DNA of 64,000 nt. It comes from Cyrtodaria siliqua (lineage: Eukaryota; Mollusca; Bivalvia; Adapedonta; Hiatellidae). The stretch covers positions 1 through 64,000 of the forward strand of contig JAWPHD010002628.1 in NCBI GenBank assembly GCA_037043455.1. Reading direction: 5' to 3'. Both the position numbers and the translations under genes were made by a program. Below are positions 1 through 64,000 of this stretch, one piece after another. A model generated the notes under the pieces. That model had not been told where the DNA came from. It saw only the letters and a program-made list of their open reading frames with translations, and did no database searches. How positions within the stretch are numbered: the first letter of the stretch is position 1; every line of letters starts with the position of its first letter.

Positions 1-245
1 AATGATGTCCCTTGAATCAAGCCTGGAATCAAGGTTGGCCCTGTCCCGAGGGTCACACTATAACATTGAATTATATAGGAAAACATATTCAAACAGCTTC
101 TCTGATACTTCAAAAGCTAACTAATAGTTCGCATGTACCATAAGCTTATGATCCTCTACCTAGTTTGTTCAAATGGCGACAATGGAGTCAAATATGGCCA
201 CTACGGGGGTCACAGTTTTACAGATTTATATAAAGAAATTGTTGT
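1..245. repeat. Degenerate dispersed repeat, bivalve type
   Basis: Two related halves can be seen, each with a GGGTCACA-type motif followed by an AT stretch with TTATATA and, between them, the phrase CTCTACCTAGTTTGTTCAAAT. I associate this pattern (GGGGTCACA, TTATATAGGAAAA, GTTTGTTCAAAT) with a widespread degenerate repeat of bivalve genomes; that is recollection, not a search. It is truncated by the window edge. No open reading frame of note. Confidence 0.5.
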
Positions 246-1289
246 TGTTTCTTAAAACATGAGAGCACTGTGAGACAAGGCGAGTGGGTCTCTTGTTTAT
301 GGTTTGAAGTTGTACACTTTTCATAAAATCACTTCAAACGTTTTAAGCGAACTGAAATATATACAGAATGTGAATTCCATTATGAAGACTTAACCATGTT
401 TACAAATCGCATATTGAATAAATCCACGAACTAAAATCACAAAGTAGACCACTGCATTTTCGACAAATTGCAAAAAAAAAACAGAAAGAAAAAGAAAAGG
501 CATTTTACGGTTTAACTGTTGATTTTTAGGTGTTTGTTATACAAATTTTAAAATAACCCGCCAAATTACGACAGACAAAATTACACTACAAAAACAGTTC
601 ATCTCATATAATAATGCGTATGTGTCGCTTAAAAGTATATGTTTATTCATGGGCTTTTGTAATATCCGTAATTGAATAAGTGTAAAATGAATTATCCATT
701 TTTGGTTTTTTTTTGTCTGGCTGGTTAAAGCTTTTTATATTGTAACTATATAGTTTTGATTCTCAAACGATGTAAGTTATATATATACCTGGTGGTCAGT
801 AGGTTTAGAAACGATGTACATATGTTGTAAAATGTGGCTGTTGTTAGCGGGATAGCGACTTTAACTGCAGTAGCACCTGTATGTCGGATATAGCTTTTAG
901 AGTAAACATCAGTAAACTACCCGTGATCGCTAAATGTAATCTATCTCGATGCACTGGGTACCGATTCTTATCTGGAAGCGTTTACTTTTTTTTATATCTT
1001 ATATGTATGTTATATTGTCACATTAAGTTATTTTATTTAAATCAGATAATATGTAATGAGTATTCTTAATTGTCCTGTTTTATCCCAAGGCATTAATTGC
1101 CAAGTTTACAGCAATGAGCTGGGCATACATAAGGCTTGCAGGCATATTGCAACTCGGCATACATGAACTTGGTGCTAACTTGCTAGATAAGAGAGACCGT
1201 TGTGAACCCAGCTTCTTGGATATAACCTTTATGACAGATTAACATTTAGTTGTATGTACTTTAATGCAGTCATCCTGCTTGAGCACATA
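246..1289. other. AT-rich DNA without recognised features
   Basis: About 1 kb of unique AT-rich sequence. I see no exon with both splice borders, no tRNA-like boxes and no clear repeat. A 62-codon ATG frame at 881 has no domain and no splice context and is probably chance. Confidence 0.5.
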
Positions 1290-1515
1290 CAGCCTGTTGA
1301 TGCAGTGGATAGCACGGGGGACTTTAAATTCAGAGGACCCTGGTTCAAGCCTCACCGGAGCCATTGAATTTTGTCGGTGTGTTCTTGGTCAAGACACTTT
1401 TACCCTCGTCCGTCGGATGGGGACGTAAACCAGGCGATCCTGTTATTTTTCTCCCATCATGTTAAAGAAACGAAGGTGTCTATTCGTCAGTAGGGCAGGT
1501 TCCTAAATGCCTGTA
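1290..1515 (+). mobile_element. tRNA-derived SINE
   Basis: A Pol III A box with one mismatch (TGATGCAGTGG, 1298-1308) and a perfect B box core (GTTCAAGCC, 1343-1351) lie 34 bases apart, the spacing of a tRNA promoter. The body that follows contains TCTTGGTCAAGACAC and GGATGGGGACGTAAA, a kind of tail I know from invertebrate SINEs. The head is degenerate, so a functional tRNA is unlikely. The 3' end is approximate. Confidence 0.6.
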
Positions 1516-1526
1516 TAATATATACC

Positions 1527-1573
1527 CCCCCCCCCCCCCCCATCCCCGACCCACACACACACACTCTCTCTCT
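1527..1573. repeat. Homopolymer C and CA/CT microsatellite
   Basis: A run of about 15 C is followed by short CA and CT dinucleotide tracts, directly downstream of the SINE. Confidence 0.9.
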
Positions 1574-1730
1574 TCATTGGCAAAACACCTTCTTATTTAG
1601 GTAATAATCATTCCACTTGCACTTGCATGCGCAAAAGTAGGGTTAATGCTTACTATCCTAGGTTAATTTCATACTCTAAATCAAGTACGGAGAACATCAC
1701 AACCTATGTTTAGATACATATCCTAAGCAG

Positions 1731-1775
1731 GTGATATTGTAACAACTGCACCAATATTAACAAATAGTTGCCATG
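1731..1775 (+). CDS. Candidate internal exon, unknown protein (exon a)
   Basis: A 45-base exon between an acceptor (CTAAGCAG) and a strong donor (GTAAGTAG). Read as 2 bases + 14 codons + 1 base it is open and enters and leaves in phase 1. The last base G joins the first two bases of the next candidate exon to give Gly. Short and AT-rich, so support comes mainly from phase agreement with 1957-2044. No domain recognised. Confidence 0.3.
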
Positions 1776-1956
1776 GTAAGTAGTTAGTACAGTGATCTGG
1801 GTATCACCCTAAAGATATTTGTTCGTCGACGCCGTGTGGTTCCCGGGCAAGAATATGACCACTGCATATCTAGGCATAGGGGTAAATTTCCCCGAATTCA
1901 TGTTTATTTTGTCATTTTTGTTCATTATTTTCATCATGAAACCTGTATTGTTTCAG

Positions 1957-2044
1957 GTGCTACTTCAGTGGTGGCAGTGATCGTGGCTCCAGCGAAAAAT
2001 GGAGTGTTTACTAGAGAATTTGCAGCAACTCTGCAGTTCTGCAG
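1957..2044 (+). CDS. Candidate internal exon, unknown protein (exon b)
   Basis: An 88-base exon with acceptor TGTATTGTTTCAG and donor GTAAGAAG. It encodes a hydrophobic start (ATSVVAVIVAPAKNG) then FTREFAATLQFC, entering in phase 1 and leaving in phase 2. The two leftover bases AG pair with the T that opens 2593-2719 to make Ser, so all three exons stay in frame. I do not recognise the family. The stretch around VVAVIVAP could be part of a membrane segment, but this is inference. Confidence 0.42.
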
Positions 2045-2592
2045 GTAAGAAGGTTCTAGGCATATTCTGCAATTTTTTATCTAGATGTTAATGAAGAGTG
2101 AGCCGGGTCGTTTGTTCATTCCTTTTGGCGCCATATAACATGTTTGTGTTGGTGCGCCGTAAAACCCCAATTCAAATCAATTCATCTTCGTCGATTCTTT
2201 TTTCAGTAACACAAAAATGGTTCGTGCAAATGCATATACTACTATTTTTACATGTCATATGCAGAATTCTTCATTGTATTGTATAACGGTGGGGTAATTC
2301 AGGTGTAAAAATCCTTAAAATATGCATAAATTGTAATTAAAAAGTATTAAAATAACTTTTAAGATTTTGCGTTGCAATATGCAATGTTAAATTCATGTAT
2401 TTATGTGTAATACATAATCCAAATGTGTAATCATAATAAGTATTGCCATGACGCATACACCTAAAAATGACTTTTGTTAAAAAACAAAACACGTTAAACC
2501 GCACATTTCCTTTATCTAGAATCCTTTGGACTATGTTTCGTCTATGCAATATATGTATATAACAGAACATGTTAATACTATTTATGTTGCAG

Positions 2593-2719
2593 TTACTTTG
2601 AGGAAGGCTTATACTTCCAGTTTGGCATGTGTCTCAACTTATCAGGCTTACTGAACACATACAATGCCATGAACATTGCTTATTACTTAATTCCATCAAT
2701 ATATCATACAATCATGTAG
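2593..2719 (+). CDS. Candidate terminal exon, unknown protein (exon c)
   Basis: An acceptor (TTTATGTTGCAG) opens a 127-base frame of 41 codons and a TAG stop. It begins YFEEGLYFQFGMCLNL and ends PSIYHTIM. It is rich in Leu, Tyr, Ile and Phe, so it may be a membrane-associated C terminus. A 42-codon open stretch is uncommon by chance at this base composition, and it is in phase with exon b. Family not recognised; 5' exons beyond 1731-1775 were not found. Confidence 0.42.
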
Positions 2720-3170
2720 AAAGGTTGTAAATTACTGATTCTTACAAGTTTACACATATATTGTAAAAAATATTAACTAAACTAAATGCATAAAAATGTG
2801 TCAATAGTGGATGGGGTAAATTGACTTCTAATTTGAAGCAAAATAGAGATTTTAACTGAATTCAGTGCTAAAAAAGAGCTTATTTACGCTTTATGTAACT
2901 CAATGAATTGTAAATTTAAGTGCATCTTTAAAATGTACATCAATAATTATTCATACAAGCATGACATTCAAAAATGAAGATCAAAAACGTATATGAAAGC
3001 GCTACAATGATAACCTATAAATGTTCGATTTTTTTTTATAAGCTACCTGTTCCAGATTGCTATCATGGAAAAATGTAATCTATATACATTGCTCTTTTCA
3101 AAAAGTGATGGTAGAATTTGTTCCTTGAGTTGGTAACAATATCGAAAATGTTGGGTCCTGGCTCAAGGCC
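2720..3170. other. AT-rich DNA without recognised features
   Basis: Presumed 3' side of the candidate plus-strand gene, leading into the 29-bp array. No further exon or repeat seen. Confidence 0.4.
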
Positions 3171-4866
3171 TAACAGTGATATGTGTTGCACAGTATATTA
3201 GACTACATATTGAGATATGTTGCACAGTATATTACACAGTGAGATATGTTGCACAGTATATTACACAGTGAGATATGTTGCACAGTATATTACACAGTGA
3301 GATGTGCTGAACAGTATTTTACACTGTGATATGTGTTGCAGAGTATATTACACTGTGAGATGTGTTGCTCAGCATATTACACAATGAGATGTGTTGCACA
3401 GTGTATAACACAGTGAGCATGTGTTACACAGTATAATACACTATGAGATGTGTTGCACAGTATATTACACAGTCAGATGTGTTGCAGAGTATATTACACT
3501 GTGAGATGTGTTACACAGTATATTATACAGTGCGATGTGTTGCACAGTATATTACACAATGAGATGTGTTGCACATTATATTACACTGTGTGATGTGTTG
3601 CTCAGTATATTACACAGTGAGATGTGTTGCACATTATATTACACTGTGTGATGTGTTGCTCAGTATATTACACAATGAGATGTGTTGCACATTATATTAC
3701 ACTGTGTGATGTGTTGCTCAGTATATTACACAGTGAGATGTGTTGAACAGTATATTACACAGTGATATGTGTTGCACAGTATATTATACTACATATTGAG
3801 ATGTGTTGCACAGTATATTACAGAGTGAGATGTGTTGCACAGTATATTACTCAGTGAGATATGTTTCACAGTATATTATACAGTGCGATGTGTTGCACAG
3901 TATATTACACAATGAGATGTGTTGCACATTATATTACACTGTGTGATGTGTTGCTCAGTATATTACACAGTGAGATGTGTTGAACAGTATATTACACAGT
4001 GAGATGTGTTGCACAGTATATTATACTACATATTGAGATGTGTTGCACAGTATATTACACAGTGATATGTGTTGCACAGTATATTATACTACATATTGAG
4101 ATGTGTTGCACAGTATATTACACAGTGAGATGTGTTGCACAGTATATTACTCAGCGAGATGTGTTGCACAGTATATTACACAGTGAGATGTGTTGCACAG
4201 TATATTACACAGTGAGATGTGCTGAACAGTATTTTACACAGTAGTATGTGTTGCACAGTATATTACACTGTGAGATGTGTTGCTCAGCATATTACACAAT
4301 GAGATGTGTTGCACAGTATATAACACAGTGAGAATGTGTTGCACAGTATAATACACTATAAGATGTGTTGCACAGTATATTACACTGTGAGATGTGTTAC
4401 ACAGTATATTACACTGTGAGATGTGTTGCGCGGTAAATTACACAGTGAGATGTGTTGCACATTATTTTACACGATGAGATGTGTTGCACAGTATATTACA
4501 CTGTGAGATGTGTTGCACAGTATAATACACTATAAGATGTGTTGCACAGTATATTACACTGTGAGATGTGTTACACAGTATATTACACTGTGAGATGTGT
4601 TGCGCGGTATATTACACAATGAGATGTGTTGCACATTATATTACACGATGAGATGTGTTGCACAGTATATTACACAGTGATATGTATTGCACAGAATATA
4701 ATACACAGTGAGATGTGTTGTACAGTATATTACATCACAGTGGGATGCGTTGTATAGTATATTACACTGTGAGATGTCTTGCACAGTATAATACGTGTTG
4801 CACAGTATATTACACATTGAGATGTGTTGCGCTGTATATCACACTGTGAGGTGTGTTGCACAGTTT
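3171..4866. repeat. 29-bp minisatellite array
   Basis: About 58 tandem units of 29 bp. The unit reads GAGATGTGTTGCACAG followed by TATATTACACAGT. Units vary at a few positions (TGCACAG or TGAACAG, ACAGT or ACTGT), and some are lengthened by an ACTACATATT insertion that recurs, hinting at a higher-order arrangement. The array breaks exactly where the TIR element at 4865 begins and resumes for two units at about 5920. The 81-codon frame inside it is a by-product of the repeat. Confidence 0.95.
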
Positions 4867-5141
4867 ATTGTATACTTTCATATTGTCCAGTTTAGTTTGC
4901 ATTGAGCTAAGTGTGCAATATTCTACGATATTGCACACATTGATATTGCACCGGGACTTTTTCTCGTGCTTGCTAAGAGCCGCGAACTGAAATAAGGAAC
5001 TACTTTCAAATAAAAGAACGGAATACTGCCTATAGTGTCAACAAAAAAAAGACGTGTTTTTGTTCAACCTTTTGTGGCAGAAATTGATAAAATAATTGAA
5101 ATGGTCACTCACCCACTATTTTTAACGTTATCGAATGGTTA

Positions 5142-5760
5142 TTCTAACACGACCTCTGCAATCTTTCATATACACAAAGAAGGGAGACAGCTGTATGTTA
5201 TTCTACGATAAAATACAGCTGTTCCATTAATTCCCCGCGTATATTTCATCCGTTACATGACGTCAAGTATATAAATATACGTCACGAAGACAAACCGAAC
5301 AGTAATTTTAATGAAATGTTAATTACAACAAAATTGCCATTCTCCCAAACTGTGCACACCCCCGAAATAAACCCATCATATGCACATGTACAAATAACAT
5401 TAATAAGCATCTTGAACAAGGTGAGAACGTTTGACGTCATACAGCGCAAGCTATATGACGTAAGCAATGACTTAATTGTTTGTCACGTGAAAACTAGTGC
5501 ATTGAAACGCAGAACTTTGCATACGGGGGCGCCCAATGAAACAGCCTGTAAACATAGCAGCCTGATAACCTTGATCTCCGTGATAATATATAGTGCCCCA
5601 ACAATACCGTAAATAATGGGGTAATTGTTGTGTTAGAATCGAAATAATAAATACGGACCTGTATTTTATCGGTGAATAAAATACAGTTAGTCGTTCGGAT
5701 GCGAACTCCTAACTGTATTTTATTCACCGATAAAACACAGGTACTTATTCATTATTTCTT
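5142..5760. mobile_element. Insertion inside D1, with terminal foldback
   Basis: This block is absent from the related element at 12.1-12.5 kb. ATTCTAACAC near 5145 recurs inverted as GTGTTAGAAT near 5632, suggesting a TIR element of about 0.5 kb, followed by the foldback at 5641-5758. Short frames inside it have no domain. Confidence 0.45.
5641..5758. repeat. Foldback (hairpin) element
   Basis: The left arm with CCTGTATTTTATCGGTGAAT and the right arm with ATTCACCGATAAAACACAGG are near-perfect inverted copies of about 50 bp around a loop of roughly 18 bp. It can form a long hairpin. No coding content. Confidence 0.85.
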
Positions 5761-5888
5761 AAACAAACTACGTTAGAAAACCGCTTGACGTTTATAATGA
5801 CGTCATCCGACGTCGACGTCGTATTCGCGCAAAATAATCATCCACACAAAATGAAACTGAATGACATTATAGGAATTCCATCAAAAGC

Positions 5889-6180
5889 TATAAAAATAAC
5901 ACAAATATAATGAAAAATAATATACTGTGAGATGTGTTGCACAGTATATTACACCACAGTGAGATGTGTTGCACAGTATTATTACAAACAGACTCAATAA
6001 AACCGAGTCTGCTACTTTTATCTCTTGTTTGTGTTTATTGCTCCAAAGGGGTCACCTTTCCAGTTTTTATTCCATACATTTACACAGACTTGTGTATTGT
6101 TTAATCTCAGATGCGTCCAAACTGCGATTAGGAACTATAACCCTTAGAGAGAGAGCGCGATTTATATTTTCCTATTTATA
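5889..6180 (+). repeat. 292-bp duplicated segment, copy 1
   Basis: Identical as far as I can compare by eye to 8823-9114, 2,934 bp downstream. It carries the end of element D1, two 29-bp satellite units and module A. Both copies start at TATAAAAATAACAC and end at TTTATA, with unrelated flanks. The 71-codon frame within it is present in both copies only because the DNA is identical. Confidence 0.85.
5986..6072 (+). mobile_element. Module A, copy 1
   Basis: Contains the hairpin CAGACTC-loop-GAGTCTG (5989-6011) with AATAAA in its loop, then CTACTTTTATCTCTTGTTTG and a GGGGTCAC-type end. The upstream first hairpin of the module is replaced here by 29-bp satellite units. Confidence 0.8.
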
Positions 6181-6595
6181 AAGCAGCATTAGTTTTACAT
6201 ATTAATATGAATTTTAGGCACTGCCTAAGACCGAGCAGAGCTCTTAAAATTAACACCCACATGATATATCGGATCGCATATAAAATTTAACTTGTAAACC
6301 AAATATTTTACTCTTAATAATTATTCTATATTGTTGTGATAAAATACTAACCTATCTTATGTTTCTTGTCAATCAACATATGAGTAAATTAATTGACTAT
6401 TCATAATTTCGATCATCAAAATCAGCTGACCAAGCAATGGCCTAGGCATTTGACACACCTCTAAATTGTGGTAGGTGGTAAACTCAAACTCGATCTTTAT
6501 CATAGTTTGTTTGTTTGTATGGTGTTTTACATCATTTTCAACACATGTAAGGTTATATACTAGTATCACGGTCGATTTTTTTTGTGTTGGAGGCA
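6181..6595. other. AT-rich DNA without recognised features
   Basis: No exon, RNA gene or clear repeat seen between module A copy 1 and the SINE. Confidence 0.4.
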
Positions 6596-6761
6596 TCCAC
6601 ACACTTTTCCTGGGTAGAACCAGTACTGTAAACCTCCCGTCATCCGTAATAATCGACACTTCCTCACTTACAAATCGAGCTCCCAGTGTAATTCGAACCC
6701 AGCGATGAGAGGTGAAGGTTTAGAATGCAACGTCGTTAACCATTCGACTACGGAGACGCTT
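6596..6761 (-). mobile_element. tRNA-derived SINE
   Basis: On the minus strand an exact A box (TAGTCGAATGG, plus positions 6740-6750) is followed by a near-exact B box (GTTCGAATT, 6690-6698). The body contains AGTACTGGTTCTACCCAGG, shared with the SINE at 38.6-38.76 kb, so both probably carry the same conserved central domain. The tRNA fold is degenerate. Confidence 0.65.
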
Positions 6762-6844
6762 CGTCTTTATCATAGATGTTCAACCAAGTTTATTGTAAAG
6801 GTTAAGGTATTTACGGTGTGATTTTTTTTAAAACCAAATTTTGA

Positions 6845-7230
6845 AAATTATCTTATTTTTACTCTTTCAACTCAAGAGGCACCTTTCCTGGTTTTATATT
6901 GTTTTCCAGAGAGAATTATTTTGTATCACACATATCTTTTTGGCAGCTACTACAAACAGTGTCACTGAACATTTTCAATTCAGTTCTTCTTTCTAGACAA
7001 ATTTCGCATTTAGAAAAAACGTACGACATCTGTTCTATTTCAAAGGCAAGTATAGCCCCCATAGCAAGGTTGAATTTTTCATCTTTCTGTAATGGTGCAG
7101 CTTCTGGTATGTCATTTATTTGATATGTTTTGATAATATACCTTTTTTCCCGTTTATTTCTCATTTCCCTTTTCTTTGATTCTGACTGTGTTTCGTTTTC
7201 AAGAGGTTTTGATTCCTAGTTTCCTACATA
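6845..7230 (-). pseudogene. Helitron-type ORF remnant (zinc-binding N-terminal region)
   Basis: The minus frame runs through a charged KKREMRNKREKR stretch, then a C-x2-C / C-x2-C cluster (KCEICLERRTELK, then CSSCQKDMC), an in-frame TAA near 6913, and continues with FSLENNIKPGKVPLEL before another stop. A Cys-Cys zinc-binding block followed by a K-FS-ENNM-PG-VP-EL phrase is what I know from the region just N-terminal of the Helitron-like domain in Helitron Rep/helicase proteins of animals. Only this fragment remains; no HUH nuclease or helicase motifs are visible nearby. Assignment is by motif memory, not by search. Confidence 0.55.
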
Positions 7231-7533
7231 AAGATTGGATGGCATTGGTTATATTAGAGTTGGAATTTGAGTCCTTATTTGGTTCAGTATATGGTGTACT
7301 AATATAATTTTCTGAATTATGTTTGCTCTTGTTGCCATGCGTGTTTTCGGTGGGTGATATTCGCTTTTTACTTTTACTACTATCAGCATCATTAGAACTT
7401 GAAACTGTTTATTGTTCAAAAGTAAGTCAATGGTTGTACATGACAATTCTCCTTCATTGGTTGAAAAAGAATACATGTGATATTGCTCTGCACCAAACTC
7501 ATGTTACATTGATGTTGTAGCCTAAAATGGTAG

Positions 7534-7692
7534 ACACAGTTTCAATCTCACAAGCTGTGGCCCACCCTTGACCATTTATCATTTCCCTCTCGTATTAAAG
7601 TTTGGTCATGTCAGGACTGTGGTAAATTTGGACTAACTCCTCCATGCCAAACCTGTTATCAGCAATATTATAAAATTATTGCCTTTCAGTGA
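7534..7692 (+). pseudogene. Short Cys-rich ORF fragment, possibly transposon derived
   Basis: A 52-codon frame between two stops carries SCQDCGKFGLTPPCQTC, a C-x2-C-x9-C-x2-C zinc-ribbon-like arrangement, then YQQYYK and a stop. There is no start codon or clear acceptor at its 5' end. It lies 300 bp from the Helitron remnant but on the opposite strand. It may be a decayed piece of a mobile-element protein; function unknown. Confidence 0.3.
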
Positions 7693-7855
7693 GGTCGATA
7701 TGTGTATATATTACATATTTGTCTGTGATTTGTATAGAAAATACTGGGAAGAGAAAAGCTATATCAACTCGTTTGTTCTACTGGGAAATATCTCTCTGGT
7801 GTAAAAAGGCATTAATCATTAGAAATATTAATAAAGTCATTTTAAATTATGTAAT

Positions 7856-8022
7856 ATATAGTTTAATAACCAGTGTTTTTGAGATACTGAAAATATCTCC
7901 CGAGGTAGAGAAATGGCCCCTATATAAACTCGTGCTCCGCACTCGTTCTTATATCGGGGCCATTTCTCTACCTCGGGAGATATTTCCCGTATCTCAAAAA
8001 CACTGGTTATTAAACTATATTT
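7856..8022. repeat. Foldback element
   Basis: Two arms of about 70 bp (7856-7926 and 7950-8022) are inverted copies: the left contains CCCGAGGTAGAGAAATGGCC and the right GGCCATTTCTCTACCTCGGG. The loop is about 23 bp. The frame that reads across it is not a gene. Confidence 0.9.
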
Positions 8023-8095
8023 ATCGACCTGATATCGTTTGGGTCGATAATACTTTTCTCAGGTCGATAAATGCAACACATATCGACCGAACCTA
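8021..8095. repeat. Clustered TATCGACC / GGTCGATA motifs
   Basis: Four occurrences of TATCGACC or its complement within 75 bp directly beside the foldback, possibly decayed inverted-repeat ends. Confidence 0.5.
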
Positions 8096-8135
8096 AAAGG
8101 CAACAATTATTTTATTATTAAATCAAATTATTCAT

Positions 8136-8507
8136 GGAATTTTGAAATTTTTGAATTTTGAAATTTTGAATTTTTGGAATTCTGAAATTTTGAAATTTTG
8201 AAATGTTGAATTTGAAATTTTTGAAATTTTGAATCTTTGAAAAATTTTGGAATTTTGAATTTGAATTTTTTTTTGGAAATTTTGAAAATTTTGAAATTTT
8301 TGGAATTTTGAATTTGAAATTTTTTTTTGGAAATTTTGAAATTTTGAAATTTTGAAAATTTTGAATTTTTGAATTTTGAAATTTTTGAATTTTGAATTTT
8401 TTGGAATTTTTGGAATTTTAAAATTTTTGAAATTTTGAAATTTTGAATTTGGAAATTTTGAATTTTGAATATTTGAATTTTTGAATTTTTGAATTTGTTT
8501 AATTTTG
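8136..8507. repeat. A/T-rich simple repeat (GAATTTTT-like)
   Basis: Roughly 370 bp made almost wholly of GAAATTTT and GAATTTTT words of 8-10 bp with frequent length changes. On the minus strand this gives Lys/Phe/Ile/Gln-rich open frames that are artefacts. Confidence 0.95.
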
Positions 8508-8556
8508 ACAACCAATAACAAATAATAAAACAACTTCTAATGATAAGCATATCGCT

Positions 8557-8822
8557 TCATTCGTAACTACTTGCGACGGGATTAGCCGAACTAGTACGAA
8601 TACTCCAAACTACGAAAAGAGACAATCGTCCAAGTGAAACAGACTGATCCCCTGATGATTTGAGGAAAAAATCCGAAATTGCCGAACACAATTTCATCAA
8701 TGGCGGCGCTTCCGGTGCGACACAGTTTTTTTGCCCAGCCACCCGTACGATTTCAACATTTGCACATGTGTTACCATTAGCCGATCATCGTCGGCCGGCT
8801 GCGCCGGCCGAGCTCTGCTCGG
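8557..8822. other. GC-richer segment with a small strong palindrome
   Basis: Composition differs from its surroundings. It ends in a hairpin formed by CGGCCGG and CCGGCCG around 8790-8812. A 61-codon minus frame (MAGQKNCVAPEAPP at its start) spans it but has no recognised domain. It may be a dispersed repeat piece; not identified. Confidence 0.35.
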
Positions 8823-9114
8823 TATAAAAATAACACAAATATAATGAAAAATAATATACTGTGAGATGTGTTGCACAGTATATTACACCACAGTGAGATG
8901 TGTTGCACAGTATTATTACAAACAGACTCAATAAAACCGAGTCTGCTACTTTTATCTCTTGTTTGTGTTTATTGCTCCAAAGGGGTCACCTTTCCAGTTT
9001 TTATTCCATACATTTACACAGACTTGTGTATTGTTTAATCTCAGATGCGTCCAAACTGCGATTAGGAACTATAACCCTTAGAGAGAGAGCGCGATTTATA
9101 TTTTCCTATTTATA
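8823..9114 (+). repeat. 292-bp duplicated segment, copy 2
   Basis: Same sequence as 5889-6180, same orientation. Includes two 29-bp satellite units far from the main array and module A copy 2 (8920-9006). Confidence 0.85.
8920..9006 (+). mobile_element. Module A, copy 2
   Basis: Identical to copy 1 as part of the 292-bp duplication; hairpin at 8923-8945. Confidence 0.8.
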
Positions 9115-9593
9115 TAATTATTAAGAAATAACATTGCAGATGTATCGCATTTTATTTTCATTATAACTAAATAAACCATATCCAATGCTGTCAGTTGTAT
9201 TGCAAACCTCCTGGAAAAGAAATATAAATGCAACACATTATTAAGTTAGTTGAGCAGAAATAACACTGAGACAAAGTTAAATTTTGCAAAGGTTTTTCGA
9301 AGTTTATGGTATCGGTAGTCCTGCTGGAGTAGTTTGCTAGTTATACAAATATTACGAATATTAAAGTCCTCTACACGACTACAAGCTCTAGAGAAACGAA
9401 TAAGTTGAGAGACATAGACCCCATAAGAAGTAGCTCGGGAAACATCCCCATCTAAATGGGGATAATTAACAATATCAAAATTAAAATCGTCTCCATGAAG
9501 TCATAGCTCCAAATATGAATAGTACTTGTGCATTACGCTGTAGGATAACCCTGAATAAAACTATTATACTTATACTTATTAATAATAAGTTAA
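9115..9593. other. AT-rich DNA without recognised features
   Basis: Unique sequence. The phrase CCCTGAATAAAACTATTA near 9550 recurs near 10126 inside the composite element, indicating shared repeat ancestry. Nothing else seen. Confidence 0.4.
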
Positions 9594-9714
9594 GTGACAC
9601 AGACAACTCAGGTGACACAGACAACTCTGGTGACACAGACAACTCAGGTGACACAGACAACTCACAGACAACTCATGTGACACAGACAACTCAGGTGACA
9701 CAGACAACTCAAGC
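9594..9714. repeat. 18-bp tandem repeat
   Basis: About 6.5 units of GACACAGACAACTCAGGT, one of them shortened. It is followed by CACTGTTCGAC, resembling the conserved right flank of module B. Confidence 0.9.
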
Positions 9715-9727
9715 ACTGTTCGACTTT

Positions 9728-9984
9728 CATTACGTGGTACTACCTTAATTATATTAGCGATGAAAAGCTTATATGAGCAGGATTTTATAAAGGATATTTC
9801 GACAATACAACACCTTTAAAAACATGTTTTTTACTGAAGGAAATGCGATAACCCGTTTAAAATTACGTATGAAATGTTTTAATTTTGCAATATGCAAACT
9901 TTTTATTTCATATCCCAGTCAATCCCGTTTTCGCTTCTTGAAGAATGGGTTGAATTGGGTATGAAATATTCGCACCACGTTATG
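9728..9984 (+). mobile_element. MITE family E, copy 1
   Basis: Starts CATTACGTGGT and ends ACCACGTTATG, an 11-bp terminal inverted repeat with one change. Body shares TTTCGACAATA, AACCCGTTTAAAATTAC and CCGTTTTCGCTTCTTG with the other E copies. About 257 bp, no coding capacity. Confidence 0.8.
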
Positions 9985-10709
9985 ATTGTTGCACGCAACT
10001 TAACAGTATGCAGAATTATTACTATCAAAGCTAGTTACGACTTATACATTATTTCATAAATATGAGTGTAGTTCTATGTTTGTAAAACATTTAAATACAT
10101 TTCATGAATATGTAATATGTGTGTGACCCTGAATAAAACTATTACACTTTTACTTATACAACAACAAACGGGTCTCCAACAACACGATACAGTAGAGATA
10201 GAATTCAAATGAATGAAAGATACTGTCAGATATTTAATATGTTAGATATTGAGGATTAATACCACTTTCTGCTTATTTGTTCAATTTACGAAGACGAAAC
10301 CTTACAAAATAGTATTGTATTTGACCTAGCATAGTTTAAGTCTTATAATTACTTACTGCAGACACATGATATAACTTCACTATGCAATATTGCGAGATAT
10401 TTTAGAAAGGCATTAGCCGTTTGAAACTCCATACTTAATGTGAATGAATTAAATGTATCTATTTATTTATTTATAGCTTCTCATCCTCAATGACTAATTT
10501 ACAAACGTTTGCTCTTAAAAAACGAAAAATAAATATTGTATTATAATCACTTGACCTATTATGAAGGAAAAAAATAAATATATTAAATGGCGATGTACAT
10601 GTTGAATACAAAATAATCTTCTGTGTTAAACAACGTTATCGGTGCTCTATATTGCAAAGCAAATAAATGAAAATGACACATAATTAAAGTCATAACAAAA
10701 AATTACATA
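9985..10709. other. Interior of the inverted E1-E2 composite
   Basis: About 725 bp of AT-rich sequence between two inverted MITE copies. No transposase frame or other feature seen. Confidence 0.4.
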
Positions 10710-10979
10710 CATTACTTGACCTGAGCATTAACTTTCATACCCAATCCCACCCATTCTCCAAGAAGCGAAAACGGGATTGGTTGGGGTATGAAATAAAACC
10801 TTAATTTCGGCTTATTGCAAGATTAAAACATTTCACACTTAATTTTAAACAGGTTATCGCATTTCTTTCAGTAAAAAACATGTGTTTAAAAGTGTTTTGT
10901 TGTCTAAATATCCGTTATAAAATCCTGCTCATACAAGCTTTTCCATCGCTTAATATAATTAAGGCGGGACCACGTAATG
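10710..10979 (-). mobile_element. MITE family E, copy 2
   Basis: Inverted relative of 9728-9984. On the plus strand it ends GGACCACGTAATG; the other end is degraded (CATTACTTGACC). With copy 1 it makes a 1.25-kb structure with about 260-bp inverted ends, which may move as a unit or be two separate insertions. Confidence 0.8.
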
Positions 10980-11007
10980 AACGTCGAACAGGAAATGTAG
11001 CTATGAC

Positions 11008-11950
11008 ATATTAGTCATATAGAACCACAACATACAATAGTCATATAGGACCACAACATATTATAGTCATGTATAACCACAACATATTATAGTCATATAG
11101 AATCACAACACTTTATAGTCATATAGAACCACAACATACAATAGTCATATAGAACCACAACATATTATAGTCATATAGAACCACAACATATTATAGTCAT
11201 ATAGAACCACAACACTTTATAGTCATATAGAACCACAACATATTATAGTCATATAGAACCACAACATATTATAGTCATATAGAACCACAACATATTATAG
11301 TCATATAGAACCACAACACTTTATAGTCATATAGAACCACAACATACAATAGTCATATAGGACCACAACATATTATAGTCATGTATAACCACAACATATT
11401 ATAGTCATATAGAATCACAACACTTTATAGTCATATAGAACCACAACATATTATAGTCATATAGAACCACAACATATTATAGTCATATAGAACCACAACA
11501 TATTATAGTCATATAGAACCACAACATACAATAGTCATATAGAACCACAACATATTATAGTCATATAGAACCACAACATATTATAGTCATATAGAACCAC
11601 AACACTTTATAGTCATATAGAACCACAACATATTATAGTCATATAGAACCACAACACGTTATAGTCATATAGAACCACAACATACAATAGTCATATAGGA
11701 CCACAACATATTATAGTCATATAGAACCACAACATATTATAGTCATATAGAACCACAACACTTTATAGTCATATAGAACCACAACATATTATAGTCATAT
11801 AGAACCACAACACTTTATAGTCATGTATAACCACAACATATTATAGTCATATAGAACCACAACATATTATAGTCATATAGAACCACAACACTTTATAGTC
11901 ATATAGAACCACAACATATTATAGTCATATAGAACCACAACATATTATAG
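11008..11950. repeat. 26-bp minisatellite array
   Basis: About 36 units of 26 bp (AGTCATATAGAACCACAACA plus TATTAT or variants ACTTTAT, TACAAT). Variant units recur in blocks, so local segmental duplications built it. Its left edge GTCGAACAGGAAATGTAGC is the reverse complement of the module B right flank. Confidence 0.95.
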
Positions 11951-12078
11951 GTTATTGATTTGTATGGCTAAATATTACTTCGAACGAGTTGTTTTGGCAA
12001 AGGACGACGAGCTTGCGAGTCGTCCTGTGCCAAAACAACGAGTTCCAAGTAATATTTAGCCATACAAATTCAATAACC
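11950..12078. repeat. Foldback element interrupting the 26-bp array
   Basis: Nearly perfect palindrome of 129 bp: GGTTATTGATTTGTATGGC at the left returns as GCCATACAAATTCAATAACC at the right, with a tiny loop near 12010. It separates the satellite from element D2. Confidence 0.9.
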
Positions 12079-12081
12079 TTT

Positions 12082-12538
12082 TTATTGTATACTTTCATAT
12101 TGTTTTTGATCAATGTTAATTGTATGACTATTACTTTTCATTGCATTTGTGTTATTTGTATAGCTTTTGATGGAATTCCTATCTTGCCATTCAGTTTCAT
12201 TTTGTGTGGATGATTATTTTGCGCGAAAATGACGTCGACGTCATAAATAACAACAAGCGATTTTCTGAAGTTTGTTTACCATTCGATAACGTTAAAAACA
12301 GTGGGTGAGTGACCATTTGAATTATTTTATCAATTTTTGCCATAAAAGGTTGAAAAAAAACTCGTATTTTTTTGTTGACACTATAGAAAGGATTCCGTTA
12401 TTTGTATTTGAAAGTAGTTCCTTATTTCTATTTCGCGGCTCTTAGCAAGCACGAGCGAAAGTTCCCGTGCAATATCGTAGAATATTGCACGCTTAGCTCA
12501 ATGCAAACTAAACGGGACAATATGAAAGTATACAATAA
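12082..12538 (-). mobile_element. TIR DNA element, copy D2, complete
   Basis: A 457-bp element with terminal inverted repeats TTATTGTATACTTTCATATT (12083-) and AATATGAAAGTATACAATAA (12519-12538). The interior aligns with D1. The 26-bp satellite stops at the adjoining foldback and resumes right after the right TIR, so foldback plus D2 form one insertion block in the array. Non-autonomous. Confidence 0.8.
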
Positions 12539-12588
12539 TATAGTCATATAGAACCACAACATATTATAGTCATATAGAACCACAAATT
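12539..12588. repeat. 26-bp array, last two units
   Basis: Two further units of the same satellite beyond the inserted foldback and D2. Confidence 0.9.
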
Positions 12589-12643
12589 AAAACAAAAAAA
12601 TATACAACGCAATGATAAACAAACATACTTTTCAATTCAGCTA

Positions 12644-12808
12644 CTATGGAATTATCACATGTTGTTCTGAATGACCAAAGTCATTTCTAGCCGTGCACGT
12701 CCAGGTACCATCATGGTATGCGGCAGAATATCCAGACTGAGTTACCATCATGCGAAGATTATCTGCTGAGAACTCCACATCAATGGGAATTCCAATGGAG
12801 CCGTCGGT
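12644..12808 (-). CDS. LU-Ig gene exon 10: second half of Ig domain 2, stop
   Basis: Acceptor TTATTTACTAG opens 54 codons and a TAG stop. The exon starts TDGSIGIPIDVEF and ends in the hallmark Ig strand-F motif DGTWTCTARNDFG, then SEQHVIIP. The D-G-x-W-x-C spacing with A-x-N-x-x-G is typical of I-set Ig domains. It enters in phase 0, matching exon 9. The stop directly after strand G means no transmembrane or cytoplasmic part. I see no perfect AATAAA within the 100 bp before the satellite begins, so the 3' UTR may run into the 26-bp array. Confidence 0.78.
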   Translation of the reverse strand, partial: TDGSIGIPIDVEFSADNLRMMVTQSGYSAAYHDGTWTCTARNDFGHSEQHVIIP

Positions 12809-12814
12809 CTAGTA

Positions 12815-13302
12815 AATAATAATAATGTATCTTAAACTTTTCTACAGTCCAGATGTCACGTGATTTGGCCATTCGATTTTGAATAGGATACTAGTACTTA
12901 ATATTTAATGTCCCCATTAACATATGTTATGCCCATAATAGTTGTTAATGGGTAAAGCCATTAATATTTGGAAATTAACTCTGCCATTTTAATGGGTTAA
13001 ATTCATGGCAAATTAATAACAGTTTAATGAATACGTTTACTTAATGGGAGCTATTCATGTGAGCTATTCATGGAATGTTAATGGGTTGCTGTTGTATTAG
13101 TGTAATCAGCAATCAAGCATAACTGTTCCAAGTGTAATCTTATCGGACTAAATGTCACCGTTTTATTTTGTGGTTCTCTGTTTCATGACGGGCCATTAAG
13201 GAATATTACAACATTAGCGTACGATCTTTAATTTAAATTTACTGAGTGAACAATATTACTTTAACTGTGTGGTACTGAGTATTGATTTTTATATAAATAC
13301 TG
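12815..13302. other. Intron sequence with repeated TTAATGGG words
   Basis: Part of the intron between exons 9 and 10. Between about 12905 and 13090 the words TTAATG, AATGGG and ATTCATG recur at irregular spacing, which may be a decayed tandem repeat. Nothing else seen. Confidence 0.4.
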
Positions 13303-13380
13303 AAAATGGGATCCTTTGGAAGATGCTTCAAACAAGAGAAAAGTAGCAGACTCGGTTTTATTGAGTCTGTTCATGAGAAG
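13303..13380 (-). mobile_element. Module A, copy 3
   Basis: Reverse orientation: GCAGACTCGG and TTGAGTCTG arms with a TTTTATT loop, preceded by ACAAGAGAAAAGTA and GGATCCTTTGGAAG. Confidence 0.85.
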
Positions 13381-14500
13381 TAATATTATGTGCGGTATTT
13401 TACTTTGAAGCCACAAAGACTGTAATACACGTACTTAAGAATCACGTGCATAATTGTTTCCATTCAGGTACTGTATGTGTACTTTCACCCACACTTCACA
13501 TGTACATTATACAATTTGATTTATTTGAGTTGTATAGAAATAACTTCAATGAAAGTGACAAGTACGGGCTTGTAAGCAAACGTTTAGGACTCACAACACT
13601 ATTATCTCCCTTGAATACTCCTGCCCTACAGATGAATAGGTAGATGAAAAAAAACAAGTTCGCTTTTCTATATTTTAAGGATACATTGATTTATCTTTAC
13701 CAGGTTCTAAATCTACAGCATTTTAGGAAGAGATCACAGAAAAATGCATGTTGATATAAGATTTCTAGCTAATTCTGCCTCATTTTACACATCATAGGTC
13801 TAATCTCCAAGGGGTTGTATTTTTGTTTAAATTTTGAAAGGTGTCACGCAAACATGAAATTAAAAAAAGTTCAATCTGGTAAATATGTGTTAAAAGTTAA
13901 TTACAGGCAGATATTGGATCAATGAAGAATTTAAGCTTAAATACATGTTGCAAAATCTTTTTTATCTCTATGACACGAACAAAAACATTACAATGGGACC
14001 CTATGGAAAATTTATTGTGGTGTGAGACGTTAATCGCCAGTGCTAACATGTACATTGTCAGTACGTATTCCCGACTACAATTCTTCATATGTTTTGCCAA
14101 TCGGTAACCATGTATTCAATAGTATTTATGTTGAATATGGTCCTGTTCATTAACGACCTTTTAATTTGCTCATCTGATATACTTTGCGATACAGTTTGGA
14201 CCTACAGTCCATTGCATTCGGTGCCATGGTTTATATAAGACTATTTTTCTCATCTTGGCTTGGACTCATCCATATTATATATTCATTGAATGCTTATGTG
14301 ATGTGGCCGTGTTAAATTAGATAAGGATTAGACATGTACCATGCAATCACAGGCTAGAAAGAGATAAATAGTAGCTGAACCTCTGGCGTTGATTTATCAA
14401 GGCAAGTTTAATATATTATTAGATAAACACTTTCTAAGTCAACGGCTGGCCAAACTTACTTCGTTGTAATTTACAACGGCAAAAACGGTGCCAAAGTCAA
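13381..14500. other. Intron sequence, no recognised features
   Basis: AT-rich remainder of the exon 9 to 10 intron. Short frames on both strands (13446, 13897, 13922) lack domains or splice context. Confidence 0.4.
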
Positions 14501-14527
14501 ACCAGTTACTACACATAATGTACTTAC

Positions 14528-14652
14528 GGGTAGGAAGCCCCATTTTATGGCAGGTTTAGGGTAGCCAATTACCATGCAAGAAATGGAGAAAATGTCACCT
14601 GAATGCAGTGTGCCGTGGGGATCCCTAATGACAGAAACAACTGTAGCGGGTG
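14528..14652 (-). CDS. LU-Ig gene exon 9: first half of Ig domain 2
   Basis: Acceptor TTTTATTTCAG and donor GTAAGTAC bound 125 bases: 2 bases completing a Thr codon plus 41 codons. The exon reads PATVVSVIRDPHGTLHSGD, then FSISCMVIGYPKPAIKWGF. The strand-B Cys (SISC), the G-x-P-x-P phrase and the strand-C Trp (IKW) are the standard first half of an I-set Ig domain. It enters in phase 1 and leaves in phase 0, the same cut as in Ig1. Confidence 0.8.
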
Positions 14653-14820
14653 CTGAAATAAAATATGTTACCATAACTGAACAGGAAATGTCGTATTTAG
14701 AGAACGCAGTCAACCATAAACACGCTTTCAAAGCAAACAACAAGCACAAAAAATAAAAATAAACAAGTATATGCCACCACATACATAAACGGTGAGACAA
14801 TATAGTTGAAATAAAGAGCA

Positions 14821-14940
14821 CGTGACACATGATTATATAAAGAGGACGTGATATATGATTATATAAAGAGGACGTGACATTTGATTATGTAAAGAGGACG
14901 TGAAATATGTTTATATAAAGATGACGTGACATATGACTAT
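14821..14940. repeat. Short 26-bp tandem repeat
   Basis: Four diverging copies of GATTATATAAAGAGGACGTG plus ATATAT or ACATTT, in the intron between exons 8 and 9. Confidence 0.85.
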
Positions 14941-15177
14941 CAATTTGGTGATAAATCGGCTTGGACGCTTGTTTTTTTTAAATAAAAAGGTCTAGAAGCT
15001 TTGATCTAAATAGTTTGTTATCGAAATACTTGTATCGTTCCTGATTGGATGACACAGACGAAACGAAAAATGACAGTGCACTATTTCATAAATTAATAAC
15101 TAAAGAAAGAGAAACAAATATTTATTATATCAACTAAACGTGGATGGTCAAACATGCCTTAATAAAACAATATTTAA

Positions 15178-15282
15178 TTAATACTGTAAAGGTGATCCCT
15201 TGGAAGGAACACACACAAACAAAAGAGAAAAGTGCAACACCTCTCACGACTCCTGGCGCCGTCTTAAACGGTATTTTTTTTT
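15178..15282 (-). mobile_element. Module A, copy 4, internally deleted
   Basis: The ends of module A are present (GATCCCTTGGAAG and ACAAAAGAGAAAAGT on one side, GCAACACCTCTCACG on the other). The segment with the CAGACTC hairpin and one arm of the first hairpin is missing, so neither hairpin can form. Confidence 0.65.
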
Positions 15283-15374
15283 TCGGCGCAAAGGATCTAT
15301 AACTTAAATTTTGTATTTAAAATCGAGCATCGAGCAAACCTTAACAACTGCAAATAATAGACTGAACGTCTTAC

Positions 15375-15537
15375 TTGGCTGTATGTGGACTGTCAAGGAG
15401 GATTGAGCTGTCTGACCATTGTAGGCCAAGGCCATGCAACTATATGTTCCCATATTGCTTTCCGTCAAATGTGCTATAGAAAGGATAGATATTTCTCCAT
15501 TCCCTTGGTATGTGACACCTGCAGGAAGCCCTTGGTG
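15375..15537 (-). CDS. LU-Ig gene exon 8: second half of Ig domain 1
   Basis: Acceptor TTAAATTCCAG and donor GTAAGACG bound 163 bases, 54 codons plus 1 base. It begins HQGLPAGVTYQGNGE, continues ISILSIAHLTESNMGTYSCM (strands E-F with the conserved Y-x-C) and ends SSLTVHIQP. The leftover A joins CA of exon 9 to give Thr. It enters in phase 0, in frame with exon 7. The 12.5-kb intron upstream contains the 54-bp satellite. Confidence 0.82.
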
Positions 15538-15825
15538 CTGGAATTTAATATAATTATATTTCAGACGGAAACCTTATCCAGTCCCGTGATATGTTACGCA
15601 AATATGGAGCGCCAAGTTAAGCAATTAACAGACAATATAAAACTACTGATCGTATGGGAAACAACACTTGTCTCAGGAATCTTAAGTTCAGCCAAAAGTG
15701 AGAGATAACACGGTTAATACATATGACCGAATGGTATTAACAAATGCTAAAACAGGTTAAATATTGTTGCAGACCCTATTGTGTTCATATATCTCACGGG
15801 GGGACACCTTCGCATCCCCAGAAAT

Positions 15826-15898
15826 AAAAAAATAATAATAATAATAATTATAATAATAATAATAATAACAATAATAATAATAAAACGGGGGGGGGGGA
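15826..15898. repeat. AAT microsatellite and G homopolymer
   Basis: About 50 bp of AAT/AATAAC trinucleotides followed by a run of 9-10 G. On the minus strand this yields an Ile- or Tyr-rich frame that is not a gene. Confidence 0.95.
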
Positions 15899-16175
15899 AA
15901 CATTCCTTTGCTTTCCACTTGAGTTCCATTTGGGCTGAGTTTTAAATGAAGCAGAGGTACATGTGCATGCGAAATGCATTTATAACAAAACATAATTATA
16001 TATAAAACATGCGCGGACATTAATTAATTACACAAATCCATTTCTTGAAAAATAAATACATAACAGCACAGGCATCGTCTCAATTTCATTTCGAACACGT
16101 TATATTTGCTTTCAATTGTGTACTTGAGAGAAAATTACCTGTTTGACTTAAGTTTAAGATCAATCAATGCCCTGT

Positions 16176-16268
16176 GATTCATGAACAGACTCAATAAAAC
16201 GGATTCATCTGATACGTTTCTCTCTTGTTTGTGTTTGTTGATTGCAAGGGATCCAGCTTTTCAGTAAA
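16176..16268 (+). mobile_element. Module A, copy 5, second hairpin broken
   Basis: ATGAACAGACTCAATAAAAC is intact, but the right arm reads GGATTCATCTG and no longer pairs. The CTCTTGTTTGTGTTTGTTG tail is present. It lies 380 bp before module B copy 1. Confidence 0.75.
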
Positions 16269-16650
16269 TAAGTAGGATGAGTATCTTTGCCGGACCCCTG
16301 CCATACCTCTGCCGGACATCTACTCTTACTCTTCTGATTGCTGTGCCGTTACAATGACGGAACAGTTCTTGAGGATTTCACTAACATTCATATATACATG
16401 ATCATAATTTTGATATAGTGATAATGACTATTGTAGCATGGTCACTGAAAGTTACCTCTGCAATATGAAAGGTGTAAATCGTTTAATTGAAAATAACACC
16501 TGTCAGAATAAATGGTGTATTACAGCTACCAGTTATTGGAAGTTAGAGTATGGCATGGAGCTGAAATGGACATCATACAAAACACGTTGGTTAATTGAAA
16601 CACCTCAATAAATTAACCAACTCAATGAGACCATACTCTATCTATTACTT
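16269..16650. other. Intron sequence with short inverted words
   Basis: Between modules A and B. TAGAGTATGG near 16550 and CCATACTCTA near 16631 are inverted around about 80 bp, and GGTTAATT / AATTAACC lie inside, so a small decayed foldback is likely. Confidence 0.4.
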
Positions 16651-16867
16651 AATGCTGCCTTGTTTGTTAAGAATATAACCTGGAGGGGATAGCTTTATTT
16701 AAACTGTCCCGTTTTATTGGGATAACAGTAGGGTAAGAGTGAGGTTTGGTGTACCCTAAAACCATGTTTAAACCCTCAGTGCCCTTTTTTTGTCACTGAC
16801 CTTTCCAAGGCTGTAACCCGATTGTCAGCCCATTTATATGTGAGATGTTATGTCTTGCAAAATCATT
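16651..16867 (+). mobile_element. Module B, copy 1 (left flank of the 54-bp array)
   Basis: Shares with the copies at 41.4, 53.6 and 54.5 kb the words GCCTTGTTTGTTA, TATAACCTGG, GGGTAAGAGTGAGGTTTGGT, CCTAAAACCATGTTTAAACC and TTCCAAGGC. It directly precedes the array. No coding capacity. Confidence 0.75.
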
Positions 16868-19800
16868 TTTAACATTGTTGTTGTTTCTATGCGTGGTTTT
16901 GGTTGAATGTGGTTCTTGAATGCTACATTGTTGTTTGTTTCTATGCGTGGTTTAGGCTGAATGTGGTTATTGACTGCTACATTGTTGTTTGTTTCTATGC
17001 GTGGTTTTGGTTGAATGTGGTTCTTGAATGCTACATTGTTGTTTGTTTCTATGCGTGGTTTTGGTTGAATGTTGTTCTTGAATGCTACAATGTTGTTTGT
17101 TTCAATGCGTGGTTTTGGTTGAATGTGGTTCTTGAAAGCCAAATTGTTATTTGTTTCTATGCGTGGTTTTGGTTGCATGTGGTTCTTGAATGCTACAATG
17201 TTATTTGTTTCTATGCGTGGTTTTGGTTGAATGTGGTTCTTGAAAGCCAAATTGTTATTTGTTTCTATGCGTGGTTTTGATTGAATGTGGTTCTTGAACG
17301 CTACATTGTTGTTTGTTTCTACGCGTGGTTTTCGTTGAATGTGGTTATTGAATGCTACATTGTTGTTGTTTCTATGCGTGGTTTTGATTGAATGTGGTTC
17401 TTGAATGCTAAATTGTTTTTTGTTTCTATGCGTGGTTTTGGTTGAACGTGATTATTGAATGCTACATTGTTATTTGTTTCTATGCGTGGTTTTGGTTGAA
17501 TGTGGTTATTGAATGCTACATTGTTGTTGTTTTCTATGCGTCGTTTTGGTTGAACGTGGTTATTGAATGCTACATTGTTATTTGTTTCTATGTGTGGTTT
17601 TGGTTGAATGTGGTTATTGAATGCTACATTGTTGTTTATTTCTATGCGTGGTTTTCGTTGAATGTAGTTCTTGAATGCTACATTGTTGTTTGTTTCTATG
17701 CGTGGTTTTCGTTGAATATGGTTCTTGACTGCTACATTGTTGTTTGTTTCTATGCGTGGTTTTGGTTGAATATGGTTCTTGACTGCTACATTGTTGTTTG
17801 TTTCTATGCGTGGTTTAGCCTGAATGTGGTTCTTGAATGCTACATTGTTGTTTGTTTCTATGCGTGGTTTTGGTTGAATGTGGTTCTTGAAAGCCAAATT
17901 GTTATTTGTTTCTATGCGTGGTTTTGATTGAATGTGGTTCTTGAATGCTACATTGTTGTTTGTTTCTATGTGTGGTTTAGGCTGAATGTGGTTCTTGAAT
18001 GCTACATTGTTGTTTGTTTCTATGCGTGGTTTTCGTTGAACGTGGTTATTGAATGCTACATTGTTGTTTGTTTCTATGCGTGGTTTAGGCTGAATGTGGT
18101 TATTGACTGCTACATTGTTGTTTGTTTCTATGCGTGGTTTTGGTTGAATGTGGTTCTTGAATGCTACATTGTTGTTTGTTTCTATGCGTGGTTTTGGTTG
18201 AATGTTGTTCTTGAATGCTACAATGTTGTTTGTTTCAATGCGTGGTTTTGGTTGAATGTGGTTCTTGAAAGCCAAATTGTTATTTGTTTCTATGCGTGGT
18301 TTTGGTTGCATGTGGTTCTTGAATGCTACATTGTTATTTGTTTCTATGCGTGGTTTTGGTTGAATGTGGTTCTTGAAAGCCAAATTGTTATTTGTTTCTA
18401 TGCGTGGTTTTGATTGAATGTGGTTCTTGAACGCTACATTGTTGTTTGTTTCTACGCGTGGTTTTCGTTGAATGTGGTTATTGAATGCTACATTGTTGTT
18501 GTTTCTATGCGTGGTTTTGATTGAATGTGGTTCTTGAATGCTAAATTGTTTTTTGTTTCTATGCGTGGTTTTGGTTGAACGTGATTATTGAATGCTACAT
18601 TGTTATTTGTTTCTATGCGTGGTTTTGGTTGAATGTGGTTATTGAATGCTACATTGTTGTTGTTTTCTATGCGTCGTTTTGGTTGAACGTGGTTATTGAA
18701 TGCTACATTGTTATTTGTTTCTATGTGTGGTTTTGGTTGAATGTGGTTATTGAATGCTACATTGTTGTTTATTTCTATGCGTGGTTTTCGTTGAATGTAG
18801 TTCTTGAATGCTACATTGTTGTTTGTTTCTATGCGTGGTTTTCGTTGAATATGGTTCTTGACTGCTACATTGTTGTTTGTTTCTATGCGTGGTTTTGGTT
18901 GAATATGGTTCTTGACTGCTACATTGTTGTTTGTTTCTATGCGTGGTTTAGGCTGAATGTGGTTCTTGAATGCTACATTGTTGTTTGTTTCTATGCGTGG
19001 TTTTGGTTGAATGTGGTTCTTGAAAGCCAAATTGTTATTTGTTTCTATGCGTGGTTTTGATTGAATGTGGTTCTTGAATGCTACATTGTTGTTTGTTTCT
19101 ATGTGTGGTTTAGGCTGAATGTGGTTCTTGAATGCTACATTGTTGTTTGTTTCTATGCGTGGTTTTCGTTGAACGTGGTTATTGAATGCTACATTGTTGT
19201 TTGTTTCTATGCGTGGTTTAGGCTGAATGTGGTTATTGACTGCTACATTGTTGTTTGTTTCTATGCGTGGTTTTGGTTGAATGTGGTTCTTGAATGCTAC
19301 ATTGTTGTTTGTTTCTATGCGTGGTTTTGGTTGAATGTTGTTCTTGAATGCTACAATGTTGTTTGTTTCAATGCGTGGTTTTGGTTGAATGTGGTTCTTG
19401 AAAGCCAAATTGTTATTTGTTTCTATGCGTGGTTTTGGTTGCATGTGGTTCTTGAATGCTACATTGTTATTTGTTTCTATGCGTGGTTTTGGTTGAATGT
19501 GGTTCTTGAAAGCCAAATTGTTATTTGTTTCTATGCGTGGTTTTGATTGAATGTGGTTCTTGAACGCTACATTGTTGTTTGTTTCTACGCGTGGTTTTCG
19601 TTGAATGTGGTTATTGAATGCTACATTGTTGTTGTTTCTATGCGTGGTTTTGATTGAATGTGGTTCTTGAATGCTAAATTTTTTTTGTTTCTATGCGTGG
19701 TTTTGGTTGAACGTGATTATTGAATGCTACATTGTTATTTGTTTCTATGCGTGGTTTTGGTTGAATGTGGTTATTGAATGCTACATTGTTGTTTTTTTCT

Positions 19801-22800
19801 ATGCGTGGTTTTGGTTGAACGTGGTTATTGAATGCTACATTGTTATTTGTTTCTATGTGTGGTTTTGGTTGAATGTGGTTATTGAATGCTACATTGTTGT
19901 TTATTTCTATGCGTGGTTTTCGTTGAATGTGGTTCTTGAATGCTACATTGTTGTTTGTTTCTATGCGTGGTTTTCGTTGAATATGGTTCTTGACTGCTAC
20001 ATTGTTGTTTGTTTCTATGCGTGGTTTTGGTTGAATATGGTTCTTTACTGCTACATTGTTGTTTGTTTCTATGCGTGGTTTAGGCTGAATGTGGTTCTTG
20101 AATGCTACATTGTTGTTTGTTTCTATGCGTGGTTTAGGCTGAATGTGGTTCTTGACTGCTACATTGTTGTTTATTTCTATGCGTGGTTTTCGTTGAATAT
20201 GGTTCTTGAATGCTACATTGTTGTTTATTTCTATGCGTGGTTTTCGTTGAATGTGGTTCTTCAATGCTACATTGTTGTTTATTTCTATGCGTGGTTTTCG
20301 TTGAATATGGTTCTTGAATGCTACATTGTTGTTGTTTCTATGCGTGGTTTTCGTTGAATGTGGTGCTTGAATGCTACATTGTTGTTTATTTCTATGCGTG
20401 GTTTAGGCTGAATGTGGTTATTGACTGCTACATTGTTGTTTGTTTCTATGCGTGGTTTTCGTTGAATGTGGTTCTTGAATGCTACATTGTTGTTTGTTTC
20501 TATGCGTGGTTTTCGTTGAATGTGGTTATTGACTGCTACATTGTTGTTTGTTTCTATGCGTGGTTTTCGTTGAATGTGGTTCTTGAATGCTACATTGTTG
20601 TTTATTTCTATGCGTGGTTTAGGCTGAATGTGGTTATTGACTGCTACATTGTTGTTTATTTTTATGCGTGGTTTTCGTTGAATATGGTTCTTGACTGCTA
20701 CATTGTTGTTTGTTTCTATGCGTGGTTTTGGTTGAATATGGTTCTTGAATGCTACATTGTTGTTTGTTTCTATGCGTGGTTTTGGTTGAATATGGTTCTT
20801 GAATGCTACATTGTTGTTGTTTCTATGCGTGGTTTTCCTTGAATGTGGTTCTTGAATGCTACATTGTTGTTTATTTCTATGCGTGGTTTAGGCTGAATGT
20901 GGTTATTGACTGCTACATTTTTGTTTATTTCTATGCGTGGTTTTGGTTGAATATGGTTCTTGACTGCTACATTGTTGTTTGTTTCTATGCGTGGTTTTGG
21001 TTGAATATGGTTCTTGAATGCTACATTGTTGTTTATTTCTATGCGTGGTTTAGGCTGAATGTGGTTATTGACTGCTACATTGTTGTTTATTTCTATGCGT
21101 GGTTTTCGTTGAATGTGGTTCTTGAATGCTACATTGTTGTTTATTTCTATGCGTGGTTTTCGTTGAATGTGGTTCTTGAATGCTACATTGTTGTTTGTTT
21201 CTATGCGTGGTTTTCGTTGAATGTGGTTATTGAATGCTACATTGTTGTTTGTTTCTATCCGTGGTTTTGGTTGAATATGGTTCTTGAATGCTACATTGTT
21301 GTTTATTTCTATGCGTGGTTTAGGCTGAATATGGTTATTGAATGCTACATTGTTGTTTGTTTCTATGCGTGGTTTAGGCTGAATGTGGTTATTGACTGCT
21401 ACATTGTTGTTTGTTTCTATGCGTGGTTTTGGTTGAATATGGTTCTTGACTGCTACATTGTTGTTTGTTTCTATGCGTGGTTTTCGTTGAATGTGGTTCT
21501 TGAATGCTACATTGTTGTTTGTTTCTATGCGTGGTTTAGGCTGAATGTGGTTATTGACTGCTACATTGTTGTTTATTTCTATGCGTGGTTTTCGTTGAAT
21601 ATGGTTCTTGAATGCTACATTGTTGTTTATTTCTATGCGTGGTTTTCGTTGAATGTGGTTCTTGACTGCTACATTGTTGTTTGTTTCTATGCGTGGTTTT
21701 GGTTGAATGTGGTTCTTGAATGCTACATTGTTGTTTATTTCTATGCGTGGTTTAGGCTGAATGTGGTTATTGACTGCTACATTGTTGTTTGTTTCTATGC
21801 GTGGTTTTCGTTGAATGTGGTTATTGACTGCTACATTGTTGTTTGTTTCTATGCGTGGTTTTCGTTGAATGTGGTTCTTGAATGCTAAATTGTTGTTTAT
21901 TTCTATGCGTGGTTTAGGCTGAATGTGGTTATTGACTGCTACATTGTTGTTTATTTCTATGCGTGGTTTTCGTTGAATGTGGTTCTTGAATGCTACATTG
22001 TTGTTTGTTTCTATGCGTGGTTTTGGTTGAATATGGTTCTTGAATGCTACATTGTTGTTTGTTTCTATGCGTGGTTTTGGTTGAATATGGTTCTTGAATG
22101 CTACATTGTTGTTTATTTCTATGCGTGGTTTAGGCTGAATGTGGTTATTGACTGCTACATTGTTGTTTATTTCTATGCGTGGTTTTCGTTGAATGTGGTT
22201 CTTGAATGCTACATTGTTGTTTGTTTCTATGCGTGTGTTTGGTTGAATGTGGTTATTGAATGCTACATTGTTGTTTGTTTCAATGCGTGGTTTAGGCTGA
22301 ATGTGGTTATTGACTGCTACATTGTTGTTTGTTTCTATGCGTGTTTTTGGTTGAATGTGGTTATTGAATGCTACATTGTTGTTTGTTTCTATGCGTGCTT
22401 TTCGTTGAATGTGGTTCTTGAATGCTACATTGTTGTTTATTTCTATGCGTGGTTTTGGTTGAATGTGGTTATTGAATGCTACATTGTTGTTTGTTTCTAT
22501 GCGTGGTTTTCGTTGAATGTGGTTCTTGAATGCTACATTGTTGTTTATTTCTATGCGTGGTTTTCGTTGAATGTGGTTCTTGACTGCTACAGTGTTGTTT
22601 GTTTCTATGCGTGGTTTAGGCTGAATGTGGTTATTGAATGCTACATTGTTGTTTATTTCTATGCGTGGTTTTCGTTGAATGTGGTTCTTGACTGCTACAT
22701 TGTTGTTTGTTACTATGCGTGGTTTAGGCTGAATGTGGTTATTGACTGCTACATTGTTGTTTATTTCTATGCGTGGTTTAGGCTGAATGCGGTTATTGAC

Positions 22801-25800
22801 TGCTACATTGTTGTTTATTTCTATGCGTGGTTTAGGCTAAATGTGGTTATTGACTGCTACAGTGTTGTTTATTTCTATGCGTGGTTTAGGCTGAATGCGG
22901 TTATTGACTGCTACATTGTTGTTTATTTCTATGCGTGGTTTAGGCTGAATGTGGTTATTGACTGCTACAGTGTTGTTTGTTTCTATGCGTGGTTTAGGCT
23001 GAATGTGGTTATTGACTGCTACATTGTTGTTTGTTTCTATGCGTGGTTTAGGCTGAATGTGGTTATTGAATGCTACAGTGTTGTTTATTTCTATGCGTGG
23101 TTTAGGCTGAATGTGGTTATTGACTGCTACATTTTTGTTTGTTTCTATGCGTGGTTTAGGCTGAATGTGGTTATTGACTGCTACAGTGTTGTTTATTTCT
23201 ATGCGTGGTTTAGGCTGAATGTGGTTATTGACTGCTACATTGTTGTTTGTTTCTATGCGTGGTTTAGGCTGAATGTGGTTATTGACTGCTACAGTGTTGT
23301 TTGTTTCTATGCGTGGTTTAGGCTGAATGTGGTTATTGACTGCTACATTGTTGTTTATTTCTATGCGTGGTTTAGGCTGAATGTGGTTATTGACTGCTAC
23401 AGTGTTGTTTGATTCTATGCGTGGTTTAGGCTGAATGTGGTTATTGACTGCTACATTTTTGTTTGTTTCTATGCGTGGTTTAGGCTGAATGTGGTTATTG
23501 ACTGCTACAGTGTTGTTTGTTTCTATGCGTGGTTTAGGCTGAATGTGGTTATTGACTGCTACAGTGTTGTTTGTTTCTATGCGTGGTTTAGGCTGAATGT
23601 GGTTATTGACTGCTACATTGTTGTTTGTTTCTTTGCGTGGTTTAGGCTGTATGTGGTTATTGAATGCTACATTGTTGTTTATTTCTATGCGTGGTTTAGG
23701 CTGAATGTGGTTATTGACTGCTACAGTGTTGTTTGTCTCTATGCGTGGTTTAGGCTGAATGTGGTTATTGACTGCTACATTGTTGTTTGTCTTTATGCGT
23801 GGTTTAGGCTGAATGTGGTTATTGACTGCTACATTGTTGTTTGTTTCTATGCGTGGTTTAGGCTGAATGTGGTTATTGAATGCTACATTGTTGTTTGTTT
23901 CTATGCGTGGTTTTCGTTGAATGTGGTTCTTGACTGCTACATTGTTGTTTGTTTCTATGCGTGTTTTTGGTTGAATGTAGTTATTGACTGCTACATTGTA
24001 GTTTGTCTTTATGCGTGGTTTAGGCTGAATGTGGTTATTGACTGCTACATTGTTGTTTATTTCTATGCGTGGTTTAGGCTGAATGTGGTTATTGACTGCT
24101 ACATTGTTGTTTGTTTCTATGCGTGCTTTAGGCTGAATGTGGTTATTGAAGCTACATTGTTGTTTGTTTCTATGCGTGGTTTTCGTTGAATGTGGTTCTT
24201 GACTGCTACATTGTTGTTTGTTTCTATGCGTGTTTTTGGTTGAATGTAGTTATTGACTGCTACATTGTTGTTTGTCTTTATGCCTGGTTTAGGCTGAATG
24301 TGGTTATTGACTGCTACATTGTTGTTTATTTCTATGCGTGGTTTAGGCTGAATGTGGTTATTGACTGCTACATTGTTGTTTATTTCTATGCGTGGTTTAG
24401 GCTGAATGTGGTTATTGACTGCTACAGTGTTGTTTATTTCTATGCGTGGTTTAGGCTGAATGTGGTTATTGACTGCTACATTGTTGTTTGTTTCTATGCG
24501 TGGTTTAGGCTGAATGTGGTTATTGACTGCTACATTGTTGTTTGTTTCTATGCGTGGTTTAGGCTGAATGTGGTTATTGAATGCTACAGTTTTGTTTATT
24601 TCTATGTTTGGTTTAGGCTGAATGTGGTTATTGACTGCTACATTTTTGTTTGTTTCTATGCGTGGTTTAGGCTGAATGTGGTTATTGAATGCTACATTGT
24701 TGTTTGTTTCTATGCGTGGTTTTCGTTGAATGTGGTTCTTGACTGCTACATTGTTGTTTGTTTCTATGCGTGTTTTTGGTTGAATGTAGTTATTGACTGC
24801 TACATTGTTGTTTGTCTTTATGCGTGGTTTAGGCTGAATGTGGTTATTGACTGCTACATTGTTGTTTATTTCTATGCGTGGTTTAGGCTGAATGTGGTTA
24901 TTGACTGCTACATTGTTGTTTGTTTCTATGCGTGGTTTAGGCTGAATGTGGTTATTGAATGCTACATTGTTGTTTGTTTCTATGCGTGGTTTTCGTTGAA
25001 TGTGGTTCTTGACTGCTACATTGTTGTTTGTTTCTATGCGTGTTTTTGGTTGAATGTAGTTATTGACTGCTACATTGTTGTTTGTCTTTATGCGTGGTTT
25101 AGGCTGAATGTGGTTATTGACTGCTACATTGTTGTTTATTTCTATGCGTGGTTTAGGCTGAATGTGGTTATTGACTGCTACAGTGTTGTTTGTTTATATG
25201 CGTGGTTTAGGCTGAATGTGGTTATTGACTGCTACATTGTTGTTTATTTCTATGCGTGGGTTAGGCTGAATGTGGTTATTGAATGCTTCATTGTTGTTTA
25301 TTTCTATGCGTGGTTTAGGCTGAATGTGGTTATTGACTGCTACAGTGTTGTTTGTTTCTATGCGTGGTTTAGGCTGAATGTGTTATTGACTGCTACATTG
25401 TTGTTTGTTTCTATGCGTGGTTTAGGCTGAATGTGGTTATTGACTGCTACATTGTTGTTTGTTTCTATGCGTGGTTTAGGCTGTTTGTGGTTATTGACTG
25501 CTACAGTGTTGTTTATTTCTATGCGTGGTTAAGGCTGAATGTGGTTATTGACTGCTACAGTGTTGTTTGTTTCTATGCGTGGTTTAGGCTGAATGTGGTT
25601 ATTGACTGCTACATTGTTGTTTGTTTCTATGCGTGGTTTAGGCTGAATGTGGTTATTGACTGCTACATTGTTGTTTGTTTCTATGCGTGGTTTAGGCTGA
25701 ATGTGGTTATTGAATGCTACAGTGTTGTTTATTTCTATGCGTGGTTTAGGCTGAATTTGGTTATTGACTGCTACATTTTTGTTTGTTTCTATGCGTGGTT

Positions 25801-26748
25801 TAGGCTGAATGTGGTTATTGACTGCTACAGTGTTGTTTATTTCTATGCGTGGTTTAGGCTGAATGTGGTTATTGACTGCTACATTGTTGTTTGTTTCTAT
25901 GCGTGGTTTAGGCTGAATGTGGTTATTGACTGCTACAGTGTTGTTTGTTTCTATGCGTGGTTTAGGCTGAATGTGGTTATTGACTGCTACATTGTTGTTT
26001 GTTTCTATGCGTGGTTTAGGCTGTATGTGGTTATTGAATGCTACATTGTTGTTTATTTCTATGCGTGGTTTAGGCTGAATGTGGTTATTGACTGCTACAG
26101 TGTTGTTTGTTTCTATGCGTGGTTTAGGCTGAATGTGGTTATTGACTGCTACATTGTTGTTTGTTTCTATGCGTGGTTTAGGCTGAATGTGTCTCTTGAA
26201 TGCTACATTGTTGTTTGTTTCTATGCGTGGTTTTGGTTGAATGTGGTTATTGACTGCTACATTGTTGTTTGTTTCTATGCGTGGTTTAGGCTGAATGTGG
26301 TTATTGACTGCTACAGTGTTGTTTATTTCTATGCGTGGTTTAGGCTGAATGTGGTTATTGACTGCTACAGTGTTGTTTGTTTCTATGCGTGGTTTAGGCT
26401 GAATGTGGTTATTGACTGCTACATTGTTGTTTGTTTCTATGCGTGGTTTAGGCTGAATGTGGTTATTGACTGCTACATTGTTGTTTGTTTCTATGCGTGG
26501 TTTAGGCTGAATGTGGTTATTGACTGCTACATTGTTGTTTGTTTCTATGCGTGGTTTAGGCTGAATGTGGTTATTGACTGCTACATTGTTGTTTGTTTCT
26601 ATGCGTGGTTTAGGCTGAATGTGGTTATTGAATGCTACATTGTTGTTTGTTTCTATGCGTGGTTTTGGTTGAATGTGGTTATTGACTGCTACATTGTTGT
26701 TTGTTTCTATGCGTGGTTTTGGTTGCATGTGGTTCTTGACTGCTACAT
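16868..26748. repeat. 54-bp satellite array, about 183 units
   Basis: Units of 54 bp built from TGCTACATTGTTGTTTGTTT, CTATGCGTGGTTT and either TGGTTGAATGTGG or AGGCTGAATGTGG, then TTCTTGAA or TTATTGAC. From 17355 to about 19620 a higher-order unit of 1,133 bp (21 monomers less one base) is repeated nearly identically. From about 22.6 kb onward the AGGCTGAA / TTATTGAC type dominates. Because 54 is divisible by 3 and the unit lacks stops in several frames, both strands read open for hundreds of codons (hydrophobic on plus; Lys/Pro/Asn-rich on minus). No start, splice or other gene context supports translation. It lies in the intron between exons 7 and 8. Confidence 0.97.
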
Positions 26749-26790
26749 GTCCTGTTCCACTTTTATATTTACTTTTGATAATATTCTTAG
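26749..26790 (+). mobile_element. Module B, copy 1, right flank
   Basis: CCTGTTCCACTTTTATATTTAC matches the right end of the other B copies (CCTGTTCGAC, TTTTATACTTAC), showing that the 54-bp array sits inside a B element. Confidence 0.7.
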
Positions 26791-27238
26791 ACGTAAGCCC
26801 AAGTCAGCAAACTGCAGTCACAATCGTGCATAACAAGCTGCTGTATATAATTCATAGCAACTTCATACAACTGGTTATCGTTGAACGTCATGGGAATATC
26901 GGTGAACGAAATTTGATTACTTGAGCTCAAGTCTAAGAATAGTTTGAAGAATGATTGATGAATTGGGCCAGTTCTGACATATTGGTGCTTTCCAACGAAT
27001 GTAAGTTAAATACATCCTGTTTTAACTATAATGTTTGTGTGCATGCGTGTGACACTGTGTAATTTTAAAAATATATAGTCCCTCCGCCCTGATATCCAAC
27101 AGAGAATCATTGTACAGCTGGGCACAATGGAGTGATTCGACTGTTTTGTTGGTGTTCTGTTTAAATATGTGTAAAGAGGTATAAAATATCATGATCAAAA
27201 ACTAGGTTAAGGTAACTATAGATTAATGACATCTCAGG
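26791..27238. other. Intron sequence, no recognised features
   Basis: Unique AT-rich sequence. A moderately long open minus frame near 27030-27150 has no domain. Confidence 0.4.
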
Positions 27239-27480
27239 GGCTAGTTTTATGAAACATCTTACGACAATGGTGATCGTAAGTAAAATTAATAAATGTATTG
27301 CTATATCTAAAATTAAAAAAATAAAACGATTTTCCTTAAAGTATCTAATATATATATTGTTCATGCAATATTTCCACCGGTAATTGTTGGGTCACATGCT
27401 TTTAAGGAAAATGTTGAAAAAATAATGCATTTTATTTCGATTAAATATAAAAGTTATCGTAAGTTGTTTCATAAAACAGA
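27239..27480. mobile_element. MITE with TTTTATGAAAC-type inverted ends
   Basis: AGTTTTATGAAACATCTTAC at the left and GTAAGTTGTTTCATAAAAC at the right form imperfect terminal inverted repeats around about 240 bp. No coding capacity. I know similar TTTCATAAAAC-ended MITEs from invertebrates in general. Confidence 0.7.
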
Positions 27481-27577
27481 GACTTTGATTACAATGCAGG
27501 CCTTCGCATATTTTTTGATCCTTAGCTAGTTTAACCGGGTACAGGTAAATGGTGAATAATCGATTCCTAACCGTATG

Positions 27578-27649
27578 TCTTCGATAGCCCAGTGGTTAGA
27601 GCGCTGATACGGTAAACCAGAGACCGTGGGTTCGAGTCCCGGTTGAGGA
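27578..27649 (+). tRNA. tRNA-Thr(GGT)-like sequence in left terminal repeat
   Basis: 72 nt with exact A box TAGCCCAGTGG and exact B box GGTTCGAGTCC. The acceptor ends TCTTCGA and TTGAGGA pair over 7 bp with two wobbles. The anticodon loop ACGGTAA gives GGT (Thr). The anticodon stem has one mismatch and the T stem one. Likely part of a retroelement rather than a housekeeping tRNA gene, though Pol III transcription is plausible. Confidence 0.5.
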
Positions 27650-27674
27650 ACGATTGTTCACCACCTGTTATATT

Positions 27675-27692
27675 TGGGGGCTCGTCCGGGAG
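27675..27692 (+). promoter_or_regulatory. Primer-binding-site-like sequence (tRNA-Pro complement)
   Basis: 17 of 18 bases agree with the complement of the tRNA-Pro 3' end, including TGG for CCA, which is not encoded in animal nuclear tRNA genes. It therefore cannot be explained as an antisense tRNA-Pro gene fragment, and the sequence after it does not continue as tRNA-Pro. Confidence 0.6.
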
Positions 27693-27817
27693 CATCCTGA
27701 GAAACACCAGCAGTGGTTCTCCTGTAAAATTGGGAATTCACTGACGAATTTCAGTCTGGTGGGGGTGTATGCAACCGGGTACAGGTAAATGATGAACAAC
27801 CGATTCCTAACCGTATG

Positions 27818-27889
27818 TCCTCGATAGCTCATAGGCCATAACGCTTGTACGGTAAACCAGAGACCCTGGGTTCGAGTCCCGGTTGAGGA
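27818..27889 (+). tRNA. tRNA-Thr(GGT)-like sequence in right terminal repeat
   Basis: Same layout as the left copy. The acceptor TCCTCGA / TTGAGGA pairs better, the T stem is complete and the B box exact, but the D arm is disrupted (TAGCTCATAGG). The two copies differ mostly in the D arm, so they diverged after insertion or came from a source with a relaxed D arm. Confidence 0.45.
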
Positions 27890-28064
27890 ACGATTTTTTC
27901 ACCACAGTTTATACTAGCTATATATACCTACTCCCATTGTATGTTTCGGATTTAAAAACAATATATCATCCAATAATTGTGCGCAAGAATTTGCTCAAGT
28001 TCGCAAGAAATTGTCCTCCATGTGCACAGTTTAAGAAATATACGAGTATTCATATGGAATGTAC

Positions 28065-28240
28065 CCCGTTAAAAGTCCAGATCAGCCGGTCCACAGTTCC
28101 AGTCACGTGACAAGTAAGTTGAAGGCTAGCGTAGTACACAGCCGAATTATGGCCGTTTATTACAGGAATCGGTGCTGGTTTGGGTGTTGTTGTCGTCGGC
28201 AGTGTCGTCGTCGGGGTCGTACTTGGGGCGTGCGTGTTGT
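28065..28240 (-). CDS. LU-Ig gene exon 7: mucin-like stalk and first half of Ig domain 1
   Basis: Acceptor TATTTCAATTAAG and donor GTACATTC bound 176 bases: 2 bases completing a His codon plus 58 codons. After THAPS comes the Thr/Pro stalk PTTTLPTTTTPKP, a likely O-glycosylation region. The Ig half follows: APIPVINGHNSAVYYASLQL, TCHVTGTV and LIWTFNG, with strand-B Cys and strand-C Trp 14 residues apart. It enters in phase 1 and leaves in phase 0 into exon 8. The opposite strand of the stalk reads as a Gly/Val-rich pseudo-membrane segment, which is an antisense shadow. The stalk is encoded by ACG/ACA/CCG-rich simple sequence, so its length may vary between alleles. Confidence 0.82.
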
Positions 28241-28370
28241 CTTAATTGAAATACGAATACAAAACAAAAATCAGCCTAAGCAATATTCGTGTATAAAAAT
28301 AGCATATTATGTCAGTAAGTTTATTAGGCGATGTCTAGAAAACAAACAATGACGTAACGTGGCCAGTCTA

Positions 28371-28634
28371 CATTACGTGGTTCCGCCTTAATTCCAATAA
28401 GTGATGGGAAAGCTTATAAAAGGCAAAAGTCTATAACGGATATTTCGACAATAAAACACGCTTAAAATCATATTTTACTGAAAAAATGAGATAACCTGTT
28501 TAAAATTACCTATTTTACAATATGCAGAGTATTAAAACCGAAATTAAGGTTTTATTTCATACCCCAGCCAACCCCGTTTTCGCTTCTTGGAGAAGGGGAT
28601 AGGGTATGAAAGTTAATACTTGGACCACGTAATG
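28371..28634 (+). mobile_element. MITE family E, copy 3 (cleanest)
   Basis: 264 bp bounded by CATTACGTGGT and ACCACGTAATG, a perfect 11-bp TIR. Interior words TTTCGACAATAAAACACG and CCGAAATTAAGGTTTTATTT are shared with the other copies. In the intron between exons 6 and 7. Confidence 0.85.
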
Positions 28635-29247
28635 ATTCTTCTTTTTTTTTGCCAAGCTTAATATTTTAACAATACTAAGTATAAAGGCTGATATAGTAAT
28701 TTGTTTGACATGTAGATTATACACATGTTCAATATTGTTCTTTGTTTATTAGCCACAATGTTACGCTTGGAAGTCGGCATATTGTTTCATCACGGGTCAT
28801 AATATTCTTAATTTAATATTATAAATAAAACAACGTACTGTCGAAATTCTAGGTTAATGAAGATGCGTTAGCAGCGAAGCCATTAAATATGAATTACGCC
28901 CGTTAAACGCATGTAGCGTCAGGAAAACATAGCTTGAATAAAAATCGTTTCTAATAAATTTAATTGTTTGACATTTTACTGACATTCGCATTACAAAACA
29001 ACTAAACGATGTCTCGTTTTTGACAGTTTAACGTCAAATGCCTTGATTTAATACCGATTATGAACTATTAAATAATGGGACAACTTATATTTTCACTTCA
29101 ACCAATCTGATTTTAGGATTAGTACATAGTGCATTAATAAATACATGTACTTGACGGAAAACGCAGTATAAAATAATACCAATTGTTTGATGAAGCAATC
29201 GGATCTCAGAATTTGTGGAAAGTGCATTAGAATAATTATTAACTTAC
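28635..29247. other. Intron sequence, no recognised features
   Basis: AT-rich sequence between E3 and exon 6; nothing else supported. Confidence 0.4.
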
Positions 29248-29350
29248 GGGTCCAGCCGTCACAGACATCAAAGTTGCAGTAATTTGAATTATTACAACAC
29301 TTGTTGCACAGCGTGGATGTAGCAGATAATCGTTCAAAAGCTTCGCACGT
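29248..29350 (-). CDS. LU-Ig gene exon 6: C-terminal third of LU domain 2
   Basis: Acceptor TTTTTCTTTTGAAG and donor GTAAGTTA bound 103 bases, 34 codons plus 1 base. The exon reads TCEAFERLSATSTLCNKCC then NNSNYCNFDVCDGWT. CC-x4-CN is the signature that closes a Ly6/uPAR domain, and NNS is a possible N-glycosylation site. It enters in phase 0 after exon 5 and leaves in phase 1 into the stalk exon. The phase pattern equals that of exon 3, its counterpart in LU domain 1. Confidence 0.85.
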
Positions 29351-29872
29351 CTTCAAAAGAAAAATTAAAAATACATATATGATCATTTTGCAGCATCAAA
29401 TACCGATATATTAACTGCTTTATTAATGGATTTAATGTATTTGTGTCTTTACAAACAAACTGTTGAATGTTTGGCTGTATGCATGGTAAAAGCCGTACAC
29501 CTATTTTGGAAATATAAAATAATAATACAAAATACTGTTTAGACTGTTACATCATATCAGTTGTGTTCAAGTGTAGCATACACTAGGGTAGTGTAATGTT
29601 AGCGATGTTGTAGTTAGTGTTTCAAAAGCAGAGTACGTTTTCAGAAGAATTAAATTATACAGAATAATACAAAACGTAGTGTTATGATACATCAGTACTG
29701 TGTTAGCTTGTAATTGGTAGCTTAATATAATAAGAGGACGAGATAGCACAAAGGGGCCACCATCACAAAGTTAAGCAGTTTCCCGAATATTTGCCTATTT
29801 TTTTTAAATAATATTAAGACCAACAAGATAAGACGAATTATAATCAATTAATACACATTTTAAAGTTCGTAC
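29351..29872. other. Intron sequence, no recognised features
   Basis: AT-rich part of the intron between exons 5 and 6; nothing supported. Confidence 0.4.
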
Positions 29873-30265
29873 TCAGTGGCTCGTGCTACATGAGGTATAC
29901 AATGGCTTGTGCTACGTGATATATTAAGTTGATCGTGCTACATGTGGCATACAGTGACTCGTGCTACATGTTATATACAGTTGATCGTGCTACATTTTGG
30001 TATAAGATGGTTCATGCAACATGAGATATACAGTGGTTCTTGCATATACAGTTTATCGTGCTACATGTGGTATACAGTGACTTGTGTTACATGAAATATA
30101 CCGTGCCTCGTGCTATATGAGATATACAGTGGATATGAGATATGTAGTGAATCGTACTTCATGAGATATGCAGTGGTTTGCGCTACATTAGAAATAGAGT
30201 GACTTGTGATGAATAGAGAGGGGTATTGGCTCATTTTTTAATATAGACATACATGAGAAATACAA
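29873..30265. repeat. Degenerate ~29-bp tandem repeat
   Basis: About 13 diverged units containing CGTGCTACATG, then GATATACAGTG. Spacing varies by several bases. It ends about 35 bp before exon 5. Confidence 0.85.
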
Positions 30266-30300
30266 TTGATCGGGCTACATGTGAAATGCAATATTCTTAC

Positions 30301-30363
30301 CAGTTTAGGCATACACTTCAAGCTGTAACCAGACAGTGTCGGTGACATGTATACTGCACACAT
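30301..30363 (-). CDS. LU-Ig gene exon 5: middle third of LU domain 2
   Basis: Acceptor TTTCATTTATAG and donor GTAAGAAT bound exactly 21 codons (phase 0 to 0): MCAVYMSPTLSGYSLKCMPK plus L. It matches the layout of exon 2 (C-x-V, a polar loop, Y/F-S-L-x-C-M), the central finger of the domain. The short size makes it weak alone, but phase, position and pattern all agree with exons 4 and 6. The internal ATG at its start is not a translation start in this model. Confidence 0.72.
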
Positions 30364-30495
30364 CTATAAATGAAACTATTTTGAAATAAAGAGCGAAGTA
30401 AAGAATACACTTCTGTTGCAATACAAGTCGGTAAACTGTACCATAGACGTATTCGACTGGATGTCAAATGCTTTCCGTTTATTGATTGTCTCCCT

Positions 30496-30678
30496 CTTTC
30501 ATATCGTCCAATCATATTTAAGTCAACAATCGATTTGATTGGTCAGTCGGCATTCCTTCTTTGTGCCCAACAATCTCTTCGATGTCTTCACATTGAGAAG
30601 TTAGAACTTAACGAACAAAGTAAGGACTAACCAAGCAAATCGGGTTTTTACTTAAATTTGATTGGACGATATAAACGA
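30496..30678. repeat. Imperfect foldback
   Basis: ATCGTCCAATCATATTTAAG and CTTAAATTTGATTGGACGAT are inverted arms; ATCGATTTGATTGGT and ACCAAGCAAATCG continue the pairing. Arms of about 45 bp, loop about 90 bp. Confidence 0.75.
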
Positions 30679-30709
30679 ATGAGAACATTAATCAACTAAT
30701 GTGGCGAAA

Positions 30710-31144
30710 CCACGTGACTCGTTGGTCGGTTTCACGCCAACAAATTGTAAACAAAGCGCTCGATTCAGGTAAGTGTTTGCTTCATAACTTTCCTAATTAT
30801 ATGTATTCAACTAAAGCGCACACACCCCACTAAATTGAGCTCTTTGCTCCGTCGCAAAAGACAATTCAATTCATTCAGTAGTTTCTGAAATTAGCCTTCC
30901 CAAATTCTTGGAAATGAAAGAAATCTATGACCGTGTACAGTATGGGAGGGGCTAATAACAATAAGTACTGAATGACTCGAAATATCTTTTGCAGCGGGGG
31001 AAAGAGCCCAAATTGTAAGGGTATGTGCGATTTAGTTGAACAAATGTCATTAAATATTCAGAAAGTTATGAAGAAAAAGGGTACCCGAGTCGATCGCTTT
31101 GTTTCCAATATTTTGCTGTGACATCTATCAAAAAGTCACGTGGT
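30710..31144. mobile_element. Long-arm foldback element
   Basis: Ends CCACGTGACTCG and AGTCACGTGG. Inner arms pair over about 190 bp with mismatches (for example AACAAAGCGCTCGA with TCGATCGCTTTGTT, and GAGCTCTTTGCTCC with GGGGGAAAGAGCCC). No coding capacity. Confidence 0.75.
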
Positions 31145-31691
31145 CTCAACACCCTGTAAACTGAACAGCAATTAACTTCACGAAAAATCCAAGTCGAATA
31201 AACCTAATGTAACTGTCCAATATTTACACGCAATGAAACTACGTCTTTTAAATAAAAACGATGTAACTCGTTGTATAGTTATATGTTTAAGTTCCCCTAT
31301 TATATATTCCGGTATGTAGATATGAATAACTCTCCTCTTCTAAATACAGTTGTATTTTGCATATGTTTGCAACCACTTTTGGAAGATACCTGTGCAAGAA
31401 AAAATACACGACAAACCCGCAGCTGCAATTAATGCACCTGCACGTCGTACGAGCCATGCATGTATGGGGACTAAAGTCGTTGTTACCAATCTTTCAGCAA
31501 TTTCACCACGGTGTCTACTTGCAGCAGTGTGGTGAATGCTTGACTTCATAGTGAAGCCAACTCTGGAATACCACATAGATACATAATATAGAGGATATAG
31601 AGGATTCCCACGAGTGACTAGCTGTTTTGGGAGCTCACTCGATGAAATTAAGTTCCATCTTCCACTGAAAAGAAAATAATTATGCTTCCAT
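31145..31691. other. Intron sequence with a moderately GC-rich block
   Basis: Between two foldbacks. At 31370-31570 both strands hold 60-78-codon frames without recognised domains; the composition suggests an old coding or repeat fragment, not identified. Confidence 0.3.
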
Positions 31692-32168
31692 CAGCAAGCC
31701 CAGTAATCGACGTCATCAGCAGGTGCACGAGATGATCATCCGTAACGAAGATTTGTCTCGACTCGGTGAATAAACACACGCATTTCAGCTCTAATTCTCA
31801 GTCCATAAAGATATAATTGTGCCTAAAGTATCGCAACCAATGGTAAAAAGACTCGGTTTATATTCACTTCTGCTAATACTTAGCGAATTGAGAGCAGAAT
31901 CAAAGAAAGTTAAAAATGAAAAAACTCCGCTGAGAATCATCTCACTAAAATCACTTTCTTTGATTCTGCTCTCAATTCGCTAAGTATTAGCAGAAGTGAC
32001 TATTAACTGAGTCTTTTTACCATTGATTGCAATACTTCAGGCATAATTATATCCTTATGGACTGAGAATTTGAGCTGAAATGCGTGTGTTTACTTACCGA
32101 GTCGAGACAAATCTTCGTTACGGATGATCATCTGCACCTGCTGATGACGTCGATTACTGGGCTTGTCA
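31692..32168. mobile_element. Long-arm foldback element, ~477 bp
   Basis: Arms of about 210 bp. CAAGCCCAGTAATCGACGTC at the left returns as GACGTCGATTACTGGGCTTG at the right, and inside AGAGCAGAATCAAAGAAAGT pairs with ACTTTCTTTGATTCTGCTCT. The loop is about 45 bp. Arm identity looks high, suggesting recent origin or gene conversion between arms. Confidence 0.9.
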
Positions 32169-32394
32169 GTGTTTTGTGTCTATTTCACATTTGTATTTCC
32201 AACGGGTAACCCAATTTATAACCGCTTCACTATAAATTACTAGTTAATACACGACAAAAAATAATTCTGTAAATATTTATTTCAGTAAAAAAATTTACGT
32301 GAAATATACTTAAAAGTTTATGCAAAAATCTAGAAAAATCATTTAATTTTCCCTTTTTTCCATTTCCCCCATTTTTTTCCGTTTAAAATCACCC

Positions 32395-32443
32395 AGACGT
32401 CATCAAATATACCCTGACGTCATCAAAAGAGGTACTGACGTCA
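32395..32443. promoter_or_regulatory. Three spaced GACGTCATCAAA motifs (CRE-like)
   Basis: AGACGTCA at 32395 and TGACGTCA at 32415 and 32436, about 20 bp apart. The palindrome TGACGTCA is the CREB/ATF consensus, but this intronic triplet may simply be a short tandem repeat. Confidence 0.35.
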
Positions 32444-32524
32444 TCAAAAGAAGTGCACCTGACGGGATAGGAACGTAACTGCCGAGATAAGGTTTTATCT
32501 CAAGCACCCTGTTTCTCGGCAGAA

Positions 32525-32977
32525 TTATGCCCATCGACATGATAAACTATTGTTCATGGCGCTTGTTTCAGCCCAAGGGTTTTCAGCAATAACATGAGCA
32601 AGTTTATTATTACGTACATAATTTATATATCATTGGCACTGATCATTTTAATGGTACATAAACAAATCCTAGTTTTGAAGACTGGTTGAGAAATAAATAG
32701 GATTACGTCGTGGTCCGAGTATTAACTTTCATACCCCATCCAACCCCTTCTCCAAGAAGCCCAAACGGGGTTGACTGTGGTATGAAATAAAGCTTTAATT
32801 TCGGCTTAAAAAATTGTCATATTGTAAAACTAAAAAATTAAAAGGTAATTTTAAACAGGTTATCGCATTTTTTTCAGTAAAAAAGTTTTTAAACATATAT
32901 TATTGTCGAAATATCACAAAATCCTATTAATACAAGCTTCCCACCGCTTAATGGAATTAAGGCGTGGTCCCGTAATG
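32525..32977 (-). mobile_element. MITE family E, copy 4, with shared outer flank
   Basis: The E core lies at 32702-32977 with degraded ends (ATTACGTCGTGGTCC and GGTCCCGTAATGG). A further 175 bp (32525-32700) matches the flank of E copy 5 (58542-58707), including CATGAGCAAGTTTATTATTA. Both copies therefore derive from a larger element or share an older host repeat. Confidence 0.75.
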
Positions 32978-33224
32978 GTTTACAGCAAAAATGCCCCATA
33001 TACCTTCCTTGTTGCTGGACTGCAGAAAATTAAGAAATCTCCAATAACTTCCTAAAATACTAAAGTCATGTTTGGATTAACATTTTAAAACAAATATAAA
33101 CCTGTAACTCGCAAGCTGATCAGGGTTTACAATGTCCGGCTGCTGATCAGTCATTTCCCCCAAAACACCCCTTTGTCGCATAAATGGAATGGTCTTAATT
33201 CAAAGAAAGAACAGTCCATTATAT

Positions 33225-33718
33225 ATATACTGACGAGATAAAGAAACGCCTCATCGGGAATTTCCGCTATATATTGTATATACCGCACACTTAATGCCAC
33301 ATAATATTCCAAAGAAATCCCAAGATAATTTGTAAAACAAAGTTGCAGTTGGTTAGAGAAAGGACACAACTGTAATGTTGTAGACGTTTTATTCATAGAA
33401 CACTTTATAACAAGAAATTCATAAATATAGAAGTTCCTCTTTGAAAAATTGTCTATTTTAGTACTGTATTTAACGTAAAGAGTTTGCAGAAATGTGCATC
33501 CTAAGTTTGCTCACATGCTTGGTCCAAACAGATACTCTGCCAATAATCAAACTTTGAAGAAATACTATTTGCTGTGCTTTGTGTTGTTTTAGTATTTTTT
33601 CCGAAAAGAAAGGTCTTACGTAGCCATGTACCATTCGATTAACAGCAGCATAGTGCACATACAATATATAGCGGAAATTGCCGATGAGGCGTTTCTTTAT
33701 CTCGTCAGTATATGTAGC
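33225..33718. mobile_element. TIR element, ~490 bp
   Basis: GACGAGATAAAGAAACGCCT near the left end returns as AGGCGTTTCTTTATCTCGTC near the right, with about 57 bp of inverted terminal repeat in total, including TTTCCGCTATATATTGTATA. Interior about 375 bp without coding capacity. It sits only 28 bp from exon 4. Confidence 0.8.
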
Positions 33719-33746
33719 GGGTTAAGGGTTAACACGACAATCTTAC

Positions 33747-33826
33747 TTCATTGCTGCTGCTGCATTCTTCGACCCCATCACAATGTTTTGGATCATCGAC
33801 ATGCTGGCAACTTAAGCATTTCATTG
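33747..33826 (-). CDS. LU-Ig gene exon 4: N-terminal third of LU domain 2
   Basis: Acceptor ACTGTATTTCAG and donor GTAAGATT bound 80 bases: 2 bases completing a Ser codon plus 26 codons. The exon reads MKCLSCQHVDDPKHC then DGVEECSSSNE. It has the C-x2-C opening and the spaced C...C of a Ly6/uPAR domain, and it parallels exon 1 (LCFDC, HPDDC, KSC). It enters in phase 1 from exon 3 and leaves in phase 0 to exon 5. It is too short to show up as an ATG frame; support is motif plus both splice borders plus phase. Confidence 0.82.
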
Positions 33827-34126
33827 CTGAAATACAGTACCAATTCAATCAGCATATAATTCAATACAATACAGATTCATTTCAAATCAATTTAAATGAT
33901 ATTAGCATATATACATTTCAATATGAGTGTTACCGAAAGAAATGTAGATTCCATGCAAATTCAATTTAAATGTCATAACAAGTGTTACCGAAACAAACTG
34001 TTATGAATACAAAAAAAAGCAAGAAGGCATATACATGACATATTAAAAATGCAGTATGATAACCTCACTACTAAACAAGTGTTTGAAATGAAAATTACAA
34101 GAATAGTCTTTAATATAGTGGTTTGA

Positions 34127-37100
34127 ATAGTCATGTACATGAAGGATAACAGCTGATAGCAGATCTCAAATATACATCCATCCATGGTCATGTACATGCA
34201 GGATAACTGCTGATAGCAGATCTCGAATATACATCCATCCATGGTCATTTACATGCAGGATAACTGCTGATAGCAGATCTCAAATATACATCCATCCATG
34301 GTCATGTACATGCAGGACAACTGCTGATAGCAGATCTCGAATATACATCCATCCATGGTCATTTACATGCAGGATAACAGCTGATAGCAGATCTCAAATA
34401 TACATCCATCCATGGTCATGTACATGCAGGACAACTGCTGATAGCAGATCTCGAATATACATCCATCCATGGTCATTTACATGCAGGATAACTGCTGATA
34501 GCAGATCTCAAATATATATCCATCCATGGTCATTTACATGCAGGATAACTGCTGATAGCAGATCTCACATATACATCCATCCATGGTCATTTACATGCAG
34601 GATAACTGCTGATAGCAGATCTCAAATATATATCCATCCATGGTCATTTACATGCAGGATAACTGCTGATAGCAGATCTCACATATACATCCATCCATGG
34701 TCATTTACATGCAGGATAACTGCTGATATCAGATCTCACATATACATCCATCCATGGTCATTTACATGCAGGATAACTGCTGATAGCATATCTCACTTAT
34801 ACATCCATCCATGGTCATTTACATGCAGGATAACTGCTGATAGCATATCTCACATATACATCCATCCATGGTCATTTACATGCAGGATAACTGCTGATAG
34901 CATATCTCACATATACATCCATCCATGGTCATTTACATGCAGGATAACTGCTGATAGCAGATCTCACATATACATCCATCCATGGTCATTTACATGCAGG
35001 ATAACTGCTGATAGCATATCTCACATATACATCCATCCATGGTCATTTACATGCAGGATAACTGCTGATAGCAGATCTCGAATATACATCCATCCATGGT
35101 CATTTACATGCAGGATAACTGCTGATAGCAGATCTCGAATATACATCCATCCATGGTCATTTACATGCAGGATAACTGCTGATAGCAGATCTCAAATATA
35201 CATCCATCCATGGTCATTTACATGCAGGATAACTGCTAATAGCAGATCTCAAATATACATCCATCCATGGTCATTTACATGCAGGATAACTGCTGATAGC
35301 AGATCTCAAATATACATCCATCCATGGTCATTTACATGCAGGATAACTGCTGATAGCAGATCTCACATATACATCCATCCATGGTCATTTAATTGCAGGA
35401 TAACTGCTGATAGCAGATCTCACATATACATCCATCCATGGTCATTTACATGCAGGATAACTGCTGATAGCATATCTCACATATACATCCATCCATGGTC
35501 ATGTACATGCAGGATAACTGCTGATAGCATATCTCACATATACATCCATCCATGGTCATTTACATGCAGGATAACTGCTGATAGCATATCTCACATATAC
35601 ATCCATCCATGGTCATTTACATGCAGGATAACTGCTGATAGCAGATCTCACATATACATCCATCCATGGTCATTTACATGCAGGATAACTGCTGATAGCA
35701 TATCTCACATATACATCCATCCATGGTCATTTACATGCAGGATAACTGCTGATAGCAGATCTCGAATATACATCCATCCATGGTCATTTACATGCAGGAT
35801 AACTGCTGATAGCAGATCTCGAATATACATCCATCCATGGTCATTTACATGCAGGATAACTGCTGATAGCAGATCTCGAATATACATCCATCCATGGTCA
35901 TTTACATGCAGGATAACTGCTGATAGCAGATCTCGAATATACATCCATCCATGGTCATTTACATGCAGGATAACTGCTGATAGCAGATCTCGAATATACA
36001 TCCATCCATGGTCATTTACATGCAGGATAACTGCTGAAAGCAGATCTCGAATATACATCCATCTATGGTCATTTACATGCAGGATAACTGCTGATAGCAG
36101 ATCTCGAATATACATCCATCCATGGTCATTTACATGCAGGATAACTGCTGATAGCAGATCTCGAATATACATCCATCCATGGTCATTTACATGCAGGATA
36201 ACTGCTGATAGCAGATCTCGAATATACATCCATCCATGGTCATTTACATGCAGGATAACTGCTGATAGCAGATCTCAAATATACATCCATCCATGGTCAT
36301 TTACATGCAGGATAACTGCTGATAGCAGATCTCAAATATACATCCATCCACGGTCATTTACATGCAGGATAACTGCTGATAGCAGATCTCAAATATACAT
36401 CCATCCATGGTCATTTACATGCAGGATAACTGCTGATAGCAGATCTCGAATATACATCCATCCATGGTCATTTACATGCAGGATAACTGCTGATAGCAGA
36501 TCTCGAATATACATCCATCCATGGTCATTTACATGCAGGATAATTGCTGATAGCAGATCTCAAATATACATCCATCCATGGTCATTTACATGCAGGATAA
36601 CTGCTGATAGCAGATCTCAAATATACATCCATCCATGGTCATTAACATGCAGGATAACTGCTGATAGCAGATCTCAAATATACATCCATCCATGGTCATT
36701 TACATGCAGGATAACTGCTGATAGCAGATCTCAAATATACATCCATCCATGGTCATTTACATGCAGGATAACTGCTGATAGCAGATCTCAAATATACATC
36801 CATCCATGGTCATTTACATGCAGGATAACTGCTGATAGCAGATCTCAAATATACATCCATCCATGGTCATTTACATGCAGGATAACTGCTGATAGCAGAT
36901 CTCAAATATACATCCATCCATGGTCATTTACATGCAGGATAATTGCTGATAGCAGATCTCAAATATACATCCATCCATGGTCATTTACATGCAGGATAAC
37001 TGCTGATAGCAGATCTCGAATATACATCCATCCATGGTCATTTACATGCAGGATAACTGCTGATAGCAGATCTCAAATATACATCCATCCATGGTCATTT

Positions 37101-38236
37101 ACATGCAGGATAACTGCTGATAGCAGATCTCAAATATACATCCATCCATGGTCATTTACATGCAGGATAACTGCTGATAGCAGATCTCAAATATACATCC
37201 ATCCATGGTCATTTACATGCAGGATAACTGCTGATAGCAGATCTAAAATATACATCCATCCATGGTCATTTACATGCAGGATAACTGCTGATAGCAGATC
37301 TCAAATATACATCCATCCATGGTCATTTACATGCAGGATAACTGCTGATAGCAGATCTCAAATATACATCCATCCATGGTCATTTACATGCAGGATAACT
37401 GCTGATAGCAGATCTCGAATATACATCCATCCATGGTCATTTACATGCAGGATAACTGCTGATAGCAGATCTCAAATATACATCCATCCATGGTCATTTA
37501 CATGCAGGATAACTGCTGATAGCAGATCTCGAATATACATCCATCCATGGTCATTTACATGCAGGATAACTGCTGATAGCAGATCTCAAATATACATCCA
37601 TCCATGGTCATTTACATGCAGGATAACTGCTGATAGCAGATCTCAAATATACATCCATCCATGGTCATTTACATGCAGGATAACTGCTGATAGCAGATCA
37701 CGAATATACATCCATCCATGGTCATTTACATGCAGGATAACTGCTGATAGCAGATCTCAAATATACATCCATCCATGGTCATTTACATGCAGGATAACTG
37801 CTAATAGCAGATCTCAAATATACATCCATCCATGGTCATTTACATGCAGGATAACTGCTGATAGCAGATCTCAAATATACATCCATCCATGGTCATTTAC
37901 ATGCAGGATAACTGCTGATAGCAGATCTCAAATATACATCCATCCATGGTCATTTACATGCAGGATAACTGCTGATAGCAGATCTCAAATATACATCCAT
38001 CCATGGTCATTTACATGCAGGATAACTGCTGATAGCAGATCTCAACTATACATCCATCCATGGTCATTTACATGCAGGATAACTGCTGATAGCAGATCTC
38101 GAATATACATCCATCCATGGTCATTTACATGCAGGATAACTGCTGATAGCAGATCTCAAATATACATCCATCCATGGTCATTTACATGCAGGATAACTGC
38201 TGATAGCAGATCTCAAATATACATCATTCCGTGGTA
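34127..38236. repeat. 57-bp satellite array, ~72 units
   Basis: Units made of GGTCATTTACATGCAGGATA, ACTGCTGATAGCAGATCTC and a variable AAATATA, GAATATA or ACATATA, then CATCCATCCAT. Every unit carries CTGCTgatAGCAG, a short hairpin, beside an AGATCT palindrome. Variants are clustered: ACATATA with GCATATC in the left third, GAATATA around 35.8-36.2 kb, AAATATA elsewhere. The GAATATA type leaves the minus strand open (19-residue period), while the AAATATA type gives a TGA, so no long protein is encoded. It lies in the intron between exons 3 and 4. Confidence 0.97.
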
Positions 38237-38595
38237 AGGCATTGCTAAACTTGTTGTAATCATTTATCATGGACTTGATGCTTATTGTAATGTTGATGTG
38301 ACGAAGTCTTTTACATAGGCTCGGCAATAATGACGTCGAAGTTCAATAGAGATGTGATATATTATCTTTTATATATGTGTTAATATTGGAATTGAATTAG
38401 GATGGGATAACCATTACATGATCATGTACTCTAATATGTTAACTGACTCTGTGATACATATTAATGTATTCGTTATTGTAAATACTTGTTTTTATATCGA
38501 TAAGTCACCTAATAAAGGAATGAAAGAAAAACCTCACTCTATTTATATGTACGTTTTAAACATATTTATTTTACATCGATTGCGAAACAAGTTCT
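38237..38595. other. Intron sequence, no recognised features
   Basis: AT-rich sequence after the 57-bp array; nothing supported. Confidence 0.4.
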
Positions 38596-38762
38596 TGCAA
38601 CTTAGATTAATCACTCTCGATGGCTTCCTGGGTAGAACCAGTACTAAGCAATGTGGATTAATTATCTTGCTCAAGGATAAATAACGTGGCCGCGACGGAG
38701 GATCGAACCCACGACCTCTCGATCAGGAGTTCGGCGCTCTACCACTGGACCACGCACTCCAC
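38596..38762 (-). mobile_element. tRNA-derived SINE
   Basis: The minus-strand head (38762 down to 38686) has an exact A box TGGTCCAGTGG and a B box GTTCGATCC. The body shares CTGGGTAGAACCAGTACT (plus strand) with the SINE at 6.6 kb and has CTTGCTCAAGGATAAATAAC. Head and body are better preserved than in the other SINEs here. Confidence 0.75.
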
Positions 38763-38907
38763 ATATGTGCTCCACTCCTACTTATATGTACATGACCCCG
38801 ATAACAATTCCTCATAAGGCATACATGTGACTACTTCTACCCTGATTCAGTTTAGTTCGAACTGAATAGGGATTTATCTGATATGTTTCTCTGCGATATC
38901 ATCGTGA

Positions 38908-39091
38908 TATAATAGGATTATTTCTAGAGTAACGTGTTCTGGAAGTTTGTATCACCTCGAGTAGGAAGATGCCAGATCAAGGATCACACGAGAGGCGGAG
39001 CCTCGAGTGTGATCCTGATCTGGCATTTACCTGCGAGAGGTGATACAAACTTTCAGAACACGTTACTCTAGTAATGATCCTTTTATTATAT
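38908..39091. repeat. Foldback element, 184 bp
   Basis: GTAACGTGTTCTGGAAGTTT and AAACTTTCAGAACACGTTAC, and further in GCCAGATCAAGGATCACAC and GTGTGATCCTGATCTGGC, form two long arms with a small loop at AGGCGGAGC. Confidence 0.9.
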
Positions 39092-40289
39092 ACCTCTTAC
39101 ACATCATTAACACGGAAATATTTGCATTGCTATTGCATACATATTCAATAAAGCATATTATTTCTCGATAAAGTGCAGCGGGAAAATGTATGTAGTTTTA
39201 AGGTGTTGGTGTTCATTGATCTGACCTACTTGTTTTGTTTGTATGACGTAACGTCGTCTTGACGTTCTCGCGCATAGTGGCGCAAAACTTGCTTGAGTCA
39301 TTGGAAAAAACGCTGTTCTAATTTTAGTAAGATAGTGATACTAATTCTAGTAGCATAGTGATAACCTGTAGTGTGATACAGGTTGTTGTATACCATTGTA
39401 AGAAAATGAAGGTACTATGTATATATTATTGATAGGTATATAATAAACATTATTATTATATCTCACTGTAAACACTCCCATACCCTGCCGTGTTGATATT
39501 TCGCGCCATCACCCTCAATGCGTCATAGCGGGTGATAGCGCAAAATATCATCCCGCTAGCTTTTTGAAAAGCTCAGTTCTAAAAATAGATTTTTTCAACA
39601 ACAACAACAACAACAACGATTTTTTCTTCATTATCGAGTATATTAGAATATTAGGAGTATTTGTTCGGTATAATAAAATAAATATCACATCCTTTTGAGG
39701 GTGTAATATTTATATAACATCAGCCACAGCTCGTCTATAACAGTATGGAAACATGTAAGTTATGTTATAAAATGGCCCCCACGAATTTTAGCATTGTTTA
39801 GGATGAGTATTCTACATCGTATATGAATATATATGCATTCATAGAGCATATATCTCTATCACCTTGTGATATAATAATGCCAGATTATTAAGAAAAAATA
39901 CAATTTTCAACATTAAAAGTCTGAAAAATGTAATTTGTTATTTGTCTTGCCTTGCTATAGGAATCCTGGTAAACATATTACCTGCAGGCAGAATAGTAGG
40001 TCCTGATCCGATTTATTCCAAAGTAGTTCCGTGCGACGTAATATGGGCTTATGAAATATTGTTTTGTGTGTGGTGGAAGCCAACACATGCAGCTGGTCAG
40101 TCAATGAACGTAGATGACGCGTAGTATATAACAAGTGTCACGCTCTACAGTTTGGTTGGTTACTATGATTACGCAAATGAGAGTTCTAAGATAGCGAAAA
40201 GGTGCACAGAACCATAAAATACCCTCTATTAATGGGTTAGCCAGGAATTAATATGCATGTGCCATTTAGGGTAAGGATTTAAAACATAC
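39092..40289. other. Intron sequence with minor palindrome
   Basis: Contains a small imperfect palindrome at 39488-39560 (GATATTTCGCGC / GCGCAAAATATC), a CAA microsatellite at 39598-39618 and an AT-rich remainder. Near 39.98-40.09 kb the minus strand is open for about 45 codons up to a possible donor, but it lacks any domain or clear acceptor, so it is not called. Confidence 0.4.
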
Positions 40290-40494
40290 ATGCTTGGGAG
40301 AACGATTTACACGGTCCCTTGTTACAGCCTGGTTGGCTGCAGCACTCGACGCACGTGACACCTATATTGGTATCACGCTTCACATGTAGTAGACTCTGCG
40401 AGTAGTCACGTTTTATTGGATTCCACCCAATGTCCGCCGTTCTCCCTCGCTTGCCGATTAGAGACCCGTAAGGAAACTGAGAATGGGCACACGA
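40290..40494 (-). CDS. LU-Ig gene exon 3: C-terminal third of LU domain 1
   Basis: Acceptor TACTTTGTTTACAG and donor GTATGTTT bound 205 bases, 68 codons plus 1 base. It starts SCAHSQFPYGSL, has a long basic middle (GKRGR, IKRDYSQ, HVKRD) and closes with GVTCVECCSQPGCNKGPC, the CC-x4-CN signature of Ly6/uPAR domains. It enters in phase 0 and leaves in phase 1, exactly like exon 6. The insert before the last Cys block makes this finger about twice the size of its LU2 counterpart. The region is more GC-rich than its surroundings. The frame runs on to a TAA 12 bases past the donor, so a shorter secreted one-LU isoform by intron retention is possible. Confidence 0.82.
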
Positions 40495-40937
40495 CTGTAA
40501 ACAAAGTATAAAGCACTTCGTGTTATTGTACCGACGTAGAAGATATATATCATTATTATTTTAATGTGTACATTATATGTACACGCACGTAAATTAAATG
40601 TTAGAAAGTAAAATAACAGATATCAAAGTGTTTTCATTTTCTTCCAATTTATTGAATTGATACACACAACTAGAAAACAAGAGTTTATATTTATCTTTGT
40701 CAGTGAAGCAGATGGTTTTGATAAATAATGCAGTAAAAAAAATTATACCAAATAAAATATGTTTTTTCTTCATCAATTGTTTATAAAATTAAAATTATTT
40801 AAGAATAGCATTGTGTCACAGTTTATTTGTATAATTCCTCCGTCAACTATTTAAAATTGCTATTTACAAACTTCGTAAGATCCTTGGTCTTGATCAATTT
40901 CATTTTTTGTTTTATTAAAATTGTTAAAAGGATCATT
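40495..40937. other. Intron sequence, no recognised features
   Basis: Very AT-rich; a 60-codon Lys/Ile/Phe-rich minus frame is compositional. Confidence 0.4.
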
Positions 40938-41041
40938 CATTACCTCTCATGGACAGACTCAATAAAACCGCGTCTGCTACTTTTATCTCTTGTTTGTGTT
41001 TGTTGTTTGCAAGGGATACCGTTTTCAGTATGTATTGGCAT
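40938..41041 (+). mobile_element. Module A, copy 6 (partial)
   Basis: Begins at the right arm of hairpin 1 (ACCTCTCAT). Hairpin 2 CAGACTC / GCGTCTG has one mismatch; ends GGGATACCGTTTTCAG. Confidence 0.8.
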
Positions 41042-41128
41042 TCACACTAGCGTGTGTTTAGTACTGTGTGCTGCAGCCGTAAAAAGTCGCCCCGGCTACA
41101 AATCATTAGTGTTATTACTTACTGTTCC

Positions 41129-41317
41129 TTTGGGATCATCAGGCCCAATGTTGGTGGCTTTAAAGTATAATATCGCTTAAGCCGGTGCTAGGAGGCGTGA
41201 GAGGTGTTGCACTTGAAATTACCTCTCATAAACAGACTCAATAAAACCGAGTCTGCTACTTTTGTCTCTTGTTTCTGTTTGATGCTTCCAAGGAATCCCG
41301 TTTTCAGTATTTATTTC
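41129..41317 (+). mobile_element. Module A, copy 7 (full)
   Basis: Full module: GGATCATCAGGCCCAATG, GCTTAAGCCGGTGCTAGG, hairpin 1 TGAGAGGT / ACCTCTCA (41198-41228), hairpin 2 CAGACTC / GAGTCTG, CTCTTGTTTCTGTTTGATG and TTTTCAGTATTTATT. It precedes module B copy 2 by about 60 bp. Confidence 0.85.
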
Positions 41318-41380
41318 TACGAATTGTTGTTTTATATTCATCTATACATGATAATATTTGTGTTGAACGTATATTGCCTA

Positions 41381-41605
41381 GTAATGTTGCCTTGTTTATT
41401 AGAGTATATAGCCTGGCGGGGATTTCTTTATTTACAGTATACCGTATTGGATTGACAATAAGTTAAGAGTGAAGTTTGGTGCACCTTAGAACCTTGTTTA
41501 AACCCCTTCGGTGTTGTCACCACTGACTGTTCCAAAGCGGTTGCTCTATTTTCTGTTTCTTTGAATGCGACATTTGCTGTCCGACTTTTATACCTACTTT
41601 TCTTA
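41381..41605 (+). mobile_element. Module B, copy 2
   Basis: TTGCCTTGTTTATTAGAGTA, AAGTTTGGTGCACC, CTTGTTTAAACCCC and the right end CTGTCCGACTTTTATACCTAC. The segment corresponding to the 54-bp monomer is present once and shortened (41545-41585). The 17-bp array starts about 30 bp later. Confidence 0.75.
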
Positions 41606-41631
41606 CATGCGTCATACTGAATAAGCATTCG

Positions 41632-43036
41632 TCTGTGGTGTGTGTTGTGAAGTGTGGTGTGTGTTGACGTGTGATGTGTGATGACGTGTGGTGTGCGGTG
41701 GAGTATGGTGTGTGTTGGAGTGTGGTGTTTGTTGAAATGAGGTGTGTGCTGGCGTGTGATGTGTGCTGACGTGTGGTGTGTGTTGACGTGTGGTATATGT
41801 TGAAGTGTGGTGTGTGTTGACGCGTGGTGTGTGTCGAAACATGGTGTGTGTTGACCTGAGGTGTATGTTGACGTGTGGTGTGTGTTGAAGTAAAGTGTGT
41901 GTTGACTGTGGTGTATGTTGACGTGTGGTGTGTGTTGACGTGTAGTGTGTGTTGAAGTGAAGTATGTGTTGACGTTAGGTATGTCTTGACGTGTGGTGTA
42001 TGTCGAAGTTTAGTGTGTGTTGAAGTGTGGTGTGTTTTGAAGTGTAGTGTGTGTTGACGTGTGGTGTGTGTTGACTGTGATGTGTGTTGAAATGGGATGT
42101 GTGTTGACGTTTGTTGTGTGTTGATGTGTGTTGTATGTTGAAGTGTGGTGTGGTGTGTTAAAGTGTGGTATGTGTTGACGTGTGGTGTGTGTTGAAATGT
42201 GATGTGTGTTGAAGTGTGGTGTGTGTTGACGTGTGGTGTGTGTTGAAGTGAAGTGTGTGTTGACGTGGTGTGTTGACGTGTGGTGTGTGTTGAAGAGTGG
42301 TGTGTGTTGACGTGTTGTATGTGTTGACGACTGGTGTGTGTCGAAGTATGGTGTGTGTTGACGTGTGGTGTATGTTGACGTGTGGTGTGTGTGGATGTGT
42401 GGTGTGGTGTGTGTCGAAGTGTGGTGTGTGTTGAAGTGTGGAGTGTGTTTGACGTGTGGTGTGTGTTGAAGTGTGGTGTGTATTGAAGTGTGATGTGTTG
42501 AAGTATGTGTGATGACGTGTGGTTTGTGTTGAAGTGTAGTGTGTGTGTTGAAGTGTGGTGTGTGTTGACGTGTGGTGTGTGTTGAAAAAGTGGTGTGTGT
42601 TGGCGTGCGGTGTGTGTCGATGTGTGGTGTGTGGTGACGTGTGGTGTGTGTTAAAGTGTGGTTTGTGTTGCGGTGTGTTGTATGTTGAAGTGTGTTGTTT
42701 TTTGAGGTGTGTTGAATGTTGAAGTGTAGTATGTGTTGAAGTGTGATGTATCTTGGAGTTTAATGTGTGATTATTGGTGGTGTGTGTTGAAGTTGGTGTG
42801 TGTTGATGTGTGTTGTATGTTGAAATGTGGTGTTTGTTGAGGTGTGTTGTATGTTAAAGTGTGGTGTGTGTTGAAGTGTGGTGTGTGTTGAAGTTTGATG
42901 TGTGTTGAAGTTGGTGTGTGACGAAGTTTTGTGTTTTGAAGTGTGGTTTGTGTTGAAGTCTGATGTGTATTGAAGGGTGGTGTGTGTTGAAGTGTGGTGT
43001 GTGTTGAAGTGTGGTGTTTGTTGAAGTGTCTGTGAT
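41632..43036. repeat. 17-bp minisatellite array, ~80 units
   Basis: Unit GTGTGGTGTGTGTTGAC or ending GAA, with many substitutions and indels. The T/G versus A/C strand asymmetry is extreme, so it may form G-rich secondary structure. Located in the intron between exons 2 and 3. Confidence 0.95.
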
Positions 43037-43472
43037 AATGTTAAATGGAGTATATCAGAATTAGTGTGTTTTTTTCAGAAATGTTCACAGTATTATTGTA
43101 TAAATTGATAAGTATAACCTTAATGAGACATAACCTACCATAAGAATTGAAACACTGAACATGTAAAGACCCGAAGAAGGTATTTCCTTCGGCTTGAAAT
43201 TTATTTATATGAATTTATGGCTTAATAATACTTTTGGAAATGTGTAACTATTTGTTACAGTAACTAAGCGTTATTATAGGAGACTGTCAAACTAGTGTTC
43301 TTTCTATATGTTTGAATAATTTCAAGATTTACATTGGTCATTTCATAGCTTTTTATTGTTTTTTTAACAAATTTAGCCACACATCATGACGTACCCTTAT
43401 TGAATTTAATTTGAGCTGTCACTTTTTAAAAACAAATGTTAAGGGAGTTAAGATCATGAAAACAACACATAC
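43037..43472. other. Intron sequence, no recognised features
   Basis: AT-rich sequence between the 17-bp array and exon 2. Confidence 0.4.
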
Positions 43473-43544
43473 GGTGGCGTCCATACAGCCCAGTGAAAAA
43501 TAGTCAGTTAAGTTGTGAGCTAGATGCCGCCTTACGTAACACTC
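43473..43544 (-). CDS. LU-Ig gene exon 2: middle third of LU domain 1
   Basis: Acceptor CTTCTTTTCAG and donor GTATGTGT bound exactly 24 codons, phase 0 to 0: ECYVRRHLAHNLTDYFSLGC then MDAT. C-Y-V, the NLT glycosylation sequon and the F-x-L-G-C end are typical of the central finger of mollusc LU-type domains as I know them. The pattern parallels exon 5 (MCAVY...GYSLKCM). Confidence 0.82.
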
Positions 43545-43668
43545 CTGAAAAGAAGGTAAATTTATTGAAAACTGAAAGTTAAAACAATGTAACAAACTAA
43601 ACACATCACAGGCTTAACTGATCAAATTACACATTCATCTATATGTGCATAAAATGCACAACTTTGAT

Positions 43669-43853
43669 CTTTTGGGATCATCAATCCCGATCATTTGGCT
43701 TTAAAGTAGAGTATCACTTAAGCCGCTGCTAGAAGGCGTGAGAGGTATTTCACTTTATGTTACCTCTTATGAACAGACTCGATGCAACCGAGTCTGCTAC
43801 ATTTATCGTGTTTGTGTTTGTTACTTCCAACGGATCCGTTGTTCAGTATTTAT
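43669..43853 (+). mobile_element. Module A, copy 8
   Basis: Full module. Hairpin 2 CAGACTCGATGCAACCGAGTCTG is perfect in its stem although the loop differs; hairpin 1 has one G-T wobble. Ends TTGTTCAGTATTTATTAC. Confidence 0.85.
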
Positions 43854-44089
43854 TACATTTCTATGGGTGAAAGATCGGGATTTCTCAGTGCAAGAATATT
43901 CATAATCTCTAAATATTAATAACTAACTCAGAACACACTAATAACTAACGTTGCTAACTTAGAACACAATAATAACTAACGTTGCGACGTTGAGTCGTGA
44001 CGTCAACAAAGTGTTGCTGACGTCGACGTCATCCGCCGATAACGTTCAATAAAGCGAATATTTGTTTGCAAAAACGTAATTTAAAATGT
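43854..44089. other. Intron sequence with GACGTC cluster
   Basis: AACTAACGTTGC-type words are duplicated near 43920-43985, then TGACGTCGACGTCAT near 44013, the same core as in elements D1 and D2. Probably another element fragment. Confidence 0.4.
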
Positions 44090-44265
44090 AATAAATAGAT
44101 TACTTAACTGCTGGGATCGATTATTGGGTAATCCTTCACTTGATGGTAGACGTGATTTGTTTTTTCACTCACTCGCGTGCGGTCGTTCGTGAAAAGAACC
44201 ACACATCTACCACTCGTGAAGGATTTCCCTATAATCAATCCAAGCAGTTAAATAACCTATTTATT
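44090..44265. repeat. Foldback element, ~175 bp
   Basis: GGTAATCCTTCACTTGATGG and its partner with CCACTCGTGAAGGATTTCCC, plus AATAAATAG with CTATTTATT at the outer ends. The loop is rich in CACTCGCGTGCGG. Confidence 0.85.
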
Positions 44266-45537
44266 GAACTATTAGCTTACAGTTTATGTCCAGTGGTATG
44301 GGTCTACATTTTTCCTACCATTTATTTGTTTAATATTGATACTGCAAATACTAATTATAACATATATATACCTTTAAAAGATTGAATATTCATTTCAATA
44401 GTTAATACGCTGAAATTCAATTTATGTTTTTTATAATAAATATGTCGCATTATATTTACAAAGGCTGCGGTGCCACACATATATATGAACGTTTGATCTT
44501 TTTATAATGGGACAATTTTAGTTTTATATTAGATCCCATGGCTTTGTCCATAATACACGAGTATAAAGATTTAAAATGTATAATTTTTACTTAGATATTA
44601 ATACAATTGTATCATTATATGATATTGTGATTAATATTACAGAGAGATACCTTTCCAAAAACCTCAATCTGTTAATGTTTTGTTAACGTTTATGCTATTA
44701 GTGTCTAATATCTCCAGATATTATTGTAATTTGCCATGTAAAAGGATCCCATTGGAAATAAGCCAAACTATATTTAGGTAAATAAAGATATTTGTATTAT
44801 TTCAATATAGTTAACACGTTTAAATAATATATTCTCTCTTGCTAGTGACTATATGATATACTTTCACTTTCAAGCCTTTTGTGATATTTAAATCTGTGGT
44901 ATAAGAAGCATTGTGATAATATGTGGTACATGTAATGTGATATCATCTTGACGATTTATGCTTATTATAAAACTGTGATTATTGTACCTAATATATATAT
45001 ATGTATCTTGAGCCTGAAATAAAATGAAATGAAATGAAGTGAGATAAACATACTGATTGATTGTCATTTTGCACAAAGGATAAGCAATTATATAAATCGA
45101 ATTACTCTTTGAATTATATAAAACATCTGGGGCTGCCTGTATAACAGTACAAACAATACCCTAAGGCTTAAGAAGAAAAACAGAACAATACTTTATTACA
45201 TTTCTATCGGGGAAGGATAAGTTTTCTAGATGAAATATAAATCATAATCACTAAATATTAATAAAACTGTATTAATGGCAAAACATTAATTCATTCATAT
45301 TCACTAACCGCAACAATAAATATGTTCAACTTCCTATTTTGGTCAAACTGATAAATTAAAATATATTTGTCGATATTTTCAAAACACGAAGAACCTCCTT
45401 ATTCTGTAAAACAATACAACCATCTACTAGCACTTATATATGTGGTCTCTTGGGCATGTTTAATTGTATACAATCGTATAATGATATGATACAGCTATAG
45501 TTTATGATACAGCTATAGTTTAACAAAGAGATATTAC
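44266..45537. other. Intron sequence, no recognised features
   Basis: AT-rich remainder of the intron between exons 1 and 2. TTATTACATTTCTAT near 45193 repeats the end of module A copy 8, suggesting an A-related fragment. Nothing else supported. Confidence 0.4.
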
Positions 45538-45620
45538 CTGGTTGGGATAGCATGATTTCGTGTGATGACAATCGTCAGGGTGGGCAACAGCTGGACAGTC
45601 GAAGCATAAGGTTGAATCGA
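45538..45620 (-). CDS. LU-Ig gene exon 1 (first found): N-terminal third of LU domain 1
   Basis: Donor GTAATATC after CCAACCAG and an acceptor-like ATTTTGCCATTAG bound 83 bases, 2 bases plus 27 codons: DSTLCFDCPAVAHPDDC then HHTKSCYPNQ. L-C-x2-C is the standard opening of a Ly6/uPAR domain. It leaves in phase 0 to exon 2. Upstream of the acceptor the frame stays open for about 29 further codons with hydrophobic content (VFYVIHVAVYTSLILPL) but no ATG, so it could be either a partial signal peptide or intron. I prefer a separate upstream signal-peptide exon joining in phase 1. That exon is not identified. Confidence 0.78.
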
Positions 45621-45724
45621 CTAATGGCAAAATCAGTGAAGTGTAAACGGCTACATGTATCACATAGAATACACAGAATCTTCTTTCTGAAAAGTATATC
45701 ACGAACAATAGATTGAAGGACCTA

Positions 45725-46140
45725 GTTCACAACGCTAAATGATCATTGAAAAAGCATGGAAAGCTTGCTTATTTACTGCTAACATGCTACATGACCGATT
45801 ATCTCAGGTATATAAACTGAGGAATACTTCAAACTTGACTTTTACGACCAAAAAAATAGCAAATTAACAAGTAAGCTCTACTAAACACAACACTGGGTTG
45901 ATAATTCATTGTTTTTAGAATAAAAACACACCAAAACACAACTAATGAAATACCTTTTTTTATGTTTTAATATGCTGGTTTCATAATAAAGCTGTATTGG
46001 AAGGGCCTCGTCAACTTACACAAAATTGAATACCATCATTTTCTTATGCAATTGTATGTCTAAAAGTGATTTATAGTTTGCTATACAATTGTTTTCCTCC
46101 CCCAAATACAATAAGCTGGAAATAGTTCCTTAACTTTAGG
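45725..46140 (-). repeat. Inverted repeat arm related to the 39-bp array spacer
   Basis: Read on the minus strand this aligns along its whole length with 47575-47995 and 50543-50963 (for example AGTAAATAAGCAAGCTTTC and ACTATTTCCAGC...TATTGTATTT). Identity is moderate, roughly three quarters by eye. It is unique sequence relative to the rest of the window. Confidence 0.75.
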
Positions 46141-46492
46141 TGGTAAAAAGTGTTTGATTGCTGTAAAACACTCTACGGATGGGAATGGCGTCCCAGATCG
46201 ATATAGGATGTTAATATATGAAAATAGCAATGAAATGATATATTAGTATAAATATAGTTATTGGTGCGATATATGTTGGCTTTTACAGTAAAAGTGCAAT
46301 GTTTGGGATGCGACATAGGATGCGATATTTTGTAGCTGTAAGTGCATGCATGATATTGTTTGATGCAACACGTTGGTGTTACATATTCGGAAAGAGTTTA
46401 CGTTTTATTAAATGTTTAGATAATTATTTTTTCTTTATACAATATGAGCCATTAAATGATTTGGATTTTGTCTCATATTCTTTTCACTCATT

Positions 46493-46658
46493 AAGCCCAT
46501 TTTATGTTGCTTTAAAGTATCGCTTAAGCCGGTGCTGGGAGGCGTGACAGGTGTTGCTTCTTATGAACCTCTCATGAACAGACTCGATAAAACCGGGTCT
46601 GCTACTTTTCTCTCTTGTTTGTATTTGTTGCTTCCGAGGAATCACATTTTCAGTATTT
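46493..46658 (+). mobile_element. Module A, copy 9
   Basis: Full module; hairpin 2 CAGACTC / GGGTCTG keeps pairing through a T-G wobble. Ends ATTTTCAGTATTTATTGG. Confidence 0.85.
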
Positions 46659-46916
46659 ATTGGATTAAATTCTCATGAACCGCTAAGCAAAGTGGGAATG
46701 TACTTTATTATTTTGTGTCAAATTAAAGTAGCTCTGCCGCAAACAACAGCCACATTTTACAACATATGCAAACCTACTGATGACGAGGTATATAACTAAT
46801 CAAACTATTTTGAGAATACAAACTTTGTAAACAAAATATAACCGTTTTTAACAAGCCAGACAAAACCATAAAACTGCAGCGTCAAATTTAGAGTTACCAA
46901 CTCATAATTCATAATT

Positions 46917-49900
46917 CAGGTCCTTAAATACTCCAACACTGAATACGTTGGGAAGTATATCCTTAACTACTCCAACACTGAATACGTTGGGAAGTATATC
47001 CTTAACTACTCTACCACTGAATACGTTGGGAAGTATATCCTTAACACGTGAATGAAACGTTACCTGTAATCAGCGCATATACATTATAATATGACCCGAA
47101 CACCTGTCTAGAGCTTTGATAAGCGTGTGTAGTGTAATTTTGTGATTATTTGGCCTGTTAGTTTCTTTAACAAATTGACAAATTGTATCCTCTAAAATAA
47201 CAGACAATGTATAGTCTGGCATTCATTTATCATCGTTCATAAGCACCGAATCGTAACATAATGCGCTTTCTTGTTACGAAATCTACCGGCGTTATGCGAG
47301 TTGTAAATAATTTAATTAGTTATTAATTTCGGAGAGTATCTATTAATTTATGTAAATATACATTGCATAAAAATAAAATGTGTAAAATGTTAAATAAAAT
47401 AAAGATGCTTTCCGTTTCTGTAAATACTTGACTTTGAAAATAATGAAATTGTTAAAGTACCGTCTATCGGTTTTAAACTTAAACTAAAACAACATGACGA
47501 AACGATTGCGTTTAAACACACTTTGGATGACAGTATATACATATTGTGTGTCACATAAACGTACATCTCACAAACAAATTAAGGACCTATTTCCAGCCTA
47601 TTGTATTTAGGTGGGTGGGGGATTTGTATAGGTAACTTTAAATCACTGTTAGACATTGCATGAGAAATAGTTGTGGTCCTCCCAATACAGCTTTTGTATG
47701 AAACCAACAAATTTAAAACATAAAACCAGGTGTTTCATTAGTGTTTCGGAGTGTTTTTATTTTAAAAAACAATGATTTATCAACAATGTTTTGTATTTAG
47801 TACAGATTACTTGTTAATTTGCTTTTAATTCTTCATAAAGGTAAAATTTGAAGTCTTACTGTTTTACCCTGTTCAATCTATCAGTTTTTGTTTTTTTTCA
47901 TAGAGAAACCTTTACTCGGGGCTCAGTTTATATACTTGGACTATTAGGGCATGTTAGCAGTAAATAAGCAAGCTTTCAATGCCTTTACAATAATCATTAA
48001 GCGTTTGGAAATATATCCTTAACTACTCCCCCACTGAATACGTTGGGAATTAGGTCCTTAACTACTCCACCACTAACTACGTTGGAAAATTGGTCATTAA
48101 CTACTCAACCACTAAATACGTTTGAAAATAGGCCCTTAATTACTCCAACACTGAATAGGTTGGGAAATAGGTCCTTAACTATTCCACCACTGAATGCGTT
48201 TGAAAATAGGTCCTGAACTACTCCACCACTGAATACGTTGGGAAATAGGTCCTTAACTACTCCACCACTGAATACGTCGGGAAGTATATCCTTAACTACT
48301 CTACCACTGAATACTTTGGGAAGTATATCCTTAACTACTCCAACACTGAATACCTTGGGAAGTATATCCTTAACTACTCCAACACTGAATACCTTGGGAA
48401 GTATATCCTTAACTACTCCAACACTGAATACCTTGGGAAGTATATCCTTAACTACCCCAACACTGAATACGTTGGGAAGTATATCCTTAACTACTCCAAC
48501 ACTGAATACCTTGGGAAGTATATCTTTTACTATTCCACCACTGAATACCTTGGGAAGTATATCCTTACCTACCCCAACACTGAATACGTTGGGAAGTATA
48601 TCCTTACCTACCCCAACACTGAATACCTGTCGGAAATAGGTCCTTAATTACTCCACCACTGAATACGTTTGAAAATAGGTCCTTAACTACTCCACCACTG
48701 AATACGTTGGGAAATAGGTCCTTAACTACTCCACCACTGAATACGTTTGAAAATAGGTCCTTAACTACTCCAACACTGAATAGGTTGGGAAATATGTCCT
48801 TAACTACTCCACCACTGAATACGTTTGAAAATAGGCCCTTAATTACTCCAACACTGAATAGGTTGGGAAATAGGTCCTTAACTATTCCACCACTGAATGC
48901 GTTTGAAAATAGGTCCTGAACTACTCCACCACTGAATACGTTGGGAAATAGGTCCTTAACTACTCCACCACTGAATACGTCGGGAAGTATATCCTTAACT
49001 ACTCTACCACTGAATACTTTGGGAAGTATATCTTTTACTATTCCACCACTGAATACGTTGGGAAGTATATCCTTAACTACTCCAACACTGAATACCTTGG
49101 GAAGTATATCTTTTACTATTCCACCACTGAATACGTTGGGAAGTATATCCTTACCTACCCCAACACTGAATACGTTGGGAAGTATATCCTTACCTACCCC
49201 AACACTGAATACCTTGGGAAATAGGTCCTTAATTACTCCACCACTGAATACGTTTGAAAATAGGTCCTTAACTACTCCACCACTGAATACGTTGGGAAAT
49301 AGGTCCTTAACTACTCCACCACTGAATACGTTTGAAAATAGGTCCTTAACTACTCCACCACTGAATACGTCGGGAAGTATATCCTTAACTACTCTACCAC
49401 TGAATACTTTGGGAAGTATATCCTTAACTACTCCAACACTGAATACGTTTGAAAATAGGTCCTTAAATACTCCAACACTGAATACGTTGGGAAGTATATC
49501 CTTACCTACCCCAACACTGAATACGTTGGGAAGTATATCCTTAACTACTCCAACACTGAATACGTTGGGAAGTATATCCTTAACTACTCCAACACTGAAT
49601 ACGTTGGGAAGTATATCCTTAACTACTCCAACACTGAATACGTTGGGAAGTATATCCTTAACTACTCCAACACTGAATACGTTGGGAAGTATATCCTTAA
49701 CTACTCCACCACTGAATACGTTGGGAAGTATATTCTTAACTACTCCAACACTGAATACGTTGGGAAGTATATTCTTAACTACTCCAACACTGAATACGTT
49801 GGGAAGTATATTCTTAACTACTCCAACACTGAATACGTTGGGAAGTATATTCTTAACTACTCCAACACTGAATACGTTGGGAAGTATATTCTTAACTACT

Positions 49901-52900
49901 CCAACACTGAATACGTTGGGAAGTATATTCTTAACTACTCCAACACTGAATACGTTGGGAAGTATATCCTTAACTACACTACCACTGAATACGTTGGGAA
50001 ATATATCCTTAACACGTGAATGAAACGTTACCTGTAATCAGCGCATATACATTATAATATGACCCGAACACCTGTCTAGAGCTTTGATAAGCGTGTGTAG
50101 TGTAATTTTGTGATTATTTGGCCTGTTAGTTTCTTTAACAAATTGACAAATTGTATCCTCTAAAATAACAGACAATGTATAGTCTGGCATTCATTTATCA
50201 TCGTTCATAAGCACCGAATCGTAACATAATGCGCTTTCTTGTTACGAAATCTACCGACGTTATGCGAGTTGTAAATAATTTAATTAGTTATTAATTCCGG
50301 AGAGTATCTATTAATTTATGTAAATATACATTACATAAAAATAAAATTTGTAAAATGTTAAATAAAATAAAGATGCTTTCCGTTTCTGTAAATACTTGAC
50401 TTTGAAAATAATGAAATTGTTAAAGTACCGTCTATCGGTTTTAAACTTAAACTAAAACAACATGACGAAACGATTGCGTTTAAACGCACTTTGGATGACA
50501 GTATATAAATATTGTGTGTCACATAAACGTACATCTCACAAACAAATTAAAGACCTATTTCCAGCCTATTGTATTTATGTGGGTGGGGGATTTGTATAGG
50601 TAACTTTAAATCACTGTTAGACATTGCATGAGAAATAGTTGTGGTCCTCCCAATACAGCTTTTGTATGAAACCAACAAATTTAAAACATAAAACCAGGTG
50701 TTTCATTAGTGTTTCGGAGTGTTTTTATTTTAAAAAACAATGATTTATCAACAATGTTTTGTATTTAGTACAGATTACTTGTTAATTTGCTTTTAATTCT
50801 TCATAAAGGTAAAATTTGAAGTCTTACTGTTTTACCCTGTTCAATCTATCAGTTTTTGTTTTTTTTCATAGAGAAACCTTTACTCGGGGCTCAGTTTATA
50901 TACTTGGACTATTAGGGCATGTTAGCAGTAAATAAGCAAGCTTTCAATGCCTTTACAATAATCATTAAGCGTTTGGAAATATATCCTTAACTACTCCCCC
51001 ACTGAATACGTTGGGAATTAGGTCCTTAACTACTCCACCACTAACTACGTTGGAAAATTGGTCATTAACTACTCAACCACTAAATACGTTTGAAAATAGG
51101 CCCTTAATTACTCCAACACTGAATAGGTTGGGAAATAGGTCCTTAACTATTCCACCACTGAATGCGTTTGAAAATAGGTCCTGAACTACTCCACCACTGA
51201 ATACGTTGGGAAATAGGTCCTTAACTACTCCACCACTGAATACGTCGGGAAGTATATCCTTAACTACTCTACCACTGAATACTTTGGGAAGTATATCCTT
51301 AACTACTCCAACACTGAATACCTTGGGAAGTATATCCTTAACTACTCCAACACTGAATACCTTGGGAAGTATATCCTTAACTACTCCAACACTGAATACC
51401 TTGGGAAGTATATCCTTAACTACCCCAACACTGAATACGTTGGGAAGTATATCCTTAACTACTCCAACACTGAATACCTTGGGAAGTATATCTTTTACTA
51501 TTCCACCACTGAATACCTTGGGAAGTATATCCTTACCTACCCCAACACTGAATACGTTGGGAAGTATATCCTTACCTACCCCAACACTGAATACCTGTCG
51601 GAAATAGGTCCTTAATTACTCCACCACTGAATACGTTTGAAAATAGGTCCTTAACTACTCCACCACTGAATACGTTGGGAAATAGGTCCTTAACTACTCC
51701 ACCACTGAATACGTTTGAAAATAGGTCCTTAACTACTCCAACACTGAATAGGTTGGGAAATATGTCCTTAACTACTCCACCACTGAATACGTTTGAAAAT
51801 AGGCCCTTAATTACTCCAACACTGAATAGGTTGGGAAATAGGTCCTTAACTATTCCACCACTGAATGCGTTTGAAAATAGGTCCTGAACTACTCCACCAC
51901 TGAATACGTTGGGAAATAGGTCCTTAACTACTCCACCACTGAATACGTCGGGAAGTATATCCTTAACTACTCTACCACTGAATACTTTGGGAAGTATATC
52001 TTTTACTATTCCACCACTGAATACGTTGGGAAGTATATCCTTAACTACTCCAACACTGAATACCTTGGGAAGTATATCTTTTACTATTCCACCACTGAAT
52101 ACGTTGGGAAGTATATCCTTACCTACCCCAACACTGAATACGTTGGGAAGTATATCCTTACCTACCCCAACACTGAATACCTTGGGAAATAGGTCCTTAA
52201 TTACTCCACCACTGAATACGTTTGAAAATAGGTCCTTAACTACTCCACCACTGAATACGTTGGGAAATAGGTCCTTAACTACTCCACCACTGAATACGTT
52301 TGAAAATAGGTCCTTAACTACTCCACCACTGAATACGTCGGGAAGTATATCCTTAACTACTCTACCACTGAATACTTTGGGAAGTATATCCTTAACTACT
52401 CCAACACTGAATACGTTTGAAAATAGGTCCTTAAATACTCCAACACTGAATACGTTGGGAAGTATATCCTTACCTACCCCAACACTGAATACGTTGGGAA
52501 GTATATCCTTAACTACTCCAACACTGAATACGTTGGGAAGTATATCCTTAACTACTCCAACACTGAATACGTTGGGAAGTATATCCTTAACTACTCCAAC
52601 ACTGAATACGTTGGGAAGTATATCCTTAACAACTCCAACACTGAATACGTTGGGAAGTATATCCTTAACTACTCCACCACTGAATACGTTGGGAAGTATA
52701 TCCTTAACTACTCCACCACTGAATACGTTGGGAAGTATATCCTTAACTACCCCAACACTGAATACGTTGGGAAATAGGTCCTTAACTACTCCAACACTGA
52801 ATACGTTGGGAAGTATATCCTTAACTACTCCAACACTGAATACGTTGGGAAGTATATCCTTAACTACTCCACCACTGAATACGTTGGGAAGTATATCCTT

Positions 52901-53370
52901 AACTACTCCACCACTGAATACGTTGGGAAGTATATCCTTAACTACTCCAACACTGAATACGTTGGGAAGTATATCCTTAACTACTCCACCACTGAATACG
53001 TTGGGAAGTATATCCTTAACTACTCCAACACTGAATACGTTGGGAAGTATATCCTTAACTACTCCAACACTGAATACGTTGAGAAATAGGTCCTTAACTG
53101 ATCTACCACTGAAAACGTTGGGAAATCGGTCCGTAACTACTCCACCACTGAATACGTTGGGAAATCGGTCCTTAACTACTCCACCACTGAATACGTTGGG
53201 ACCTACTCCACCACCGAATACGTTGGGAAATAGGTCCTTAACTACTCCACCTCTGATTACGTTGGGAAATATGTCCTAACTACTCCACCACTGAATACGT
53301 TGGAAAATAGGTCCTTACCTACTCTACCAATGAATTCGTTGGGAAATAGGTCCTTAACTACTCCATCACT
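46917..53370. repeat. 39-bp satellite arrays with two unique spacers
   Basis: Units of 39 bp: TTAACTACTCCAACACTGAA, TACGTTGGGA, then AGTATATCC or AATAGGTCC. Three blocks (46917-47043, 48002-50012, 50970-53370) are separated by two near-identical 950-bp unique spacers. The spacers are part of a 2,968-bp tandem duplication (47041-50008 and 50009-about 52970). The 13-codon period keeps one frame open up to 456 codons (SISLTTPTLNTLG), without gene context. Confidence 0.95.
47041..52976 (+). repeat. 2,968-bp tandem segmental duplication
   Basis: Copy 1 from 47041 and copy 2 from 50009, both starting TTAACACGTGAATGAAACG. Spacer and array portions agree almost base for base, with only scattered substitutions (for example ACCGGCG versus ACCGACG). 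The arrays diverge in unit type near the end of the copies. Confidence 0.9.
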
Positions 53371-53441
53371 GGATACGGGTGCCAAGAAAAAGGTTGTACA
53401 TTCATATTACACGGACACCAATATCAGTATAGATGTTTAAA

Positions 53442-53756
53442 GGTAAGTATAAAAATCGAACAGGAAATGCAGCTTTCGCTGAACATCGTAAACGCTAAAA
53501 CACGCAAAAAGACAAACAAGAATGGCAATAGTAATAATAAATATATATATGATGTCACATACACAAAAATGGCTGACAGTAGGTCTACCGCCTTGGAACG
53601 GTCAGTGGCATAAAGGCCGCTGCGGGTTTAAACCAGGTTCTAGGGTACACCAAACCTCAGACTTACCCTACTGTCATCCCAATTAAACGGGACAGTGTAA
53701 ATAAAGAAATTCCCGCCACGTACTATTCTCTAATCAACAAGGCAGCATTAATAGGC
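53442..53756 (-). mobile_element. Module B, copy 4 (reverse)
   Basis: On the minus strand: GCTGCCTTGTTGATTAGAG, CTGTCCCGTTTAATTGGG, GAGGTTTGGTGTACCC, TTCCAAGGCGGTAG, then one diverged 54-bp-like segment (53525 down to 53459) and the right end TTTCCTGTTCGATTTTTATA. The 39-bp array follows within about 75 bp in the same reading direction. Confidence 0.75.
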
Positions 53757-53868
53757 GATATAAGTAAAGCACAAAGATGCTCGTGTATATATAAATACAA
53801 AAAAACAATAGCCTGGAAAGCCACAGGTTAATTATTATGTAATGATATATATTATGAGTATTACTTAC

Positions 53869-53920
53869 CGTTAGCCATTGACATATCATAGTCCTATTCC
53901 AAGGTGTGCACCAATTACCA
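53869..53920 (-). CDS. Possible small exon, doubtful
   Basis: CCTTATCTTACAG and GTAAGTAA bound 52 bases read as GNWCTPWNRTMICQWLT in one frame. Both splice signals are good, but the phases (2 in, 0 out) do not fit the LU-Ig gene and no domain is recognised. Listed because the splice borders are strong. Confidence 0.18.
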
Positions 53921-54389
53921 CTGTAAGATAAGGCAAATTTATCGTACGCTTTATGTATGTGGAGCAAACGCATGCTGATAAAATAATGATATGGTTTAAA
54001 GGGTAAGTGCGTTTCGTTTTGAAAGGTATTGAAACAATTAAAGTATGCAGTATAGTATGTGGAGTGCCTATGAGTTGATACCATACTTCTATGGTGTAAA
54101 GGGTAACTTTACATTTGGAAAAGGCATAAAAACGAATAAAGCATACGCTAAACTATGTTTAAGAAAACGTGTGAATCGTATGCCTGTTGATTGCATACTG
54201 TCGTAGTTTAAAGGATATTTTTAAGTATATAAGAGCGCTAAAAGGCAAAACACATAATATTTTATATAACGCGTGTGTATGACTTAACGAATTGTTCTCT
54301 TGTTGCTCCGGCATCTGCCAATTCATTAAATACTTGCTTTGTGTCTTCCTCGGTTTTTATTGTTTATATTCATATATAAATGATCATGT
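53921..54389. other. AT-rich DNA without recognised features
   Basis: Unique sequence between two B modules of opposite orientation; GGTAAAGGGTAA-type words recur near 53995 and 54095, a small diverged duplication. Confidence 0.4.
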
Positions 54390-54715
54390 ATGTGTTATAC
54401 TTATATAGTGCCTATACATTATGTCTGTATAACCTGGCGGGGATATCTTTATTTGCACTTTCACACTTTATCGGGATGACAATAAGGTAGGAGTGAGGTT
54501 TGATGCACCATAGAACCTGGTTAAATCCCCCGCGCCTTTTTTCATCATTCCAAGGCGGCAGCCCTAATGTCAACCATTTTATGTTTGTGATGTCATATCT
54601 TGTCCTTTATTCATCTTCGTAGTTATTGTTTTTTTTTCATGCGTGTGTATTGCTGGTTGACGGTGGTACTTGATTGAATGCTGCATTACCTGTTCGACGT
54701 TTAACCACTTATAGG
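54390..54715 (+). mobile_element. Module B, copy 3, with single-copy 54-bp segment
   Basis: TATAACCTGGCGGGGATATC, AGGAGTGAGGTTTGATGCACC, ACCTGGTTAAATCCCC, TTCCAAGGCGGCAGCCCTAA. Then 54621-54696 carries one diverged monomer of the 54-bp satellite (TTTCATGCGTGTG, TGGTACTTGATTGAATGCTG) and the right end ACCTGTTCGACG. No array is present here. Confidence 0.8.
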
Positions 54716-54954
54716 ATATGTTGTCTGCTTTTAATTTAGTCTTTTGGCTGTTACTTGTGATACGCAGGCTTCATAACCGCTGCTCCCAACTAAATTCCAT
54801 TATGTTTATTTCGCTCTTCGGGGCTTTTAATTTTATTAGATACTGGGACTATACGCCGTACGACATGGGGAAGCATATAACTCCATGTCCACCGCCGTAT
54901 GCATGCCATCTTTGGATGGTTAAAATTGTGTACTATTGATTTTATGAATATTGA

Positions 54955-55090
54955 GTTCTGCTCAACCCGGGGCTAGAGGGCGTGAGCGGTAGCTAGCATA
55001 TTTCACTACCGCTCATGAACAGTCTCAATCAAACCGAGACTGCAATATTTCGTATGTGTCGTGCTCGGCCGTTTCCAAAGGTCCATTATC
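54955..55090 (+). mobile_element. Module A, copy 10, with compensatory stem changes
   Basis: Hairpin 1 is TGAGCGGTAG / CTACCGCTCA (54983-55015) and hairpin 2 is CAGTCTC / GAGACTG (55020-55042). In the other copies the stems read TGAGAGGT / ACCTCTCA and CAGACTC / GAGTCTG, so both stems changed on both sides while pairing is kept. The rest of the module (GTGTCGTGCTCGG, TTTCCAAAGG) is diverged. Confidence 0.85.
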
Positions 55091-55534
55091 ATACTTTTTT
55101 TTTTATATATCTACTTGGCTTATAAATACCATACTTTGAAGGGTACTTTACGTTTTGGAACACAATACAAACAAATCAAGTACACGCCAGAATAATCGAT
55201 GTAAGACGTATAGATCGCACGGGGCGGATTAAAAAAATGCCGTTGTTTAAAACAAAAGAAATATTGGAAATGTCTACAAAGCAAAACATAAACCATAATA
55301 ATAGTGGATCAAACGCTTGTTGGTCAAACTAATGACATAGTTTAAAATGACTCACGATATGTTTTAGAAACGTATGAAAACAAACCAGATCTTAAGTAGT
55401 GATAAAGACCACCGGACCAAACACATATAACAAACACATATAACAAACACAGTACATGTACAAATGGGAAATAACTATACGTGATTTGGTTATTCATTTA
55501 TAAAAACATTTTATATTACAAAAGTAGATGCGCT
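55091..55534. other. AT-rich DNA without recognised features
   Basis: Nothing supported between module A copy 10 and the 28-bp array, apart from a short ACACATATAACAA duplication near 55425. Confidence 0.4.
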
Positions 55535-56012
55535 GACATATCAATAAGGTAGTCATTATTGTTACATATCACTAAGGTAGTCATTATTGTTACATATCAA
55601 TAAGGTAGTCATTATTGTTACATATCAATAAGGTAGTCATTATTGTTACATATCAATAAGGTAGTCATTATTGTTACATATCACTAAGGTAGTCATTATT
55701 GTTACATATCAATAAGGTAGTCATTATTGTTACATATCAATAAGGTAGTCATTATTGTTACATATCAATAAGGTAGTCATTATTGTTACATATCAATAAG
55801 GTAGTCATTATTGTTACATATCAATAAGGTAGTCATTATTGTTACATATCAATAAGGTAGTCATTAATGTTACATATCAATAAGGTAGTCATTATTGTTA
55901 CATATCAATAAGGTAGTCATTATTGTTACATATCAATAAGGTAGTCATTATTGTTACATATCAATAAGGTAGTCATTAGTGTTACATATCAATAAGGTAG
56001 TCATCAGTGTTA
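55535..56012. repeat. 28-bp minisatellite array, 17 units
   Basis: Very homogeneous unit ACATATCAATAAGGTAGTCA plus TTATTGTT, with single changes (CACTAAGG, ATTAATG, ATTAGTG), so probably young or homogenised. Confidence 0.97.
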
Positions 56013-56548
56013 AAATAACTAATACAATTGTCCCTTTTGATCAATGCGTAAATACAAACAAGACAATATGACCGCTTCCTTTTGGCAAGACATACGTATA
56101 TTAAATGTATTTTAACCGGAGTATTGCTAACATGCGTTTGATAAAATTCGCTAGATAAAGCATAGCTACCAATGCCCAATAGAAGTCAAGAGTGAGATGG
56201 GGCCCAACGGGCGGTTGACCCTTAGTTAGATATTCCATCTCCACGTATGTTTTGCAATACAGACATAAACGCCTTTCTCTAGCTATACCTGAGTGTTTGC
56301 CAATCTCTATTCGACGAAGTCATGAACGAAACCAAGGCTGACCTAACCTTTCTAGAAGTGATGACATTTAAATATTGTTCGAACATGATATTATTTTTAA
56401 CATTTCTTTACAGGTGAATCTTTCCTATTGCTCGGAATCATCCCATGCAATTTTTGAACCTTAATTCTCAATTCATACTGCTTCAAAAATAACTAGTAAT
56501 TTTGGGCACACTGGTTTTCTCATACATAGCCAAAGCCATTTGAAAATA

Positions 56549-57388
56549 TACTCAGCAAAAATAAAAAGTATCCACTTTGTTTTCCTGCAAAATCGGAGAC
56601 ATTAAAAAAGAACGAACAACTGTAGCATAATTTTCCTTTAATAACATCTTTGTCTGGTGTTCACACAAAATTTCATCGAAATATACCGAATAATAAAAAA
56701 ATAAATGACAATTTAAAAACATAGGTGTGAAAACGAAATTCACAAAACTTAACAAATGTATAGGTAAGACAATAGCACGGATTCAGCAGATTAAGTCGAT
56801 TCAAATACACAAACATATATTCAAAACCTCGCTAATATCTCATGTGTCCAGCGTTACACCGTATACAGGTAAGAATGCGACGACGTATGCTTCTGTTGTA
56901 ACGACTGACGAATTATGGAGGTAATGTGTTCCATTCGCGGACAAGTGCTGCTGCAAGGTCCTGGACACTTTGGATATGGTCATCCTGACGTATACGACTT
57001 CTCAAATTTGCTCGATGCTTCGTCAGTCGTTACGTCAGAAGCATGCGACGTCGCATTTTTGAGTGTATTCTGTGTAACTGTGGACACATGAGATATTAGC
57101 GAGGCTTTGAACATTTTTCAGTGTATTTGAATGGGCTTGGACTGCTAAATCTGTGCTATCGTCGCCAATCTTTACATTTGTTAAGTTTTGTTAATTTCGT
57201 TTTCACACCTATGTTTTTAAAGTTTGATTTATTTTTTAAGCATTCGGTATATTTCGATGAAATTTTGTGTGAACATCAAACAACGATGTTATTGAAAGAA
57301 AAATCATGCTACAATTGTTAGTTCTTTCTCACAGTCCCAGATTTTGCAGGAAAACCAAGAGGATACTTTTTATTTTTGCTGAGTATAA
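56549..57388. mobile_element. Near-palindromic TIR transposon, ~840 bp
   Basis: Ends TACTCAGCAAAAATAAAAAG and CTTTTTATTTTTGCTGAGTA. The inverted arms extend about 370 bp each (56549-56920 and 57018-57388), for instance GAAATTTTGTGTGAACA and its complement. A unique centre of about 100 bp separates them. The parallel frames on the two arms are mirror shadows. Non-autonomous; family not named. Confidence 0.9.
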
Positions 57389-58089
57389 GTTGTATTGAAG
57401 TTTCGTAAACCAGCTAAAATATTCATAGTTATCTAATTAAATCAACATCTCATAAAAAACAAGATATCTGTGACTTGGCATTTTAAGTAACGTGCATCAG
57501 TATTTTATACACATTTTATTAGATAATATCATGTTTTTCATAATATATGGTTTAGATATAACGCTGTATTCCGGTTGTCGTGTCTGATGTACGGCTTAGC
57601 GAACTTGTAATGCGTATTGGCTCTAGAAAAAAGAACGGTAGTGTTACATTGTAATTAATAATTTGAATAATATTTTACCGACTTTTAAAAGCCATAAACC
57701 GATAGAAAGTGTATACAATTCCCTCTTTAGACAATACATTGTCTTGACTGTTTTTAGGTTGTTGGGAATACAGTTAGATTTACTTTAGAGTGTCTTAAAC
57801 ATATACTATAAAAAAAAACTTTATATTATTTACATTGACTATCTGCCACAGTCTTAGCATTACATGATTGAATTGTTGCATACATAAATAGTGTGCATGC
57901 ATAAACATGAACCCTTTCAACATAATAAATCTGACCAAACCCTGACAATTCTTCTTCATCATCATTATAGGGCTTATATATTTGTACCAAACAACATAAA
58001 ATATACATGATTAGGCGTCGAACATGGAGTATTTAATGAAGGTAACATTGGCAGTTTCAGTTGCCATTTGAACAATTAAAGACGACATA
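57389..58089. other. AT-rich DNA without recognised features
   Basis: No exon or repeat seen; a 60-codon minus frame at 57826-58008 lacks LU or other motifs. Confidence 0.4.
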
Positions 58090-58205
58090 TTGGTGGAGTG
58101 TCGCTTGGACCGGTACTGGAGGTAAGGGCTGGGGGCGTGGGGTATTGCTTTTTAGATTACCTCTCATGAACAGACTCAATAAAACCGAGTTTCTGCTTTG
58201 TTCAA
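58090..58205 (+). mobile_element. Module A, copy 11 (decayed)
   Basis: GTGTCGCTTGGACCGGTACTGG, TTACCTCTCATGAACAGACTC, AATAAAACCGAGTTTCTG: hairpin 2 is disturbed by a TT insertion and hairpin 1 is lost. Confidence 0.75.
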
Positions 58206-58258
58206 GAAAAAATTAGGTGCACTAAATATCGGAAGCAAATTACGACTACTACGATGAT

Positions 58259-58707
58259 CATTACGTTGTCCCGCCTTAATTCCATTAAGCGATGGGAAAG
58301 TTTATATTAGCAGCATTTTATAACAGATATTTCGACAATAAACTACGTTTAAAAACATTTTTTACTAAATGAAAATGGTATAACCTGTTTAAAATTACCT
58401 ATTAAATGTTTTAATTTTACAATGTGCAAACTTTTTAAGCCGAAATTAAGGTTTTATTGCATACCCCAGCCAACCCCGTTTTGCTTCTTGGAGAAGGGGT
58501 TGGATGGGGTATGAAAGTTTATACTCGGACCACGACGTAATCCTATTTATTTCTCAACCAGTTTTCAAAACTAGGATTTGTTTATTTACCACTAAAATGA
58601 TCAGTGCCAATGACATGAATGATATATAATTATGTACGTAATAATAAACTTGCTCATGTTATTGCTGAAAACCCTTTTGGCTGAAACAAGCGCCATGAAC
58701 AATATTG
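58259..58707 (+). mobile_element. MITE family E, copy 5, with shared outer flank
   Basis: Core 58259-58541 (CATTACGTTGTCCCGCC to ACCACGACGTAAT), then 165 bp matching the flank of copy 4 in the same relative orientation (CTTGCTCATGTTATTGCTGA, GCGCCATGAACAATA). Confidence 0.8.
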
Positions 58708-59572
58708 TCTCTCCACTGTGTGACGTTTAGCATTGTTCGTTGTGATTGGTTGGATTATTTGGAGTAGCATGTTATGCTTTCAAGTGATTTATACAATTTT
58801 CACAGTGACAATGGCAATTCCTCAGCCGCTTTTCTTTTCTTTTCTACATTTGTTTTAATCATTTTCTTTAGATCTCACTCAAATAAAAAACACGACAAAC
58901 TCGGCGATGACAATAATATGTGATTTCAGTTTAGTATTACTTTTGCAATTTGAACGACCTTACGTCACCGTGACGATTATTGTGCGTCATAGGATTAGTG
59001 TTGATGTATTAAGTGTTATATCACTGCGCCGTTAACATTTTATGACTCCATTTTTTATCAAAGAGAATTGCTCAGATCTTTATACTTTACGTATGTGTGC
59101 AGAGTTTCAGTTAGCTATACATATTGTGTCTGCATACACATATAGTTGATATAGAGTGGCGTAAACATGACGTCACAGAGCAATAAAATAACGAAGCCGT
59201 CTGGAATACCATTATGTTTGCGTTTCGAAATAAACACACACTTTCAATATATTCTTCACACAAGTAAACAGCATTGACTATATATAATGTGTCAGAATGG
59301 TTCAAGAAACTCCCTTTGCTATACTTAGTATTGCGCAAACATCCTATAAAAACCCTTTTTCACAAAAAGAATAAAAAGAATAGTAAAATATTGGTCGGAA
59401 TCGGATAATAGAAGTTTGTATTTAAATTATGCGAAATGTATGTGCAATGTATACAATACTGGGATACACATTATACACATTCAATTATGATACATTGAAG
59501 AAAGTTCAGGTAATAATAATTTAAATTATCAGCTGCACTTTACCACATAAATTTCCAATTCGTTACCACTCC
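58708..59572. other. AT-rich DNA without recognised features
   Basis: Unique AT-rich sequence; nothing supported. Confidence 0.4.
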
Positions 59573-59821
59573 TGGGTCCGTATTCTTAAATCTTCTTTGC
59601 AATATCTTAAGTCAAATTTTATATAAAAATTAAACAACCTTTTTTATCGATTTAAGACGTTTTCCTAATGCTCTTAATAAGGACAGCTAAATATGTATCT
59701 TAATTTAGATGGTTTGTAGTATACCACAGAGGTAAATAAGGATATTCAAAAACATGTAAAAATATTAAATTTTGACTTCAGTGATATTTTCCACTTCAGT
59801 AGCTTCATGAATACGGACCCT
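59573..59821. mobile_element. MITE with GGGTCCGTATTC ends
   Basis: CTGGGTCCGTATTCTTAA at the left and TTCATGAATACGGACCCTG at the right are terminal inverted repeats around about 220 bp. MITEs with GGGTCCGTATTCATGAA ends are familiar to me from several invertebrates. Confidence 0.75.
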
Positions 59822-60129
59822 GCTGTCGACTCTCCCTGTTTTTGTTGTTGCACTCCTTGCTTCTATTCATCCGTGTAACAGTAGGAACGCCAGCCTTATG
59901 GCGTAGGAATATTTATCAAACAAGGTCACGTGATAAAATCGATAACAAAATGACATTATTGGGAAAATTTTCACTGGTCAGATTTATACACCTCTTATCT
60001 ATAAACTGTGATTATGACAAAACACAATCACAGATCGTTGTTAAAGTAATAATATTCACAAACTACATTGTTCGAACATAATTGGTGTACACTTCGTGGA
60101 ATTCCCATTAATAGTGAAAGGTATTTTTC
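59822..60129. other. Unique sequence, no recognised features
   Basis: A 79-codon plus frame at 59842 has no domain or splice context. Confidence 0.35.
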
Positions 60130-61330
60130 CAAGGGATGAATTTAGGTTGTTTTAAGGTTTAAATTGCCAACAATGCGCTTTTAAATCAAAATCGATTTAT
60201 TTCATCATTTTAGAAGCGAGAATAAAAATAAATGCATGTACGCATAGATAAATCTTTGCTCTGTCCATATGCAAAATTTTAATGAAATCGGAGACAAGTA
60301 CTTTTTTTTCCCCAAAATTAACTAACATGACCCACGGACTCAAAGACGGCATAACGCATATACATTTACAGACGCGACTGGGTACACAAAAAATGAAATA
60401 ATTCCATTATTTCAATACATATATTTCAAATGTATGTATCCATGCATTCCAGATTAAATTTCTGATCTATACATGCTTTTGGTTTATGCCGGAGTGCTCG
60501 GAATAGGTTTTAACAAACCAAATTGCAACGGTACGTCGGGAAAGGAAATGAGGATGGTGAAAATATATATTGAAGTGCTAATTTTCTGAATCCGAAAAAA
60601 TCGCAAAATAATGAAGTTTTAACAACGAGAATGATTTTTTTTTCTTGAAAGTGTTCATTGACATGTCTACTATTAAAAACCAAAATCTAAAGTCAATCAG
60701 AAAAAAGTACTTTTTTTTCCCCAAAATTAACAAAGTACACCGTGTTCGCTAAAATATGAACAATCGCCTTTCGAAGTTAATGTACACGCGGGATATAAAA
60801 CCATGAAATTGTGCAATCTTTTTTTAAGAGATATATTGATTTCAACATTGTTCTGTATTAAATGAATTATTAGAGTAGAATGTTCGCAGTTTTTTTCAAG
60901 GACACCATTACGGTAGTATCCCTGCAACCCCGCCCTTCATGCCACCCCACCACCCTCTATACCGTATTGATTAAGTTGTATATAGCTGCGAATGCGCAGT
61001 TTTAATCAAATTCGATTTATTTCATCATTTTAGAACAGAACAAAGCATGTACGCGTAAATACATTTTTCCTCTGTAGATATGTAAAACATAAATAAAAAA
61101 CCGGAGGCAAGTTCTTTCATCCCCCACGCCCCGTATGTGTCTATGTATTTTACACTAATTTTTTTATCTATACTACATGCTTTGGGTTAATGTCAGAGTG
61201 CCCAATTTATTTTACAATGTTGCAACGGTATATCGGAAAATGAAATCATGATACGTTGCAGAGTTAATTTTCGAAATCATAAAAAGCGATAAACTAATAT
61301 AAGTTTAACAGGCAGAAAGAAGTATATTCA
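60130..61330. repeat. Diverged ~0.85-kb tandem duplication
   Basis: ATCGATTTATTTCATCATTT near 60190 and TTCGATTTATTTCATCATTT near 61010 start blocks that align on to ATACATGCTTTTGGTTTATG / CTACATGCTTTGGGTTAATG and to GCAACGGTA.CG/AT.CGG. A shorter third piece (AAGTACTTTTTTTTCCCCAA) occurs at 60297 and 60705. Ancient and decayed. Confidence 0.7.
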
Positions 61331-61619
61331 TTTAACTGTTCGTTTGAAACTGAGGGGGCGACTCGAGTAAATGACTGACGAGTAACAGACATGCTACTGT
61401 CAGTAACAAACATGATTTTGTGTAAACTCGAAGATTGCATGACATAAATATGTGGACTTGAAATTGTGTCAATGGTTTGTGGTGTTGTGAAACACTGTAC
61501 GCGTGAATCCGAAAAGTGCGGGTCTGTTATCTTTATAGGGCATATATAGTTATATTATAACATGTGTGTTGTACCATATGCTTATCCTTGTTTATAAATG
61601 TTTGATAATGGATGTCAGC

Positions 61620-62285
61620 AGGAACTTGACTTTTGACCTAAAAATCAAACGGATTATCCTCTTTCTACTGTCCACCAATGAAGTTTTATGAAATTTGCTT
61701 TAGGTAAAAGGAAAAACTGTGTGGACAAGACTTTTCATTTTCCGGTCATGGTAACGGACCTTTCAACTACTGACTTCAAAATAAACAGGGATTATTCACC
61801 AAAGGCAGTCAAAGTATGACGTTTTATGAAATTAGCTTTAGAGAAAGTAAAAAAATAGTTTCATTACGGACATTATCCGGTCTGTGACCTTGACTGTTGA
61901 CCCACTCACAATCAAAAGGATCACCCTCTCGCCAGAAGCAATCCATCCATTAAGTTCATGATATTTGACTTACAGTTTACAACATTTTACATTATCATGT
62001 TACGGTGACAATGATCTTTGACCTAATGACATCAAAATCAAAAGGCATCATTCTCTCACCAAATGCACTCAAACCATGAATTTTGATGAGATTTGCTTCT
62101 GGGGAAGTGCACAGTGCAGACAATGGTTTTCATGATCATTATTGGGTCACGGCGCACTTGACCTTCGATATTTGATATGCACATACTGATGCTTCTTACA
62201 AAGTTTCGTAAAAATCCAACAAATAGCGCAGACAAGATTTGTGACGGACGAACGGAAAAGCCAAATATAATCTGTCTCACCTACC
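61620..62285. repeat. Degenerate ~150-bp period repeat ending GACGGACGAACGG
   Basis: Four diverged monomers with TGACCT(T)TGACC-type words, ATCAAA(A)GG.ATCA, CACCAAA.GCA.TCAAA and TTTATGAAATTTGCTT-like words, ending in TTTGTGACGGACGAACGG. I associate this TTGACCTAGTGACC...GACGGACGG pattern with one of the commonest bivalve repeats; recollection only. Confidence 0.6.
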
Positions 62286-62355
62286 ACTTTGTGGTGGAAG
62301 ACATATTTATAAAGACAATATTTTAGTTCATATGTATATTTTATTAAGCAAATAA

Positions 62356-62429
62356 TTAAGCGAACATAAACTTCAGCATTGACTCTGGCCAGTGGTGTAC
62401 ATTGAGTCTTCTTCCACATGACGTGCAGC
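62356..62429 (-). CDS. Possible terminal exon with CxxC start, doubtful
   Basis: A very good acceptor (TTTTTATTTTCTTTCAG) opens in phase 1 a frame reading CTSCGRRLNVHHWPESMLKF then MFA and TAA. The C-x2-C right after a phase-1 border resembles the opening of the LU exons, but the later Cys residues are missing in frame. It could be a decayed LU exon, the last exon of another minus-strand gene, or chance. Confidence 0.25.
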
Positions 62430-63180
62430 CTGAAAGAAAATAAAAAGTAAAAATAAGTCGCGTACAGTATTCAATTTGAATCAGGTGTTGCTAGGGGGAG
62501 CTAGGGCATGTTAAGGGGAATGGGACAGTTTGACACAATGGGCTAGCAGGATACATCGAAGTTAACCAGTAGCGCCAGTAAGACTTGAATCCGTGTTCAC
62601 TGGATTCAAAGCCGATATGCTATAAACGTCCCTTGACCAAAACTGAGTAAATGGCACATCAAATAAAGGGTCAATACATATTATATTGTGTATCATACGA
62701 GTATATGATTGACCTGACATGATTACAGAACAATTTTAATGTATATTTCACCCAACAGTACTACAGCAAGAATCTATTATAAGGAAAGTTAAATCTGACA
62801 GATGGTGCAATGCTCTATTAAGCCATTTTTACTAGAAGGGGAATAAAATACAACTCTTGCCAAAAATCTAAAATTGTTAAATTTTACACGTTTTGTTGAT
62901 AGAATATTTTACTTTAATGACTTAGTAAGGTCATTTTACATGGGGAGAAAACATAAATATACAACTATTCATTTTCTATCTCAAAACCTGGTGATGCCGC
63001 TAGTTTTAGTTATAAAACACGATTAAATAGGGCAGTTGAGAAGACACTTTTGTAGATGTGTGGTCTGTTCTGATGTGAAAATGTGTAAAACAGACACAAG
63101 ATTGAAAAATTTGCTCTGTGTCCCTTTAATAAATTGGGGACCCATCACATAGACCATAATAATATTGTAATTAGTTCATG
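62430..63180. other. AT-rich DNA; one GTGTCCCTTTAA terminus
   Basis: Mostly unique. At 63116-63128 TGTGTCCCTTTAA is a further copy of the MITE end found at 63.2-63.48 kb, facing it, so a second truncated MITE may lie here. Confidence 0.4.
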
Positions 63181-63477
63181 TTAAAGGGACACACGGCACT
63201 CTTGAAGTATTTATCAAGCATTAACATTAGCATCTCCATTTGTTAACCTGGTAACATTTTAAATTTAAACCTGCTTGCATTAAAAATTAAATAAAAGTGT
63301 TTCATTTTGTCTTCGTTATTCTATCAAATACTTAACTATATTATAGGTGCACTGTTATCAACAGTTCTGAACTATTCTAATAAATACTATTAATGATCCC
63401 TAATGCAAATTATGAAGAAAAATTGACCGAAACTCCAGAAGTTTAAACAAAAAAAAGATTGCCTAGTGTCCCTTTAA
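63181..63477. mobile_element. MITE with TTAA borders and AGGGACAC inverted ends
   Basis: TTAAAGGGACACA at the left and GTGTCCCTTTAA at the right give an inverted repeat inside duplicated TTAA, the target used by piggyBac-type elements; a TA target is also possible. Interior about 270 bp, AT-rich, no coding. Confidence 0.7.
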
Positions 63478-64000
63478 CACAACTTGTTTTCGCATGTATT
63501 CAGTACATGTAGTGTACACGAGCTCATATGACAATCACGCTGCATTATCACCGAAAACTTTTTTTACTGTAACTTTGAACAGCACCGTGCAAGCATAACA
63601 CAAGCTCCATTTAAAGAACTACACAAGTGTAAACATTTTTTAAAAGGGCTCCCTCCTCAAAATGATCCAATGGCATTTAACTCGGCTTGACATTCTGAAG
63701 TCGTCAGTATCAATTCACTTAGAATTGCTCAAGGGCACGATTCACATTTGAGGCCTCTCTGAAAAACAACATCAATCCAATGTCAATGATCAAACAGACA
63801 GAGTTAATCCTTTGTTATACATAATGTAACATATTTATAAAGGAAAACTCAAAACTCTACTAACTGTCATGGATATATATGTACACATATGTGTATGTAG
63901 ATCTATGTTACTGTACATAAATATTAATCTGACCTGTCAATGGCTGTTTACATTATTTCGATGGTAGTTGTATCGAGTATGTATTCACGAATGTGCGAGA
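63478..64000. other. Unique sequence to window end
   Basis: No supported gene. A good acceptor on the minus strand at 63758 opens a 13-codon frame to a stop, too short to call. Confidence 0.35.

Follow-up and report, generated by a model that had tools for sequence, protein, structure and literature searches.

The window analysed here, the whole of a 64,000-nucleotide stretch of a contig from the bivalve Cyrtodaria siliqua, carries on its minus strand a gene of ten exons that runs from 45686 or 45620 down to 12644, and in which all of the intron borders are GT-AG. We confirm that this is a real, split animal gene. A preliminary description, made from the letters of the window, had listed ten GT-AG exons with phases agreeing at all nine junctions, and the rebuilt open frame bears this out: it reads from 45620 to the stop codon at 12644-12646 with no internal stop, nine compatible junctions and the entry phases 1-0-0-1-0-0-1-0-1-0, its length being 403 residues and not the roughly 410 given at first. 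Once the signal-peptide part of exon 1 is counted, the protein has 425 residues. The features of the locus are as follows.

53869..53884, minus strand: possible start exon (MSMAN or MAN, phase 1), a weak and unconfirmed candidate
45538..45686, minus strand: exon 1, hydrophobic signal-peptide core and first third of LU1 (TLCFDC...CYPNQ)
43473..43544, minus strand: exon 2, central part of LU1 (ECYVRR...GCMDAT), phase 0/0
41634..43029, no strand assigned: 17-bp minisatellite, about 82 copies, within intron 2
40311..40494, minus strand: exon 3, end of LU1 with a third-finger insertion, then CVECCSQPGCN; phase 0 in, 1 out
34130..38225, no strand assigned: 57-bp minisatellite, about 72 copies, within intron 3 (LU1-LU2)
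33747..33826, minus strand: exon 4, start of LU2, phase 1/0
30301..30363, minus strand: exon 5, central part of LU2, phase 0/0
29248..29350, minus strand: exon 6, end of LU2 (CNKCCNNSNYCNFDVC), phase 0/1
28065..28240, minus strand: exon 7, Thr/Pro stalk and first half of Ig1, phase 1/0
16872..26748, no strand assigned: 54-bp minisatellite, about 183 copies, within intron 7
15375..15537, minus strand: exon 8, remaining half of Ig1, phase 0/1
14528..14652, minus strand: exon 9, first half of Ig2, phase 1/0
12644..12808, minus strand: exon 10, remaining half of Ig2 with the stop at 12644-12646; A, B, C and P0001 (see below) have a matching end

The open frames that traverse the 54-bp array arise because the repeat unit is a multiple of three, and its position in intron 7 tells against reading the array as coding repeats.

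Paralogues and a relative from elsewhere

The genome holds at least three loci of this kind and a near copy of one of them. Paralogue A (C2628:101696-74379) is a tandem copy that shares the contig with the focal gene and lies 29 kb upstream of it, with ten exons, identical phases and 449 codons free of stops; its exon lengths differ from those of the focal gene by multiples of three in all ten cases, the difference being non-zero in eight. The third copy, paralogue B (C10488), preserves the order in the seven of ten exons that were read; exons 1, 2 and 5 did not turn up, and searching 25.6-37.4 kb with a pattern for exon 5 gave one unconvincing candidate. Exons 8-10 were read in copy C, exon 7 is placed there from the search alone, and the LU end motif is absent from its first 10 kb.

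Comparison of codons gives dN/dS values of 0.31 for the focal gene and A (409 codons; a rough figure, as dS is 1.6 and near saturation), 0.29 for the focal gene and B (313 codons) and 0.42 for A and B (347 codons). Selection is thus purifying on average, not positive, and these substitution patterns show constraint in both the LU and the Ig exons. Between the focal protein and A, LU1 shows the lowest conservation of any domain (32/105 identical residues, against 41/81 in LU2, 49/92 in Ig1 and 54/95 in Ig2). The LU exons do not evolve fastest in every pair, however: A and B share 46 of 54 residues in exon 3 and just 43 of 59 in exon 10.

A search with a profile of two copies recovered a protein, P0001, at an E-value of 1.6e-100, with 40% identity across 95% of paralogue A; aligned with the focal protein it is 42% identical. 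It comprises 426 amino acids in one frame of a 1320-base contig with the source label 'lgn', in the order signal-peptide-like start, LU1, LU2, stalk, Ig1, Ig2 and matching end. Judged by its sequence, P0001 is the product of a gene other than the focal one, and it is probably from another species. The frame occupies about 1280 bases and the contig is barely longer, and we therefore regard it as cDNA-like, a reading taken from the fit of frame to contig and not from the label. A single-sequence structure model of P0001 was too poor for use (mean pLDDT 39.5). When the focal protein alone was the query, none of 1531 candidates reached an E-value of 0.01; such a search misses relatives of about 40% identity, P0001 among them, so that the lack of a hit says little for novelty. 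The protein database searched includes animal proteins, such as a turtle NCAM.

Signal peptide, stalk and Ig domains

The acceptor of exon 1 is probably at 45686 rather than at 45620 as first proposed; both are in phase 1. The longer exon includes a hydrophobic stretch, RRFCVFYVIHVAVYTSLILPLVDS, at the position of the signal peptide in P0001 and in paralogue A, where the counterpart of exon 1 lies at 101696-101563. Upstream of 45620, where the signal-peptide exon was to be sought, a hydrophobic core is present, but no start codon could be placed with confidence. Three longer hydrophobic candidates and 13 short ones for the focal start exon, the latter between 45690 and 74300, yielded none that could be confirmed, the one at 53869..53884 having the top donor score of the 13; for paralogue A there were 20 short candidates, nine of them listed, again with none confirmed.

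The mucin-like stalk, rich in Thr and Pro and about 24 residues long, lies in exon 7 and contains PTTTLPTTTTPKP as claimed, and the Ig pair described from its B-Cys, C-Trp and F-Cys residues passes the Pfam cut-offs on the whole focal protein, in two stretches each, for Ig_3 (51.5 bits against 30) and I-set (43.8 against 23.7). Its nearest sequences are I-set proteins, namely Dscam (E 1.1e-13), MDGA1, contactin 4 and titin. In the focal gene and in its copies A, B and C the stop comes directly after Ig2, and the chain of P0001 ends at the corresponding place; inspected by eye, the chain ends (HVIIP, DTTIPN, DITIPN and VSVDVP) are without a hydrophobic tail and no GPI anchor signal was seen at the C-terminus of the gene copies or of P0001. 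Together with the starts of P0001 and A, which by eye resemble signal peptides, the position of the stop supports the earlier suggestion that the focal protein is secreted, as it probably is.

The LU domains

Both LU domains of the focal protein show the ten-cysteine pattern ending in CC-x(4-5)-CN. The CC-x4-CN ending reported for each of them holds for LU1, while that of LU2 is CC-x5-CN (CCNNSNYCN). The ten cysteines and one added cysteine (C-x2-CC) are invariant across LU1 and LU2 of the focal protein and A, the totals for LU1/LU2 being 11/12 in the focal protein and 12/12 in both A and P0001; paralogue B, unlike these three, lacks one cysteine of the CC pair of LU1, where its third exon reads YC. 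Pfam scores fall on both sides of the cut-offs: with UPAR_LY6 (cut-off 24.8 bits), LU1 of the focal protein scores 17.7 and A scores 19.2, below it, and P0001 scores 26.0, above it; focal LU2 scores 17.9 bits with Toxin_TOLIP, below a cut-off of 21.2. A profile of four LU domains gave two matches in the PDB at E<=1, both of them LU proteins (PSCA, 0.0093; GPIHBP1, 0.42), and the LU pair of P0001 alone gave a weak match to PSCA (E 0.13). Counts of UPAR_LY6 detections by genome (0/1 for the source genome, 0/14 for controls) are uninformative since the controls are also zero.

Across LU1 and LU2 the entry phases are 1-0-0-1-0-0-1 in the focal gene and A, so that each LU exon set is flanked by phase-1 introns, as excerpts of an account of LU genes describe (PMC6600238). 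Tandem LU domains with such flanks are likewise found in the multi-LU proteins uPAR/PLAUR, C4.4A/LYPD3 and the two-LU zebrafish proteins (excerpts of PMC6600238). Those proteins, however, carry a GPI anchor; in the present one the LU domains are succeeded by a stalk and two Ig domains, with no sign of an anchor. Each LU domain here occupies three exons, with splits after cysteine 4 and cysteine 6 and none between cysteines 5 and 6, in contrast to the two exons of multi-LU proteins, which are divided at the loop 2 tip, a layout typical of the genes and not a property of the fold. Furthermore, the N-terminal LU domain of mammalian multi-LU proteins is without the 7-8 disulfide, the cysteines of which are present in LU1 of the focal protein, A and P0001.

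Discussion

We consider it probable that the locus holds one gene for a secreted protein, ordered signal peptide-LU-LU-stalk-Ig-Ig, that acts as an extracellular bridge with a role in recognition or adhesion. The gene would have originated by exon shuffling, since every domain border is a phase-1 intron, followed by duplication. Outside the cell, the LU pair would bind one protein partner, the Ig pair would bind a second partner or itself, and the stalk, presumably O-glycosylated, would keep the two pairs apart. Recognition or adhesion, whether immune, neural or gametic, is the most likely role. The combination of domains is found again in sister genes and in a single protein from elsewhere. 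It had been called new at the outset, and within a leaky protein search and a partial literature no named LU-Ig protein was found. The protein is compact and two-headed, and its partners can be sought.

Two narrower forms of this proposal may be considered. By analogy, the protein might be secreted and modulate neural or gamete contacts, with the LU pair on a receptor and the Ig pair on an adhesion protein, a tentative suggestion. Lynx/SLURP-type and Bouncer-type LU proteins act on receptors, and the action of LU proteins on nicotinic receptors and in fertilisation speaks for this form, as does the sequence similarity of the Ig pair to I-set adhesion and muscle proteins, although such matches are generic. 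Compared with Dscam, contactin, NCAM and titin, moreover, the present protein shares I-set Ig domains but has only two of them, a LU head and no visible membrane anchor. The preliminary description proposed instead a secreted, opsonin-like immune recognition molecule, which is an equally tentative possibility: the genes are duplicated with divergent LU1 domains and secreted Ig proteins work in mollusc immunity (excerpts of PMC5877582 and PMC9334734), but few copies were found, as a lower bound, and selection on them is on average purifying.

That two adjoining genes, LU-LU and Ig-Ig, were misjoined and then duplicated as a block is very improbable. LU domains do occur mostly alone or with their own kind (excerpts of PMC6600238), and the LU-Ig introns of A and B are long (8.2 and 9.4 kb), with four ATG-led hydrophobic signal-peptide candidates in either intron, a density a little higher than the 0.31 per kb of background; by eye, seven of these eight carry one repeated string. 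The focal LU-Ig intron, however, measures only 1006 bases and contains no signal-peptide exon candidate, and among the tblastn matches listed against A there is no conserved exon in it, although control exons 6 and 7 were recovered (E 9e-9 and 4e-13); its one strong DNA match to A is an interspersed repeat. The phase-1 donor and acceptor at the junction are kept in the focal gene, A and B. Decisive for one gene, as the claim of a fusion within one protein had it, is P0001, which together with the paralogues supports that claim by running through LU1, LU2, stalk, Ig1 and Ig2 in a single frame. Scarcely credible is an overlooked fibrinogen or lectin exon that would make this an immune lectin of the gastropod FREP/VIgL type, for while those proteins too are secreted with one or two Ig domains (excerpts of PMC5877582 and PMC9334734), the chain here stops after Ig2, begins with two LU domains and has no fibrinogen, C-type lectin or galectin domain, with no fibrinogen or lectin Pfam match in the focal protein, A or P0001, so that a FREP-like nature is unsupported.

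For the single LU-Ig gene, the name 'proto-module' becomes relevant, which has been granted to a few LU exceptions (GPIHBP1, SP-10 and the TGF-beta receptors; excerpts of PMC6600238). Here an LU pair with clean phase-1 borders has been combined with an Ig pair, and selection has maintained the combination in several gene copies and in P0001. This is direct evidence for LU exon sets as mobile modules.

The long third-finger insertion of LU1 (exon 3) is common to the focal protein, A, B and P0001, and in the focal gene it contains GKR, IKR and VKR sites. The protein may, though this is unlikely, be a convertase-processed precursor nicked at GKR/KR in the third finger of LU1. Such cutting would give two chains held by disulfides, possibly with an amidated peptide end exposed, and the result would be an LU-Ig protein of recognition that proteolysis arms; the portions of literature surveyed hold no example of such an LU protein. 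The dibasic signature, [NS]QF...GKR and then KR followed by D or N ahead of the CxxCC block, is kept in the focal protein, A, B and P0001 even though LU1 is the most divergent domain between the focal protein and A.

Structure of the focal gene

The focal gene, which lies on the minus strand of contig JAWPHD010002628.1 (C2628), had been described in a preliminary description as ten GT-AG exons with agreeing phases, and this is borne out: the exons, listed below, span 33 kb and join into one frame of 403 codons with zero internal stops, phase 1 occurring at all borders between domains and phase 0 at all splits within them.

Exons of the focal gene (window positions)
Exon 1, 45620-45538 as first modelled (probable start 45686), minus, GT-AG, entry phase 1
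Exon 2, 43544-43473, minus, GT-AG, entry phase 0
Exon 3, 40494-40311, minus, GT-AG, entry phase 0
Exon 4, 33826-33747, minus, GT-AG, entry phase 1
Exon 5, 30363-30301, minus, GT-AG, entry phase 0
Exon 6, 29350-29248, minus, GT-AG, entry phase 0
Exon 7, 28240-28065, minus, GT-AG, entry phase 1
Exon 8, 15537-15375, minus, GT-AG, entry phase 0
Exon 9, 14652-14528, minus, GT-AG, entry phase 1
Exon 10 with stop, 12808-12644, minus, entry phase 0

An acceptor at 45686 has the same phase as that at 45620 and is followed by a hydrophobic stretch ending right before the first Ly6/uPAR three-finger (LU) domain; exon 1 probably starts there, giving 425 residues. For the start codon there is a weak candidate at 53884-53869; the tandem paralogue A, some 29 kb upstream, has an in-exon ATG at 101715 (MLFLYTGSLLSVLFALCQLILLCEA). 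Large minisatellites occupy the introns and 5' side of the gene, and the 54-bp array has long frames open on both strands.

Minisatellites in the introns and 5' side (window positions)
16872-26748, 54 bp x183
34130-38225, 57 bp x72
41634-43029, 17 bp x82
48002-53377, 39 bp x137

Paralogues and constraint

C2628, one contig of a 2.88-Gb genome, measures 248,286 bases, and the window covers its first 64 kb. A search of this genome with the 403-residue focal sequence as query yielded 27 hits with E no higher than 1: the ten focal exons, five matches at 74-87 kb of C2628 (A), five on C10488 (paralogue B), four on C16357 (copy C) and three weak others (C3199, E 0.004; C5392, 0.78; C970, 0.99). The model of A likewise has ten exons, all GT-AG, with phases and stop position as in the focal gene; exon lengths are unequal in eight of the ten, and the differences are multiples of three throughout (10/10). 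Seven exons of B could be read (3, 4, 6, 7, 8, 9 and 10), in the same order and phases. Nei-Gojobori dN/dS is 0.31 between focal and A over 409 codons (0.30 over 412 with the joined alignment), 0.29 between focal and B (313 codons) and 0.42 between A and B (347 codons). Together, the paralogues, the length differences and the dN/dS place the focal gene model beyond chance. Only Ig exons of C are in view; it is almost identical to B, with 3 of the 59 exon 10 residues changed, and may be an allele. Querying with A raised 47 hits with E no higher than 1, some of them weak and LU-like on other contigs (best E 8.5e-4), consistent with a large number of LU genes in the genome.

One gene or two

The LU and Ig exons might belong to two genes, separated at the 1006-base intron between them, in which case a signal-peptide exon could lie there. 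No candidate for one was found in this focal intron. The corresponding introns of A (8.2 kb) and B (9.4 kb) each hold four candidate rows (densities of 0.49 and 0.42 per kb; background, 0.31), and one repeated string accounts for seven of these eight rows. Nor was a conserved exon seen in the focal intron against A among the tblastn matches listed, where control exons 6 and 7 were detected at E 9e-9 and 4e-13 and low E-values fell within 28371-28634. That segment, the one strong DNA match to A in the intron (E 5e-53), was rejected as a conserved exon, being an interspersed repeat present at several other places on C2628.

A profile of focal and A retrieved P0001, an unnamed protein-database sequence of 426 residues (source 'lgn'; E 1.6e-100, 40% identity over 95% of A), which runs from a signal-peptide-like start through LU1, LU2, stalk and two Ig domains to an end corresponding to that of focal and A. 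With about 1280 bases, its open frame nearly fills the 1320-base contig. This is impossible from a gene split like the focal one, and P0001 is therefore most likely cDNA-derived. The single frame of P0001 and the focal intron thus uphold the proposed fusion of LU and Ig in one protein, and the exons form one gene, not two.

Domains of the protein

Both LU domains of focal and A contain the ten cysteines of the LU pattern and an extra one three positions ahead of the CC pair, and all but focal LU1 have a further cysteine in CN-x3-C; in LU1 of B (L050, C10488:38826-39004) YC replaces the CC pair, with one cysteine lost. P0001 scores 26.0 bits against the Pfam UPAR_LY6 cut-off of 24.8, and focal falls below it. 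An LU domain is typically encoded by two exons, according to the review PMC6600238, whereas those of focal and A take three each, with splits following cysteines 4 and 6. One LU-like exon elsewhere (L046 1441-1587, C970) has the first split as in focal, phase 1 in and 0 out by eye; another (L042 1456-1653, C3199) is without it.

LU1 also carries a third-finger insertion, with a loop 33 (focal), 25 (A) and 14 (P0001) residues longer than the LU2 loop. Dibasic sites lie within it: GKR, IKR and VKR in focal (window 40311-40494), GKR and VKR in both A and B, and GKR and SKR in P0001. The GKR and KR sites, conserved across all four, appear convertase-like.

Thr, Ser and Pro make up 71% of the 24-residue focal stalk, 57% of 40 residues in A and 48% of 42 in P0001. 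Each Ig domain has two cysteines and a tryptophan and matches I-set profiles, the best PDB matches by sequence being Dscam, MDGA1, contactin 4 and titin. A structure model built from P0001 alone was unusable.

Possible function and novelty

We infer, as had the preliminary description, that the protein is probably secreted: the signal-peptide-like start in A and P0001, a chain that in five sequences stops right after Ig2, and the lack of any visible membrane span all point to this. A bridging role is likewise suggested by the layout, in which a mucin-like spacer separates two pairs of protein-binding domains. In the focal-A comparison, identity among the four domains is lowest in LU1 (30%) and highest in Ig2 (57%), a weak hint that specificity is determined by the LU head; the reading is weak because the order of domain conservation between A and B is different. 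A role in immune recognition and one in neural or gamete adhesion have about the same probability.

The domains and the modular logic are known; the combination is new, as had been proposed, within the reach of the searches. No named LU-Ig protein was found in the protein database (NCBI, UniRef, nr proteins), and no title or abstract start among the matches listed from 5.39 million open papers describes the combination. The focal-protein database search missed P0001, so other relatives may be missed too. In domain databases, architectures that join Ly6 to Ig are, to our knowledge, rare at best.

Other features of the contig

A long open frame resembling a voltage-gated potassium channel by eye (TVGYGD) lies upstream of A at C2628:116878-118017, minus (L006). 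Frames resembling retroelement reverse transcriptases, also by eye, lie at 129085-130731 and 137932-139365, minus. At about 175-189 kb (L012, L013), a set of polymerase-, integrase-, ATPase- and capsid-like frames looks by eye like a Polinton/Maverick element.
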